Positions 1 to 64,000 of a DNA stretch of 64,000 nt are shown piece by piece. Both the position numbers and the translations under genes were made by a program. The notes beneath the pieces are model-generated. The model saw only the letters and a program-made list of their open reading frames with translations, ran no database searches and was not told where the DNA came from. How positions within the stretch are numbered: position 1 is the stretch's first letter; every line of letters begins with the position of its first letter. This DNA comes from Plumapathes pennacea (taxonomy: Eukaryota > Cnidaria > Anthozoa > Antipatharia > Myriopathidae), in contig OZ038464.1 in assembly GCA_964036295.1 (NCBI GenBank), positions 20,287,443 through 20,351,442 of the forward strand. The letters are read 5' to 3'.

Positions 1-3000
1 CCTTGATGTGAATTTTCCACCTGAACATTATGGAATATATGTCTATCTACTGGTCGGCTCGCAGTTCAAGTGTACATCAGTTCAGTCACCTTTTAAGAAG
101 GGAAAGGTGGTGTGGAATGAAATTAGGAACTTCCTGATAACAGTAAGTTGGAATTATTTTGCTAAGCTGTACTTCAACTAGCTGTACTTGTTGAGAGCTA
201 GACACACACAGTATTCAGTTTAGCAGATGCAGAAAACAGCATGTTTGCAATAAGTGCAAGGAACCAAGCCCAATTTGAATTCCTAACTACTGTATATGAA
301 CCATTAATAAAAGTATCTGAACAAAGTGAAATTTCTCACTCCAAGACGGACTGCCATATGTACTCATACTTCCCAAGAATGTTAAGAATGGAACAGCCTC
401 ACAGACTTGTCAGTATGTGCACCAAACTTGACGGCTTTCAAGAAAAGCCTGCCGTCACACCAAGCCCAAAGTATGCTAACTCTGACAGTCTTATCCAGCT
501 TTGTATTCAAGTTGCTGAAATTTTATTCATTAGACATTCATTAGAGAGGGTATTCAATTTTTTAATTTAGACACTCAATAGAATCTTCCATATTGAAGAA
601 GGCAGGTTTTACTAGAAGAAGAAGAAGTGTAAAAGGTATGGTGTGAGAGAATTGACAGAGTCTGACGACTTGAATCCAAACAATATGTCACCTGGGCTGT
701 ATGAGCTGGCTATTGATAGAAGGTCTGCCAGACAGACTGCCTGCCTGATATGTGGCCTTGTAATATTGGTAAGAGTTGACTTATTTTGATTAATTTTTAT
801 CGACTTTTTTTTGTATTTGCTTTAGGTTTCTAATAAAGTGAACAATCCATTGAACAAGGTGATTTTTTCAGTGGTGGTATATGATAAACTGCAACCTAAA
901 AACAAGCACAGAGTTCTGGGGAAAGTTGAGTTTCACCTGCATAAACTGGTGAAGGTAAGAGGATGGCTAGCAACTGAGTATGTTATACAGTAGACTGTAG
1001 ATCAAACATTGGATAGAGTTTGTATGAATTAGTGCTAAATTTGCCAGAAACACTTTTGATCAATAGGTAGGATATATGATTTAATTTTGCTACATTTAAG
1101 GTAATGTACCAGATGTTATATATACATACCATAACATGTTACAACATTTCACAGAAACAATGGTCTATGGATACATTTGAACTGCAAAACAGGAGAAAAC
1201 AAGTAAGTTCGATTTACTGGAAATGTTTTAACCTACAGTGTCATGAGTTCAATAATGTGACCACTGGGCATGATGAAGATGCAGTAACTTACTAAATATT
1301 TTTTAATGTCTTGATCTGGGTGTATTTTGCTATATTTGCTGACTTGCACCCCAGCTAACATACCACTTTGTCTGCTTGAAACAGTATGCTGGTGATATTC
1401 AGCTAGAGTTCTCCTTTGCATATGGTTTATTTGGCTATGGTTTCTCAGACCAGGTAATGCAAATATCATGAATTTGTGACTACTATTTGTCCTGATATCA
1501 AAAGTGTACAATATTTTAGAAGTGGATAGAAAAAACAAAAACAAAAAAACAAAACAAAACAAAACAAAAAACAAAACAAAACAAGAAAACAAGAAAAGAG
1601 GAGAAAACAACAATACCAGTGTACTGACATTTACTCACTTTTGAAACTAGCATCTGCAAATATTGTTTTTAGAAAAGTAACAGGTTGTGTGACTATAAAG
1701 GTTTGTTCCACTTACAGCCTGAACCCTCTCTAATGAACACTTGTTACATGATACTCCAGCTCAAGTTTTTTTTCTCAAACCAGTAATACAGGCCACATGA
1801 ATTCTGTGTGCATGTAATAATATGGGAATTCCTTGATTTGAAATCTGTAGCTGGAAAGTATTCACCCAGTGAAAGATGTGTTGCACCAGAGTGCATTTCC
1901 ACACCTGGAGCCTGTAGAAGAAAGAGTGAACAGTGTAGGGTGAGGCAGATCAGGATAAAATCTAGTATAGTGACTGAACAGTGCTAATAAACTAGAGGAA
2001 AAAACATAGAAAGGACAGACAAAGAATGAACCATCATACACAATTACTTGTACTAAGGAGGGAGGGTACAATGCTGTACATGAACTACTGAGCTCTAAAG
2101 CTTCACGGGACCGGGTCAAGTGTGGGTTTAGTTTATACCTGGCAGCACTGTGGACCAAGTTCAACACTGATATTTTTGTGTCAGCCATAAGTTCTATGTT
2201 CAGGTATGTGTAATGATTTGATTCTTTATTGTACCTGTAAGTTCAGAATCGTAATTTCTGATGTTTCTTCAGTGTTTTGTATGCTCCCACAAAAGTGCAG
2301 CATCCTAGCATGATCCCATTTAATAGAAGAGTGAAAGATCTTGAGCCAGATATATCTCCAACATATGGTAAGTAATTATTTGTAGACCATCTTGGTACTG
2401 TGCTCTGTCTTATAAGGGAGGTTGTCTATGTTCATCACTACAGATAGAAGATATTTATAATCCTGAGGCAGTGTACAGATGAATAAGGTGATAATTAAAT
2501 GAATATATTAATCTTTCAATAGTTCAGTAATTTCTACTCTTTGTCAAACAGCCCCAGTATAATGTCATTGGTTGCCATTCATCGATTAAGCTGACCATGC
2601 ACTTATCATATCATACTCTGTGAACCAGTACATCTACTTGCATCCTCAGCTGTCATTTTCAACTAATTATCTGTATATTGTAAATAGGTGAAGTTTTCCA
2701 AGAGAGCAGCCCAACAACATCACTTCTGGAGCAGAGAATGACAAGGTGAGATCCTTATGACACATTAAGTGGTTCCTTCTACACCTATTTCAACGTCATT
2801 AACATTCCAACATCCTCACTATCCCAACAGTTCATGTGCTGATAATGACAGTACTCTTTGTTGTCTACAGACTAAATCAGTTGCACCAGGACTATTGCAA
2901 ACTTAATGCAAGAAAGAAAAGGATACATTTTCTACAAAATATTCTACAAGAGAAGGTTCTTTATTTTCTCAAGAGTCTGCAGCTTTGACTCCATCATGTC

Positions 3001-6000
3001 CAAGTACATGCAAGCATAACTACATTGCACTGACTCACAGTTCATTGCCCTGCAAACGTACACTATACTATTACTACTCCTGAAGACTTTTCACTGCTTG
3101 CCACTACTGTACAAGACTTACACTATACTATTACTACTCCTGAAGACTTTTCACTACTTGCCACTACTGTACAAGACTACTCTACTTTGTGTAAATGACT
3201 TTGAACTTACACAGGAACTGGGTTTGATGGCGCACACAGAAGAGGACAGTGCATCAGAGAGCTCCTCTACACAAGATCTTGGTGTGGCCACACAGGCTGG
3301 GCTGACAGGGGCCCTTGCACAGATTGCTAATGCAGCATTCTTGGCCGGGGCTCCAGGTTAGCTTCTGCTGGGTCTTTTTTTTTTTTTTTTTGTTATCTTG
3401 TTTTAATATGTGAAAGTTTTTGCACTAGGCTTCGTTCTGAAACAGAGGCAATTCGGAAATGGCCCATCACCAGAAACTGATAGTTGATCAATCCTTTTGA
3501 CAGGTGTCATTCAAAGAACTAATCGGTATGGAGCCCCCAGGCCAGCTCTCTCAGATTCCAGTCTAATTTCAGAGGTAGGTTGGAAACACACTATCACTTG
3601 CGGTCTTTTAACTTACGATTCACTGGATGCAAGCGAAAATTTTACAATCTTGGACAAAACTTGCTGTAGAGAAGCAAAACTCTGACAAATTTTTCAGGCT
3701 GAAGATTGGGTCCGTGAGTAAAGGGGTGCTGCTGTAGAAGCTGAAATTTAAAGCTGAAGCTGGGCGTCCACAGTGGTGCACCGTCGGCTTCCACTTCTAT
3801 AACAGCCTTTGGAACTATCACCCTTTCTTGATTTCTGGTGACGCCTTTTTCTTGCTCTTGTTTGTCACATAAACTAGTATCTAAATGTAAAAGTTTAAAG
3901 AGGGTGATTGACATGAGTTTGCGGAGACATGGATGCGGGGGAGTTGGCATTAATCTCTGAAACCTTCAAAGTCAATTATCGTAAATCTAGGATAAGGCGG
4001 GGCGCTTATTTAATTTTCCCAAAATCGTAACCAGATGCTCATTTATTTTTATGATATGTAACATTTGCCCATAAAAAATGTATCTGGGTAAATGTACTAT
4101 TCACAAAATGTCACGTAACGTCGATTTACGATGGTGTTACTTTACCGTTTGTGCAGAAAAAAAAAAACAAAACAAAACAAAATAAAAACAAAAACAAAAA
4201 CAAACAAAGCAAAACAAAGCAGAAAGAAAGAGATATAGAAGGGAGGGGTCGCTTATTTGAGGATTTGCGGCATTTCCCATTGCAAAATTCAATTACTTCT
4301 GGTGTATCCTTCATTTTTCTTGTGTTTTGTGGTCAGGGTGAACCAGATGTGGAAGAGGAAGATACAAAAGAGCAAGAGACAACAGGTAACCTTGTTTAGT
4401 GCAGTCTGAGACTCGTAACACTTGTGTATTAGAGCTAATTTCCTATCAATCGTAAGCTCCAAAAGAAACTATGGTTTGGCGGCAAAAGAGAAGCTTTTGC
4501 TTTGATGAAGGGCCACGATCGAAACGCCAGCCATTGCATCTTTTTATATGCTATGTATTACTTCCATACTGGCCTTGCATTTATGTGAGCACGTAGAAGT
4601 TTTAGGGCCGTTTGTTCAAAGCACGATTAGCCTAATCCTTAATGAGGGTCAAACTTTGTTTGTCATCTTTAAACCTAAAAACGGGATGGTTCCGCTCAAC
4701 TCAGCATTCTTGGTGAATTTCAAGCTACAAGAAGTTCTCAGTTGGTCCTTCAACAAAAACGTTCAGTGCAATTCGTCGACCAAGAGGTTTTGGCTAATCC
4801 CAGGCTAATCCCAGATTAGCTTAATCGGACGTTGATCATCAGATGCCAGTGCAGCACTGCAGACTTTACTGTGTTTCTCTCTGTGATTTCTTTGCTTCTG
4901 TTCTTTTGTAGGAGACAGTATGTCGACTTTTCGTGAGCTCTTTGGACATCAGATGGCACAAGGAAAGAGCATGGCCGATGACTCACAAGGTGAGACAGAC
5001 AAACCGAGACAACACTAGGTGGACACAAACAGACAGACAGATTAGCAGGTGAACAGCAACAGACAGAAGAAGGCAAATAGAGACAAGGGGAGAAGAAAGA
5101 GTGGCAGAAAACGGTGACAGCGACAAACGAACAGTTCACGAAGCATTCAGCACTATAAAGTCTACAAAAGCAAACTTCGACTAGTAGGGAAAGCGGTCAT
5201 ACAGACAGTAACGATGAGTGTATAATTAACAAGTTTAATAGCCAACTCCCAAATAGCTAATATTTTATTTCCGACAAAAGTGAGCAAAAATTGGGCTCGC
5301 GCGCAATTTTGTTTTACCGGAAGCTGCCGGGAGGTGAATAGTACTTGATATTCCGAGACTGAGGCGCCAATCAGAGCGCGCGAAAAGCACTATTCACTTG
5401 TGTGGTATATACTAAGTGAAGATATTTAACAAACACAAAGACGTCTGAAAAGCCAGACTGTATAGCACTGTACATGAAATGGGCTTAGTTGCAGCAGCAG
5501 AACTTCATTCAAAAGTGAATCCAGCAGCCGTTCAGGTTATCCTTAACTAAGAGCCACTGTAACCATACTCGTGTTTTCTTAGACGTTTGACCTGGTGCTG
5601 ATATCTGAAGACTGGAACGTGGCAAAACTTGTGGCACTAAAAATGAAGATGCAGTACAAGTGACGAACATGCATGAGACATTGCCTTGTTGTTTAGGTCC
5701 GCCACTACTGGGCTTGACGATTTGGTTGATGCTGGTAAGACATTGAACAGCATAGAAGTTCATTAGTAAACTACAGGTTGTTACTACATTTTATTAATGT
5801 TACTTACGGTTAATTGTGATGCTAAATATTAAACTACTGTCTTTAGCAAAACCAAATTTTGCAATGCCGCTTACTCAAGTCAAGTTGCAAATATTTCTGA
5901 CAAAGTTCCAAGTTTCGGGAGTGTATTTCCTTAGCCCTTAGTTGTCAATCCGTAAAGCCTTCTACAATAAAACCGCATCAAAGAATATTAGAACGAACAG

Positions 6001-7469
6001 GAAACTCTTTTTATGGTGTATCGTGCACTGCTTTTGGAAAAATCTGAGACGGAAATAGTCGACTCTTTCGCCGATCAAACAACCATAACTTGCTTGTTTT
6101 CGAGTCGTACGTACGACCCGTTTAATAGCCTGTGTGGGCCGAGCGGCACCTCATCAAAGAACTTTGCAACGAACATGAATCTCTTCTTGTGGGGTAATGT
6201 GTATTGTGCATTGTCTTTGGACTAAAATTAACCCCGGCCGGAAATTGTCGATTCACCTTTTTTCTTTTTTGGAATCTTTAATAACATTATTAGACACCGG
6301 CTTCATTTTGAGAACGCACTGACTACAAGGATTAGTGTGAATCGCTGCCACTCTCTTCTTTCTGATATGTTCAATGAGAATGGCGGGGATGGCAGAGGAT
6401 TGGAGCCCGAGGATTGGAACGATCGTAATTTTAGGGCCCCCGGAAGTCCAATCTACTTCCATCCGACTCGTTTGAGCAGAACATTTTTTTATCTCAAAGT
6501 GCTACTTGCCCATTTTTCTTTTGATTTATTATGTTTTATTTCTCGTGTTGGAGACCAAATTCAGCGAGATTTCTAGAAACATTTCTAGATGTAAACAAAA
6601 AAACATTGAATTGGCTGAGAGTGTACAAACGGAATCATGTACAACTGATATCTCAACGTAACGTAAGAAAGAGTGTGTAGGCGGACGTGTCCAACTCTTT
6701 GGCAAGTCGGGCCTAATTATACTTGAACGTTTATACAGTGGAACTAACTTGATTTGTTCAGTGTTCACAAGGTATTAATTTTCTTTGCAAGCGTCATTTT
6801 ATATTAGAAAGAATATCAGTCAATTTCATTTTGGCCAAGTGGTTCAGTAGACACGATTCCTTTGTGTGGTCCCTGTGGCTATTCACTCAGGTATGCGCCT
6901 CAAAACGGCCTGAGGCACAAGCAGGCGAGTTTGTTTTCATAAGCGCCAAGTGGGAGTGTGGATATCCCACAGGCTGTTTTCCTCATTACTCTGTGGCATT
7001 CCTTGTCTGTTCATGTTGACCTAGCATTGCCACAGGAAACTAGGAGGAATCGTTGTGCTTGCATGCAGTTCAAAGTTATTATACCACCACTGCAGTTTCT
7101 CACACGAGTTCTCTCAATCATTGCGATACAATACAGGTATTCAACTTAAGTCACGATAAAAGAGTGTATTTCTCTTAAATGTGACGGTTTTAAGAAGTAA
7201 TTGTCGAAATACATGCATCAGTGTTGCATATGCCCACCTACAGGCTCTTTGTCGGGACCCCCAGGCTTTATAACTCTCACTTGAAATGCTTCACGTAGCT
7301 AAATAAACTGCAGTTTAATCTATCTATTTATTTAGTATTTGAAATGTCGGAAAACGAAAGCAGGAACAGCAGCAGCAGTTGGAAGACAACAGCAGCATAT
7401 GTTAGCAACACTGACCCCAGTAATTCAGCAACATTTAACAACTATGACAATAATTTGCAGTATGAGTAG
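1..7469 (+). CDS. C2-domain protein, C2CD6/CATSPERT-like (5' end outside window)
   Basis: Fourteen exons join without a frame break: 1-142, 826-954, 1155-1202, 1385-1453, 1851-1939, 2273-2367, 2688-2745, 2871-2955, 3215-3356, 3504-3574, 4337-4385, 4912-4989 and 7336-7469, with the first cut by the window edge (13 seen here plus upstream ones missing); about 395 residues are visible. The first four exons read as the second half of a C2 beta-sandwich (YGIYVYLLVGSQFKC, VFSVVVYDKL-like strand, KHRVLGKVEFHLHKLVK, then FAYGLFGYGFSDQ). The FxYGxxGYGxSxQL segment followed by HxxxxxxFPHLEPVEER resembles C2CD6 (ALS2CR11), the CatSper targeting subunit tau of sperm flagella; that match is from memory. 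Downstream exons are low-complexity and acidic (MAHTEEDSASESSSTQD, EPDVEEEDTKEQETTG). The last exon ends NLQYE-stop. It may act in sperm flagellar membrane targeting, or simply be another C2 adaptor. The weakest link is the 2.3-kb final intron, supported by phase only. Confidence 0.65.
1530..1598. repeat. A-rich low-complexity tract (AAAAC)n
   Basis: Runs of aaaac/aaaaac units within an intron of the C2-domain gene; a similar tract lies at 4159-4212. These are simple repeats, perhaps the A-rich tails of old retroposons. They create long but meaningless open frames on the opposite strand. Confidence 0.8.
3061..3180. repeat. 60-bp direct tandem duplication in an intron
   Basis: Positions 3061-3120 and 3121-3180 are two head-to-tail copies of one 60-bp unit, differing at only about two positions (g/a at 3096/3156 and the last bases). 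They lie in the intron between exons 2871-2955 and 3215-3356 of the C2-domain gene, about 35 bp before an acceptor site. The near identity points to a recent duplication. Confidence 0.95.
4600..4845. mobile_element. MITE-like element with attagcntaatc ends
   Basis: The left side has 'cgattagcctaatcctta' (from 4622) and the right side has 'ctaatcccagattagctta' followed by atcgg (around 4807-4830), an imperfect inverted arrangement enclosing about 200 bp without coding potential. The short repeated attag/ctaat words and terminal symmetry suggest a non-autonomous DNA transposon inside an intron of the C2-domain gene. Exact ends and target-site duplication were not resolved. Confidence 0.5.
5310..5408. 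mobile_element. Short GC-rich repeat with gtgaatagt/actattcac ends
   Basis: The unit begins near 'ggtgaatagtacttgat' and ends near 'gcactattcacttgtg', so the words gtgaatagt and actattcac are inverted. The core contains 'ccaatcagagcgcgcgaa', much more GC-rich than its surroundings. It is probably a small non-autonomous element in the last intron of the C2-domain gene. The rest of that intron (5409-7335) shows no other structure. Confidence 0.4.
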
Positions 7470-7688
7470 CAGCTGCAACAAGAACACAAACCACACACAG
7501 TTGTAGCAACAGCAGCAGCGTCAATAGTCTAACAAACTACAGCAACACAGTCTAATTCGGCAGAATACTGGAACAAGGTCACTGGCTGTTGTTGCTGATG
7601 ACAGGTGGCTGTCCATGTTCACTCCCCACGTATGATATACATACAGGTGTTGGTTTAGTGCTACTAATAGTGCAGCTGACTTGAACTA

Positions 7689-7694
7689 AAATAA
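7689..7694 (+). terminator. Candidate poly(A) signal AATAAA of the C2-domain gene
   Basis: AATAAA lies 220 bp after the TAG stop at 7467-7469. It is the first canonical signal downstream of the stop, which fits a short 3' UTR. The CAG/CAA-rich stretch at 7360-7530 spans the last coding exon and the start of this UTR. Confidence 0.5.
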
Positions 7695-8119
7695 AATGCA
7701 ATGCAGTGTTTAGGCAGACTCCCCGATCTTTGTTATTAAAACCCGTTTCCTGTGCCTAGCGATATCAATCCTTTGTTGTGGTTAATGCCTGTGAGTACTT
7801 GCTCCTTATGCGGTTTAGCGAAGTAATCAGATAGTGATCACCGAGGAATTTGAGGGCTGGAACAAGTCCAGTAATGCTGTAATTATACCTCTGCATGCAG
7901 CGTGATCATACATACCCGAAGAGCCGAGGAGTCGAGATTCAACTTCTTCAACAAAAGCCTGAACTGAAGACTAAGGTAAAACGCTGCGTGACAGGGTCCT
8001 TTTCATACCACTGCATGCCGCCTGTAACCAGCCCGGTTTTGTAGCAAACAAATGAGCGCGCGTCCTTCACCATCCGCTTAATCCATTTGAGTTTTTCCGC
8101 TGACGAACCTGCGGCTTCG

Positions 8120-8246
8120 ACTATCGTTTATGAAGTGTTCCTGTTCTGAATATCCATGTACACTATCGTTTATGAAGTGTTTCTGTTCTGAATATCCATG
8201 TACACTATCGTTTATGAAGTGTTTCTGTTCTGAATATCCATGTACA
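8120..8246. repeat. Minisatellite, three copies of a 42-bp unit
   Basis: The unit 'ctatcgtttatgaagtg...' starts at 8121, 8163 and 8205, a strict 42-bp period. The copies are nearly identical, differing at one c/t position in copy 1. It is intergenic and has no coding potential. Confidence 0.95.
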
Positions 8247-10285
8247 GCAAATCTATTAGGGGTTACTGTGGGCCATGAAGAACGTCCGTTACACTGATTA
8301 ATTCTATCAATCTTTGGATGAGCAGTCTTTGACCGTGATTTAACTCGCTCTCCGGTACCAGTGTGTTGTATAGAGAGATTTTCTTGTCATAATTCAATCA
8401 TTTAACTTCGCAGGGAAATCGCATACAAGCTTTTACACCTCCATTAAAACCCTCGAAGTCCTGGTGAATTCATATGAGATTTCTCACTATATTAAATCCT
8501 AATGTTTGTAAATATATCTGACGAAAACTTTATCATTATCAGCACGATATTTTTAAAAGGAAGAGATGAGCTTAAAGCAGACTACATGCCATGAAGAAAC
8601 CCCGCCCTTTAACTTAAGTGAAACTTGGAACAATTATGTCCGGCTTGCAGTGACTTTTCATGCGCTAAGCCGAGTGTTTGCGGGTGAGAAACAATGGGGC
8701 AAACCTCAAAAAGTAAAAGCAGATTAAATTTAGCATCATTCAACGTTGCATTCCTTTGATCTTTTAACAACTTCATGTAATGGTATTTGTTGGTATGCCT
8801 GCTTGTTCAGTGGGTGTGCTATACAAGCCTCTAAATTAAACTTCCGTATCTTTGCGCATTTTCGTTCTCCCAAACACAAACGAGGTGAAGCTTTACCGGT
8901 ACCGTTGCCAGTTTTTCATCGGAACACTATAAAGTAATAATGATATGTTTTGATTTCTCGTACTATTTTTATCTGCGCGGCGATGTTAATGGGCCACCCT
9001 ACTGCTCAGTGATATCAAGCCCCCCCCTTCACTCTTGTAAGGAGGTTCTGCACACAAGTAAAGACGGGAAAATCATGCGTATTGTTCTGAGAGTTCCGGA
9101 TTTTCTCACGTGTCTCTTGAGTGTGAGTATACAGAATAACCATAGAGCACTATACTCGATGAACGAGTTGAGTGAAGTTTAACAGCCGTATTAACAACTC
9201 TCGCATTGTAGTAAGAGAATACTGATCAGTGTGCCTCCTTCTACTGTTTCTTGTTGTTGGGAGGTCTAGAAAACAAGACAGTTTTGCTCTCACCAACACA
9301 AATATACGGACTGGATTCTGTGATCAGGCTTCATTCCGTTCCACCTACAACTGAACCTTCGGATCGTGAACAGGCAGTTTGAATGACAAGAATTATTTTT
9401 GACCCCATTGGACAATTTCCAAACTAAACTTCTGTTATCTTGCCGAGAATCTGTCAAGGTCACGGTCAGTCCGCCGGCATGCTGAGGTTATTCCTTGATT
9501 GTTCGCTCTCTGCACGTACGAGTTTTCCCCTGCTCAGCACCGCATTTTGACGTTCCTATTTATATTATAAACTAAAAGAGGAAACATTTTCTGAGTTGGA
9601 TGCGAAAAGAATGACAGTTCGCAAAAAGCTGTGCCTTTTCTTTTTTTAACCGTTTTGCGTCAAGAGTCAGACACACCGACTCTACCCATTGTGGTCTGAA
9701 CTGTGTGTCGTGAGCTTTGTACGCGCGTGGAATAAAAAAAGAGGCTGACTATAGTTTTCAACCAAATAATCACAACCTTTTCGGAACTAAAACCTAAATT
9801 GATCCTTATCTGAGCAACTTAGTAGAATCTGAAGGACCCGTTCATTGGATCGCCAAAACTGGGACTGATCCTCTACTCGAGATCGCACTGGCTCCGCCGT
9901 TCACAATGATTATCTAAAGATCACTTAGATCCCATCTGGAAACTGTTCATGTTTGGCTTGCATTAGCTTGGTCATAACTGTTCCACGCAACAGCCATTGT
10001 TCTTCCCATGTAGTGAATCATAAACAATACGCCCTACATTGGGTTGGAAAAAGTAAAATAAAATGATGTAAACCCCAGTGCTTGGAGGTAAAATTGTACT
10101 TAACCCTATATATAGTTATCTATTCTTAGCCATCAAAAAATGCTACGTTGTTTTATTTGTTCGTGTTTATGTTACTTGAATGAATAAACGGGCGAGTAAA
10201 CCTGTGCTGTGCTGGTGTGAGAGCGAACAGGAATATATCAGCAGGATGCCCAACACCTTCATTGTTTCATAGCCATTCTTTTTTT

Positions 10286-10412
10286 TACCCTGGGTTCCAG
10301 AGGTTTCTCGCTCTCGGAAATCCGGGCTGCGCGGCCGCGTAGAGCTGGGGCCGAAATCACGGGCCGCGCAGCCCGGATTTCCGAGAGCGAGAAACCTCTG
10401 GAACCCAGGGTA
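10286..10412. mobile_element. Long-TIR MITE: perfect 51-bp inverted repeat with flanking 10-bp direct repeat
   Basis: 10286-10336 and 10362-10412 are perfect reverse complements over 51 bp (outer end 'taccctgggttccagaggtt', inner end gcggcc), separated by a 25-bp spacer. The word attctttttt occurs directly outside both arms (10275-10284, overlapping a T run, and 10412-10421), as expected for a 9-10-bp target-site duplication. Long terminal repeats with a 9-10-bp duplication are typical of Mutator-like elements; this is inferred from structure alone. The arms are strikingly GC-rich compared with the flanks, and their perfection implies recent insertion. Confidence 0.85.
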
Positions 10413-10787
10413 TTCTTTTTTGTACACCTTGTCGTGTACTGTGAACTCCGGCAGTATATGGTATTGGCAAAATTGGCCTTTTTTCAAGACAGGTCAGGGC
10501 CCGGGCTATCTTAACATCAGTGATTGAACGAATAATGAAGTGCACAACTGAAGACGGGATTTGTTTTCAGTGATATATATCTGTTACTGTAAAGAAAGAA
10601 AGAGTGCATCGATTTGACTTTGCTAACTCGTTATTAAAAATCGCCCTCGATTTACTCCTGCTGGTAACTAAGGAAGTTGCGCAGTTGGGGTTAGTATTTT
10701 AAAATGTCATGGTCAAGGGATCCTGTCAAATGTTCGCTCAGCGCGTTGACAAGTAATCATTTTAATTGACACTCGATTTTGCGGTCG

Positions 10788-10856
10788 TATAAAACCCTAA
10801 AACTCGCGCATCCTGTCAGAAAACGATGAGCTAAGGTTGAGCTGTAGGCGGCCAAG
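10788..10856 (+). promoter_or_regulatory. Candidate TATA promoter and non-coding first exon
   Basis: TATAAAA at 10788-10794 is followed about 60 bp later by a strong donor (gccaag|gtaagg, intron from 10857). No long frame starts between them, so this could be a short 5' UTR exon. A matching acceptor (cttgtctattcag|g) lies at 15346, 36 bp before the ATG of the DDR-like gene, making a first intron of about 4.5 kb plausible. This is inference from motifs. Confidence 0.3.
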
Positions 10857-13800
10857 GTAAGGGATTCATTGTGATGCTACTGCTGTGAAATGAATTTAAT
10901 AGTTCAGAACTGAACTCACAGGGTTCGTTTCATAGCGTCTCTGTTTTCGCGCCAAGTAATGTACGTTTCGCGCAAGGTTAATTAAAACGTGCCAGCGAAA
11001 ACGGTCATTTTCAACAGCCGGGCAATAGTTTGCGATGGTCGTCGATCGAATCTTACAGTCGACTTTGGGGTTTTATTTTGGCAATATTGAGATCGAATGT
11101 AGACCGACAGCAACACAGGATAGAAGTGGAAAAGACGGACTCCGTAAGCGCGAAAGGAAGTTCGTATTAAATTGGTACTGGATTAATACTTGACTCCTGC
11201 TGTAATTCTACGTCTGTTCCATCCGGCATTGTTTCTGTGTGATTCTACATCGGTCCCTTCGCGCAAACTAGCCTTACTAAGTCTCTCATGGCAGTTTCAG
11301 CGAGGGATTTGTCTTGTACAACTCGATTCGAGGTAACATTTGAAATAACAGGAAACTCGTGAAGCATGCTTGATTTTTTGGCCCATTCGCAGACTGACCG
11401 GACAGGAGTGAGGTTTCTTTTTCTAGTGATTCATACTCGTGTATCTGCTGTAACTGCCGACTTTCCTGGCTTTAGTTTGACTTTATCTACTTTTATGTAA
11501 GAACTGCATGTTCGCCAGAATGCCTGCAGTCGGTTTCTGTTGTTTTGAGTACCGTACGTGAAACGTAAGTATCAAGTATCATACAGTAGATGGCAACGGT
11601 CCACAAATGATCGTAAATCCGTATCCGTACTTTACAGCCACACTAATGAAATGGCGTCAAGGACCCCCACGCGTGTTTACACATGCAGAAGGCATTTTGC
11701 CAGCCCCAGGTTGTTCTCACAGCACGTCGCATGTTCCAAAGCAAAGCTTTTGTATACGGCTATCGGTTTCCCAGCTGCGTTTGTATTTTTCCGCAATTCC
11801 ATTCGAGTTTTCTTGGGCAGATTTTCGTGTCATTGCCCTCTGAAAATCTCAACCTCAGAAGGTTGTCTGTCGTTATGATGATGCCGCCTGCATGTCTGCA
11901 AATAAGGAAGGGTTTTTTGTTTTTTGTTTTTTGTTTTTTTTTTTTTTCACACATAGCTTTAAATTGCAAACAATTAAGTTCTTAATATTCTTCCAACCTG
12001 CACCAAAAGAATATTTTATTCCAAGTAAACCTCCCAAGTCACAAAACCAAATGTGGCGGCCCAATTTAGCATAAAAACTGAGTGATCGGCGAATTGTGGA
12101 GTCCAATGACTCCCATCCGATTACGCACATCCGTGAGTCAATTTATAGGTCATTGTGAACTCGTAACCAAATGTCATTTTGAAAACCTGGGACGTGTGGA
12201 GGCGTGGCCTAGTTTCCGTCCCCTTACAGCGCGGCGTGTATCCTTTTCAGACTTCCTGACGATTGATTAGAGGGGAAGTTTCTGCTTCAAATCAAGTCTC
12301 TGTCTGTGTTCTATAAATACGTGCCGGTTTCTGATAGAGCACACTGGGAACCCGTTGTACCTAGTACGATATGAGAGTTTCTAAAATTTGCATATTTACT
12401 TTTATTTTGTTTCTCGAGATCTAAAAAGTAAATTGCTTTAAAAATAACCCTAATCCTAGGTCTAAAAAGTAATAAAAAAATAAATCAAGCGCGCACAAAA
12501 ACTCCAATAAAAAATTGCATGCTAACAAGGCCCATACAGAGAACTCTTATATCATGTCATGGTTGACCAATGCATTGACCAATGACCTCGTGTTTTTGTT
12601 TTTGTTTTGTTTTTGGTGTTTGATCAGAGTCGCTCTGTCATTCCCACAGGTGCAGCCAGTCCAATTGTTTTCTTTCTTTTTTGTTTTTGCTGCTGGGCGT
12701 TTAGTTTGGGTCTTTCAGATTTTTATCGGCCGTTTGTTTTTTATCTCGGTTGTCTTAGTTTTGCAATTTGTTTCGACACACAACTCTAGTTAACCGGCAA
12801 TCTCTACTGATGTAAAACGTGTTTGTTTTCCGGGTCTTCACTATTTTTTTTTCTGTTTATTATTTTCCTTTTCGGCGTCTTCATTCTGTTAACCGTTCTA
12901 CTGCTATAAGCACTATGGACTAAACATTCACACTCAACAGTTACAAAACACCCCCACCAAGTCAAAGGTCACTAATCGAAAATACTTGCCAAATCTTTTA
13001 AATAGGTGACGATGAGCACGAGTGGTAATTATCTTCACGAAAGATGGTAGAATGCTCAGTTAGTATCGAGTGATATAATGCGGTTATCCCAAACTTTGCA
13101 CCGCAGTTGATTTATGCATTTGCTCGCCCTGCATTGATCAGCGGGTTTGGGTAGTTTGTGGAGTATACAAGACGAATATCTGTTAAATTTCCGCAAGAAT
13201 ATTTAACCAAAGAACTATTCAGCGGCTCTGTAACTAACAAAATTTCAAGCACTGACGATATATTCGAACAAGACAAAAGGCTATACTCAGCGGCAGAAAT
13301 CCTGGTGTGGCATAGCCTCGCTTTTTTGAAGCCGTTGTTCAACATCGGCTAATTTTTCAGCCTCGTTTCCTGTGTAAATTGCAGGTTAAACGCGGGCAGC
13401 AGACAGCTACATCGCCCACTGTCTGTTTTGTAGTGACTGACCCATTGTGTGCCGAGACGTTTCGTCATAGTTATGTGTCACGGGTACATAGCCTACTGGT
13501 TATAACAATGGACTCTTATGTCCCACTCTGTAGCAGTACATAACATATCGTCCATTTGACCGTCTTTTATTCTAACAAAATGGTTTCATTATGGAGGCTA
13601 ATGCCAAAGTACTTGATATTGTTTCGTTATAGGCGTATTCCAAGTGGTTTCTGCATGTATGTCACATTTATAGAATACTACGAAGTACATAATGGACGTT
13701 GCGTATAATAAACTCTATTTTATCGCCAGTAAACTAATAGTTAAACCATTCAATTGGGTTAGTGCAGGGAACAAGCTTCAAGTGGATTCTATTTATTAAT

Positions 13801-14015
13801 TCTGTCTGTCGCTAACAGATCAACAAGGCTCTGCTTACCTCTCAAAAGTCGTCTTGCTAAATTCACAATGTGAGTGTAGTGTTCCCGACAAAACGACTCA
13901 TCATCACTACGTCCGCGGTGACTATGCACCACTTTGTGTCCGACGGACGTGCTGGAGTTCGTTGTTGTGCCGAAGCTTGTAGTTTGAAAGTCAGACAGTG
14001 GGCTCAAGAGTCACA

Positions 14016-14037
14016 CCATATAAGGCGCATTACGTCA
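14016..14037 (+). promoter_or_regulatory. Adjacent CArG box and CRE-like site
   Basis: CCATATAAGG at 14016-14025 fits the serum response factor consensus CC(A/T)6GG, and TTACGTCA at 14030-14037 fits an ATF/CREB-type element. They sit 4 bp apart, about 1.35 kb upstream of the DDR-like start codon, so they may form an inducible enhancer or alternative promoter. CCATATAAGG could also serve as a TATA box. Confidence 0.3.
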
Positions 14038-15381
14038 CTCGCTCTGTTGACATGCGCACTACAGCGCACGCCGGAAACCTACCAGACTGTTCTCCCAGCA
14101 CTCCAGCAGGGAAAGGTATTTTATCGATTTTCTCCTCGTGTGTAGCAGTGTAACCGAGGCAACACCCGACTGTTCAATATTACGTTGTGTTAAAAAGCTT
14201 CACTTTCAGAACATTGTTTTTAAAGTGCTACATTTATCACCTTGTTTGGTAGTATGGTTTAGTAAAAGCACCATCCGTAGTAGTGTCTTCCTTGAGAAGG
14301 TTCGGTGCCTGATATGTTGAACCTACGTAGTACATCTCCTAATGAAATTTAAGATTTGCTCTGGTAAAGTTTGGATGACTTCTCCCGTCAGGCCGTAAGA
14401 ATTGTCCACCTGTTCGTTATTCTGTAAAAAAGACGGCGTGTAGAAGAGACGCGCAAACCTAAAGTGTGCATTTCTGCACGATCTGTCGGTTCATCGCTGC
14501 GGTAGATCACAGGGATTTTATGAACTACGGCCAAATTCAACGGACAACTGAGTCACATAGCAAGGTCTATAGTTGCAATCCGATAAAGCTTGGGATCAAA
14601 GTAAATGTCGCTGTCTGTTGGGTGGGTGTGTTCTACATCATAGTGGGTGGACGAAGATTGTTTTCACTGCAAAAACAAACAACAAACAAAACAAACAAAG
14701 ACGCGAGCTTGGCTCAACACTTAGATGCAAACTGTTATTAGAATATGCACCTTTAGGTTTTATCTGACAGCTCAAGAGTCGCAAGTTTCTCAGTTAAGTT
14801 GAGGACAATAAATAAATCTGCTCGAGAAAGAGGCGACAACTGCAGTGCAAGCTTCAACGAGAACATTCTAATACCATTATTTTCGTGTGAAGTTCATGAC
14901 AGTGACAACTCAGGGTCACAGTATGACAGTATGAGCCGTTAATCCGACTATGCTTTGTTTATTCCATTCGGATGTCCTTTGGGTTCTACACGTACAGTAT
15001 GTGGAACTGCTCTCTGTCTGACAATGAAGGAGATGGATTGTGGTGCATATATATCTTTTTCACGAAGTAAATAGGACATTTAGTAGGTATTTCTGTAACT
15101 GTATAATTCATGCTGTTTAGTGCTTGTGAAATCAGAAAAATGTACGCTGGGCATTTTGTGGCAAGGGGCCAAGGAGAGTGAATTTGCAATTTTTTTTTTT
15201 TTCCGGCCTATACACTGAACTGCACCTCCCATGCACGTATCAGCTTGAAATGTTAACATGATCCAGTCAAAACAGCGCCACGATAACGAGAAAACAGAAT
15301 CTTGGCTGCACGGCTAACAGAAGCCCTCCTCACTTGTCTATTCAGGTTCCAGATATTCACGAACTTTTTTAATCAATTGCG

Positions 15382-18300
15382 ATGAAGATTGGACGCGTTT
15401 TGGTTGCTGTCATCACGGTTGTCTTTGTATTGGTATGCGCTAAACGCGCTGAAACAGCGGACGAGCCTTTTCCAGGTAAGCGGTCGCATTTCTAGAACTT
15501 TTAGTCCCCGTCCACACCAATACTTTTTCGTTTGAAAACGTGTACTTTTTTATGCTTTTTGCTTTCCGTCCACACGAGAACGATGACTTGAATACGGCGA
15601 CTTTCGAAAACAAATACGTCAGTCACTTAGCGAATTAGTGATGACGGGCGATTCGAAAGCGGAGGATTAGTGTGGACGGGCAAAAACGGAGGTTTTTGAA
15701 AACGCATTAGTAGTGTGGACGTAGCTCTTAGTTTGTCTTCTGTATACACCTGTATTTTTGTTTGTGTGTTATAACTTTCATTTCCAAAGGCGGGCCATCC
15801 TGACGCAGTCGAACTGGAACACTTCCAACTTCGCCTGACAGGCTTGACTCAGCCTACTTTCATTGTTAAGCAGAGTTTTTGTTTGTTTGTTTGTTTGGTT
15901 TTATTTTTGAGTTTGAACAAAAATTAATAGATGCTGCTGTAAAAATGTTTTTAAAAAACGAAGCGTGTTTGATTCGAACGACTTGTGAACCGAAGCGAAG
16001 ACATCTTAGTTGAAACCAAAGTTGCCATCTATTTGGCTCGTCTAACTAAGTCTATTGTAATGAGGTCTGTATAGGGTCATCATATTTTCCAAGAATAATT
16101 TAATCTTTTCGCGATTTTGTAATTTTTTTGACCCACTAGGCTGTAATGCTGCGCTCGGGTTATCCAATGGATCGATAACAGATCGGCAGATTACCGCCTC
16201 GTCGACGTCAAATCTTAGACGTCATGCCCCTCACTTGGCCAGATTGAACACACTCCCTACCACTAGCGGATGGTGTTCATCCACTGCCAAAGAGAAGCAG
16301 GCATACCTGGAGGTTGACCTGGGCAGGAGCATGCGTGTTAGCGCTATTAGTACCACAGGAGTGATGGTTAGAAATGATACAACTGGAAAGTTGACTTACA
16401 CATTCGTGTCGGAGTACTTCCTGGCTTATAAGCGTGACGGATGCAAAAAGTGGAGGCATTATCGGGAAGACGAGATGTCGGTTACGGTAAGTATTTATAC
16501 GGCAACTTATTCTAATCTGCCCTGTTATATAGCTGCCTAGACTCAACTACTTCACCTACTCCTCCCTTTTTCTGTACTTTGACAAAGGGCCAGCGCTCAA
16601 AACCTCAACCAATACATTCTTTACAGCATCATCAAACACATCAGTTTAACGTTCATTTGATACATTATACTTGTTTACCTACCCACCTTCCTATTTACAT
16701 TATAATTTACCTATACCAACTTCTAACCCACCTTCGAACCAACTGATCTTTTAACCAACCTACTACCCATGCACATACTACCCCGCTCGGCTAACGGCCA
16801 TCGTGTCTATAACTACACCCTGTCATCATTTGTAGTACCCACCTCTACCCACGTCTCAATCTATGTTATAACACATTTCACACATATTTCAGGTGTTCAA
16901 AGCGAAGAACAGCTCGCACCTGCAGAATGTTCCTCAAAAACATTATTTGCTCACTCCACGGATTGCTCGTTATCTTCGTTTTGTTGCAAATGAAGGCGTC
17001 GGAAACAGATGGTGTCTCAAGGTAGAAGTTTACGGCTGTCCGTGGGAGAACCAAGGTTTGTTTCACGATCTCAGAGCAGACATGGGTTTCGCGAGGGTAA
17101 TGCCAGCCAAATGGTGGAAAGGAGAGTCTTTGGTATTGATGTTTGAGGTGTTGTAATCAATTTTGTTAGATTTCAGAGACAGAGAGAGAAGTGAGTGACA
17201 CTTTTTAACAGGTGGTGCGAATCTTCTGCATGCACGACAGCACACCTTAGCAAAATAAGGGGTTTTGTAATCTGTTTCAGTTGGTGTCGTGTTTCATTGC
17301 TGGCAACCCATGATTATTCCCACGTTACAAACTAAACCTTTGATCCCGCATAATACAAGAAAACCATGCTTCGAGCTTCACACTCGCTCTTTACTCTCTC
17401 ATAGATGGCCTTGTATCATACAAGACGTCTCAAGGAAATTACAGAGAAAGCGTTGACAAGCAGGGGCGTCCTTCACCTTATCTGAGAGACATTAGCTACG
17501 ATGGCCACCGCCTCGCTTATGGGACCAAGGTTGGCGTGCTTTCTAGCGGTCTTGGTCAACTGGTTGATGGCGTTCTTGGGCTCCCTGCAGACTGGAACAA
17601 CACGCGTGACCCTAAATGGATCAACTGGATCGGATGGCATGACACGGTCACGAACCGCCCCAGCGTTACATTTAAGTTTTCTTCGCTCAGGGAGTTCACA
17701 GGTCTGCGTGTTCACGTGCTTAATTATCCTGGCATCGTGGAAAAGATGATGTTTAGTAAATTAGTGATATCCTTCAGCAAAGATGGAGAATACTATTCAT
17801 GGAAAGTGATCTACGAGCCCAGCATTACCAGACGCAGGCAAATGAAGGACACCGCGTTTTGGATTCATGTTGACTTGAAACACAGCGTTGGGATGGACGT
17901 CAAGTGTGAATTTTATTACCAGGGCTGGTGGGCAATGGTCAGCGAAGTGCAATTTGAGTCGAGTTTAGTTCGAGGTGAGCACGGTGTTCTACTGACAGCC
18001 AAGCTGGACTGATGATGTGAGCGTAACTGATTTTCAGACACTTTGTCTTATAACCTGTTCAGAGACTTGCTCCGACGAAGGGCTAACGCTCGAAACGTCA
18101 ACTCAAAAGTCTTCACGGCGTTTTCAGTTTTCAAACATCGACCCCTAGTCAATTCATCGTGGTGTTCAGAACGTAGTCAAAATTTTGTTTTTGTTTTTGT
18201 AGGACCTGATGACGGACTTAGTACGGCGTCCGCAGGTGCAAGCTCTCTGCAACCGTCTGTTGATCCGGAATTTCGTGAAACGCCTGATGTCACTGTAAAT

Positions 18301-19392
18301 GGTAAGAAGATCAATTGACTTTTTTAACCAGCGTCTGGATTGGCTTACTCGATCATTTTCTCGCTACCCCAGCGTACTCGTTCATCCACGCAACCACCCT
18401 GCAGTCGTTAATTCATTTGCTCTAGCTCTCGCCTACTTTCTTGCTATTTCTCGTTTAATCGCGCACAGTCAAACGTCACTTTCAAGTACTTACGTCACTT
18501 GAACTCACAGCCTGCCCACTCGTCCCCCTCCCCTCCCCACTCACTCTCTAACTGATTGTCTGTGAGTATTGCTTCGCATTCCGCGTACTAATTCTCGTTC
18601 ATTTTGTTGGTGCTCTTTTCCGCCACCTATCTTACTCCACGGGTGCATGCACGTCAATGTTTGCTCTGTGTCTTCGTTCGTGTTATCTTTGCATTTATGT
18701 TGCTGTTTGAAATGTACTTTCTTATAGAATCGACCAAAGAGAAGGAGGAAAAGAATCGAGTACTAATAATCTCCACGGTCGTGGGCGGGCTATTTGTGAC
18801 AACACTTTTCATTCTGTTAGCCGTGTGGCTTTGTAAACGAAAAACAAGACGAACCGCAGAAGCAACGGACAATAATGCGCTCGTGTCACTACGCATCTTA
18901 AATCCCGGCAAGAAAAACTCCCTTAACCGGAGAAACGACCCGACGGCTCACGGACGAAGGATCTCCAAGAAACTGAAAAAAATGAGGAAAGAAGATCTCG
19001 AAGATGAAGAGATGTTTGATAAGATGAACAACATGACGCGCACAGAGTTAGGGGAAGAGCTGCTCAAAGCAAGTGAGTCTTGAGCTTTGTCTCTGCCTTT
19101 CAATCTATCACACTGTCTGTTTCGGCTAAGTTTATCCTTTTAAATTTAGACGAGGTCGACCATTTTCCTTCGGCGCAAATCTTGTTATATGTACCTTATA
19201 GTTTTTAAAGAGGCAACAAACTTAAACATTGAAGCATATATTATCTGGTGTCAGCATTGCTTCATATCTCTTTATTTAGATCACTGGGACTCGCCGAAAA
19301 ACCTTCGTCCTGAATCACGAGAACTTTCCATAAAAGAAGAGAAGGCGGAAGTGCTGGCCGAGATGAGACGTGCATACGCCAGCTTAACTTAA
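15382..19392 (+). CDS. Discoidin domain receptor-like membrane protein without kinase
   Basis: Exons 15382-15475, 16140-16486, 16893-17055, 17405-17974, 18203-18301, 18728-19072 and 19280-19392 join in frame to 576 residues. Signal peptide about 1-21. Discoidin (F5/8 type C) domain about 32-192, starting GCNAALG and ending with the DDR-type LKVEVYGCPW. DS-like second domain about 202-390 (DGLVSY, ISYDGH, GLGQLVDGVLGL, YYQGWWAMVSEV), matching the arrangement specific to DDR1/DDR2. Ser/Pro-rich stalk, then a transmembrane segment about 436-460 followed by KRKTRR. The cytoplasmic part is only about 115 charged residues with no kinase motifs (no GxGxxG, HRD or DFG) before the stop. DDRs are collagen-receptor tyrosine kinases; this one cannot signal that way and could be a decoy, co-receptor or adhesion protein. 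The discoidin loop reads ITASSTSNLRRHAPHLARL, so the collagen-contact Trp (W52 in DDR2) is absent. Confidence 0.9.
15505..15731. mobile_element. MITE with gtccacac/gtgtggac ends in intron 1 of the DDR-like gene
   Basis: The left end 'ccccgtccacaccaatac' and the right end 'gtagtgtggacgtagc' share the inverted word cgtccacac/gtgtggacg. Additional internal copies (ccgtccacacgagaacg, gtgtggacgggc) give a nested, foldable structure. The interior encodes nothing. It is a typical non-autonomous DNA transposon lying wholly inside the intron at 15476-16139. Confidence 0.65.
16572..16625 (+). repeat. Dispersed retroposon tail fragment
   Basis: The word 'tgacaaagggccagcgctcaa' followed by 'aacctcaacc' is a diverged version of the sequence at 18066-18103 (gacgaagggctaacgctcg, then aaacgtcaac). 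Both lie in introns of the same gene. Further relatives are at 4505-4530 (gaagggccacgatcgaaacg) and 47812-47825 (gtcgaaacgtcagtc). These look like remnants of one dispersed, SINE-like family. Confidence 0.45.
18060..18130 (+). repeat. Dispersed retroposon tail fragment, best-preserved copy
   Basis: It contains 'gacgaagggctaacgctcg' followed by aaacgtcaac and lies in the intron at 17975-18202 of the DDR-like gene. I recall this motif as common in coral and anemone genomes, which supports a cnidarian source. It has no coding role. Confidence 0.5.
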
Positions 19393-22218
19393 AGACGCGC
19401 CTTTGTATGTATTACCGAGTTCTCCACCAACCAAGCTACGGTCCTTGAATGACCACTTTGAACCTGGAACCGTCTGACTGTAATTGTTTGACATAAGGCA
19501 AATCAATAGCTAAACTGAGCTGGCCGATTTTTTTAACCTAGCCTAACTCAGACCTGGTTTATCGTTAAATTGAAAGTCAGACGGAGTCTGTAAACCAGGG
19601 TTTGCCAAAGGCTACATTGCATTTTTAGAACATGGATCGCAGCGTCGGTTTATAAATACCACGTTACAGCCGTGGCCCGATAAGCATGGCTACTGTTTGG
19701 ACCTTGTTTAGACCAGGACTTTCTTAACCGCGGTCCAAACCTTTTTTAAAAGTCGGCCCAACAAGTTTAACTGTGTAAAACTGTGTAAAAAGTTTAGACT
19801 ATTTTAAATAGATGGTTTACAGAGGGACCGGTCCGGTTTAGCCTCGGAAAGAAAAAGAGAGGAGACTTACTTTTGCTTTTGAAAGTCCTAACACTTGCCA
19901 CATGTATCCGTGAAAATGTTTATTCATAATTTTGCATGAACTGCTCAAAAAGCAGACTGCCACGAATATCAAAGGCACCAAGTTGGTATAATGGCAGGAA
20001 TCGTTAACGCGTCATAACGCAGGAAATATGCAATAGCCATGACGTATTTTCAAGGGGGCCGAGCTGTCTGATTTTGCGTTGAAATATTGTGTATGAGAAC
20101 GAACTGCATTTTAAATGTAAATATTAGTAAAATGTAAATAGAAAACGCTATGTAACTGTAAATATCACACCACTGGGAAGTCCAGTTCACAGCACAATTA
20201 GCAAATTCTGCCTGAAAATGGGACGGTTTCGCTCATAAGGCGACTTCTTTGTTTTTGTTTTTTCATCTTTGATTAAAACCCTGCAGTCTGTTGCAGGGCA
20301 GAGGGCTGAACGAAAGTTGGGCATTCGATCCTTAATGGCTGTCCGCTGTTCAGGTACGCGATGACATGCCAAGCCGCTTTTTTGAATTGTTGTTATCTCT
20401 TTGAATTGCGAGTTAGCAATATATGAAGTGCTTTGCCATTTTCTTCTTTCAACAAGAATGTTGTAAAGGGTATTTCTGTGCATATCTTACAAGTATTTGG
20501 ATAATTTACGAAATTTAGCAAATCATTTGAGACTCCGCAATATTTTGCTATGAAAATGAATTCAGTTTAAATGAGTACTTTCAACAAAAAGCTGTAGAAC
20601 GGAGTGACCGAAGAAACTCACTTACACCTCGCAGTCTGTGCACGCGTAAGGTGGGGCAGTTACGCAAGGAACCATCATTCGTTTCTCGTCTCTCAGCTGC
20701 TGTCACATACTTTGCTTTTCTGTCAAGGTGGGCATAGATCATGTAAATGCTTTGTCATAAAATAAAATATGTGGAAAAGACGGATGAATTTTTCATTAAA
20801 AGAATCCCGGAGCCGTTCAGACAAAATGGTCCTTGTAGTCCGCTAGCAGACGTTAGTGCATTTACCGATCGACCATAAACGTCTGTGTGTAAAAGCTAAA
20901 TGGCGCGCAAACTCAGCAGGCTGCCAGCCAGCTGACAAATGCGAGAAAGAAAGAGAGACGCTAAGATCCGTGGGAATACAATATTTTTTCATGAGTGTTC
21001 GTTCATAAAGGACTGGCTTGTCGACAGCTGTCGGTCAACCTCAAAAGTGATGGAGGTCAGTAATATCAACAAAATGACAGCGTTACAGAGATGATTTCGA
21101 TCCATACATTAGTGTCGAACATGATAATTCAAATGTTATTGACGGTGACAAAAGCGTTTAGAAATGAACAGACCGTGAAAAGCTGCCTCTGAATTTATTT
21201 ACATGAACAACTTTTTAAACACTTGCATTTTAGCTCTGCGGGGTTCATTGTAATTCAAAGTTTATCTCGCCCATCGTTCTACGTTTTCTATTTTAAATCA
21301 GTAATTTTAGTTTTAAAATTCACATTTCCTTTGTGCTTGAAAACTCAATCCGTGAACACCTGTCCTATCATGCGCGCATTTCCGCCGCCGCGCTTTTGTC
21401 AGCTTCACATCCCTCGTTTAAATTCTGCATTTTAAGAATAATGGAAAAAAATAAAGAAATACAGTAATGAACTGCTGGCCAGGCTTTACAGTCAAATTTC
21501 AGTGTCATATTTATTGCACACTTCCATAGTTACTGATTGACCACATCCGATGACCACTTATACACGGCTCAAAAACACTGAACGAAATATCGACTTTTGC
21601 TTCTGTGCGCGCAACATGCGTTTGACTTAACTATTTCAAATTTACAGGAAGGGAAGCTTAACTGAACTCTGAAAGTGTTTTGGTTTATTTATTTCTTTTT
21701 ACACATATTCCGTTTTGCAGATGATATCCTCCTACCCTAAATACACCACGATATATTACCGATTCTTGCTTGAGGCCAATAAATGGGTGGTAAGCCACAA
21801 TATTGCGACTTGGCTTAAGTATTGAAACTTGCTTCTTCTCCTGAAGATTATTCCCCGACAAATTTTAGTTTTGGTCCAATAGTTGTCGCCTGTACTTCAC
21901 TAAAAAATGAACTTTTCATAAAAATGTTGTTATAGCTGTTGATCTAATTCAACTTCGGTTGTGGAGACGATATAGTGATCATCATTTCTATTTCCCCGCC
22001 AAATCCTAAAACGGCCGGTAGACTTCTAGCTAGCGCCACGCTCTCCGAACATTGCATATATACGAGACAAAATCCCCTTACTGTTCTTAATAAAAAAATA
22101 TAATCGGTAGAATGTGAATGCAAAAATATAGATATCTTAAAATTAATATTTAAAGTAAATTAGGATGTTTTACACCGTATAATAACTATCTGTTTTTTCT
22201 TTCGTTTCAACCCTCTCT
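19393..22218. other. Intergenic region between convergent DDR-like and MFSD6-like genes
   Basis: The two genes converge here, so this stretch should hold both 3' UTRs. Candidate AATAAA signals for the + gene are at about 20761 and 21452. TTTATT words for the - gene occur near 21684 and 21508. A short hairpin-like element (gtttggacc/ggtccaaac) lies at 19695-19740. No further gene was recognised. Confidence 0.5.
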
Positions 22219-24018
22219 TCACTGATTGATTTTTCCCTTAAAGAGGGAGCGCAGCTTTGACGAGAAGCAATCTGTAGGAGTGTCATCTTGATTAAGAGGC
22301 GTATAGCCTGAAAGTTTCATCCAGATGGGAACTTTAGAACTGAGCCAGTGAGATAAGACAGCAAAAGCAAGGAACAGAACGAACTCGATGAGAGCGAGGT
22401 AACGAAAAAACGGATCAGTTCCAAATTGTCGGATCAGAAGTCCTCCGCATATTTGCCCGAGGCCCTGTCCCAGTCCATAGTACATCGCATGAACAAGACC
22501 TTGGAGAGTTGCACCAATTCTGGGCGGCGTACCAACGTAGGTGGCTAGGGCGCTCCACACCAACGCATTACAGAGACCGCGCAGAAACTCGATGGGAAGG
22601 ACAAGCCAGGGGTTTTCGATGGCTGAGAAATAGTAAAATCGCAGCGCGTAGATAAGCATACCAACGCAGATCATTCTGATTTGACCGATGTTCTTGATGA
22701 AGTATTCCGAGCCGTAGAAGAGGGTGATGTTGGAGATGCACTGAATGCCGACAAGAGCACTGAACAGAGATGGTGTTGCTCCTCGCTCTACCAAGTGCAT
22801 GAACAGGAAAGAATTGGCCGCGCCCAAGGACATCCCCATAAAGATGGCCATCATACCAAAAACAACATATTCCAAGTGTGTGAAGATTTGCAAGCCCTTC
22901 ACTAAGGTGCACGTTTCACCCCTGTGCTTGTCACCAACGGCAAACTCGAACCGCGTCGCCACAAATATCGCCACCGCCATCAGAATGCCGTACACGTAGA
23001 AGAACGGTCGGTAAATGTCGTACACCTCATCTGGGCAGATGTCGTTTTTCTTCTGGTACTGGTGACTGACGATTGCTCCCGTTATGAAGGCACTCAAGCC
23101 CCAGCCCAGTTCTCCCCACAGGCGTTGTTGGCCATACGCCTGAGGTTTGTTCGCAAGGTTTTGAAACGTCGCAACGTCCGCTAAGGTCAGAGACGTTCCC
23201 CCAATGAGTTCCCCCACAACTGTGATCACCAAAGCGATGATGAAGGTAAGTTCGGCATTCTTGTAGGCCTTGGGGTCGATTTCGTTGTAAACGTCGAAAA
23301 GCCAAGCGTCTTGCCACATCTCTGTGTTCTCGGCATTTTCAGGTATAACAGGGGACTTACTGACGTGGATAGGCTTGTGAGTCTGGACCTTGTGAACAAG
23401 TTTCGACTGAATTTTTGTCAGATTTCCGGTTGACGAACCGTTCATCGTTATGTTCAGTTGATGATGAACCTCACTCAAGCACGACAATGTTACGGGAGGC
23501 ACGACAGTCAATATGAGATTAGAAGCGATGAAGCCAAAGAGTGCCACCAGAAGGACGGTCTTCACTTTGTTGTACTTGTCAGCAATCATTCCCTGGATAG
23601 GTGCAGCGACAAACAAGCAAAACGGTCGAACACCCATCACTATACCAGCGAAGTAAGCGGGCAGCAATAATGAATGCTTGAAATAAAGAGACAGATAAGG
23701 CACCAGGGAACCGATGGCAGCAAAATAGAAAAAGTAAAATATCTTATATACAACCAAATCGCTGTCAATGCCCAATTTTAAGAGGAACTGCTCGACGCGA
23801 CTCGTCTTCTTCGCTTCTCCGGTCTGCCCGTCGCCTGTTCCTTCTTCGGGACCGAACAAGTCTCTCAGACTCGGCTGAAGCGGCTGTAACTCTGTATCGG
23901 ACATTTCTTCAAGACTCTTTTCAGCTGGGAATACGGTTTGAACATATAATTGACCCGCGTCGCGTCTCTTTCGAGGGCTCGCCAAGATCGAATTTCTGAA
24001 AAGACTCGGTGAAGCCAA
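22219..24018 (-). CDS. MFSD6-like major facilitator superfamily transporter
   Basis: A single uninterrupted frame of 599 residues. The cytosolic N-terminus (about 1-80) is polar and basic then acidic. INSDLVVYKIFYFFYFAAIG..VPYLSLYF and the following GIVMGVRPFCLFVAAPIQGMIADK form the characteristic first two helices of the MFSD6 (MFS_1_like) family. About 12 hydrophobic helices follow, with a long polar loop at about 175-245 carrying NxS/T sites (NITM, NGSS, NLTK). The C-terminal half contains the family hallmark R-IGATLQGLVHAMYYGLGQGLGQ, then the last two helices. The substrate is unknown; human MFSD6 is the homologue of mouse macrophage MHC receptor 2. The start was taken at MASPSLFRN; MSDTELQPL, 37 codons later, is the alternative. 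Lack of introns is usual for the main coding exon of this family. It faces the DDR-like gene tail to tail. Confidence 0.9.
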   Translation of the reverse strand: MASPSLFRNSILASPRKRRDAGQLYVQTVFPAEKSLEEMSDTELQPLQPSLRDLFGPEEGTGDGQTGEAKKTSRVEQFLLKLGIDSDLVVYKIFYFFYFAAIGSLVPYLSLYFKHSLLLPAYFAGIVMGVRPFCLFVAAPIQGMIADKYNKVKTVLLVALFGFIASNLILTVVPPVTLSCLSEVHHQLNITMNGSSTGNLTKIQSKLVHKVQTHKPIHVSKSPVIPENAENTEMWQDAWLFDVYNEIDPKAYKNAELTFIIALVITVVGELIGGTSLTLADVATFQNLANKPQAYGQQRLWGELGWGLSAFITGAIVSHQYQKKNDICPDEVYDIYRPFFYVYGILMAVAIFVATRFEFAVGDKHRGETCTLVKGLQIFTHLEYVVFGMMAIFMGMSLGAANSFLFMHLVERGATPSLFSALVGIQCISNITLFYGSEYFIKNIGQIRMICVGMLIYALRFYYFSAIENPWLVLPIEFLRGLCNALVWSALATYVGTPPRIGATLQGLVHAMYYGLGQGLGQICGGLLIRQFGTDPFFRYLALIEFVLFLAFAVLSHWLSSKVPIWMKLSGYTPLNQDDTPTDCFSSKLRSLFKGKINQ

Positions 24019-24935
24019 CTGTATTAAACTTCAGAAGTGTTTTTCTCGCTCGACTGGCTTCTGGGGTGCAGCTGGTACGTTTTTCTGCTCAAATTTGCAT
24101 GATGGCGAATATTAATTCGAGTGGACGATATTTCTGATTAGTTCCCAATACAATATGTTTTTATCAGTTCCGCTCAACTGACAGATGACAATTGAATTCG
24201 TAGCCAAGCGCTAAATCCGGAACGCGCCCCTTTGTTCTCGAAATTCTTTCGGGTCTTTGCATAATTGTACGTCACAAGATATGTCTAAAAAAAGTATTAC
24301 TGGCCTATCGATTTTAAAGCCAATATAATATTTCAGCTAGAGATGTCAAACATTCAAATCACTTTCTCTTTTCCAGAAGTCAGAAGTTGAAAATGTAATG
24401 CTATCATTCCGACTATCTAATTCAAATAGAAGTGATCAGATATTGGATTGGCATGCACAAACCTCTCATTACACAACGAACAACGTCCGCCAATAACAAA
24501 CAGATTCAATTTCTTTTCTATTCTCAGGTTATTTATATTCTTAATTTGCAAAGTCAACCGGCGAATGATGGTGATTATAATAATTATGACCATAATGATG
24601 GCGATAATTTGTGACAGCAAAATTTAACAGTGTATGACCGGAATTGCCGACGAAAAACGAGAGTCCACTGGAGAAAAAACTGTGAATCTAGTGAAGTCAC
24701 AATCTTTGCAGCCCTAACAAAGCAATTTTAAATGTAAACTGAACAGTTTAAACTTTAACGGAGTATAAAATGTGATTTTTACCAAATCATCACGCACGAA
24801 AGTGCGCCGCCCAGAAATCCGTAAAATGTTACGCGTCCATTGAATGTGATTAGTTCTTCGTCAGTGTTTTACATGGGACTTAACGAAGCTCAGTATTATC
24901 TGCGGAACAATTGACTTAGTTTTGCAGACGTGAGA

Positions 24936-25174
24936 GGATTCCAACCTGGCTAGCAACGCCATGCGCATGGGCTTTCCAGTCCTGTAGTGTGATCAGTTAG
25001 AACATAAACTCATCGCTCAATACTCGCACAAAGAGCAAGGTAAATCGATGGAGGAAGGTTTTTTTTTCAATTATTATTATTTATTTTTTACTGATTCTTA
25101 ACTAATCGTACTACAAGTCCGGAGAGCCTGTGCGCTGCAGGGCAAGCATGGCGTTGCTAGCCAGGTTGGAATCC
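24936..25174. mobile_element. 239-bp MITE with perfect 29-bp terminal inverted repeats
   Basis: 24936-24964 (starting ggattccaacctggctagc) and 25146-25174 are perfect reverse complements over 29 bp. The 181-bp interior is AT-rich and non-coding. Flanks just outside also resemble each other (gtgaga outside the left end; acacatgag outside the right), so the true ends may extend a little. It lies 0.9 kb upstream of the MFSD6-like start. No target-site duplication was settled. Confidence 0.85.
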
Positions 25175-26806
25175 ACACATGAGGGCGATATTTTTGGCTT
25201 TTTATTCACCTGATTGTCGCAAAAAAGCAAAAAGCAAAAAACAAAAAACACGTACTTTTACTTCCAGAATCTGACTGAAAGTAACGTTCAGTATCTATAT
25301 CTCGCGACAGCAATATTTCAATAACATTATCATAAAACAATTGTACAACTGCTATTTTCCCATTATCTGTGCAATGAGTAGAGCAAAATTTCTTTCGACA
25401 AAATTATATAAATTGAGACTGCTTCATTAGCAACCACAATTAAATTGAAGACAAAAATGTATGCTTATTGCAAAGAGGCTGGACCAAGACATACAACAGC
25501 TGTCACAAGTTAGGATTTTGACAAAAATAACTGATCAATCAATTGGAAAAACATTTAATCCCGATTTAAAACTCCATGTTTTGCCCACTTCGAATCATGT
25601 CCCATGGTTCTTGGCTGGTTCGTCCTATAACATTCATAATCTATCTGATGGATATGAAGACAAATTTTGTGTGGCATAAAGTGTCGTTGACTTCTGAGCA
25701 CTGGCTTTGAACGAGCTTTTGTTTGCATTCAGTGGTCGCACTAGTGCGTTTTCTAGTGTGACTTTGATCCGTTTTGACTTTCCACGTCACCAAAACGATT
25801 GAATCCAATAACAAGCAATAATCGACTCGACAACACAGCCAATCCAGATCGGTTTTCAAACGTCAACGTCTCCGCCAGATCCGGTGTTGAACGCAATCCC
25901 TGTATGAATAAAAATCTGTCCCACAAATTGGCTAACCGGAACATACGTTGACTTCTATTTTCAATCGTAAAGTAAGCTGCTATTCTTATCTCGAATATTT
26001 TGGGTGAGAAATTAAGGACTGGTCAAAAGGTCGGGACACGTCACCCAATATTGCGAAAGAAGTAACTTCTACTTAATCAGGAACATTGCACACAACACAA
26101 ATATTGTACCGTGTGATCATGTGAACTGCGGAATATAGAATGGTAGTGAAAAATGTAAAATTCCTTGTCAATGAAAGTCCGGATGAATGAAACTCGTGTC
26201 AGCTTTCAAATCTTCAGCTCTCTTGATGTTGATCTATAGTATTGCAGTGGTCATCTTTGTATTCGGTCCGTTATTCACGATTTTACTTCGTTTGCCAAGT
26301 GCTGTCAGTCTCCAGGAAGTATTTGGGGACTCACAGCGCCTTTTGTTCAGTTTGAAAATGAAGTGTGTTTTATTGACAGATAAAACCTTCAACCGATTTT
26401 TGTTACCAAGAAATGCTAGCTCATAAGGATGACGGAAAGTACATGCGGAATAATCCTGAATTGTGATTTTTTATTGGTTTTTACATCCACATGTCCCAAG
26501 GACACAGAGTTTAAATATTGAATATTTCTTGTATCTTGCATTGTTCAAATTTTCTGTTAAACATAACTGAAAATTAGCCTATAGCAAAACAGTCCATTGG
26601 TACTGCAGTTTGGAAAGCCGCCAACCTATAATATCATACTGCAAAGTACAAAACAAAGGTGGTGATCAGAAGGACTGTTGAAAGTAATATTGTGAGATCT
26701 GTTTGGTTTTGATTTTGGCTTTTGCATATTTGGACTAAACAAGTTTGGCAGCATTCTTGGCCAATTAGGAACAAAAGCAAAACCTGATTGTGATCTCAAT
26801 GGCTTT

Positions 26807-26879
26807 TGATTGGTTGAAAGTGTATATTACAACCTCTGTGATTGGTTGAAAGTGTATATTACAGCCTCTGTGATTGGTG
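26807..26879. repeat. Tandem repeat, 2.3 copies of a 32-bp unit
   Basis: Units beginning 'tgattggttgaaagtgtata' start at 26807 and 26839, with a partial third at 26871. One a/g difference separates the copies. Each unit carries ATTGG, the reverse complement of CCAAT, so the array is also a cluster of possible NF-Y sites. Confidence 0.9.
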
Positions 26880-27099
26880 GTGTAACAATAACAGATTATT
26901 ATGAATTACTTTCATTATTTTGTTATCAACAGTCATCTGAAAGCCGCTCCACGGATCTCGCTTTCCTAGGCATGTGTCTTTTTTAAAGTGCACAGGTTTT
27001 AAGCAAAAGGAACAGATAAAACACAAATGTTAGAAAATAGAAATGTACAATGTGTACCATTTCCTGGGTTGCCTCTCCTTGCACAACATTTTGATCGCT

Positions 27100-27394
27100 C
27101 TACTTCTTGTCTCGGGGGCAGGAACATCGCTGATCCACAGGAACATTTCTTAATGCCTGTTCAATGTGTTGGCCACAGCCTTGAATGCAGAAGAGAGCAA
27201 TAAGAAGGCATTTTAACTCCCATTAACAGACTAATAGTGACAACGCAACACAGCCGACACAGCAATGCCGAGAAAATTCCTTTGGCACCTCTTCTGTGAG
27301 AAAAGATGATTAATAGGCTGAAAGTTTCATTAATATCCCACTCACCTGCCCACGTGGGCTTGTTACACTTCTTACAAGTAGTTTTGTAGCACAT
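27100..27394 (-). CDS. 42-residue conserved cysteine-rich protein
   Basis: Two exons on the minus strand, 27346-27394 and 27100-27179, joined by a 166-bp phase-1 intron with gtgagt donor and ttcaag acceptor. The product starts MCYKTTCKKCNKPTWAGCG, continues QHIEQALRNVPVDQRCSCPR and ends DKK. The pattern C-x2-C-x(N/G)KPTWAGCG-x-H, then RCxC, is one I recall from small uncharacterised proteins in fungi and other eukaryotes. Six Cys and one His could bind a metal ion such as zinc. The splice join falls inside the conserved GCG, and that exact join across an intron is strong evidence for a real gene. Function unknown; no signal peptide. It is too short for usual ORF thresholds. Confidence 0.85.
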
Positions 27395-29918
27395 TCTAAT
27401 CGACCCTCGGAGAGTTGAAAAGCGATAATACCGTTATGTAAGCCATCATCTAATGTGACCATGTAACCAGGCCGCATCACGGCACAAGCACGCTGACCGT
27501 GAAGAGTTTATATACTAGAAATACGATAATCGCAGATATCCCCTCGCTCAGTAGTGGGTTTTCGGAAAGCGGGATTCTTGTTTATTTTCGGTTCGGAGAT
27601 TATTTAATTTTTTTTTTGCAAACCACGGCTGTGTAGCGACGTCACCAGTCGGCCGCTAAAAAAAATCTTTTTCGCACGGTAGTCTGGTTTAGTTCAGACA
27701 ACGTGCACAGTCTGCAATTTTCGTAGACACTAAGCTGAACTTCAAAATTCGCTGAGACAACATTTACACGCAACTACAGAATACTCCCGAGGCTTGAAAG
27801 CCAAGCAAAGTCGATCTTGGGCACCGAATTTTACCGAAGAATACAGTGTGCCAACAAACGCGGCGACAAAACTTCACAGCATGTGTCAGACTGTCAGTGA
27901 AATTATGCAAATATGTCAGGAATCGGATGACACAGTCTTGCACGAAGGCACTCTGAAATAGCTTTGAAAACTAGCGAAAAGATCACAGTATAATCCTACT
28001 TGGCCTTCATCACAGTTCCCGGGGCATCAAACGACAAAATATACGGCAATTGTTGAAATACCATAATGATAACACGACCGTCATTTAACAAAAGCGTTGT
28101 TACGTTAATTGATGTAAATTTTCAAAACTCACCGGTTCCTGAAAGCCATAGCTTTAGCTCTTTTCCAGCAAAGGAAACAAAACCCAAAACACCATTGTTT
28201 ACGTCTTCAATGATTTCAAAGTACATTGTATAGAGCAGTCCTTATACAGTACGAAAATTCCACTTTCCATTGTATTGTGTGTCGTCATCTTGTCAAACTT
28301 GGATTCTGAAAACTACATTCCTGTTATTGTAAAAGGTGAAATTTGCCACGATGATTGTTCGATTTCCACCAACTGTATTTTGCTATTTCTTTCTGAAGAA
28401 GTGTCTGCGTTTTAACACAGTACTGGCGTCTGGGATTGTGTTCAGGTCGACCAGTTGTGCCTTTAAGAATCCGTTTCACGGCTAGTAAGCTTGTTGCCTC
28501 CCATACACCGGCAAAATATCCGGGCAAATTACAGCCGTCCGTCGAACTGCTTGGCCTTGTATCTGCATCTTATTGTACAAAATCACTTCCGTTCGTACTC
28601 TTACAGCTACCGCATGTCACTAAGAAAATGGCGGTTTACAGTTAAGCTGCCGATGTAACCTCGCAGTGGTCGCTCGACGCGGATGGCCCTGGGGACGAGT
28701 CGTACCCCACACACACACGAACATTAAATTTCGAGATGGCGACACGCTTGGAGTCTTCAAATGATACGATTTTGCTGCATTAGCGTCGTGATTATTTCCC
28801 TCACTTCGTTCGGGGATTAATGCACTGTCCAGCCAGAATTCGCGTTAATCCTGGGAATACACGAGACAGGAGTCTCCAGCAGCAGGCATTAAAAGATGTT
28901 CCTTAGGCTGTGTTCGTAGCAAGTCACGTGACCCTCTACAGTATGGAGGCAGTACTTGCAGTTCACATGCGAATCGAACAGCATCGATCATTCACGGTAA
29001 GTCCCTTGTAAGCAAAGCTTGTTCGAATCTATAAACCTGAGTATCAGTCCCTCAAATGCAGGGAAAAGGGGAGGTATGAAAGGAAAATGAGACTTGGGGA
29101 GGAAAGCAGAAGAGGAATTCCTCATTTGAGAGTCTCTGGCTTGAATCAAGTGCAGCAAATACATATTTCGATTCATAAAGAATGACATTATTTTTAATCC
29201 AAACATACAGTATGCATATACAGTAGCTAGTTAAATATACTGGTATCAGCTACTTTTGCTGATACGCTGTAATTATACAGCAAGAATGTAAAACAAAGCA
29301 GAACTGTTTAATAACAGGGTGCAGTATCCTATTAATGGTACGTACAGAGGTACTAGCTATTTTGATTTCCGTGAATTAATTTCATGATCAACATGAAGCC
29401 TTTGTCCTAACCTTAAAGCAGAAGTGAAATTGTATGTCCTGCTAATAAGGATGCAATTCACAGATCTACAAATCTTCTTTATGAGTCATGTATTCATATT
29501 CATGATCCATACAGATTGAAAACTGTTCCTATGGGTCATGAATTCATTATGTGATCCATACTAATTACTGTAATTTCACTTTTACGAGTCAACAGTATTG
29601 GACATGCATGCAGGATACTGCCACCAAAATGTGGAGTCAGTAACCCCACCCAAACAGTACACAATCACAATGCACATAACAACACAAAGTTGATCCTTTC
29701 CATTCTTATCCCTTTGTGTATTTCTTTTGCTGTCCATTTTGCTTTGCAAATACAGTGTAGATAACAGAAAACCTGAATAAAATTTCACTCCAACTCAGAT
29801 GGTTTTAATTTCTTTTTTCATATCTACAAAATCTGCATCAACATTTTTAGAGCCAGTTGGCAGGTCAGGAAAAAAGCACTGTTCAAATTCACTTCCACAT
29901 GTATACAACATTATTATA
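27395..29918. other. Intergenic region between the small Cys-rich gene and CHMP5
   Basis: It includes 5' flanking DNA of the Cys-rich gene and the 3' flank of CHMP5. The part at 28420-28990 is locally CpG-richer and looks promoter-like. A possible exon on the minus strand (28133-28226) and a short + strand start with donor (28943-28996, MEAVLAVHMRIEQHRSFT) were seen, but no complete gene could be built. Near 29490-29570 the word atgatccatac recurs twice. Confidence 0.4.
28133..28226 (-). CDS. Possible isolated first coding exon
   Basis: From an ATG at 28226, 31 codons run to a good donor (gtgagt at 28127-28132, phase 1): MYFEIIEDVNNGVLGFVSFA followed by GKELKLWLSGT. A phase-compatible acceptor (cacattag) lies at about 27442-27449 and would continue with DDGLHNGIIAFQLSEGRL into the 5' flank of the Cys-rich gene. 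Composition looks protein-like, but no family was recognised and the 3' end is unresolved. Confidence 0.25.
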
Positions 29919-32364
29919 CTAATTCTTCTCAAGTACAGGTAGGCCAAAATCATCCACCTGGATGCCATCCTGAAACATAAAGCAAAACTGTTAGATTACT
30001 AATAAAAGGTGTCTATCATTTTGATTTTGCCTGAAACACTTCCAAATTCAAGGAGGGCAAAAAGGCACAGCAGGTGAATTCTATAAAGAGAGGGGGTGGG
30101 TGTCAGGCAAAAAGACTGCAAACAAAATGCACAAAGAATGGACTGACTTGTGTCCGTGTGCCTGCCGTTTCTCCTGGAACGGTGTCTGGAGCTGCTGGAG
30201 CAGCCACTTCATCAAGATAGGAGGTGTCTTCACCAAGACCCAGGTCATCACCCAAAGCATCTAGTTCTGAAGAAAATAATCATAGCATAGTGATCACAAC
30301 CAACAGAAGTGTCGGTCTGCAGTAGTATGATGGCGAAACATATTACACAGTATCAATGTAAGGTTGATCATGTGGATATGCTGATTGAACAATATTGAAC
30401 AATGTTGGCTGATGCTTTGAGTGTTAGTGAAGGTAGACATACCAACCTGCTTCAAGGTCAGCTTCATCCACATCATCTGGCATGCCGTATGTCCGTCCTA
30501 GAGTGTCCTGGACCTCATTTGCAATGTCTAGCATGTCTTCCATTTCATCTTGAAGGTCCTGGTTATTATAACATTATGATCACATGGTTTCAGCACAATC
30601 AACTTCAGGAAATAAAACTTTGTATGACTATGCACAGAACATTTTCATGGACAAACTCACTTGGCCAACAGTTTCAACTGTCAAACCAGGAGTCTGGACT
30701 TGCAATGATATTGAAGTGTGATCTTCAGTTTACAGTAAACAGCACTATTTTCATAGACTGACTGAAGCTACACAGTATGCAAAATTGAATTGAAACTTTT
30801 GACTGATGCCCTAACTGTCTAAAATTAGAAATATGTACCGGTACTGTATCACTTCAGTCTCTTTGATCTACATGTTCTGTAGTCTGTGGTGTACATGTAT
30901 TCACAACAAACAGTACAGTACCTCAATCTTATTTATATCCACTTTCTTGTATTCCTTTTTCATCTCTTTTAATCCTGTCTTCATTGCATCAACCTTGTTT
31001 CAGAATAAAGCAGCAAACATTTAAAACATGCCTCATAAGTTACGATAAAATATATCAACCTGAACAAAATTAGAATGCTTGTGTGAATAAAAAGTTACAA
31101 AATTCAGAAGAGAGTTAACTTGTAACTGCTGTTGAGTTCACAAGGTTTGCATACACAAAACTACCAAAATGTTGTTGCTTTTCCTACAGATTTATGTGAG
31201 ATATGTGCAGTAGTGTGTATAAGTCAAATTTACAAACATTTTTTTTATTCAAATGGAAATTTGGTGAGTACATGCTCAGTACTTACTGTAGTCTTTGTGT
31301 CCTTTAATGTTTGTGTGGCATAATTAGTTTGTTCCATGTTAAACGATTGTTGTCTCAGATTATCCAGCTGGTTTTCGTATCTACAAATGTAGAGAACACA
31401 TCTGATGAGACTGCATCTAAGTGTGCATAGAAATAATACTAAAGAAAAAGAAAGAATGTACCATCTATACTGCAGAATTTCTACAGCTGTAATATCTCAA
31501 GTGTTGGGAAACCTTACAGAATATTATATTGGCCAGATAACACGAAAGCAACAAAATATATGACTTCAGATTGTCATTTGTTTAACAGCCTTTGTATCAA
31601 CCACTTACTGCTTCTTTTGCTTGAGTACCCTCATTGCTCGCTGTTTGACCATGTTCTGGAAAGAAGTGCATGTAAAAAATACAGTATGTTTTTATAATGT
31701 ACACAAGAGTCTTCATGATGTGGTGTAGATGATTTAAACAATAAATTTCCTGGAATTGATTTCCCTGACACTCAAGTACCAGCTGAAACTCAGCCCAAAT
31801 GATTCATTTCTCATTCGTACTTAACCTTAACATTACTGTAGTTGATCTAATAAAATTTAAACATATCGTCAATTTATAGATTCCATTGCTATCCAGCAAA
31901 ATTACTCGAAAAAAAACATACGACAAAACACAAAGATGGCTGGGTTATTTTGATACTTCCTTATTAGTAGATCTCAAAGTTTCACCACCTGTCATACTTC
32001 CAGTAACAGTGAGGATAAGTAATATTGTTAGCTATTATAACTTATTACATATACAATAAAATCTAAGATCTCTTATAACATTCTTGGCAAACCTTCGAAG
32101 GGCCATCTCGCATCTTCTTCATCTGATCTTTGTATTTCAGAAGTTCAGCATCTAGCTTGCTTATTTTCTTCTCTACGGATTCCGAGCGACTGTCAACCTA
32201 TGTCCACAAGAAAATAAACGATCCTTTCTATGAACAAGGTATCAATTTGACGAGCTTGAAAGCTACACAGTTTGAGGGATACGACTACAACTTACGCCAG
32301 CAATGCAATCTGTTAGGTTTGGCGGTGGCTGCTTTGGCTTTGAACTTCCAAAAAGACGGTTCAT
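29919..32364 (-). CDS. CHMP5: Charged multivesicular body protein 5 (ESCRT-III)
   Basis: Eight exons on the minus strand: 32296-32364, 32093-32197, 31609-31655, 31287-31380, 30922-30993, 30447-30558, 30148-30266 and 29919-29969. They join in frame to 222 residues, against about 219 in vertebrates. It starts [20 protein letters not shown], as CHMP5 does, followed by the Snf7-type helices ([57 protein letters not shown]), then an acidic C-terminal part ([20 protein letters not shown]) and the end [15 protein letters not shown]5/Vps60 works in late ESCRT-III assembly with LIP5 (VTA1) and VPS4 on endosomes during multivesicular body formation. All introns are GT-AG. It is transcribed in the same direction as gene A, whose 3' end lies only about 0.6 kb upstream of this start. 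Confidence 0.97.
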
Positions 32365-32974
32365 TTTCACTTGCTTCTAGAGAACTTTAACTTAATTTCC
32401 CTGTTGCTGTTCAACAACACTGTCCGCCATTAATCACGTGATCGGATTCCAAATATAGACATTACAAAATGACGTATTCAGCGGTTGGCGTAAAGAAAAG
32501 AGATGTTAGTCTGAAAGAAGTGATTATGTCATTTGTGTACGTAATGTCCAATTTGGAATAAGATCACATGAGCCGTATTACACCCTCAAGCTTCCTGAAA
32601 TATAACAATTCGTTTTAGCAAGACGGAATATCATTTTTATTTTCTCCTTTAAGAGACAATTCACGATAACGGATACACGACAGAACTGAAACAAAAATGT
32701 TTTCTAATGGCGGAACTCAGCGGAAGTGCGTTTTACGCTACTTACGTTGGTCAGCGTTCACATTTATGGCTATGTACATTTTAAATTCGGATTTTTGTGT
32801 GCTGCATGAACTACGAAAACTGCACTTCAAGTTCTTGTCGTTTCACAGTTTTGTGTAATGACCGCTGACTCGAAAATTAAGATGACTGTACAGTCGAATA
32901 GCATATAGTTGTCACGGTGACTAAAAAGCTATCCAAGCAATCTGTGAACTGAGATTCAGGAATTCTGAATATTT
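32365..32974. promoter_or_regulatory. CHMP5 upstream region and gene A 3' flank
   Basis: A compact 610-bp interval between the CHMP5 start and the gene A stop, both on the minus strand. It must contain the CHMP5 promoter; 'cacgtgatcgg' at 32436 contains an E-box/CLEAR-like CACGTGA core, which would suit a lysosome-endosome gene. TTTATT at 32636-32641 is a minus-strand AATAAA suitable for gene A. Confidence 0.4.
32636..32641 (-). terminator. Candidate poly(A) signal of gene A
   Basis: TTTATT on the + strand reads AATAAA on the minus strand, 334 bp after the gene A stop codon. No other canonical signal was seen closer in the intergenic part. Confidence 0.4.
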
Positions 32975-35183
32975 TCAAGTATTTTGCTGGTGGTTACTGG
33001 GTTGAGGTTTATTTTTATTCAAAGGAAATTGAATTGTTGACTTTTGCCGTCTGTGATATGGATCAGCGTCGTCATCTTCTTCGTCATCTCCGTCGTCGTC
33101 ATGGTCGGACGCCTCTTCGTCCCTGTCTTCCGGGTATACATCTGGCGGGACGGGACCCTCTTCTTCATCGTCATCTTGATCCCGATCCCAGTCCGGACCT
33201 TGTTCCTCGTCTTGACCTTGATCTTGATACGATGCAGGATCTAAATCGTCTACTCGTTCAGGGTTTTGTGGATTTCTTGCGTTGAATGGCATTGAAGGCC
33301 TATAAAAGCGGCTCAAGAATGGCTGAAACGAAGCTAAGGGGTTGTTCATTTGCATAATTGACGACAAATCAGGTGGATAGGCAGCTTGCGTATCTAAACC
33401 TGTATTGCCCATCGCTGGTTGCGACATCAATGCCTGTTGCACGGTCCCTCGAGACTGGCTTTGTGTGTTAAAATAATCTGCCATGCTCTGCATCTGGTTT
33501 TGTTCCTGTTGAAGCATTTGTCTTGGATTATTGGCGTTGAATCCCTCAACCCCAGGGAGGGGTGAAGTCAGGTCAGCGGCTGATTCCGACGGGCTCATCA
33601 TCCCTGCAGGGCTCTCAGAGCCACTGGGGGCATTCCAACTCTGTGCGCCGTACAGGCTTTCGCCGTTTTTAGTGTCCATTGGTAGACCTTTCATTTGATT
33701 GAAGAACTGATTTAGTTCCATTCGACTCGCCCATTTGCCGTCATCATCAGCGGATACAGAGGCGGATAAAGGTTGAATTGCCAAAGTACCCGACTCATCA
33801 TTCAAATCCTTCTGTCTATCACTCTTGTTATAATCATAAACATGATGAGAGGAAAACTTCTTAGCCATCTCATTGTGTACTTTACGAATAGGCTTTCGTC
33901 TTGTACGTTGCCCATCGCTGTGTTCAACGACTATTGCTTTATCTTTCGCTTGATGAAGTTTCTTATCATTTACATCCAGCGCTAGGGTTTTCTTTTTTCG
34001 TTGTATTATACGGTGTATCAACTTACGAACATCCTTAAACAACTTGTTTCTGGAAGATTCCAATTTTTCTTGAGTACTGAGCGTCTTGTTATTTGATACA
34101 TTAACCGAGCCTTTGTGAGACAGTACGTCGGACAGTGTTCCGTTGTGCATCTTTTTCTTTAGATTATCGACCGCTTTCAGAGCCTGCAGTCGAAGTAAAT
34201 GAATGACAGATTGAACGCCTTGATCTTTCATATGTTCTACATGTGGTTGTTTCATTTTAACTTTGTGAGTGCTGTCAACATCAAGATCTCCTCTCTGAAA
34301 TGAATCCATAAGTTGACGAATTCGTTTGTCTTTGATAACTTGAACCCCCGACAGCACCTTAAGTTGTTCGGGATTCTTCACAACTACATTTTTTCTAGAA
34401 CTATGTCGTGGATCGTTCGGTGGTGTCAATGAAGTTTTCTCGATGATGTGGGTGGAATCCGGCTTCGAGGAGGTGCGGTGCTGTTTACACAAATCAGTGC
34501 TTGAATCACTCCGCCCTTCTTTCTCTTCATGTTTACACGAACTGTGCGGCAGCTTCTCGATCTGCACCTGAGACGCTAAAATGTGTGAAATATTGACAAT
34601 AAATGACATGGAATGCCCGTAACCCTTTCACTACCAAGGGTGACTGATTTGACTCCACCTTGCCAAAGCTTTCGTCAAATGAAAACTGAAACTGGAATAA
34701 AGACTTCTGTGAACTAGAGGCCCTGTTTAATTCTTGTTGCCATTTTTGCCCTGGCTCCTGGCTTCTCCAATCAGTAAATATATTGTAAATGGTGAACAAG
34801 CAACTTCAAACCGGTTCATGTAGAGTTCAAGTGTCCCCGCTATTCCTTACCCTCTGCCATTGTAAGCCCGACTGCACGTAAACAATTCCCCACAGGAGTT
34901 GTTTAGTTTCCTGTTTAATGACCATTGAATCTGCAGCCGGATTGGTTGCCACAGCAAATCCCTAATATAATTTACATTCCTTTCGACGATCGTTACAGAC
35001 ATCAAACTTGGCATGCAAGACCAGCATTACATATTATAAACCATCTTGCCATTATATTGACGAGAAATGGCGACATTTTGTGACCAGCAAAGATGACCAG
35101 TAGTGTGAAGTGTATTGCTTACCAGTTGTTTTGCCGGTAGTCAGGAGAAAGCAAGCCACAAGAGTGACAACAGACAACTGCAT
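32975..35183 (-). CDS. Gene A: secreted disordered protein with acidic C-terminal tail
   Basis: Exon 1 (35123-35183) encodes the signal peptide MQLSVVTLVACFLLTTG; after a 547-bp phase-1 intron, exon 2 (32975-34575) encodes the rest, 553 residues in all. Residues about 85-290 are Lys/Arg-rich with short leucine helices (SVIHLLRLQALKAVDNLKKK, KLFKDVRKLIHRIIQRKKK). About 340-450 is rich in Gln, Met, Ser and Asn (GMMSPSESA, NPRQMLQQEQNQMQSMA). Residues 476-525 are strongly acidic (over 25 Asp/Glu, including DHDDDGDDEEDDDAD), then a basic tail. No known domain was found. The acidic tail could bind calcium, as in acidic skeletal-matrix proteins, but that is inference. It is divergent to gene B (start codons 1.05 kb apart) and is the only member of the cluster on the minus strand. 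Confidence 0.85.
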
Positions 35184-36235
35184 CCCTCTGACCCGTTAAA
35201 GCCCGCAACACACTAGCACGTGCGAACTGAACACGTATCTATGTGTGTAGAGTCAGAAATAGAATGAGTCGACTTGCCATGTTAAACGAAGCTTTATCTT
35301 CCTGACATGCATTATTAATGAGAACCTAGCTCTACACCTAAGTGATATAACAAGAAAGACATTTTTGAACGCAATGGATACGTCCTATGATGAGAGATCT
35401 TTTTGTTTCATTGACAGTCGGCTCAGTTTCAAAAAGAGCGCGCTTTATTATAAGAGTAAACTTCAGTCTTGTTTACTAAAAGTATTGAACCAATAAATAG
35501 CTGATATAATTAACACTTCGTTGGAACACTGTCAACACGTTTCGGCGTTGTACTAAAGAATGAACCTAATCTGGTATTTTTTAAGGAAACCATTGGCAGT
35601 GTTGGATTCACTCGTCAATTTTTAGCGCTACACGGCTGAATGGTCTCACCTGCTGGTGTCATATCACAGATTAGTTCTTTTTTTGTTTGAGTAAGTTAAT
35701 TTATTGCACTTTTTCTAAAGTTTATAGATTTTGGTCTTTATCGTCGGCTACAAGAGTTTGCAACGTCTTAAGTCACTTTCGCTGAAGCTCTCAGGTAATA
35801 ATCTTTGTTTTAGTTTATACATTGGCTCCTTTTACAGCTAATTTCTACGCTTTCAATATTTATAACATAATATAGCCGGAATATGTTTTTGTTCGGATAC
35901 TGATACTAAACAATCTCGCTGCAAGTTTCCTTTTTTTATTATTATTAACCTTCAAATAAGGCACTGAATCGGTTCCTTAAATATCAACTTTAGAAAGACA
36001 ACTTTATAGTGCAAACCAGCGGGCTCAATAGATATCTACCCTCGTTGGTCGCTCTTTAGACAAAATACTTTGATGTTGTCAGACAAAACTAGCGTAACGT
36101 ATATTCAACCCGATCGGCCACAACAAATAGGACTTCTGAAGCTGACGATTCTGTTTAAACAGAATTTATGGAATGTGTGTTGAACTCTAGAAGACCCATC
36201 AATCACAACCTGAGAAGTCAGCGGTAACCGGCTAG
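35184..36235. promoter_or_regulatory. Divergent intergenic region between genes A and B
   Basis: A 1.05-kb region between two head-to-head cluster genes; it should hold both promoters. No convincing TATA pair was found. 'aacctgagaagtcag' at 36208-36222 just before the gene B start could be an acceptor for a 5' UTR intron. Confidence 0.35.
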
Positions 36236-37498
36236 ATGCTCGTCGTGGCCTGGTGCGTACTTGTACTCGCTGCTGCAGTGACAAAGGCCAGCGGTAAGTA
36301 GCTTGAATAGAAATAAAAAAAATTGGCAACGCTTCTTCCTTTGGAACTTATATTTTGTTTCACAATATTTGCTTTTGATTTTCTCATTAGCGTTTTCTTG
36401 ATAGGTTAGTCATGTATTGCTTAGCGTTATTATATTGAAAGTTGACTTTTCTTTAAATTCAGTTTTAAGGTTTGCGAGAAGTAAAGATCCTACCAACCTA
36501 ATGACCAAAAAACAAACAACCAACAACAACATCAACGACGGTGCCCTGCATCACGTGAAAAAACTTGGGACCAATGAAATAGAAGGTCTGTTGCAAGACT
36601 TGGACCAACAAACGACGGCCACAGAAGACGCCGAAGAAATCGGTTCAGATTTGCTCAGTGGAAGATTGATAAAAGAACTCGCCATTAAGGAGGAGATTGA
36701 GGAAGAGGAAAAGCAAAACTTGACTGGTTAGTCCATGCAAACGTTGAACACAATTTTGAATTTGTTTTGGGACCTTTAGGGCCAAGGAATTAGTTTTACA
36801 AGATATAGTAGAGGTAATTTATCATTTCAAGACGCAAAAAAGATCAGCATTAGAAATTAATGCAAGTGACTCGACCCCGCCAGGACTCGAACCTGGAATC
36901 TTCTGATCCGAAGTCAGACGCCTTATCCATTAGGCCACGAGGCCAAACACGAAAGTTTCAACACCATGTATCAGTCCAGTTATTAGACACACTATAATCT
37001 AATCTGGCTTTCTTGCAACTGCAACAGGTTCAGATATGTTGATAGATTAATCGTCAGCAGTCCAGACTTAAAAGCTAGCTTGTTCGTTTTAAGAAAGCGA
37101 AGCAATAATACATTCTAAATATGTCAAGCTACTGCCAACGTTTTGGATCACTATATGAAAATATCCCGTTGAATTCTGGCGAAGACAAGCTAATAAATTA
37201 GTTCCCTCTTTTAGTACAAACCATAATGCACCCGCTATCTTCACGTTCCTCATTGCGATGTTGTATTTCAGACATAAGCTCGCGTGTCACACCAGACCTT
37301 CCTCCGCCGCCCATGCTCAAAGATGATTCTGGAACGCCCGGCAAGACAACAGCCAGGGAGAGCGGCATAAGTTACCTGACAGGCGAACCTGTGTGGATAG
37401 AAAGTCGGGAACTTCAAACTTACTCTGGCTCTGGCAAGCACGAGAGATTCATGTTTTATCCAGTCACTATTGACAATGAGAACGGCCTCAGCTCATAA
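36236..37498 (+). CDS. Gene B: small secreted protein, three coding exons
   Basis: Exons 36236-36293, 36463-36726 and 37272-37498 join in frame to 182 residues; both introns are phase 1. Exon 1 gives the signal peptide MLVVAWCVLVLAAAVTKAS. Exon 2 is polar, with a stretch of alternating Leu and acidic residues (EIEGLLQDLDQQ, IKELAIKEEIEEEEKQN) likely to form a charged helix. Exon 3 contains DLPPPPML, SGISYLTGEPVW and KHERFMFYPVTIDNENGLSS. It is the smallest cluster member and the only one with a second coding intron, which carries a tRNA-Arg gene on the other strand. No domain recognised. AATAAA at 37968-37973 may end the transcript. Confidence 0.75.
36872..36944 (-). tRNA. tRNA-Arg (anticodon TCG)
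   Basis: The minus strand gives a complete 73-nt cloverleaf: acceptor GGCCTCG pairing with CGGGGTC (two G-U pairs), D-arm TGGCCTAATGGATAAGGC, anticodon arm TCTGA-CTTCGGA-TCAGA with anticodon TCG, and T-arm CCAGG-TTCGAGT-CCTGG. A-box and B-box (GGTTCGAGTCC) are intact. It lies antisense inside the second coding intron of gene B. Confidence 0.92.
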
Positions 37499-37660
37499 CA
37501 TAAATACGCGGGTCGATTCGATGAACCAAGTTATAAACCAATCAATATCTGATTAATTATACTGTCGTGCGCTGCCCCTGAAAGAGCACATTGGATTAAG
37601 AAGGCCATGTAGAGCTGTGGGATACGGCATAGTCATAAGATAAGTTCACTTGTTAAAAAG

Positions 37661-37705
37661 GCAAGTGAAGCAATCCCGCCAGGGCTCGAACGTTGAATGC
37701 CAGAC
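37661..37705 (-). pseudogene. tRNA-Arg-derived relic
   Basis: 'gcaagtgaagcaatcccgcc' then agggctcgaacgttgaatgcc resembles the flank and 3' half of the tRNA-Arg at 36862-36900 (gcaagtgactcgaccccgcc, then aggactcgaacctggaatc). The T-arm no longer pairs well and the 5' half is missing. It is a decayed partial duplicate or a tRNA-derived retroposon fragment 0.8 kb away. Confidence 0.6.
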
Positions 37706-38418
37706 TCCTTGTTTATTACAATAGAATACCATTCTGTGAAAACTAGTTTTGTTCTGTGTCAATGCAAGGGTCCTACTATATAAGGTTGATCGCCGAAAAG
37801 GTGTAAGCTGACGTTTCCGCTGTTTTCGCGGAAGCTACTGAGATCATAATATTTCCCAGACCGCACTCCATTGCATCGTATCTGAAACGTTGTAGTTCTG
37901 TCTGACCTTACATGTTTGATTTGCTGGAGCCACCCTGAGAGGTTATCTCGACTTTTTGATTATAAATAATAAACTATCCCACGGGACTCACAAGAATAGA
38001 CACTAAGTTTATCAGCAGCAATGTACAACGGAAGCAACAACATATCCAATCAGTTTCATCAGGAACTAACCAGGCGCTTTTGCCACTCTGAGGATATAGG
38101 TGAGTCATCGCAGTTTCCTTGAAGTAACCTTGGCCAGATCCCGAACAGTATATTTCAAACAAGTTTGCTTTTCGTGATTTTAACGATACTTATCACGTCA
38201 AATTGATGATATGTTTAATTCTCTTTCAAAGGATGTAATCTGTTATAACTATGTGCACTTTGTGTAAGCGCTGTGCCCGTTTTTAGGGCTAGCACCTGAA
38301 TAGGAGACGGGTTTTCCAACATGGTGGCTTGTTGAGGACCGCTGTCATTCCGTTCACAGTCAGTTGAGATCAGTGTTTTTTCTTTGCTGCAGGATCTTTT
38401 AGATGTTGACGCCCGAAT

Positions 38419-39991
38419 ATGAGAGCTCGAGTTCTTCTCGTGTGGATTTTAGGTGCCATTCTCATGACTCCAGGTAAAGTCGTCTTTAATTGTGCGTTTC
38501 GTGTTTACATTGCATGCGCGCACCTCACGACAGACTGACTGATAAACATTGCTTCTCAAAGGTCATCTTACTCGAGGCAAAGTATACAACATACGGCGTT
38601 TAGTACATATCCGGAATCACCCAAAGCTAGACCCAACAGATGAGAAGTCACCCACTCGGAAAAGCATACTTTTTGACGTAGTCAACAAACAAGACCTTCA
38701 AACTGGAATATATGATAGCATGGGTAGAGTTCCCTGGAAGAGCTATAACAGCGATGAGGAGAGAAATGCCCAAGGCAACGTGGAAAAGTCTCTGGAAGAA
38801 ATAACGCAGTTGTATAAGAAACTGTACAATGACGTGAAAATAAATGGGCGAAAACTCAGCTCTTTGAAAGCACAGAACGTAATTCAAACAGACAGCAAGA
38901 GTCTGAGTAGCATCGAGCCCTTGTCTGAAGCAGACGACGTGGTACAAATTAATGCTAAAGGCGGAAATGTGAAAGTTCTTCCGGTAAACTTTGCTCCACT
39001 CCAATTCGTTCAATCAAGAACTAACTCTTTGTCGTATGGTCGAGAACCTTCAGCTGGGCCACCGATTAATTTACAAACGTCAAGTAATAGTCCTCTGGGT
39101 GCTCAGTCAATTCTTCAAATGGATGATAGTGCTGATAATCCCACGAAATCTTTCCAAGAAATTGAAGAGATAATAAAGAGTGATAAAAACAACAACCCGA
39201 TCGCAGTACAGCTGCCTTTGAGTCGGCAGACTGACGTTATTGATGCTCAGCAACAATCACTTGAGCAAAAAGATGCTACTGATATCAATCAACAGGTTTC
39301 CGAACCCAAACTAATGGCATTCCAAAGCATGTCCAATGCATTTCCTAACATTCTAAGAAATGAACCAGGCAAAGTCGTAGATATCGGCCAACAAGCTCTG
39401 GTGGAGGAAAACACAGAACGAACTCCGCGCCTGAATCCCGGCAGTGTCGTACAAAATGTGTTAGGAAATAATGTTAACATCGATCAACAGCAGTTGTATC
39501 CAGTACAAGACCAGCTATTATTGGCGACAGGAAACACTGGCGCAGATAAAGAGGTACTTCAGGGCCGAGTGGGGACTCTACAAGACAGTGCTGTCACAGG
39601 GTCACAAGATATGTCCCAGGAAGGTCTGGAGAGTCGCGACGCCCAGTTTCTACTCAATCACCGAGATGGTACAAACGAAGCCATGAGCCCGCCCTCTTTA
39701 AACTGGACCGCTGACGCGGGACAAACCCAGGATGCTTTGCGGAACGTCTTCAATGCTATAAATGGAGTGAAACCATTAGGTAGTCAGTTTAATGACATTG
39801 TAACTAATCCTTATTCAAGAGGTTCTCTTTACAAAGGAGGCCACCGTCCACTAAAACACGACCACAAAAAAGGAGATATGTCGCACTTTCCAAAATATTT
39901 AAGAGAAAATGGAAAGTCGAAAATGCAGCCGCCTCATGAGGCGAGAACAAACTATAATTCTACTCAGAAAATAGTGCCGTTGCCTACTTAA
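38419..39991 (+). CDS. Gene C: secreted disordered protein, paralogue of gene D
   Basis: Exon 1 (38419-38473) encodes the signal peptide MRARVLLVWILGAILMTP; an 88-bp phase-1 intron (shortest of the cluster) precedes exon 2 (38562-39991); 494 residues. Near the N-terminus, SPTRKSILFDVV (48-59), DSMGRV (70-75), then YKKLYNDVKINGRKLSSLKA (103-122) and VVQINAKGGNVKVLPV recur in gene D in the same order. The remainder is rich in Gln, Asn and Ser with repeated (D/N)IxQQ pieces (TDVIDAQQQSLEQ, DINQQVSEP, VDIGQQALVE, NVNIDQQQLYP). The tail holds GGHRPLKHDHKKGD. No Cys in the mature part, so no disulfide folding. A likely 5' UTR acceptor (ttctttgctgcag) lies at 38378-38392. Confidence 0.85.
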
Positions 39992-40044
39992 CTGTCCTTT
40001 ATCACGAGATCTTGCAATAAGATCTTAATATTGAAAGTGCACTC

Positions 40045-40202
40045 TGGGTCCAGTTGTTAAAAGAGGAGTGTATATAGCGCTTATTCGCCGGATAAATCGC
40101 TATCCAGTGGATAGTATTAACCATTTAGCTTAATTCAGTCAACTGGTTAAGAATTTATCCTTTGGATAGCGCTGTCCACTCTTCGAACAACCGGGCCCCG
40201 GT
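40045..40202. mobile_element. Palindromic MITE with gttgttaaaa/cgaacaac ends
   Basis: The left end 'gggtccagttgttaaaagag' and the right end 'cttcgaacaaccgggccc' are inverted relatives, and the inner words 'ggataaatcgctatcc' with agtggatag are mirrored by aatttatcctttggatagcg. It starts 54 bp after the gene C stop and so probably lies in its 3' UTR. I recall similar elements as abundant in coral genomes. Confidence 0.65.
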
Positions 40203-40665
40203 CTCTTGTTAGGCAGTCGTACTGATCAAACTCAGAAAGGACGCATTTATCGAAAAACAATCGGGATATTTTATAAATGACAATTAGTAGCTCTAGTTCA
40301 TCACTGCTCTGTTCCCAGTGCATTCTCAGTTTTCTCCGTTGCAGTCCACGACATTGATAACCGTGGAATTGAACATAGGTGGTGCCTAATAATATTAAAG
40401 GTGAAGACTCGTAAACTCTCAGTCAGGTGTCCGCTAAGCTCATGCAGTACCGCGCAACTCGGGTGACGTCCGGCTAGCTTCAAAATTATGTTTAAACTTG
40501 CAATAAACGTGCCTCGGTTCACTGGGTGACTTGGGTATCCAGCATCTTGACCCAGGGATACACAAGTCACAGGTAAAACCACGATATCACTGACCTTTCT
40601 CCCAGTTAATAATAAATTGTACACAGAGTGTAGACGTTACCCTACTTACACTGAAGAAACTAGTA

Positions 40666-42022
40666 ATGGACGTCAGGATAATAATCTTTCTTGTGTGGAT
40701 TCCGTGCGTTGCCTCTCTGATAAAAGGTAATATCGGTGTTGGAGTTCAAAATTTTCTTTTTTATGTCAGTTCTTTCATATCCCTATTATTACGAAATGTT
40801 ACAATTCCTGGAATGTATATATGTCGGATGTGTGTTTCTGGGCTGGAGCTGAAAGTGGACTAATAAGCGTGTACCGTAAAGTATTTACGGCATCGCTAGA
40901 GTTTCGAAGCCCAATGAATTAGAACAAGAAAAGATAATCATTCCAACTGCCTCAGTGGCCGCAAGACGTATCGTTCAACTTGTTTATAGGGCTAATGGCT
41001 TCACCTTATGTGTTAAACTATTTTCTCTTTGATTTCTTAATATTTATTTAGCACACTCTGCACTTGAATTTTCCATTGAGAAAAAAGTCAACGAAACACC
41101 ACCGGAACAAGAGAGGCAACCAAGAGCTCAATTAAACTTGAAAAAGGAAGCATCGAACCAGAAAACACCAACACGGAAACAAATGTCCTTCAATGAAGTC
41201 GACCAAAATATGCTCAGAGTATCAGAGCAGGAGAACACCAATCAAGCAGCCGATAATCTTGATGCTCAAAGTGACGGAGCTGCTGGATTGAACAGCGATA
41301 CGATGGGTCGGGTACAATCCTTTTACGACGAACTCACCAACAAAATGAGACGAAATGGACACAAGTTTGATCCTTCTAAAGCTCTTCACTTGAGTCAGTC
41401 GGATGACGGGAAGCTGCGGCTGATGCAGCCTTATGGCAACTCTCAAGAAACGCTTGGAAATGGATTGAAAAACCAGAAGTCGCTACCATTCCAGATCAGC
41501 TTCGGTGAACAAGGAGATCTCGCAGTGCCTATCGGGAAGATAAACACTCAGACAGACAGCAACATGGCTACTCAGCAGACTCAACAGAATAACGGTATCA
41601 ACATGAACCAGCAGGATTTGGCGAGCCCTGGAATGTTGGAGAATGTCATGTTTGATGGTTTAACGTCAGTACAAGGAGGAAGCTCGCGGCCTGGAAGCTC
41701 ACAAAATGTGTTTGGAGCGGGCGCCGGATTTGGTGGGATGGGATTTCAAGGGAATACCTTGAACACAGCTTCGACAGCAGCAATGAAGAGAGAGGGGGCT
41801 TTGATTTCTCAACATCACGGAATTTCAAATGATTATGGCTCATTTAGAATGCCTGCCAATTTTGTCGGAAGAGCTGGAGTTATCACAAAGGTTCGGGGAA
41901 CAACCTCAGAAAGGCGAAAATTTGCAATGGCTAAGGACCCATTGCACCAGAAAGGACATAAGCGTAAAACGCATTTTACTTCAAGAGAGAAAATATTTAC
42001 TGCTGTGACACAGAAAACGTAG
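40666..42022 (+). CDS. Gene D: secreted disordered protein, paralogue of gene C
   Basis: Exon 1 (40666-40726) encodes the signal peptide MDVRIIIFLVWIPCVASLIK; after a 325-bp phase-1 intron, exon 2 is 41052-42022; 343 residues. TPTRKQMSFNEVDQ (59-72), DTMGRV (103-108) and SFYDELTNKMRRNGHKFDPS (110-129) followed by KAL match gene C in order and spacing, and FQISFGEQGDLAVPI parallels the C segment VQINAKGGNVKVLPV. The middle is rich in Gln, Asn and Met (ATQQTQQNNGINMNQQ) and then Gly (FGAGAGFGGMGF). The frame ends TQKT-TAG, but the same frame stays open for another 62 codons of basic sequence. AATAAA at 42317-42322 may end the mRNA. Confidence 0.85.
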
Positions 42023-42211
42023 GTGACAGGGGGAAACGTCAGTAGAGTTGCAACAGAGAAGAGAAGGAAATCCTATTTAATAGAAATCTCAAGGACGAAG
42101 TCGAATCGTACGATATATAGAGACAAGAAGAAAACAATATCTCATCTAATACATGTATTAGCAAGTAAGCCCATGACTCAAATGAATGATAACACCAGCT
42201 TCTTAAAATAG
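42023..42211 (+). other. In-frame basic extension after the gene D stop
   Basis: Directly after the TAG at 42020-42022, the same frame continues 62 sense codons to TAA. The sequence (VTGGNVSRVATEKRRKSYLI, then EISRTKSNRTIYRDKKKTIS) is Lys/Arg-rich, like the basic C-terminal tails of genes E and F. It may be a readthrough extension, a tail lost by a recent nonsense mutation, or chance in A-rich 3' UTR. Confidence 0.35.
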
Positions 42212-42316
42212 GCTAACCTGTTTCGTCTCTGCCCCTCCCAACATGTTATATGATGGCGTTTATTTCCATTGAAGATTGGAAAAATGAAAACGAAAAATAA
42301 GAGGGCAGAATAGAAG

Positions 42317-42322
42317 AATAAA
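42317..42322 (+). terminator. Candidate poly(A) signal of gene D
   Basis: AATAAA lies 295 bp after the annotated gene D stop and 106 bp after the end of the in-frame extension. Either version of the protein would use the same 3' end. Confidence 0.45.
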
Positions 42323-43165
42323 GCAAAAACCAAACAAAAAGCGAGAAGATTTTCTTAAAAGAACCTTCTTGGTCTCAGCATGCGTAGGTTCCATTCATGG
42401 TGCTTCATTGACGACCTGACGAAAACTAGAGTGAACTTTCGATGGAAGCAGTTAATTATTAACAAGAACAAGCTGGGCGTGAAGTCATAGCGAGGATAGA
42501 ACTTTGTAAAGATGTCTCTATTTTGTGCGGGGATAACGATTCGATAAGCACAGAAAGCCAAAAACAGTCTGTGCAATTACAGGAACTGGTGAGTCCATAT
42601 ATTATTGCTTACTTTATGTTATGTCTACGATGGATGTCACAAAACTGTTTTAGGACTAACCCGAGATTTCTTAATACAGAGTATTTCCCCGAAATCATTT
42701 GGTACCCCCTTGTGTAGTTAAGAAACTAAGAACACGTCAGTCTTCAAAACGGCGATAAGGTGGTCAGTCACCCAACTACAACACTTCTTTAAAAATATAT
42801 ATATTCCAGAAGCAATGGCCTTGATTTATCAAACTTATTGGTAGCGAAAGAGTTCAACGATACTTTGGTCGTGTATTGCATGTATTTTATGTATATGCTC
42901 GTCGGCTATTAGGATCAAGCAGAACCTAAATCAAAATTGAGAGAGTGTATTGGTCTTCCCAACCAGGTAGCTGTGCGTTATTTGGCTCGAAAATAAAAAT
43001 AATCAGAAATTGATCAGTCTTACACTAGCCTATAATGTTACCGACATACAATCTTCATCTAAGTATGAATACAGCTAACTTGAGGCTAATTGTTCTTAAA
43101 ATGTCTTACGCAGATTCCGGGTGCATGCGTTTGAGATGAAACAGTGGTAAAGTGAATATTGGACC
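42323..43165. other. Intergenic region between genes D and E
   Basis: No gene was recognised. 'tcttacgcag' at 43104-43113, about 52 bp before the gene E ATG, could be a 5' UTR acceptor. The rest is AT-rich with no obvious repeat. Confidence 0.4.
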
Positions 43166-45699
43166 ATGATCTTTCGAGGCATTTGTATTTTGGCGTCATG
43201 GCTATTGGTAGTGGCTTCCTCACAAAATAAGGGTATGATGTTTGACTGCCCAGCATTGAATAATAATACATCTTTTTATATTTCTATGCATGTTTGCTTA
43301 TGAGTAAAGTTATCGGTGATTTGTTTGCCCGTGCATTGCGCTCGCCAGGAGTGACATACACATTCAACTGAAGGCTCCGCTTCGAGAGATTTTGACAGTA
43401 ATAATGAGACTTCCGTTAAATGTGTCTCTGTTGGACGTATATAACTACAATAAATATCAAGAGACACATGACTAAAGCCATCCTTTCTTGTCAACAAACT
43501 TACACTGGTTTCTGTTTCTGTTTCTTGCTTTATAGTTTTAATCAAAGCTACGCATTTTGATTATAGGAATTCTAAGTACTTCTAAGTACTTCGACGATCC
43601 TTTTCACTGTCATTCCAGCCTGTCCGCAGTTCATAATGTTATGTGCGTTAACATATATATAAATCATATCTGTACTCATTGATGATTACTTTCTAATTCC
43701 AGATGAAGAATCCAGTCCTGCAACAGGAGTGCAACGACAATTTATAGGATCTCAAGCTTTTGGACAAAACCCCTTCTCACAGGCCGCTCCATTTTCCATG
43801 CCCTCGAATGGAATGAACCCAATTGGAGGAATAAATGGCCCCCAACCGAACGTAAACCAGATGCAACTTCTTGCTGCGATGCAAAAAGACCCCCGAATGA
43901 GGCAGCAAATGTCAGGATTACTGCAACAGATGGGAGGGGGTGGTGGGGGTATCGGTCAGCCATTCGGCGAGAACAATTTCCGTAACGAAGAGAGCACACT
44001 CATGCAGAACCCAATCACCGCCCCGGACGGACTCACAAAAGATGTTTTGAAAAGTCTGATGTTCGGCAATGTGGGTGAACTGTCCCCTCCTTATGGCAAT
44101 AGAATGGGATATCCATCAAATGACATGATTAATTCATTTTCCAATGGACCACCCAACCCACCAGATCCCAGGAAACTCGGAAGCTTAATCAATAGCTTTA
44201 CGAATCGTCAGCCGGGATCTGAAAGTTTTCCGACGTTCCCAAAATTTAATTTTGGTGGACAAGATCAGTCTCACGAAGAATCTGTGTTACATGCGAGGCA
44301 TCACCACAACCATGGACACTTAAAGAAACGAAAGTCCGATACTGTCACCAAACTTCTTCTTTCCCTGCTAGTTGACAAGTTGAAAGATATATACGAGATT
44401 GACAAGTTCAATACCTCTCACCTCGCACGAAAACAGAACCTTCAGAACCTTGAGACTACTGGAAAAATCGGCAATGACCTGCATTCTGTTAGTGACCATG
44501 GAAAGAATGAAACACACGAGGCAGCCGATCAAAGAGATCAGCAAAGGAAAGGCGCATTCCAAACAAATTTGACTTTCCCCTTAACGGTTTCGGACCCGAA
44601 GTCAACTGGTGTTCAGTTAATCGATTCTGCGAAGAAAGGAGTGAAGAACGACAAAAGTAATTTTGAAGTGGACAGCGCTTCCATTGATAAAATCATAAAA
44701 GGAATCGAGGCCAACCAAACAATGAAACTGAGCCCAATTCTCTCGAAACCTGTGGTCAAAACTGGAGTAAACAGAGACCTTAAAGAGATCAACAATATCG
44801 ACGCTGGAAGTTCAACTTCAGACGTAGAAACCGCAGAGAAAAGCACCAAGGTTTTGGGTAGTGAGGATTTTATAAAGAACCCTGATACCGGCAGCTTTGC
44901 TGAGTTCCATACGATCAAAATGCCACTCGAGTCAGAAAATCAAAATGACAGCGAGTCAGCTCTGGATGATAAACTCGTAAAAGTAGAGGATGCTAAGACT
45001 TTGGCGCCTTTGGATGAAAATGGAGTCGAAAACATCACAAGTTTGCCAAGCTTTTCAGTTTCATCATTCCTTAACAAAGATAAGTTGCAAAGTGTCCAAG
45101 CTACAGACAGAGTTTTGACGCCAGACATGCAGTCATCTCAAGGCATCTCCTCCTCGACTGAACTCGACTCGGCACCAAACGATCTTTCCAGCAAATTCGG
45201 AGACACCTCGGAATCAAGAAAACAGGGGACTGAGAACTACCTGGAGGCGTCGAGGGTTCTTGGGTCAGTTTATAACAAGGTGCAGGATCCTCTGGCTAAG
45301 AAGAGTGTAGAAACGGCTATCAAAGCCATGCTCAAGTTGATCGGATCTGATTCTTCGTATTCCAAGAAGGGAAACGTGCCATCTCCTGAAAGTGGCAAAA
45401 GTGCAACAAATTATGAACAGGGGCAGATTGGCCTAGACAGGTCTTTCAATGCATTTGTTGCGAGACAAGACGGTGGCGTTAAGAAAGCAAGGAAGGTGAA
45501 AGCAGCGACCTTTCCTTTCAAAACATTCAATATCCGCAAAGCAGAACAAAGGTCGCGAAAAAAGATGAATACTCGATCAAAGTTTAAAGAATCCCAAACA
45601 AAGCAGCTAAATCACTTAAGAAAAGGAAGAATATGCAAATGCAAGAAAGAACTGGCAAGAATATTAAAACGCAAAAGAAAGTCCACAAGCAGATCGTAA
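43166..45699 (+). CDS. Gene E: secreted disordered protein with basic tail
   Basis: Exon 1 (43166-43232) encodes the signal peptide MIFRGICILASWLLVVASSQ; a 470-bp phase-1 intron leads to exon 2 (43703-45699); 687 residues. The mature N-terminus is rich in Gln, Met, Pro and Gly (NQMQLLAAMQKDPRMRQQM, then a run of six Gly). A His-rich basic patch (ARHHHNHGHLKKRK, about 219-232) precedes a leucine helix (TKLLLSLLVDKLKDIYEIDK). A long Ser/Asp/Lys-rich linker follows. The last about 90 residues are strongly basic (VKKARKVKAATFPFKTF, CKCKKELARILKRKRKSTSR), with the only two Cys of the mature protein as CKC. No known domain was recognised. Tandem basic sites (LKKRK, KRKR) could be cleaved by furin-type proteases, so the mature product may be fragments. 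AATAAA follows at 45778-45783. Confidence 0.87.
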
Positions 45700-45777
45700 A
45701 CCTTTACGTTCAATGATACAAATTCTCCTCATACATGAAGAGACAGCATAGGTGACACAAGTGAGGATTCAAAAAAT

Positions 45778-45783
45778 AATAAA
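45778..45783 (+). terminator. Candidate poly(A) signal of gene E
   Basis: AATAAA lies 79 bp after the gene E stop, within aaaataataaagtcg. It is the first canonical signal downstream and gives a short 3' UTR. Confidence 0.55.
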
Positions 45784-45952
45784 GTCGAACTCGAAATATT
45801 GTTAAAGTTTCGAGTTTACTCAGACTATAATCTTTAATACCTCGGCAATTTCATTTGTAACACTCGATCAACTATCTGAGGACAATTAGCACCTTTCGCA
45901 CTGTATACTAAACCGTTTTGTTCATTAAATATTTAAAACATAAATTGTACTG

Positions 45953-46078
45953 GTGTGTGTGGCGGGAGTTATCAGGAATGTACAAAATTGTGTTCAGTGT
46001 TCGCTTGTGCCCGTATCTGTGTGTATGTGCATGTGTGTGTGTTTCCTCTTGTGTCTTGTGATGTGTCCCAGCCTGTGT
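45953..46078. repeat. GT-rich low-complexity tract
   Basis: Imperfect tgtg runs (tgtgtgtggc, gtgtgtatgtgcatgtgtgtgtgt) followed by degenerate tgtgtct and tgatgtgtcc words. It is intergenic, 3' of gene E, and probably a decayed (TG)n microsatellite. Confidence 0.7.
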
Positions 46079-46664
46079 CTATGGATTAACATACGGGCCA
46101 AGCTCAGGTGTTGACAATGATGTGCGGCAATCTCTTAAAAATTCTCAGCCACCGCGCTCTGATTGATTTGTGATTCGCCCGTAGGGATCCCGGTGGGTGT
46201 TTGTTTGCAAGATGACAATCGCACCGAGCCCTCCCCCATTGAGTGCGTTTTCCTCACACAGGCGCGGTGGCTGAGCGCACTCCAACAAAATGGCGGTTTG
46301 TAATGGAAACTAACGAGCCCGCCGTTTGGCCGATTCTTGGAATCCAATTAATATCGTTGGGTTGACTGATGTGCTCGTCGAACTGTTTATGAAGATCCGA
46401 CCTTCTGAATGAATCGAGCTTTGAGCGAGACCTTCGATGCCGCAGAGGTAAACCAGTCAAGTAAGAGACACCGGTATGTTCAATCTCTATCTTATTTGTT
46501 AAAACCCTTGTTTTGCGGTCGAGTTTTAGTTTAAAAAAACTAATCAGCAGTGCGAGGAAACGTCGCATCGTGCATCGCCTCTTGCAAAACCAAAGCTATC
46601 ACACGATTACTTTCGGCAGCCCATAAAACGATCACTTGTATGCAATCCTATTCTCTCAAGGCAG

Positions 46665-46736
46665 TCCCACATGGTCTAGCGGTTAGGATTCCTGGTTTTC
46701 ACCCAGGCGGCCCGGGTTCGACTCCCGGTGTGGGAA
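46665..46736 (+). tRNA. tRNA-Glu (anticodon TTC)
   Basis: A complete 72-nt cloverleaf: acceptor TCCCACA with TGTGGGA, D-arm TGGTCTAGCGGTTAGGA, anticodon arm CCTGG-TTTTCAC-CCAGG (anticodon TTC), T-arm CCCGG-GTTCGACT-CCCGG. The A-box and B-box (GGTTCGACTCC) are intact, and a T run (cttttttt) follows at 46752-46759 as a polymerase III terminator. Confidence 0.95.
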
Positions 46737-47526
46737 CTCGCTCAAATCTCGTCTTTTTTTATTAAGGATTATCCGGCCTTTTGTTTGTTATGAAGAAAAT
46801 TTGAGCTTTGAGCTAGAACCGCTCGAAACCATGGAGGAAAACCTGGCTCAAATGGCCCAAAATCCCGCCCAGAGGTTAGTATCTTCGAACTCAATTTTAT
46901 TTGTTAAAAACCCTTGTTTTGTGATCTAGCGAAATTCTCCATACTTCCGTTATTTGCTCTGAAACCTCACTAGTTATACGCAACCACACATATCTGCATA
47001 ATGATTATCAACACCTAAGCTTGGACCGCGTGTGATGTATATGGATAAGTCTCACTCGGGCTGTGCCTTTAAGGCATAATATGTTATGTATCAGTCTATT
47101 CATTCCAGCTTCAATTAGTGTTCGTCGTGTACAAGTACACGTCCAGGTTTATACTCGTATCAGAGAGCGGTTTTCGTATGACAGTCTTGTAAAACCAAAT
47201 TCAAAGTAATTACATCGAAAATCAGAGAGGCTGTAGCTTAAACACTTTTAGTCAATCAAAATGTAAAGTATGTAGTTATGTTTTACTTTGAAGAAGAAAC
47301 CAATCAGCAGTGCGAGGAAACGCCGTCACCAACACTTGCTTGCTTACGCGAGAAAATCCGCAATCGAGTTTTGCATGCACTTTATTCCTGTTGCGGCGAG
47401 AATGCTGCCAAACTTGTCTAGACAAATCTAGCAAATGCAAAACCAAAGCAATCACACGACTACTTTCGAGGGTCATCGGAAAACCGCTTTACATGTCCAA
47501 TAATCAGTCCACTTCTCTCAAGACAG

Positions 47527-47598
47527 TCCCATATGGTCTAGCGGTTAGGATTCCTGGTTTTCACCCATGCGGCCCGGGTTCGACTCCCGGTGTGGGAA
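47527..47598 (+). tRNA. Second tRNA-Glu (TTC) copy, slightly degenerate
   Basis: It differs from the copy at 46665 at two positions. Acceptor position 6 is now T (TCCCATA), giving a G-U pair, and the anticodon stem 3' strand is CCATG instead of CCAGG, giving one C-T mismatch. The anticodon TTC, A-box and B-box are retained and a T run follows (attttttttt at 47612-47621). It could be functional or an early pseudogene. Confidence 0.8.
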
Positions 47599-47763
47599 CT
47601 TGCTTGATCTCCATATTTTTTTTAAAATGCTCTTTTCCGTGTCATCATGGCGAAACATGGTTTCATGGTCCATAGCTGCCGGACAACAAAGTTAGACTAA
47701 ATGACGTTTGATACTTCTACTTAGTAACTTCAGATACTCCATGGCAAATGGTTTGAACCCAGG

Positions 47764-47882
47764 AGTGTGAACAGAGTCACTTGACTCTGAAGATGACTTC
47801 CGCTCAGGTAGTCGAAACGTCAGTCACCAACAAGTCTTTCTGGAGACTACTCTAACCCGGACGCGGATCACAACCAACCTAC
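47764..47882 (+). repeat. Dispersed retroposon-like repeat
   Basis: The sequence contains 'gactctgaagatgacttccg', ctcaggtagtcgaaacgtcagtc and 'ctaacccggacgcggatcac'. The tcgaaacgtcag core is shared with the fragments at 18060 and 4505. I recall these phrases as widespread in coral and anemone genomes. No coding potential. Confidence 0.5.
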
Positions 47883-48907
47883 TGTTCAGATACTCCAACC
47901 GTTTAGTTCTCTACTTTTTAATTTCAAACAGTGCCACTTGTAATAACTGATGCAGTTGAGTAACGACGCCAGTCAATAGTTCTTATACGTGACTAATGCT
48001 GTGATACCACTACCTCTGCTACGATCAGCGATAAATGGAAGATGTACCCCAGAAGATATTCTACTTGGTAAACGCCGTTGTTTAAAGATACTAACTGAAC
48101 GCACCAAGTGTTTGGTTAAGTACGAATCGAACAAGACAAAACAAGCAATGCATATCTAATGAGCAGGTGCCTTACATCATCGCGTCAGGAAACCTTTCGC
48201 TTAAACTCATCGGGTCTTTTCGTTTCGAACTAAAATGGAGAAATCTGCATATAGGACAAGTGAATAGACATCAGATGTTCCTGGACTGCGAGCATGCAGT
48301 AAATCTGTACCCGGCCTACCGAGACCAGAGGTATGTAGGATCTGTTTATGTCAGTTGGATTTTGTTTATCACGAGAACAGAAAACAAGAGACCATCATAT
48401 AACGACAAAATTTGAGGAAGCAAAATCCTTTAGTGAATCATGACACTCCCGACTTACCTCTATAATACTATACTAATTGTCATGATTGTGTCATTCTACA
48501 AAGTCTTAATTGTTGGTTTTCTTAGAGTTTTGAAGAGAGGTTTATGTCACTTATTGTTATAATTAAGATTTAATTGTCTATCCCTTATACTCTACTCTGC
48601 TCTTATTTTTTTTTCTACCTTTCTTTTACCCGCACAGTTTTAGAGAGAATGTAACAGTGATTCTCTGCCGCACTTCTTGTAAAGTGATACCTACATTGTT
48701 TCCTTGCCCATCTTGAGGACTCTCCAGTTAATTGATCCCTTTCAGAGGAGGTGTGGAAATACAGGTACGCCATGAGATAGATTCAGTCTATACTTGAACA
48801 AAAGGTGCTATTACGTTTTACTCCCTAACGCAGTATGAGTTTATACTGTACTTCGAATATATCAAAGAATCTAATACTACTTTTTTTCTCTTATAGTCAC
48901 CTTTGGA
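47883..48907. other. Intergenic region upstream of gene F
   Basis: It is AT-rich with no gene recognised. 'tttttttctcttatag' at 48882-48897 is a good acceptor 10 bp before the gene F ATG, so this stretch probably holds the gene F promoter, a non-coding first exon and a 5' UTR intron. Confidence 0.4.
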
Positions 48908-51139
48908 ATGAAGCTGCTAACAGCTTTTGTCCTTTTGATCATTTTATTAATAAGCAACGCGTCCGCAGGTAAGTCACGGCAAAGTTCGCAGACAACGAAT
49001 TGTCCGACTAAAGAATTGTCACAATAGTGAATCACTTTCGTGTTCCATTGATTTCATGATCATACAGCCGGCTTCATCGTATTTACTGCCCACGATAAAA
49101 TAAGTTAAAGGTTGTAAGAATGTACACACAGCGCACACTTTCTTTTTCTGACGCTTTGAATTGTTTGGAAAAGAAGCAGGAATATAGCAGTATACGAGAC
49201 ATTTTCAAGGGACTGTAAAATCATACATTTTGAATATAACCTTCGTCACTGTACATATGGGAGGAGACAGCATTACTATTATCGCCAGTCTCATCAGTAT
49301 GCGTGGCTTATAGCTGCAGTAATACAAAACAGCAACGATAGCAGTCAGTAGACCAGTAATACGTAGTTTCATTAATGTATATTGTATTGTCTTGATTCAG
49401 GTCGGAAGGAAATATACGGAAAACAACCTCTTTCATTTGGCAAGCTATCAGCAGATGCAAAACATGACGACACGGTCCATAGTACTTCAAAACACGGAAA
49501 CCATAGTATCCGTTTATCGATAATAGAAGATCTCACTAAACTGAAGGAAGAAGAGGACATGCAAGCCTCAGAGGAGAGGAGCGAACAGAAGGAAGGTTCT
49601 GTAGATGTTGGGAGTGGATCAGGAGACAAACCGACCTCAGAGCGAAACAACAAGGCCTTGTCACCCAAGCACAACAGAACGAATACAAGCAAAGAGGACG
49701 TTAAGATTTTACTTTGTAAATTCATGAAGCTTATGGCTGAAGCGAAAGGAAGTTGTAAAAAAAACCACCAAGTCAAGAAGGCAATGATTTGGCCAAAGAA
49801 GATGCTTCCAATGCTGGAAAAGATGTTGGGAAACAAAGATGGCGGGAGTAATTCCGAGAGCTCACATGTGCCATTCGCAGATGACGGTGGCGAAGATGAT
49901 AGGCCAACGTCACGACTGGACGGAAATGGATTTAATGATAACTGGGACAGCGCTGGTGGAAACACGGACCTTGTGGGATTACATCATAAACGTCGCAAAC
50001 GAAAAATGCGCCGTCTCCTGAAGATGTTGAAAACAATGCTGAATGGTCGTGGAGTTGGAGGGAATTGGGACGATGACTCAACGAGTGATTATGGCGTACT
50101 CAGAAAGGGGACTTCTAACTATTTGTTACTGAAACAGCTCTTAAACCAGATGCTCGGGGGAACGGACAGAAAAGGCGTCCTTCGTGAAATGTTGGAAGAG
50201 TTCGTCAACGCTAACGGAGTTGAACGGAACGGTGAGGAGGCTCACGAAGCGTTAGACGAGTTGATGGGAAGAAAAAGCCTCTTCCAGTTGAACGACATGT
50301 TCCAAAACCCAGAGCAGAATATGGGCATGATGTCTCCCATTGCGCAGTCAGAATCAATGGCCTCTATGTCTCAAGGCGGCGCCCAATCGCAGGCTGGTAC
50401 TGATGGAATGATTCACGCCCAAATGCTGTCCAACGGTGCAATAGCTCCGATGCCAAATCCCGCAGCTTTGCAGCAAACGTCTCCTCTCCGTCAATCGATG
50501 AATACTCGATTACCAGGACAAGCACAAGGTCGGGGCCTATTGATAAACCCAGCTCTCCCTGAAATGCTTCCGCGTCCTGTGTTGGCGGCGAATCCGCGAA
50601 TGTACATGGGGTTAAATCAGAGAGTAGCAAACCAAAACGTGTTCCAGCAGCGACAGCTAGCCAACGAACAGCTACGTCAAATTAAAGCCGCGGAAGAGCG
50701 AGGAATTGAGGAGAATATGAGTGACGACGTAGTGAATGATACTCCACAACGCGACAGTTATAGTTTTCAGCCGCAATCGACGAGAGCAGGGTTTTCAGAT
50801 ACTGGAGTCATGGACGAGCGTGCTCTGGGTCTAAGACCCTCTTTCCGATCAGTAGAACAAGCATCGATCATTTCCAGCGTGACTCGGCCTGAAATAGAGG
50901 ATAGTCTCCAACAGCAGCCGACCGTTCGGAGCACAAGTAACCGCTTGGAGGCGTCGCAGTTCTATGCCAATCATAATGGCTTGACTGCGGCGCTTGAGAA
51001 CGACTCTCTGCTTCGACGCATTGGTGCCTTCAGGAGGGGGAAGGTTCTGAAAGGACAGAACTCAAGAAAGGGACTTACAAAAGCGTCTCCCAAATCTCAA
51101 ACCGTCAAGGGCTTGTCTAAGTTAAAAACTTTCAAGTAA
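48908..51139 (+). CDS. Gene F: secreted Met/Gln-rich protein with basic helical core
   Basis: Exon 1 (48908-48968) encodes the signal peptide MKLLTAFVLLIILLISNASA; a 432-bp phase-1 intron leads to exon 2 (49401-51139); 599 residues. Residues about 22-110 are charged and Ser-rich. A Cys-containing helix (VKILLCKFMKLMAEAKGSC) follows. At 214-226 LHHKRRKRKMRRL forms a His/basic patch with a furin-type RRKR, running directly into leucine-methionine helices (LLKMLKTMLNG, LLLKQLLNQMLGG, VLREMLEEFVNA). Residues about 300-430 are rich in Met, Gln, Asn and Pro (NMGMMSPIAQSESMASMSQG, NPRMYMGLNQRVANQN); GMMSP recurs in gene A, and NPRxM/DPRMR in A and E. The C-terminus is basic (RRGKVLKGQNSRKGLTK). No known domain. 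It may be a structural or adhesive secreted protein, or a precursor. Confidence 0.87.
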
Positions 51140-52607
51140 AGCTAAAGACAAAAAAACCACTGTTTTTTCCACTCAAATGAAAGTTATGCAGATAATTTGT
51201 AGGAGCATTTCTTAGAGTGGATAGCATTGTCTGAGAACTAATGAGAGATTTGGAGTGTAGAGAAAAGGCGATGGCCAAATTCCGGCACATACTCTTGTGA
51301 TCTTTTATTGCATAGTGCCTCTCCACGCTAGCGTGTTAAAATGTATTGCAAAGTATATTTTCAATCAGTGAAATTGACTTGAAAATTGTTAAGCTCGCCT
51401 TTGCAAAAGATGACCCAGCATGAAATAGCTGTTTTTAGCTGCATGTGATTTCCAATATCAATGGCCAGTGGACAAAAACTGTCCTGAGGCGCCTATCAAT
51501 GGTAGAATACAAGAATTTGAAACCAAAATTGAGTCATGTGATCAGGAGTGACCAACACGGCCAGCGAAATGTTAAAACTTTAGAATTAAACTTGTGGCTC
51601 TTAAGGTGAACCTCGAGTCAGCTGTTGTAATCTATCTTTAGTTTATAGCAATGACAAAAGCACTGCAGCCAATAACGCGACTCGGTCCGATGGGTGCAGA
51701 TCCGGTCAGAGTAGCTTACGTCCAAAATCCCGTCTTTATATTGTTTCATTATGATGTGAGAATTTCTTTCAATCAATCTTTGACTTCATCTCTGAATACC
51801 TTCAGGCACACGTTCTGAAAGCTGGTAAAATGCAAATGTTAAATAAAAACACATTCTTAGAGCTTCTCTTGGTGATTCTATGCTAGTGATTAGGAGCAAT
51901 TGGGTTGGTTTCTGGCTTGACTGAAACTCAGTGTAATTTATCGCACATGACTCTCTACCCTTCCCCCACGTGTTGGACGCGACATCTAGTACTCTACCAA
52001 CAATTCTTTGCGAGACCTTATTTCACGAGGGTGACGCTAAGAATTATCAACCTGCGGCTCTCAGTGACAAACCTGTAGTTAGTCAAGTGTTCCCAGTTTG
52101 GTTATAAGGGTCACTGAAGCCGCCCAAACCATACGACATAGCGTCAGTAATCTAGCCAGTGGAATCAAGGCTTGGTTTATAGAAGTCATGTCTGAATGAA
52201 ATAAATATTCATTAATCGGTCAAGCACTACATGTTGAGATCATAAAAGGAAAATTTAATTTTGTCTCCTTTGGCGAAAGAGCTGAATACCAAGAAAAGGT
52301 GCTTAGGGCTCCGTGAATTTGTTGATGACAAGGCAATCATTATAGGTAAGTTAAGTCCTCATCGTCATTCTAACTGACTTTTTCTTTCTTAATTATGATA
52401 ATTAAAGGACGAACTAGCTACATGACTAATTAGCCACCTGTTTCTGAAAACAATGAAACACAAGTAGTCAAATTGTTGTAGATCGCCGGTCTTCAAACGA
52501 AAAAATGGAGAAAGTGAAACATGGAACGTTTAAATCATTTCCTTTTGGTTTCTGAGAACTTCGTTGAAGTCAGTGCTTTATGCTCTCTTGTGAACAACTA
52601 GGTAAAA
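51140..52607. other. Intergenic region between genes F and G
   Basis: It holds the 3' UTR of F, with AATAAA candidates near 51842, and the 5' flank of G. No convincing exon or repeat was recognised in the rest. Confidence 0.4.
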
Positions 52608-52615
52608 TATATAAA
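52608..52615 (+). promoter_or_regulatory. Candidate TATA box of gene G
   Basis: TATATAAA lies 74-81 bp upstream of the gene G ATG at 52689, a spacing that would give a 5' UTR of about 40-50 nt. A competing reading is that 'ttatattgtag' just before the ATG is a 5' UTR splice acceptor. Confidence 0.3.
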
Positions 52616-52688
52616 TCAAGATTAATCTACAGTTAGTGTTAGTGTTTTTCTGTTGCTTAATAAATTGTTTTTGTGTTTATATTGTAGG

Positions 52689-55600
52689 ATGAACGCCGCA
52701 GTTTATTTCGGAGTGAAACTACTGAGCACTGTTTCAATCCTTTTAGTGGACATCCAAGGTAAGGGATCTTGCGACACACTCACTCAGACACGAAAATAGA
52801 ACCAGAATAAACCACCTCGATTGTCATCCCTGCTTCTTCCAGTGATCTAAAACTACGCAAACTGTATGTTTAGGTATACAGTAATGATATATTACACACA
52901 ATTTGACAGTAACAAGACGTTGGTTTCGGTCTTACAAGTTAAACATTGGACACAAGTTATCATTATTTTGTTCCAGACTAGCCGCTGGGGATTAGGATTT
53001 TAGCCTTGCATCAACAAGAAGGAACATATTTCTTTTGTTGTGATGTAATCTTTTAGCTGAGTCGCATTCTGTAATACTAGTGGTAATGTTGTGGATAGGT
53101 TCGCACCTGCACGTTTTGTAAATAACATCCTGTCCAATAAGATATTAAACAAGTGAGTTAAAACTACGAACACTTTGACCATACCCACACAGAAATGTTA
53201 CTATTGCTGGTTAAATTTATTTGACTAAACAAGATACTGGCAATACACAAATTGAAATAATCAAGCAAGATATATCGTTTTGGTAGCGTTAAAGCACTCG
53301 TATAGTTGCGGTTCTAATCAGCAATGCTATTACTGGGTTATAATAATGCTTCAACCTGTTAAACATTGTAATGATATCTGTCTCAGGTCTTGAGGGAAGA
53401 CTTCATGGCTTGGAGAGGCAAGGTGACGTCGTTTTGGGGTCTAAAGGCTTTGCTGGTACTTTGCAGTTCCCTGTGAAACGATCTTCAAAGCATCGCGTAG
53501 TTCATAATTTTGAGTGGAAAAGAGGCGAACTCAAGCGAAGAACACTCAGACCAACGAACGAAGTCCTCTTGGTGAACGCGTCAGAGGAGCCGAGAACACG
53601 TGACGCGAGCGGCGAGTCTCACGGACCGCGGATGGTGGATGTTGCTTCGCATTTGTTGACTGACTACGGCATTATGGGTGTTTCAGGGGAAGAAGATAGT
53701 GCCAAGTGGGCTGCTGACCAGATGCAAAATTCCACCGAAGGCTCAAAGGAACTAAATGGAAATTCAGTTGACACTGCTGAATCGAAACTGCTAAAAAACG
53801 ACACCGTGCCTCAATACCAATCAAGCACTTTGCAAGCGAGTAATTTTACTTCAGCTATCCAGGGCAATACTTCTGAAAATGGCCACATGACAAATCTTCT
53901 CAAGAATTTAACATTGAATATTCAAAGAGGGTTGAATAAATCACTGGACCGGCAGGCAAATCAAAGTCTAATTCGAAACCAGACCAAGCTAGCTGCAGAG
54001 CCAAAGTCCAATCATAGTGATGGTGAAAGTAATGGGAACGGTTCTCTTGTTGTAAACTTCGAATCTCTGAGACCAAACCAAACTTTCCAGCTTGCATTTC
54101 CTACCAATTCAAGTGCTGCCAGTTTTAGCAACAGAAATTTAACGTTTTCAGCAAATAAGGGAGTAGAAGATATCAGCCAAGAGACGTCGGGTTTGCTGGG
54201 GGATACTGAGCCAGAAAATGACATCAATTCGCTGGACAGAACTAACGGCAGTACTAACGTGATTGTTACAACTGTGGAGGATATAAGTTCTAATAATACT
54301 GGAAGCAAACCAAACAACGATAGGATTCCGAGCGAGGCGTTAAATTTGCAAGGACAAAGCCGTGAACTTCAGAACTCTACAGGCACTGAGAAAGCTAAGC
54401 TTGAAGTTTATGACGACGAAAGTCTGGCGAAGGCTTTGACGGACACTTCTGTATCGTCCATAATTTTCTCAAACAAAAGCCTGAGTCCTGATAATTATAT
54501 TCTTGCAGGTGAAGGTCAAAAGAAGAGCACACTACAAGGGGAGCAGAGAAAAATGAGAAAACGTCCGAAAGATGAACACGAACGCAATGCAGTGAGAAAA
54601 TATTTTAAAGCTAAAATATTTTCTACGAATGAACGCCAAAAACTCACTCTTGATTCCCTAAGTCACATGTTGAGCAAAAAGAACAGCGTGGTACAACCTC
54701 CAGATACTATGATAAGGCCTGTACAACCTCCTGATACCACGGTAACCCATATACAGCCTCCTGAACTAACTCAAGTGTCAAAGAATGTTTCCATATCCAA
54801 TACAGAACACATATTTACGAATGGCGAACAAAACTTGAAAGAAAATGACAGCTCTCACCAGATGAAGGCTCAATCTAATAACACAGCCCAAGTACTTTCC
54901 ACAAGTAGTCCTAGCAGTTATGGAGCTGACGATAAGCAGGGAAACGCCCTTTCTGCAGCGCCAACACACAAATTCCAGAATTATCAAGCACCATCAGATG
55001 CTGCTGTTTTGCATTCCACATCAAATGACGTGAAAAAGAATGAAAATCGAATTGTACCGTCAGCAGATCCTTATCAGGGTTCACGCAAATACAATCACGA
55101 GTTTCTCAACAATGTTGTTTCTGGTAATAAGCATGAAAACGTTACGACCAGTGTACTGATTCAAGATGACTCCGGGAGAACTGTTTATCAAGGTGCAGTC
55201 GACATTTTTAAAGCGAGAAATGATGTTTCAAACATCAACAGCGAAGAAAATCAAGCCGTTCCTAGTATCGCATTTATACCCAATGAAAAATATCAAAATA
55301 GTCATGAGACCTCATTTCCAGAGGTTGAAGTTGCCGGACAGAATGAAATGACAAGTAGAATGCCGCCCGATGCCAAATTTCACAAGGAAGTATCCAATCC
55401 ATATGAAAGTATACCAAGCAATACTATTTCCAACCCTTTCGCAAAAACACAAGGACACGATTCAACTTTACAACAAGACGTCAATTACAAACTCACGAGG
55501 AACTCTTCATCGCATGGGATGCCGCAACAGTTAGTGGATAACGAATCACAAGAACTGAACACAGAACCCAGCGCCGGCAAAACGTCTGATCACAGACCAC

Positions 55601-57408
55601 TTTCTGAACCACATCAGCAACTAAGCATGGAATCTGTGGAAAAGCCTAAAGAAACAAACGATTACGATTCCCGACAGCAAACAAGCTTTGAACCTCCTCT
55701 TCAGCAGCAACAAAACGTGGAACTTGTGCAAAAACCCAAAGAAACAAATGATCAGTATGATCCTCGACAGCAACCAACCTTTCAACCTCTTCAACAGCAA
55801 CAAATTGATAACTTGCCACAAAACATGCAACAAGAAACTAGATACCCAGACGATGGGGAACCACAGGATGAGCGCCCACTTTACGAAGATGACAATTCTA
55901 ATTTCAAAGAGGATGTTTTTCATATCGTTCTGCACAACAGTAACAAGATGATTAGAAATCCACATGAACATATGACCCTTACAATCTCTGGACCACTACC
56001 AACCGGCGTAGAGGTGCCTGAAAAGATCGACGGACTAAAACCTAGTTTTCAGGTTAATACTGAAAATGTCCAAACTCATCAAAACACTGATCAGCTTGAC
56101 AAGGTGGTTGCTGAGGACAACGGTTTCTCTGGTAACAGTACAAATAATGGGTTTCTAAAGACAAACAAAAACACTGAAATGAATCATTCTGACGATCATG
56201 TTCAAATAAACCAAGAGAATGCAAGAGAAGACGGTAGGAAGGAAACGTCGAACCAGACCAGCTCGGAGAATGCAGGAAACGTTATTCAAGGAAAACTGAG
56301 TAAAAATAATTCAAACAATGACCAAAACAAACAGGAGGTTGAGCAGTCAATAAATGGAAGCCATGTCCAGGAAGATGTAATTATAAACTCGCCCCTTGAC
56401 CAAAATTCAACTTCGTTTGCTCAAACAAATGAAAAATCCAGCTCAAACATGTTGGTTAAGGAGACTGATCGTGCTACTGCTTCACTCTCGCCAGTGAATG
56501 GACTCGCGTCGAATGACGACATTGCTGCCATGGAGGGTCCGAGGAGGAGTGGAGGCGTACCGACTGCTAATCTAGCAAGTCAGAAGTTGGACTGTCATGT
56601 CGGCTCACAACCTGAGCAGTTATCACTTACCATCCTCACGTGTCGCAAAAAGAAGTTCGATTCAAATACTCCCCAAGCATTCAAGCCAACTTACTACTAT
56701 CCACAGGCAGATGAAGGCCTCAAACCTTCCAGGAAAACGCAAGAGCGAGTTCCACGTCTTGATGAGGTACTTAATGTACTCAACCAAGACACCAAAGAAT
56801 CATTAAACAAAGAGATGATGATGGAAGGGAAAAGTATTGAAAACATGCTACAAGGATTCGCAAACCCAACAGTCACCATGTACGATTCATCAGATGTTGG
56901 TACCGATGACGATTCTCCTGTGTTTAACTGGATTCCAGAGGGTCATAAGAGGAATTCTGATGACGGCTTCGCCAGGGTCCCTTGGGAGATGGGCATGAAA
57001 AGTACAGCCCTTTGGGATCCTGAACACCAAATCATGCTTCCAAATTCTCTCTTAAAGAATTACTGGCGCCACCTAAGACGCGCACCACATCGACACCATC
57101 GGCATCGATTTCCTTGGGCACCTGTCCACGAGAGCCATAGAAGATTCTGGGGCTTTCATCCAGAGGTACCGCTGGAAGGCTACGGACACTTTATACCATC
57201 CTGGGCTCCAAGTCGGATTTGGTCCCATCCTAGGCACGCCTTCCATCAGGAGAACGCCAGCAAGAGAACCTCTTTGTTTAATAACATTCTGAAAGGTGAC
57301 AGAGACAACTGTCGTCCTCATGCAGGAGGGCTGCACTCGCACATGGGAGAGTGGGAATATCTTGGAAGAGTTCTGTGTAGCTGTCCATTTGGTGTTGGAG
57401 AGTGGTGA
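52689..57408 (+). CDS. Gene G: giant secreted Asn/Gln/Ser-rich glycoprotein-like protein
   Basis: Exon 1 (52689-52758) encodes a signal peptide (MNAAVYFGVKLLSTVSILLV); a 628-bp phase-1 intron leads to a 4-kb exon (53387-57408); 1363 residues, the largest of the cluster. Dozens of NxS/T sequons (dense at about 135-390) predict heavy N-glycosylation. It has short internal repeats: three QPPD/QPPE units (about 457-480), and a 28-residue repeat carrying KPKETND, then RQQ, then LQQQQ (about 772-830). Near the C-terminus are a CHVGSQ...LTILTCRKKK pair of Cys and a Trp/His/Arg-rich block (about 1245-1315: LRRAPHRHHRHRFPW, RRFWGFHPEVPLEGYGHF). It ends with a small Cys-containing tail (NCRPHAGGLHSHMGEW, LCSCPFGVGEW). 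No known domain was recognised. The conserved-looking aromatic/His tail is the best candidate for a folded functional module. Confidence 0.87.
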
Positions 57409-57710
57409 TGTTAGTGGGCAGTTCAAGCAATAAAAAGCTGACCACCCTCAGAAAGTGCCACGCCACATCGCACAAAATTCAACTTCCACAACACATTGTA
57501 TATGCAATTATGTTGACTTTTAAAGGTCACCCTTTTGACAAACTTCCCAATTTGTATGTCACGCACTGCTCAGGAAGTTATTTCAATGATCAATACATTT
57601 TAAGCTCAGCAACTCGCATACGAAGGGATCGATTAATGAAAAAAGTAAATTTTTAGAGTAGCTTGTTTCAGGATCGCGTTGTGAATGTCTCATTTGTGAA
57701 GTAACAAACG

Positions 57711-57716
57711 AATAAA
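57711..57716 (+). terminator. Candidate poly(A) signal of gene G
   Basis: AATAAA lies 302 bp after the gene G stop (acgaataaagtcaatg), and a GT-containing stretch follows at about 57740. Confidence 0.5.
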
Positions 57717-59253
57717 GTCAATGAGGAGCTGATACTATGATTAGGTTATTGTACACACTGTCATGACTTGATTCTTATTATTGACTGTTTGTTTTGATAA
57801 AAATATACGTGACTATAATGAATGGCCATGGAAAGCAATTTATGTTTTGTCAAGAAAAATCTAAATATTCCAAATGTACGAAAGCTGTGTTATAAATATT
57901 TGGTATATGACAAAAATAAACATGACTTTTAACACATCTTAGCTGTTTTTCCTATAAAAGAGAGGCAAAGTATTAATTACCACGTTCGCAAGGAGGGTGG
58001 GAAGTAGTGGCAGGAAACATTGGAATAAGTTACCAGAGACCCCATGAACAATGTCGGATCTCTCAAATCTACGCAAACCAAGGTTCAAGTATAATTCACA
58101 CAAGAATGCATGCGAATACCCATATTGCTATTTCTGTCAAGTTCGAGCCGAATGTTTATAAACAAGAATACTTAAAAGATCAAAGACTTCAGTAGTTATT
58201 TCATTTCTTTGTCTTGGAATCTATCACGCTCGTCTCAGAATACCTTACCAATATCTTTAAACAAATCTTAATGTTTAGAAAATTTAGTTCATCACAGCGG
58301 ATTATCTAATCTTTGGTCGTGTCACGTTTATCTGAGTAAACCGTAGGTTATTTTGAAAGGAAAAAACAGTACAAGCCGTATCGATTTATTTTAGCACCTG
58401 TGCTACACATCCTGCCGGTATTCACTCATCTGCTCTCTCAGGCGGAGGACTGCTGAGAGAAACAAAGACCGAAAGAAGAAGGGAAACCGGTAGACAAAAG
58501 ATAACAAGATGCCACCTGTCCGCTGAACTTTATAAAGGGACTATGGTGGTTATCGGCTGTTTTATTTTTAAACACACCTGGTGGTGTTAGTGTTTTCATT
58601 TACGTTACTGATAATTCTCCAATTATTTGCCAAGAAACGTTTAAAAACGCTGGAGAAAGGTGTTCATGGTAAACTGGAAGGTGGTTAATTGATCCGAAGT
58701 AACCTTTGACGACGATGATCGCAAACCGCAGCTTGATTCTTATTAAAATTGCATCATTGTATAACTCAAGGATTCCCTAACAAAGTTGGAATTCAAGATG
58801 TGGCGAATCCTCTGTGAAATAACTTATTTCGCAATTGAGGTAAGACATGCATGGATCGGAGTAGAAGTTTACGAAAGCCGAATCGGATAATAACTGGAGA
58901 AAGATTTTCATTGGTAGTACCTGTATAAAAATCCATTCTAAACGAAACACCCTGACCATCCTCGATCCCTTGTTCTTGGAAGAAAGCAAAACTTGCATGA
59001 AAGTTGTACTGCCCCACTGAAACGTGTTTCAGTGTCCTTTTAGCGAAGAGAGTAATTATCAACTGGCGTTAGCCGCCATGAAACATATAGAATACACTGA
59101 ACTGCCGAGTTGAGTTTGTTTCTCACAAGAAATGATTGTTGTGCTTTACCATGAGACCAGTGCATTTTGTTTTTCTCATGACTAACTGCAAATAGTTACT
59201 CGGTCCTTATACAAATAGTACCGACAACTAAGAAAATACATCATTTTACAGTA

Positions 59254-59421
59254 CATAAACTCTGGTGTGATACAGAGATATCCGCCACTGAGAAATGTCT
59301 TATCTGAACACACGTAAAAATTCGATATTTTTACGTGTGTTGATATTTAAGCCAAGCAGTGATCTTGCATGTTTTCGCATTTCTTAGTGGCGGAAATCTC
59401 TGTATCACATCAGAGTTTATG
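59254..59421. mobile_element. 168-bp MITE with 44-bp inverted ends and inner hairpin
   Basis: 59254-59297 and 59378-59421 are reverse complements over 44 bp with about three mismatches (outer end cataaactctg(g/a)tgtgatac). Inside, 59308-59340 forms a second palindrome (acacacgtaaaaa...tttttacgtgtgt). The whole element could fold into a long hairpin. It lies about 0.6 kb upstream of gene H and has no coding potential. Confidence 0.88.
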
Positions 59422-59774
59422 AAATAAACAGAATAATACACGGACGCTTGGAGATATGAAATTTATCTTCTCGTGTTCAGCAGTTGAGACCCTACTATAA
59501 CAACTCAGTGGATATTTTATTTTAGCAGCGGGTCTGGATGAAGATTAAAACGAGAAACCAACTTTGAACTGTGAGCCGAGGAACATAGAAGTCTTAACTA
59601 AAAAGTGATATTAAAAGTCCCCTATCCAAACCTTTAGTACTGTTACCAAGATCTGTTTAATAATTTTGAGATTAACAATGAAAGTGAACTACGATCAGAC
59701 GAAGGCCATTTCATATGGAGAAAAGTTGTCCTGGTCACTCGAGACAAGTTGTGGTTTCGATTTACAAAGAAACT

Positions 59775-59783
59775 TATAAATAG
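59775..59783 (+). promoter_or_regulatory. Candidate TATA box of gene H
   Basis: TATAAATAG lies 244 bp upstream of the gene H ATG, and TATAAAG at 59892 is a weaker alternative. The first would give a 5' UTR of about 215 nt. Motif evidence only. Confidence 0.3.
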
Positions 59784-60026
59784 TTGGCGCGCCCAGAGCG
59801 ACTCATGGAGGAGGATCGATGTCTCGGGTCCACTGGACTACTCTTCTCCATAATAAACCGCGGGCGGGTCTACGGACCCGACCGAGGATCTTATAAAGCT
59901 AGTTCTGACAGCTCTAACCTACTTATTGTTTTTCTATTTAAATTGAAACAGGATGGCACCCCGTGATTCCAATTGGCAAACCATAGTTCCCGCAATACGA
60001 GTGGTGATCACCAGGACTTATAAGCG

Positions 60027-62936
60027 ATGATTGTTCTTGTACTTTTCTTGGCGCTGCTCGTACAGCTTACATGCGCCACTCATTCAGGTAACATCATTAT
60101 ACAAGCATTATATAACTCAAACCTGGCTGGGAGGCGAGCGGGCTATTTGTATTTTGTCAAAATCTGCTACAGTGGGGGGAGTTTATTCAGAGATGAGCTG
60201 CCGTAACGTACCTAAGCTTGATTTGTATTCGCATAAACTTTAGGTTGCTACATTACACGTTTTCTTTAGAAATGAAAGCTAGTTCTCACAGGACTGTAGT
60301 TTGGAGAAGAAATTTGTTCATCTTTTTACAGAAGACCACGAGATTGAACACAGTCCTTTCTTATCTTAGGTAATTTTTTTAAATCTTAGATCCTAAAACC
60401 AATGTGATGCACTGCCTGCATGCGGCTTATTCTCTACTGGGTAACTTTTTTTAAACGTTGACTTTCACTAGGATGGAATCTGCCAAAACGAAATTCCAAG
60501 AAGAGTTTCTTGGAAGATGCTATGAAAGCAATGGATGGCATTGAAAGCTTGACTAAACCACAAAGAATACCTCCAAGGGTTATCAAAGTCCTCATTGGGC
60601 CAGAGCATGTAAGGTACCACAGACATCGTCACCGTCACCATCATCATCACCACTTTTTTAACCGGAACGGGCACTTCAGCTTTCCACCAAGACCGACCAG
60701 GCCACACATTAATACAGTAAAAGGGAGCGACCGCGAGAAGAACAGAACAAGTAAACTGATCCATAATGCGGCATTCTTGAGACAAGCAGTTCGGTTGCTA
60801 GTAGACATAAAGAAAAAACTAAACAGCTCCAGTGTCAAGAAGGCGAAAGAAACTCACTTGAAGAGGAATACGACGAGTGAGAGACCTGAGGTTGGTGCGC
60901 TGACTGAGTACTCAATTTCTATGCTTCCAGAAATACGGAGCATTGTGCAGCGAGATAAGGACAACACCGGACAATCCAGGGCTGCGTTCGCAAAAGCCAG
61001 ACAAATCATCGACAAAAAACAATCTCTGGTTCATCCAGCTGCACCGCCCATCACGGAGAGAGTTCAAAACAACACAAATATTACGAAAGAAGCTAAGATA
61101 TCCTCCGCAGTTGCTGTTCTTGAGGACGCGGTACAAAAGGCAGCACAGTTTCACACGGCAAAAGCTGTCCGCCAGGGAACTGATACGACAGGAAAAGCAA
61201 AGGCACCTGAAGGACAGAATCAACGAGCGAAAAGCATGGATACTTCCGGTATGAATACTACGGTGAATCATCGAACTTTACTTAGTGTGCTGGAAAGTAT
61301 TAAACGGAATCTCACTCGCCGAGAAGGCGAATTTGTTGCAAAGTTCGGGAGGGTTATAACGCACCTGCGATCTTTGTCTAACAACATTTCCAGTGCTACG
61401 ACAAATGCCACAGCACGAACCAAACAAGCGCTAATTGGGAAATCTAAAGAAAGTGCTGAGATATCGACGAACAAAACATTGTTGGACATCAAGGAAAAAC
61501 CCGCTAATCAGAGCGGGTCTGTTTTGAAGGAAGTCGTAAGTAAGAACAAAAGCAACAATAGCAAGACTGCGGTCGTCAAGCAACACACTGAAACCCAAAA
61601 TGAATTACTTCAGTATAAAAATGTGGCATCTGGCCACGGCAACGGACTTGTTTATCATAATAAATCGGTTGTTAAAGAACATGAGAACAACAACAACAAC
61701 AACAATAACAGGACAACGGCCCTTGATAATTACGCCGAATCTTTGGCTAACGTTCTTCAGCATAAATCTATGGCATCAAATCAGAGTTCTAAACTTGTCT
61801 CTCAGAATGGATCTGTTGTGAAAGACCCTAACAACAACAGCAGCAGCAGCAGCAACAATAACAACAACAGGACTACGGCCCTTAAGCATCTCGCGGAATC
61901 CTTGACGAAAATTCTTCAGCATACATCTATAACATCAAACAACAGCAATGCCACATGGCAAAATGCGAAAAACCCTAAAGTTGTTACTGGCGAAGCTAAG
62001 TATCTGTTGGCCTCCGAACCGCAAGAGAATCACACGACAGTTCCAAAGCTGCCAAAACAGCGCCTTGCTTCTCGCAAAGCGTTTGGTTTGGCGATGAAGC
62101 TGGTCAAGGCCGCCCTAGCACGAGAAGAACTACGCAAAGCAGAGAAAGAACTCTTTAGCAAAATGAGCGAAATGATGAACAAGACCGCGGGAACTGTCAA
62201 CGCAAACCAAGGGTCGATACAATCGGAGAAATCCCCACAAGACGCGAGCAACCTAAGCGCAGATTCAAACAGTAACAATAACCCAGTTAGTGCTGGAGGG
62301 GCGCCAAATGCGGCAACATCCACAGCAAAGAACAAAAAGCAAGATTCAGAGTCTCAAGAGAAGTACAATGAAGCGGCTCACCTTGAGGAGAAGATTGCAG
62401 CTCAACAGGATAAAATGTATGATGACCTGGTGAACCACATTCTTGACAATGACGATGGCGACGAAGATGAAGAAGGATATGAAGAAGGGACAACACGAGA
62501 GCTATCTCGCCAGCAAAACGAAGATTACGGGGACTTTAAGGACAGCGACGAAGAGATGAATGAACGTGCTTATGGCTCAAAAATGGGTGATACAAGTAGA
62601 TACACCTTGCGCGATAAAGTGCTTAAGCCAAAAACAATCTCAAGTTCTGTTCAAAGCCGAGGTGAAGAACACAAGATCAATAAGGTAATGAATACCCGGA
62701 AGAGCAAAAGACCTAAAACTGTGAAGAAGCGACACAAGGGAAATATTCATGGAGCAGAAACTTCGGCTGATTACGGAACAATTCACATTCAAGAAGACTT
62801 ATTTCAAAACAGTAAGAAAAGAAATTACCATCCATTGCAGTCCAAGCAGCAAAAAGGGGAAAAGATAAGGGCTAGGAAAAATACTACACCACAGAAACTA
62901 AAATTTACTACAAAAAGATCCAAATTAGATACGTAA
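60027..62936 (+). CDS. Gene H: secreted Asn/Lys-rich repeat protein with poly-His patch
   Basis: Exon 1 (60027-60087) encodes the signal peptide MIVLVLFLALLVQLTCATHS; a 384-bp phase-1 intron leads to exon 2 (60472-62936); 841 residues. At about 67-81 is RYHRHRHRHHHHHHFF, the strongest His patch of the cluster. Basic leucine helices follow (FLRQAVRLLVDIKKKLN, LLSVLESIKRNL, RVITHLRSL), separated by Ser/Thr/Asn linkers with many NxS/T sequons. Residues about 400-515 contain two full and one partial copy of a repeat of about 50 residues with poly-Asn tracts. The C-terminal third has an Ala/Lys helix (RKAFGLAMKLVKAALAREEL), an acidic stretch (DNDDGDEDEEGYEEG) and a Lys/Arg-rich end (KQQKGEKIRARKNTTPQKLK). 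No Cys was found outside the signal peptide. It could bind metal through His and act as a structural extracellular protein; inference only. Confidence 0.87.
61603..61950 (+). repeat. In-frame coding repeat with AAC/AGC microsatellites in gene H
   Basis: Repeat starts are at about 61603 (LLQYKNVASG), 61750 (NVLQHKSMAS) and 61908 (KILQHTSITS), a period of about 147-158 bp. Each full copy continues to a VVK(E/D) motif, a poly-Asn or Ser/Asn run and RTTAL..(Y/L)AESL. The (AAC)n tracts at 61686-61712 and (AAC/AGC)n at 61831-61868 differ in length between copies and are expected to vary between individuals. Confidence 0.88.
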
Positions 62937-64000
62937 CATGCTGTGTGCGTAAACTTGTAAGAGCCAAGCAAAATTTAAGAACTTTTGAGTCGGTCGCGCG
63001 ATAGCATTAGTTTAGTGCTTTATAATATTTCACTCATAATTTGACACAAACAATTAACTCGATGCTCTTGTGATAATTATTTAACAGTTCAGCAAAAAAG
63101 AATCGCACCTCCATTTAGCTTGACTTTGTCCTTACCTCGATAAGACCGATCAAGTAGATTTGTTTCTCATTTGTGTTAGATTGGAGTTGTAAATCAACAT
63201 TTTCTTTAATTGATAAAAATGGACTCTAAAATTTGGTCGTAAGTTGATTTTCTACATAAAAAAGAAGGTGGGATTGGGGGGAACCTTAAACAAATTTGAA
63301 AATGTCTTGTGTGTATAAAATGACGCTTGCCCTAGATACAGTCAATCTGCGTTAAGCGGTCCTGTATTAAGCGGACAACGTGCATTAAGCGGACAGTTGT
63401 CCAAGTCAAGAAAACTACTCCCCAGTAAGATACTGCAAACTATAATTTATCTGTAATACACCATATCTAAACGGAACCTTCACAATTCCCCAAGTTTCCG
63501 CTTGATACAAGCTTGGCTGTATTTAAAACACACCAGGAAATAATCGCACACCCGCTCTCGTTCCCAGAAAACCCAGTCAGTGTAGCACTCCCGCACTCAC
63601 ATTCCTGTGTATCCAACTTGCACTCAGTGAAGTGATAGGCGATTTTTCTCTTATTTATCGCGACCCGACTTCAGCGACTTCAGTGACTTCACCGACTTCA
63701 ATGTTCAATTTTGCCCTAATCTCAGAATCGCGTAAAATTTTCAAGAAACGTTCCTGGAAGTACAGTGAAGGTTTCGATGCAAATATTGTGATATTTTATC
63801 CAGCAGGTCGCGAGAAATTAGAGCAAATCATCGACTAAACATCCCACTTTTCAAACAAAGGAGCCTCAAGTTTTAAGTGTCTTTTTTTCCAGTTATATGT
63901 TGTCAAAGGCAAATAAGGCAAATGTATTGCAAAAAGTCTCGTAACAGTCTGAAAGTTTCAAGAGTTTTAAACTTTTGCTCAAACTTTGCTTTGCCATTTT
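62937..64000. other. Region downstream of gene H
   Basis: Presumed 3' UTR and intergenic DNA. At 63346-63405 the phrase (c/t)(g/a)ttaagcgg occurs three times at about 20-bp spacing (gcgttaagcgg, tattaagcggac, cattaagcggac), and tttccgcttgatacaagc at 63496 is an inverted relative, suggesting a decayed repeat element of about 170 bp. A 68-codon frame at 63632-63838 has no signal peptide or domain. No gene was recognised to the window end. Confidence 0.4.

Follow-up and report, generated by a model that had tools for sequence, protein, structure and literature searches.

A cluster of at least thirteen genes for predicted secreted, cysteine-poor and mostly disordered proteins in an apparent black coral, with a possible role in the axial skeleton

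The eight genes A to H of the window, by which we mean the whole 64-kb stretch of DNA analysed, form, on their predicted products, the left half of a larger cluster, which comprises at least thirteen genes for secreted, mostly disordered and cysteine-poor proteins. A tentative reading, given somewhat less than an even chance, is that these are secreted matrix proteins, probably belonging in part to the axial skeleton and hardened by catechol chemistry. The initial annotation had described a cluster of eight genes, and the models of A to H are confirmed at sequence level; H is, however, not the end of the cluster, since at least five more genes of the same kind (IJ, K, L, M and N) follow past the window, separated from H by about 14 kb of satellite DNA. 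The limit at H therefore reflects the end of the window and not biology. The cluster spans about 80 kb of contig C3 of the genome, from 32,975 to 113,012 in the numbering of the window, its right part lying beyond the 64 kb.

The models of A to H, predicted from the sequence with leaders called by eye and by a hydropathy rule, could be rebuilt with GT donors, AG acceptors and a single open frame in each gene (8/8). They follow a common plan of a 55-70-nt signal-peptide exon, a phase-1 intron and one long cysteine-poor exon, with one exon more in B, and phase 1 holds for 9/9 introns, the second intron of B included. Gene A, on the minus strand, has its 61-nt signal-peptide exon with a phase-1 donor at 35123..35183 and its long exon at 32975..34575, which encodes a basic part, a Q/M-rich part, an acidic part and a basic tail. 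The remaining seven genes lie on the plus strand. In B, the signal-peptide exon (36236..36293, 58 nt) is followed by a phase 1-1 exon at 36463..36726 and by a third exon at 37272..37498 that contains the stop. The signal-peptide and long exons of the others are at 38419..38473 (55 nt) and 38562..39991 in C, 40666..40726 (61 nt) and 41052..42022 in D, 43166..43232 (67 nt) and 43703..45699 in E, 48908..48968 (61 nt) and 49401..51139 in F, 52689..52758 (70 nt) and 53387..57408 in G, the latter encoding 1,340 residues, and 60027..60087 (61 nt) and 60472..62936 in H. From A to H, the products measure 553, 182, 494, 343, 687, 599, 1363 and 841 residues, and their mature chains hold 2, 0, 0, 0, 2, 2, 5 and 0 cysteines. 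Between A and H lie three tRNA genes (36871-36945, minus; 46665-46737 and 47527-47599, plus), and the interval has no other ORF of at least 150 aa except a 203-aa antisense frame inside F, short-exon genes being outside the scope of this test. Within that scope, the earlier description of the cluster stands, from its exon plan and the extra intron of B to the scarcity of cysteine and the lack of an unrelated protein gene among A to H.

The concentration of such genes is evident against the surrounding sequence. Of the 19 ORFs in the 80 kb (32.9-113.0k), 11 are cysteine-poor, disorder-biased and 140 aa or longer, as against 2 of 34 in 144 kb of flanking sequence and none of 9 in a further 64 kb from elsewhere (binomial P 3e-5), with the qualifications that the borders were picked post hoc and that the ORF of M and the Gly-rich ORF of K fell outside the criteria. 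A scan for a signal-peptide exon and an acceptor of the right phase paired 12 of 14 cysteine-poor ORFs inside the cluster at phase 1 and 2 of 6 outside, compared with one inside and one outside at phase 0 and none at phase 2; the scan is rough, some matches being spurious or taken from a neighbour's signal exon, and it missed C. For K and N, a phase-1 first intron was a condition of the search and is thus not independent support for that phase, and exon 1 of L and of M was chosen from a search over all phases after the phase-1 search had yielded nothing convincing. The model of K is partial, with more exons (ORFs at 88588 and 89175) outside it and its end placed by eye at a donor, and N was compared without its last exon. 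Overall, a physical cluster of predicted secreted, disorder-biased and domain-less proteins is supported for A to H.

Mean TOP-IDP values are 0.10-0.18 in all thirteen cluster proteins, as against -0.01 to 0.08 in seven of eight neighbouring control ORFs, the eighth being a His-rich protein (127664) at 0.15. Charge-hydropathy classes A to H and IJ as disordered, C barely, and the remaining four proteins, K, L, M and N, as ordered, so that for these four the call of disorder is that of TOP-IDP alone. The long exons had been described as of low complexity, which the SEG-like test does not bear out: with 0-6% of windows scoring in A to H, they show compositional bias rather than low complexity. 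Tandem Repeats Finder reports for A to H a single 90-bp repeat, in G, and a few degenerate repeats can be seen by eye in H. Most of A to H are rich in S, N, Q, K and L and not in Gly, His or Tyr. The His/basic patches attributed to the products in general hold for His in E (6 in 12 residues, with a basic tail), G (which has a His/Trp-rich C-terminal part) and H (9 His within 12 residues close to the N terminus), and the rest of A to H are at the level of shuffles. Further, E, G, H, L and M are His/basic-rich, IJ and K are Gly/Met-rich, and A and IJ carry acidic blocks. L and M contain 10-11% His, 6-7% Tyr, 12-13% Pro and 10-12% Gly, a make-up that recalls squid-beak proteins. A Pfam scan of A to H found no family over cut-off, the long exon of A and the second and third exons of B included, and the initial annotation had recognised no domain either; N carries a TSP1 domain.

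The identity of the host bears directly on function. By the gene order, tRNA content and length of its mitochondrial genome, compared with published accounts (PMC10261974, PMC6890759, PMC10980879, PMC12129002), the animal is apparently a Myriopathes-like black coral (Antipatharia). The molecule, at 17,711 bp, has the black-coral gene order and the length published for Myriopathes ulex: the nad5 intron holds nad1 and nad3 only, cob follows rns, there are two tRNAs, and cox1 is interrupted by an ORF. A sea anemone was rejected, as rns adjoins cox2 in that group (PMC6890759), and a zoantharian is less likely, since those tabulated (PMC10261974) have a single tRNA and a mitogenome of about 21 kb. 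A search for the GFP family, intended to help place the species, returned no match, and neither did its control. The ORF between the two cox1 exons has 250 codons and by eye reads as LAGLIDADG; accounts of Myriopathes ulex conflict, a cox1 homing endonuclease being present in one (PMC10980879) and absent in another (PMC12129002). A role in a stony-coral mineral matrix was dropped on the mitochondrial gene order; with an animal that appears to be a black coral it is unlikely, and the reading as an organic skeleton remains.

The black coral skeleton is described as chitin, halogenated scleroprotein and diphenols (PMC7344944). On the skeletal reading, the cluster proteins would be secreted together by one epithelium; the His/basic-rich members (E, G, H, L, M), the Gly/Met-rich members (IJ, K) and the acidic blocks of A and IJ would condense into a protein-rich phase; this phase would infiltrate chitin; and secreted tyrosinases would make or oxidise catechols, which would cross-link the proteins into part of the horny axial skeleton. 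Squid-beak proteins, which L and M recall in make-up, undergo phase separation and are believed to impregnate chitin (PMC6884462). The genome has 29 exon-level tyrosinase matches, a count drawn from this cnidarian genome alone, of which 12 lie in arrays on contigs C12 (5) and C7 (7) and the rest on C4, C9, C6 and C1. Since no tyrosinase match was found on C3, the contig of the cluster, the link between the two is by genome and not by locus. Against the skeletal reading count the absence of GHGxY repeats from all thirteen proteins and the chitin synthase matches, only two and both partial, one with internal stops, from a search whose control matched 4 of 14 prokaryotes. A more ambitious form of the proposal, which we regard as unlikely, makes this cluster the locus of the black coral skeleton. 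Its disordered proteins, at least thirteen in number and specific to the lineage, would phase-separate, infiltrate chitin and be hardened by an expanded complement of tyrosinases, and the system would have arisen independently of those in squid beak, insect cuticle and the mineral matrix of stony corals. If true, this would give antipathin the protein identity it has lacked.

It is also conceivable, if somewhat unlikely, that the products belong to mucus, mesoglea or gland cells and form a hydrated, partly heavily glycosylated gel unrelated to the axial skeleton. N-glycosylation sequons exceed shuffles in G (31 vs 19.4) and H (26 vs 12.4), which fit mucus or mesoglea as well as skeleton and so count against the skeletal reading, as does the fact that most of A to H are without the richness in Gly, His and Tyr that a hard scleroprotein might have; moreover, the TSP1 domain of N is common in extracellular matrix. 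However, sequons are enriched (P < 0.05) in only three of the thirteen proteins, G, H and IJ, no mucin-type Ser/Thr/Pro repeats are seen by eye, and Pfam finds no gel-forming domain in A to H, IJ, K (two exons scanned), L or M.

C and D are clearly homologous and the sole such pair among 78 protein pairs, with 25% identity over 159 columns in BLASTP (E 2e-7) and an alignment score reached by 0 of 120 shuffles; local alignment was preferred for them, as MAFFT misplaced the N-terminal part. None of the other 27 of the 28 pairs among A to H beats all its shuffles, and comparison of the genes at the DNA level found no similarity. The origin by tandem duplication proposed for A to H is therefore supported for C-D, and the other pairs are not clearly homologous. 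Across the cluster, 76 of 78 pairs fail to beat all 120 shuffles, the exceptions being C-D and A-IJ (z 3.1), and chance alone would give about 0.6 results like the latter in 78 pairs. A and IJ have a like order of blocks (basic part, Met/Gln part, acidic part, basic tail). The L-M score was reached by 3 of 120 shuffles, and the C-terminal motif of this pair (P 0.0025; runners-up H-L, 0.0045, and C-IJ, 0.0055) fails correction over the 55 pairs formed by the 11 proteins other than K and N. A-IJ and L-M are thus suggestive of homology, within chance over so many pairs. A search for 22-residue ungapped motifs (20 shuffles per pair) placed C-D, C-L and A-B above all their shuffles, with about 4 of 78 expected by chance, and genome searches with C, F, G, H and L returned each protein alone, with no other close copy. 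Duplication is accordingly supported for C-D only and a single family of all members is not shown; the set may have expanded through local duplications that then diverged very fast, or unrelated secreted genes may have been recruited to the locus, and for most members the data fit either route.

These comparisons give some room to the idea that the genes form no functional set, being unrelated secreted genes side by side whose exon plan follows from a general bias. Secreted proteins of animals are indeed biased in general towards phase-1 introns at signal-peptide sites (PMC1626468), so the shared plan is weak evidence for one family. Yet 11 cysteine-poor, disorder-biased ORFs in 80 kb as against two in 208 kb are hard to obtain without a shared cause, even with borders set post hoc, and C-D are true duplicates, L-M possibly so; we consider chance neighbourhood improbable.

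Proteins of the nematocyst capsule, tubule or matrix are quite improbable. Secreted, basic, fast-evolving proteins would be plausible as capsule content, and cnidarian-specific genes are common there, but capsule walls are disulphide-linked and the cluster proteins almost free of cysteine, and the longest Gly-x-y run is 9 residues in A to H and 27 in IJ, within its Gly/Met-rich part. Neuropeptide or antimicrobial precursors cut at dibasic sites are highly improbable. Dibasic pairs do exceed shuffles in D, E and G (P 0.019, 0.010 and 0.025), as some of thirteen would by chance, but G[KR][KR] sites of the amidation type are no more frequent than chance predicts (0-2 per protein) and no repeated peptide set is seen between dibasic sites.

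Should the skeletal reading be confirmed, it would mean that an early-branching group of animals had independently built a chitin-protein skeleton out of disordered proteins; should it fail, a compact cluster of genes for secreted products with no known relatives would still be useful for learning how such clusters arise.

Among known systems, the likeness to vertebrate SCPP genes (enamel, milk, saliva) had been proposed at the outset. Both sets are clustered, secreted, disordered and fast-diverging with a separate signal-peptide exon, and A to H are cysteine-poor as well. SCPP genes, however, descend in vertebrates from SPARC/SPARCL1, have phase-0 introns and many small exons and are enriched in SxE phosphorylation sites, whereas here introns are in phase 1, exons are few and giant, SxE sites are not enriched (43 in the 13 proteins vs 36.3 in shuffles, P 0.14), and the animal is a cnidarian from a group with a non-mineral skeleton. 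The galaxins and calcarins of stony corals and sponges are likewise secreted, mostly domain-less skeletal proteins with adjacent duplicates (PMC12419799); they differ in their di-cysteine repeats, CC occurring in 0 of 13 cluster proteins. Squid HBPs resemble L and M in being rich in His, Gly, Pro and Tyr and poor in cysteine, and the proposed host material is likewise chitin, protein and catechol, but GHGxY repeats occur in 0 of 13 cluster proteins, L and M are not disordered by charge-hydropathy, and the likeness is one of composition. For antipathin, the black coral scleroprotein, the excerpts of the open-access literature matches listed contain no amino-acid sequence. The cluster offers concrete candidate sequences for this component of a tough, halogenated, catechol-bearing chitin composite. 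It comes from what appears to be the right group of organisms, encodes predicted secreted proteins that catechols could cross-link, and shares its genome with tyrosinase arrays.

It is now evident that the eight secreted-protein genes proposed within 32,975-62,936 can all be rebuilt from sequence only, with exons predicted for A on the minus strand (35183-35123 and 34575-32975), B (36236-36293, 36463-36726 and 37272-37498), C (38419-38473 and 38562-39991), D (40666-40726 and 41052-42022), E (43166-43232 and 43703-45699), F (48908-48968 and 49401-51139), G (52689-52758 and 53387-57408) and H (60027-60087 and 60472-62936). All nine predicted introns, including the second intron of B, have GT/AG ends and lie in phase 1, in keeping with the split after the signal-peptide exon described in the initial annotation, and every signal exon encodes a short predicted hydrophobic leader, as called by eye and a hydropathy rule. 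Between E and F (45700-48900), two tRNA-Glu genes (46665 and 47527) with flanks alike by eye suggest a small local duplication.

The cluster is real and extends past the limits first drawn for it. A tandem satellite of about 14 kb (unit near 348 bp, 62950 to about 77000) separates H from further similar genes, whose positions continue the window numbering. IJ has four exons (77035-77092, 78224-79069, 79427-79513 and 80367-81289) with all introns in phase 1, and its product comprises basic, Glu/Ala/Pro linker, Gly/Met-rich and acidic parts. The model of K is incomplete, with a signal exon (87059-87113), further exons and a Gly/Ser/Met-rich part near 89976-90700. L (minus; 105681-105606 and 105218-104650) and M (plus; 106912-106993 and 107569-108056) form a divergent pair whose products have high His, Pro, Gly and Tyr contents. 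N (110659-110716, 111545-112444 and 112774-113012) encodes 398 aa.

The clustering was assessed on contig C3 from 60 kb upstream to 100 kb downstream of the window, with C3 coordinates obtained by adding 20,287,442 to window positions. ORFs that reach 140 aa and are both Cys-poor and disorder-biased make up 11 of 19 in 32.9-113.0 kb, and they number 2 of 34 across the remaining 144 kb and 0 of 9 across 64 kb of contigs C1, C2 and C5; the binomial P of 3e-5 for this enrichment is flattering because the cluster borders were chosen after looking. A scan for a signal exon and acceptor, which includes some false pairings, worked at phase 1 for 12 of the 14 Cys-poor ORFs within the cluster and 2 of the 6 beyond it; phase 0 yielded one within and one beyond, phase 2 none.

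Among K to N there are an MFSD6-like frame, identified by eye, and a class C GPCR-like ectodomain, and the claim that no unrelated gene intervenes cannot be carried over to the larger cluster. MFSD6-like transporters occur to either side of the secreted-protein genes as well as among them, one at 22219-24030 (minus; MFS_1_like by Pfam, 2.7e-87) and the others, seen by eye in the ORF list, at 92647, 114563, 117914, 120769, 123312 and 132882/135303. Other neighbours include a discoidin-domain-receptor-like gene at 16064-19083 (plus; F5/8 type C, DDR1-2 DS-like), whose frame ends 83 residues past the likely membrane span and apparently lacks a kinase unless spliced differently, and a 1,336-residue frame at 127664-131671 (L016:3806-7813) that ends in a GDSL lipase domain (PF13472, 6.7e-14), is rich in His and Lys in its middle and, by eye, may span the membrane.

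The predicted products are Cys-poor and biased towards disorder. After the leader, A-H hold 0-5 Cys per protein, and their mean TOP-IDP disorder score is 0.127-0.179 (0.10-0.18 over the full set of 13); seven of eight neighbouring control ORFs score -0.01 to 0.08 and the eighth, the His-rich frame at 127664, scores 0.15. By charge-hydropathy A-H and IJ count as disordered (C barely) and K, L, M and N as ordered, so this second measure backs disorder in nine of the 13. By a SEG-like count the exons of A-H, earlier called low-complexity, are not strongly so; only K and IJ stand out, with 32% and 14% of windows respectively. The absence of known domains from A-H stands: Pfam gave no family above cut-off in A, C-H, L, M or the scanned exons of B, IJ and K, NCBIfam gave none in A and C-H, and E, G and L had no match among PDB sequences. 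In N, Pfam finds one TSP1 domain, at the C-terminus (PF00090, E 2e-11).

Whether these genes descend from one ancestor was probed by local alignment scored against shuffles preserving local composition. Among the 28 pairs of A-H, C-D alone stands out (score 112 vs a shuffle maximum of 79); among all 78 pairs of the 13 proteins, C-D (z 7.7) and A-IJ (z 3.1) are the two that score above every one of the 120 shuffles, the A-IJ result being the chance expectation over 78 pairs. BLASTP likewise joins C and D (E 2e-7, 25% over 159 columns), they are the only two linked by tblastn of all 13 proteins against the region, and gene-against-gene blastn links none. The L-M score was reached by 3 of 120 shuffles, and a shared C-terminal motif (P 0.0025) is lost on correction for 55 pairs; homology of these two is suggestive. 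Genome searches with five of the 13 proteins (C, F, G, H and L) returned nothing but each query's own gene; that with C missed D and that with L missed M, so the search is blind to relatives so distant, and its result means no close copy. Moreover, in animals phase-1 introns are known to be over-represented where signal peptides are cleaved (PMC1626468), and the shared exon plan is thus not strong evidence of common descent. Tandem birth, proposed for all of A-H, therefore holds for C and D, is possible for L and M, and is not shown for the cluster as a single family.

The mitochondrial genome, a 17,711-bp contig (C24) matched by COX1, was annotated with Rfam for rRNAs, ARAGORN for tRNAs and translations for the remaining genes. 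Its order is nad5 5', nad1, nad3, nad5 3', trnW, nad2, rns, cob, trnM, rnl, cox3, cox1 (with an ORF inside), nad4L, cox2, nad4, nad6, atp8 and atp6. A nad5 intron holding only nad1 and nad3 is described for Actiniaria, Antipatharia or Zoantharia (PMC10261974), and rns is followed by cob here as in the black coral Chrysopathes, unlike the rns-cox2 order of anemones (PMC6890759). The mitogenome of Myriopathes ulex is given the same length, 17,711 bp, in PMC10980879 and PMC12129002, which disagree on whether it carries a cox1 homing endonuclease. Placement of the animal among the black corals is therefore strongly supported, with Myriopathes a likely genus.

Black coral skeleton contains chitin, a halogen-containing scleroprotein (antipathin) and diphenols, and DOPA is named as a likely origin of the catechol signal seen there (PMC7344944). 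Tyrosinase gave 29 exon-level matches genome-wide, on contigs including C12, C7, C4 and C9 and with none on C3. Five lie within about 28 kb of C12, one with an internal stop and one that reads as tyrosinase and has a hydrophobic stretch close to its beginning, and seven within about 64 kb of C7; these arrays might contribute to skeletal hardening by catechols. The chitin synthase search yielded two partial matches only, and its family control was also positive for 4 of 14 bacteria and archaea.

In squid beak, disordered proteins rich in His undergo phase separation, and the authors' model has them infiltrate chitin and become cross-linked (PMC6884462). This model, together with the skeletal chemistry and tyrosinases above and the His-rich members of the cluster, leads us to propose a secreted organic-skeleton matrix, tentatively the best single explanation; His patches exceed shuffles in E, G, H and IJ. 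Close behind comes a role as mucus or mesoglea proteins, which would suit the glycosylation sequons of G and H, more numerous than in shuffles. These sequons, the charge-hydropathy result for K, L, M and N and the two partial chitin synthase matches weigh against the skeletal reading. As skeletal matrix, the proteins would phase-separate, infiltrate chitin and undergo cross-linking, their site and partners being, like these steps, what we infer beyond the predicted leaders and composition. The cluster should provide a testable candidate for black coral skeletal proteins.

Finally, the suggested likeness to the vertebrate SCPP genes of enamel and milk fails in two defining details, intron phase (phase 1 here) and SxE sites, in which the cluster is not enriched. 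As for squid beak, the GHGxY repeat is absent from the cluster proteins, L and M included, but in composition L and M resemble the beak proteins.
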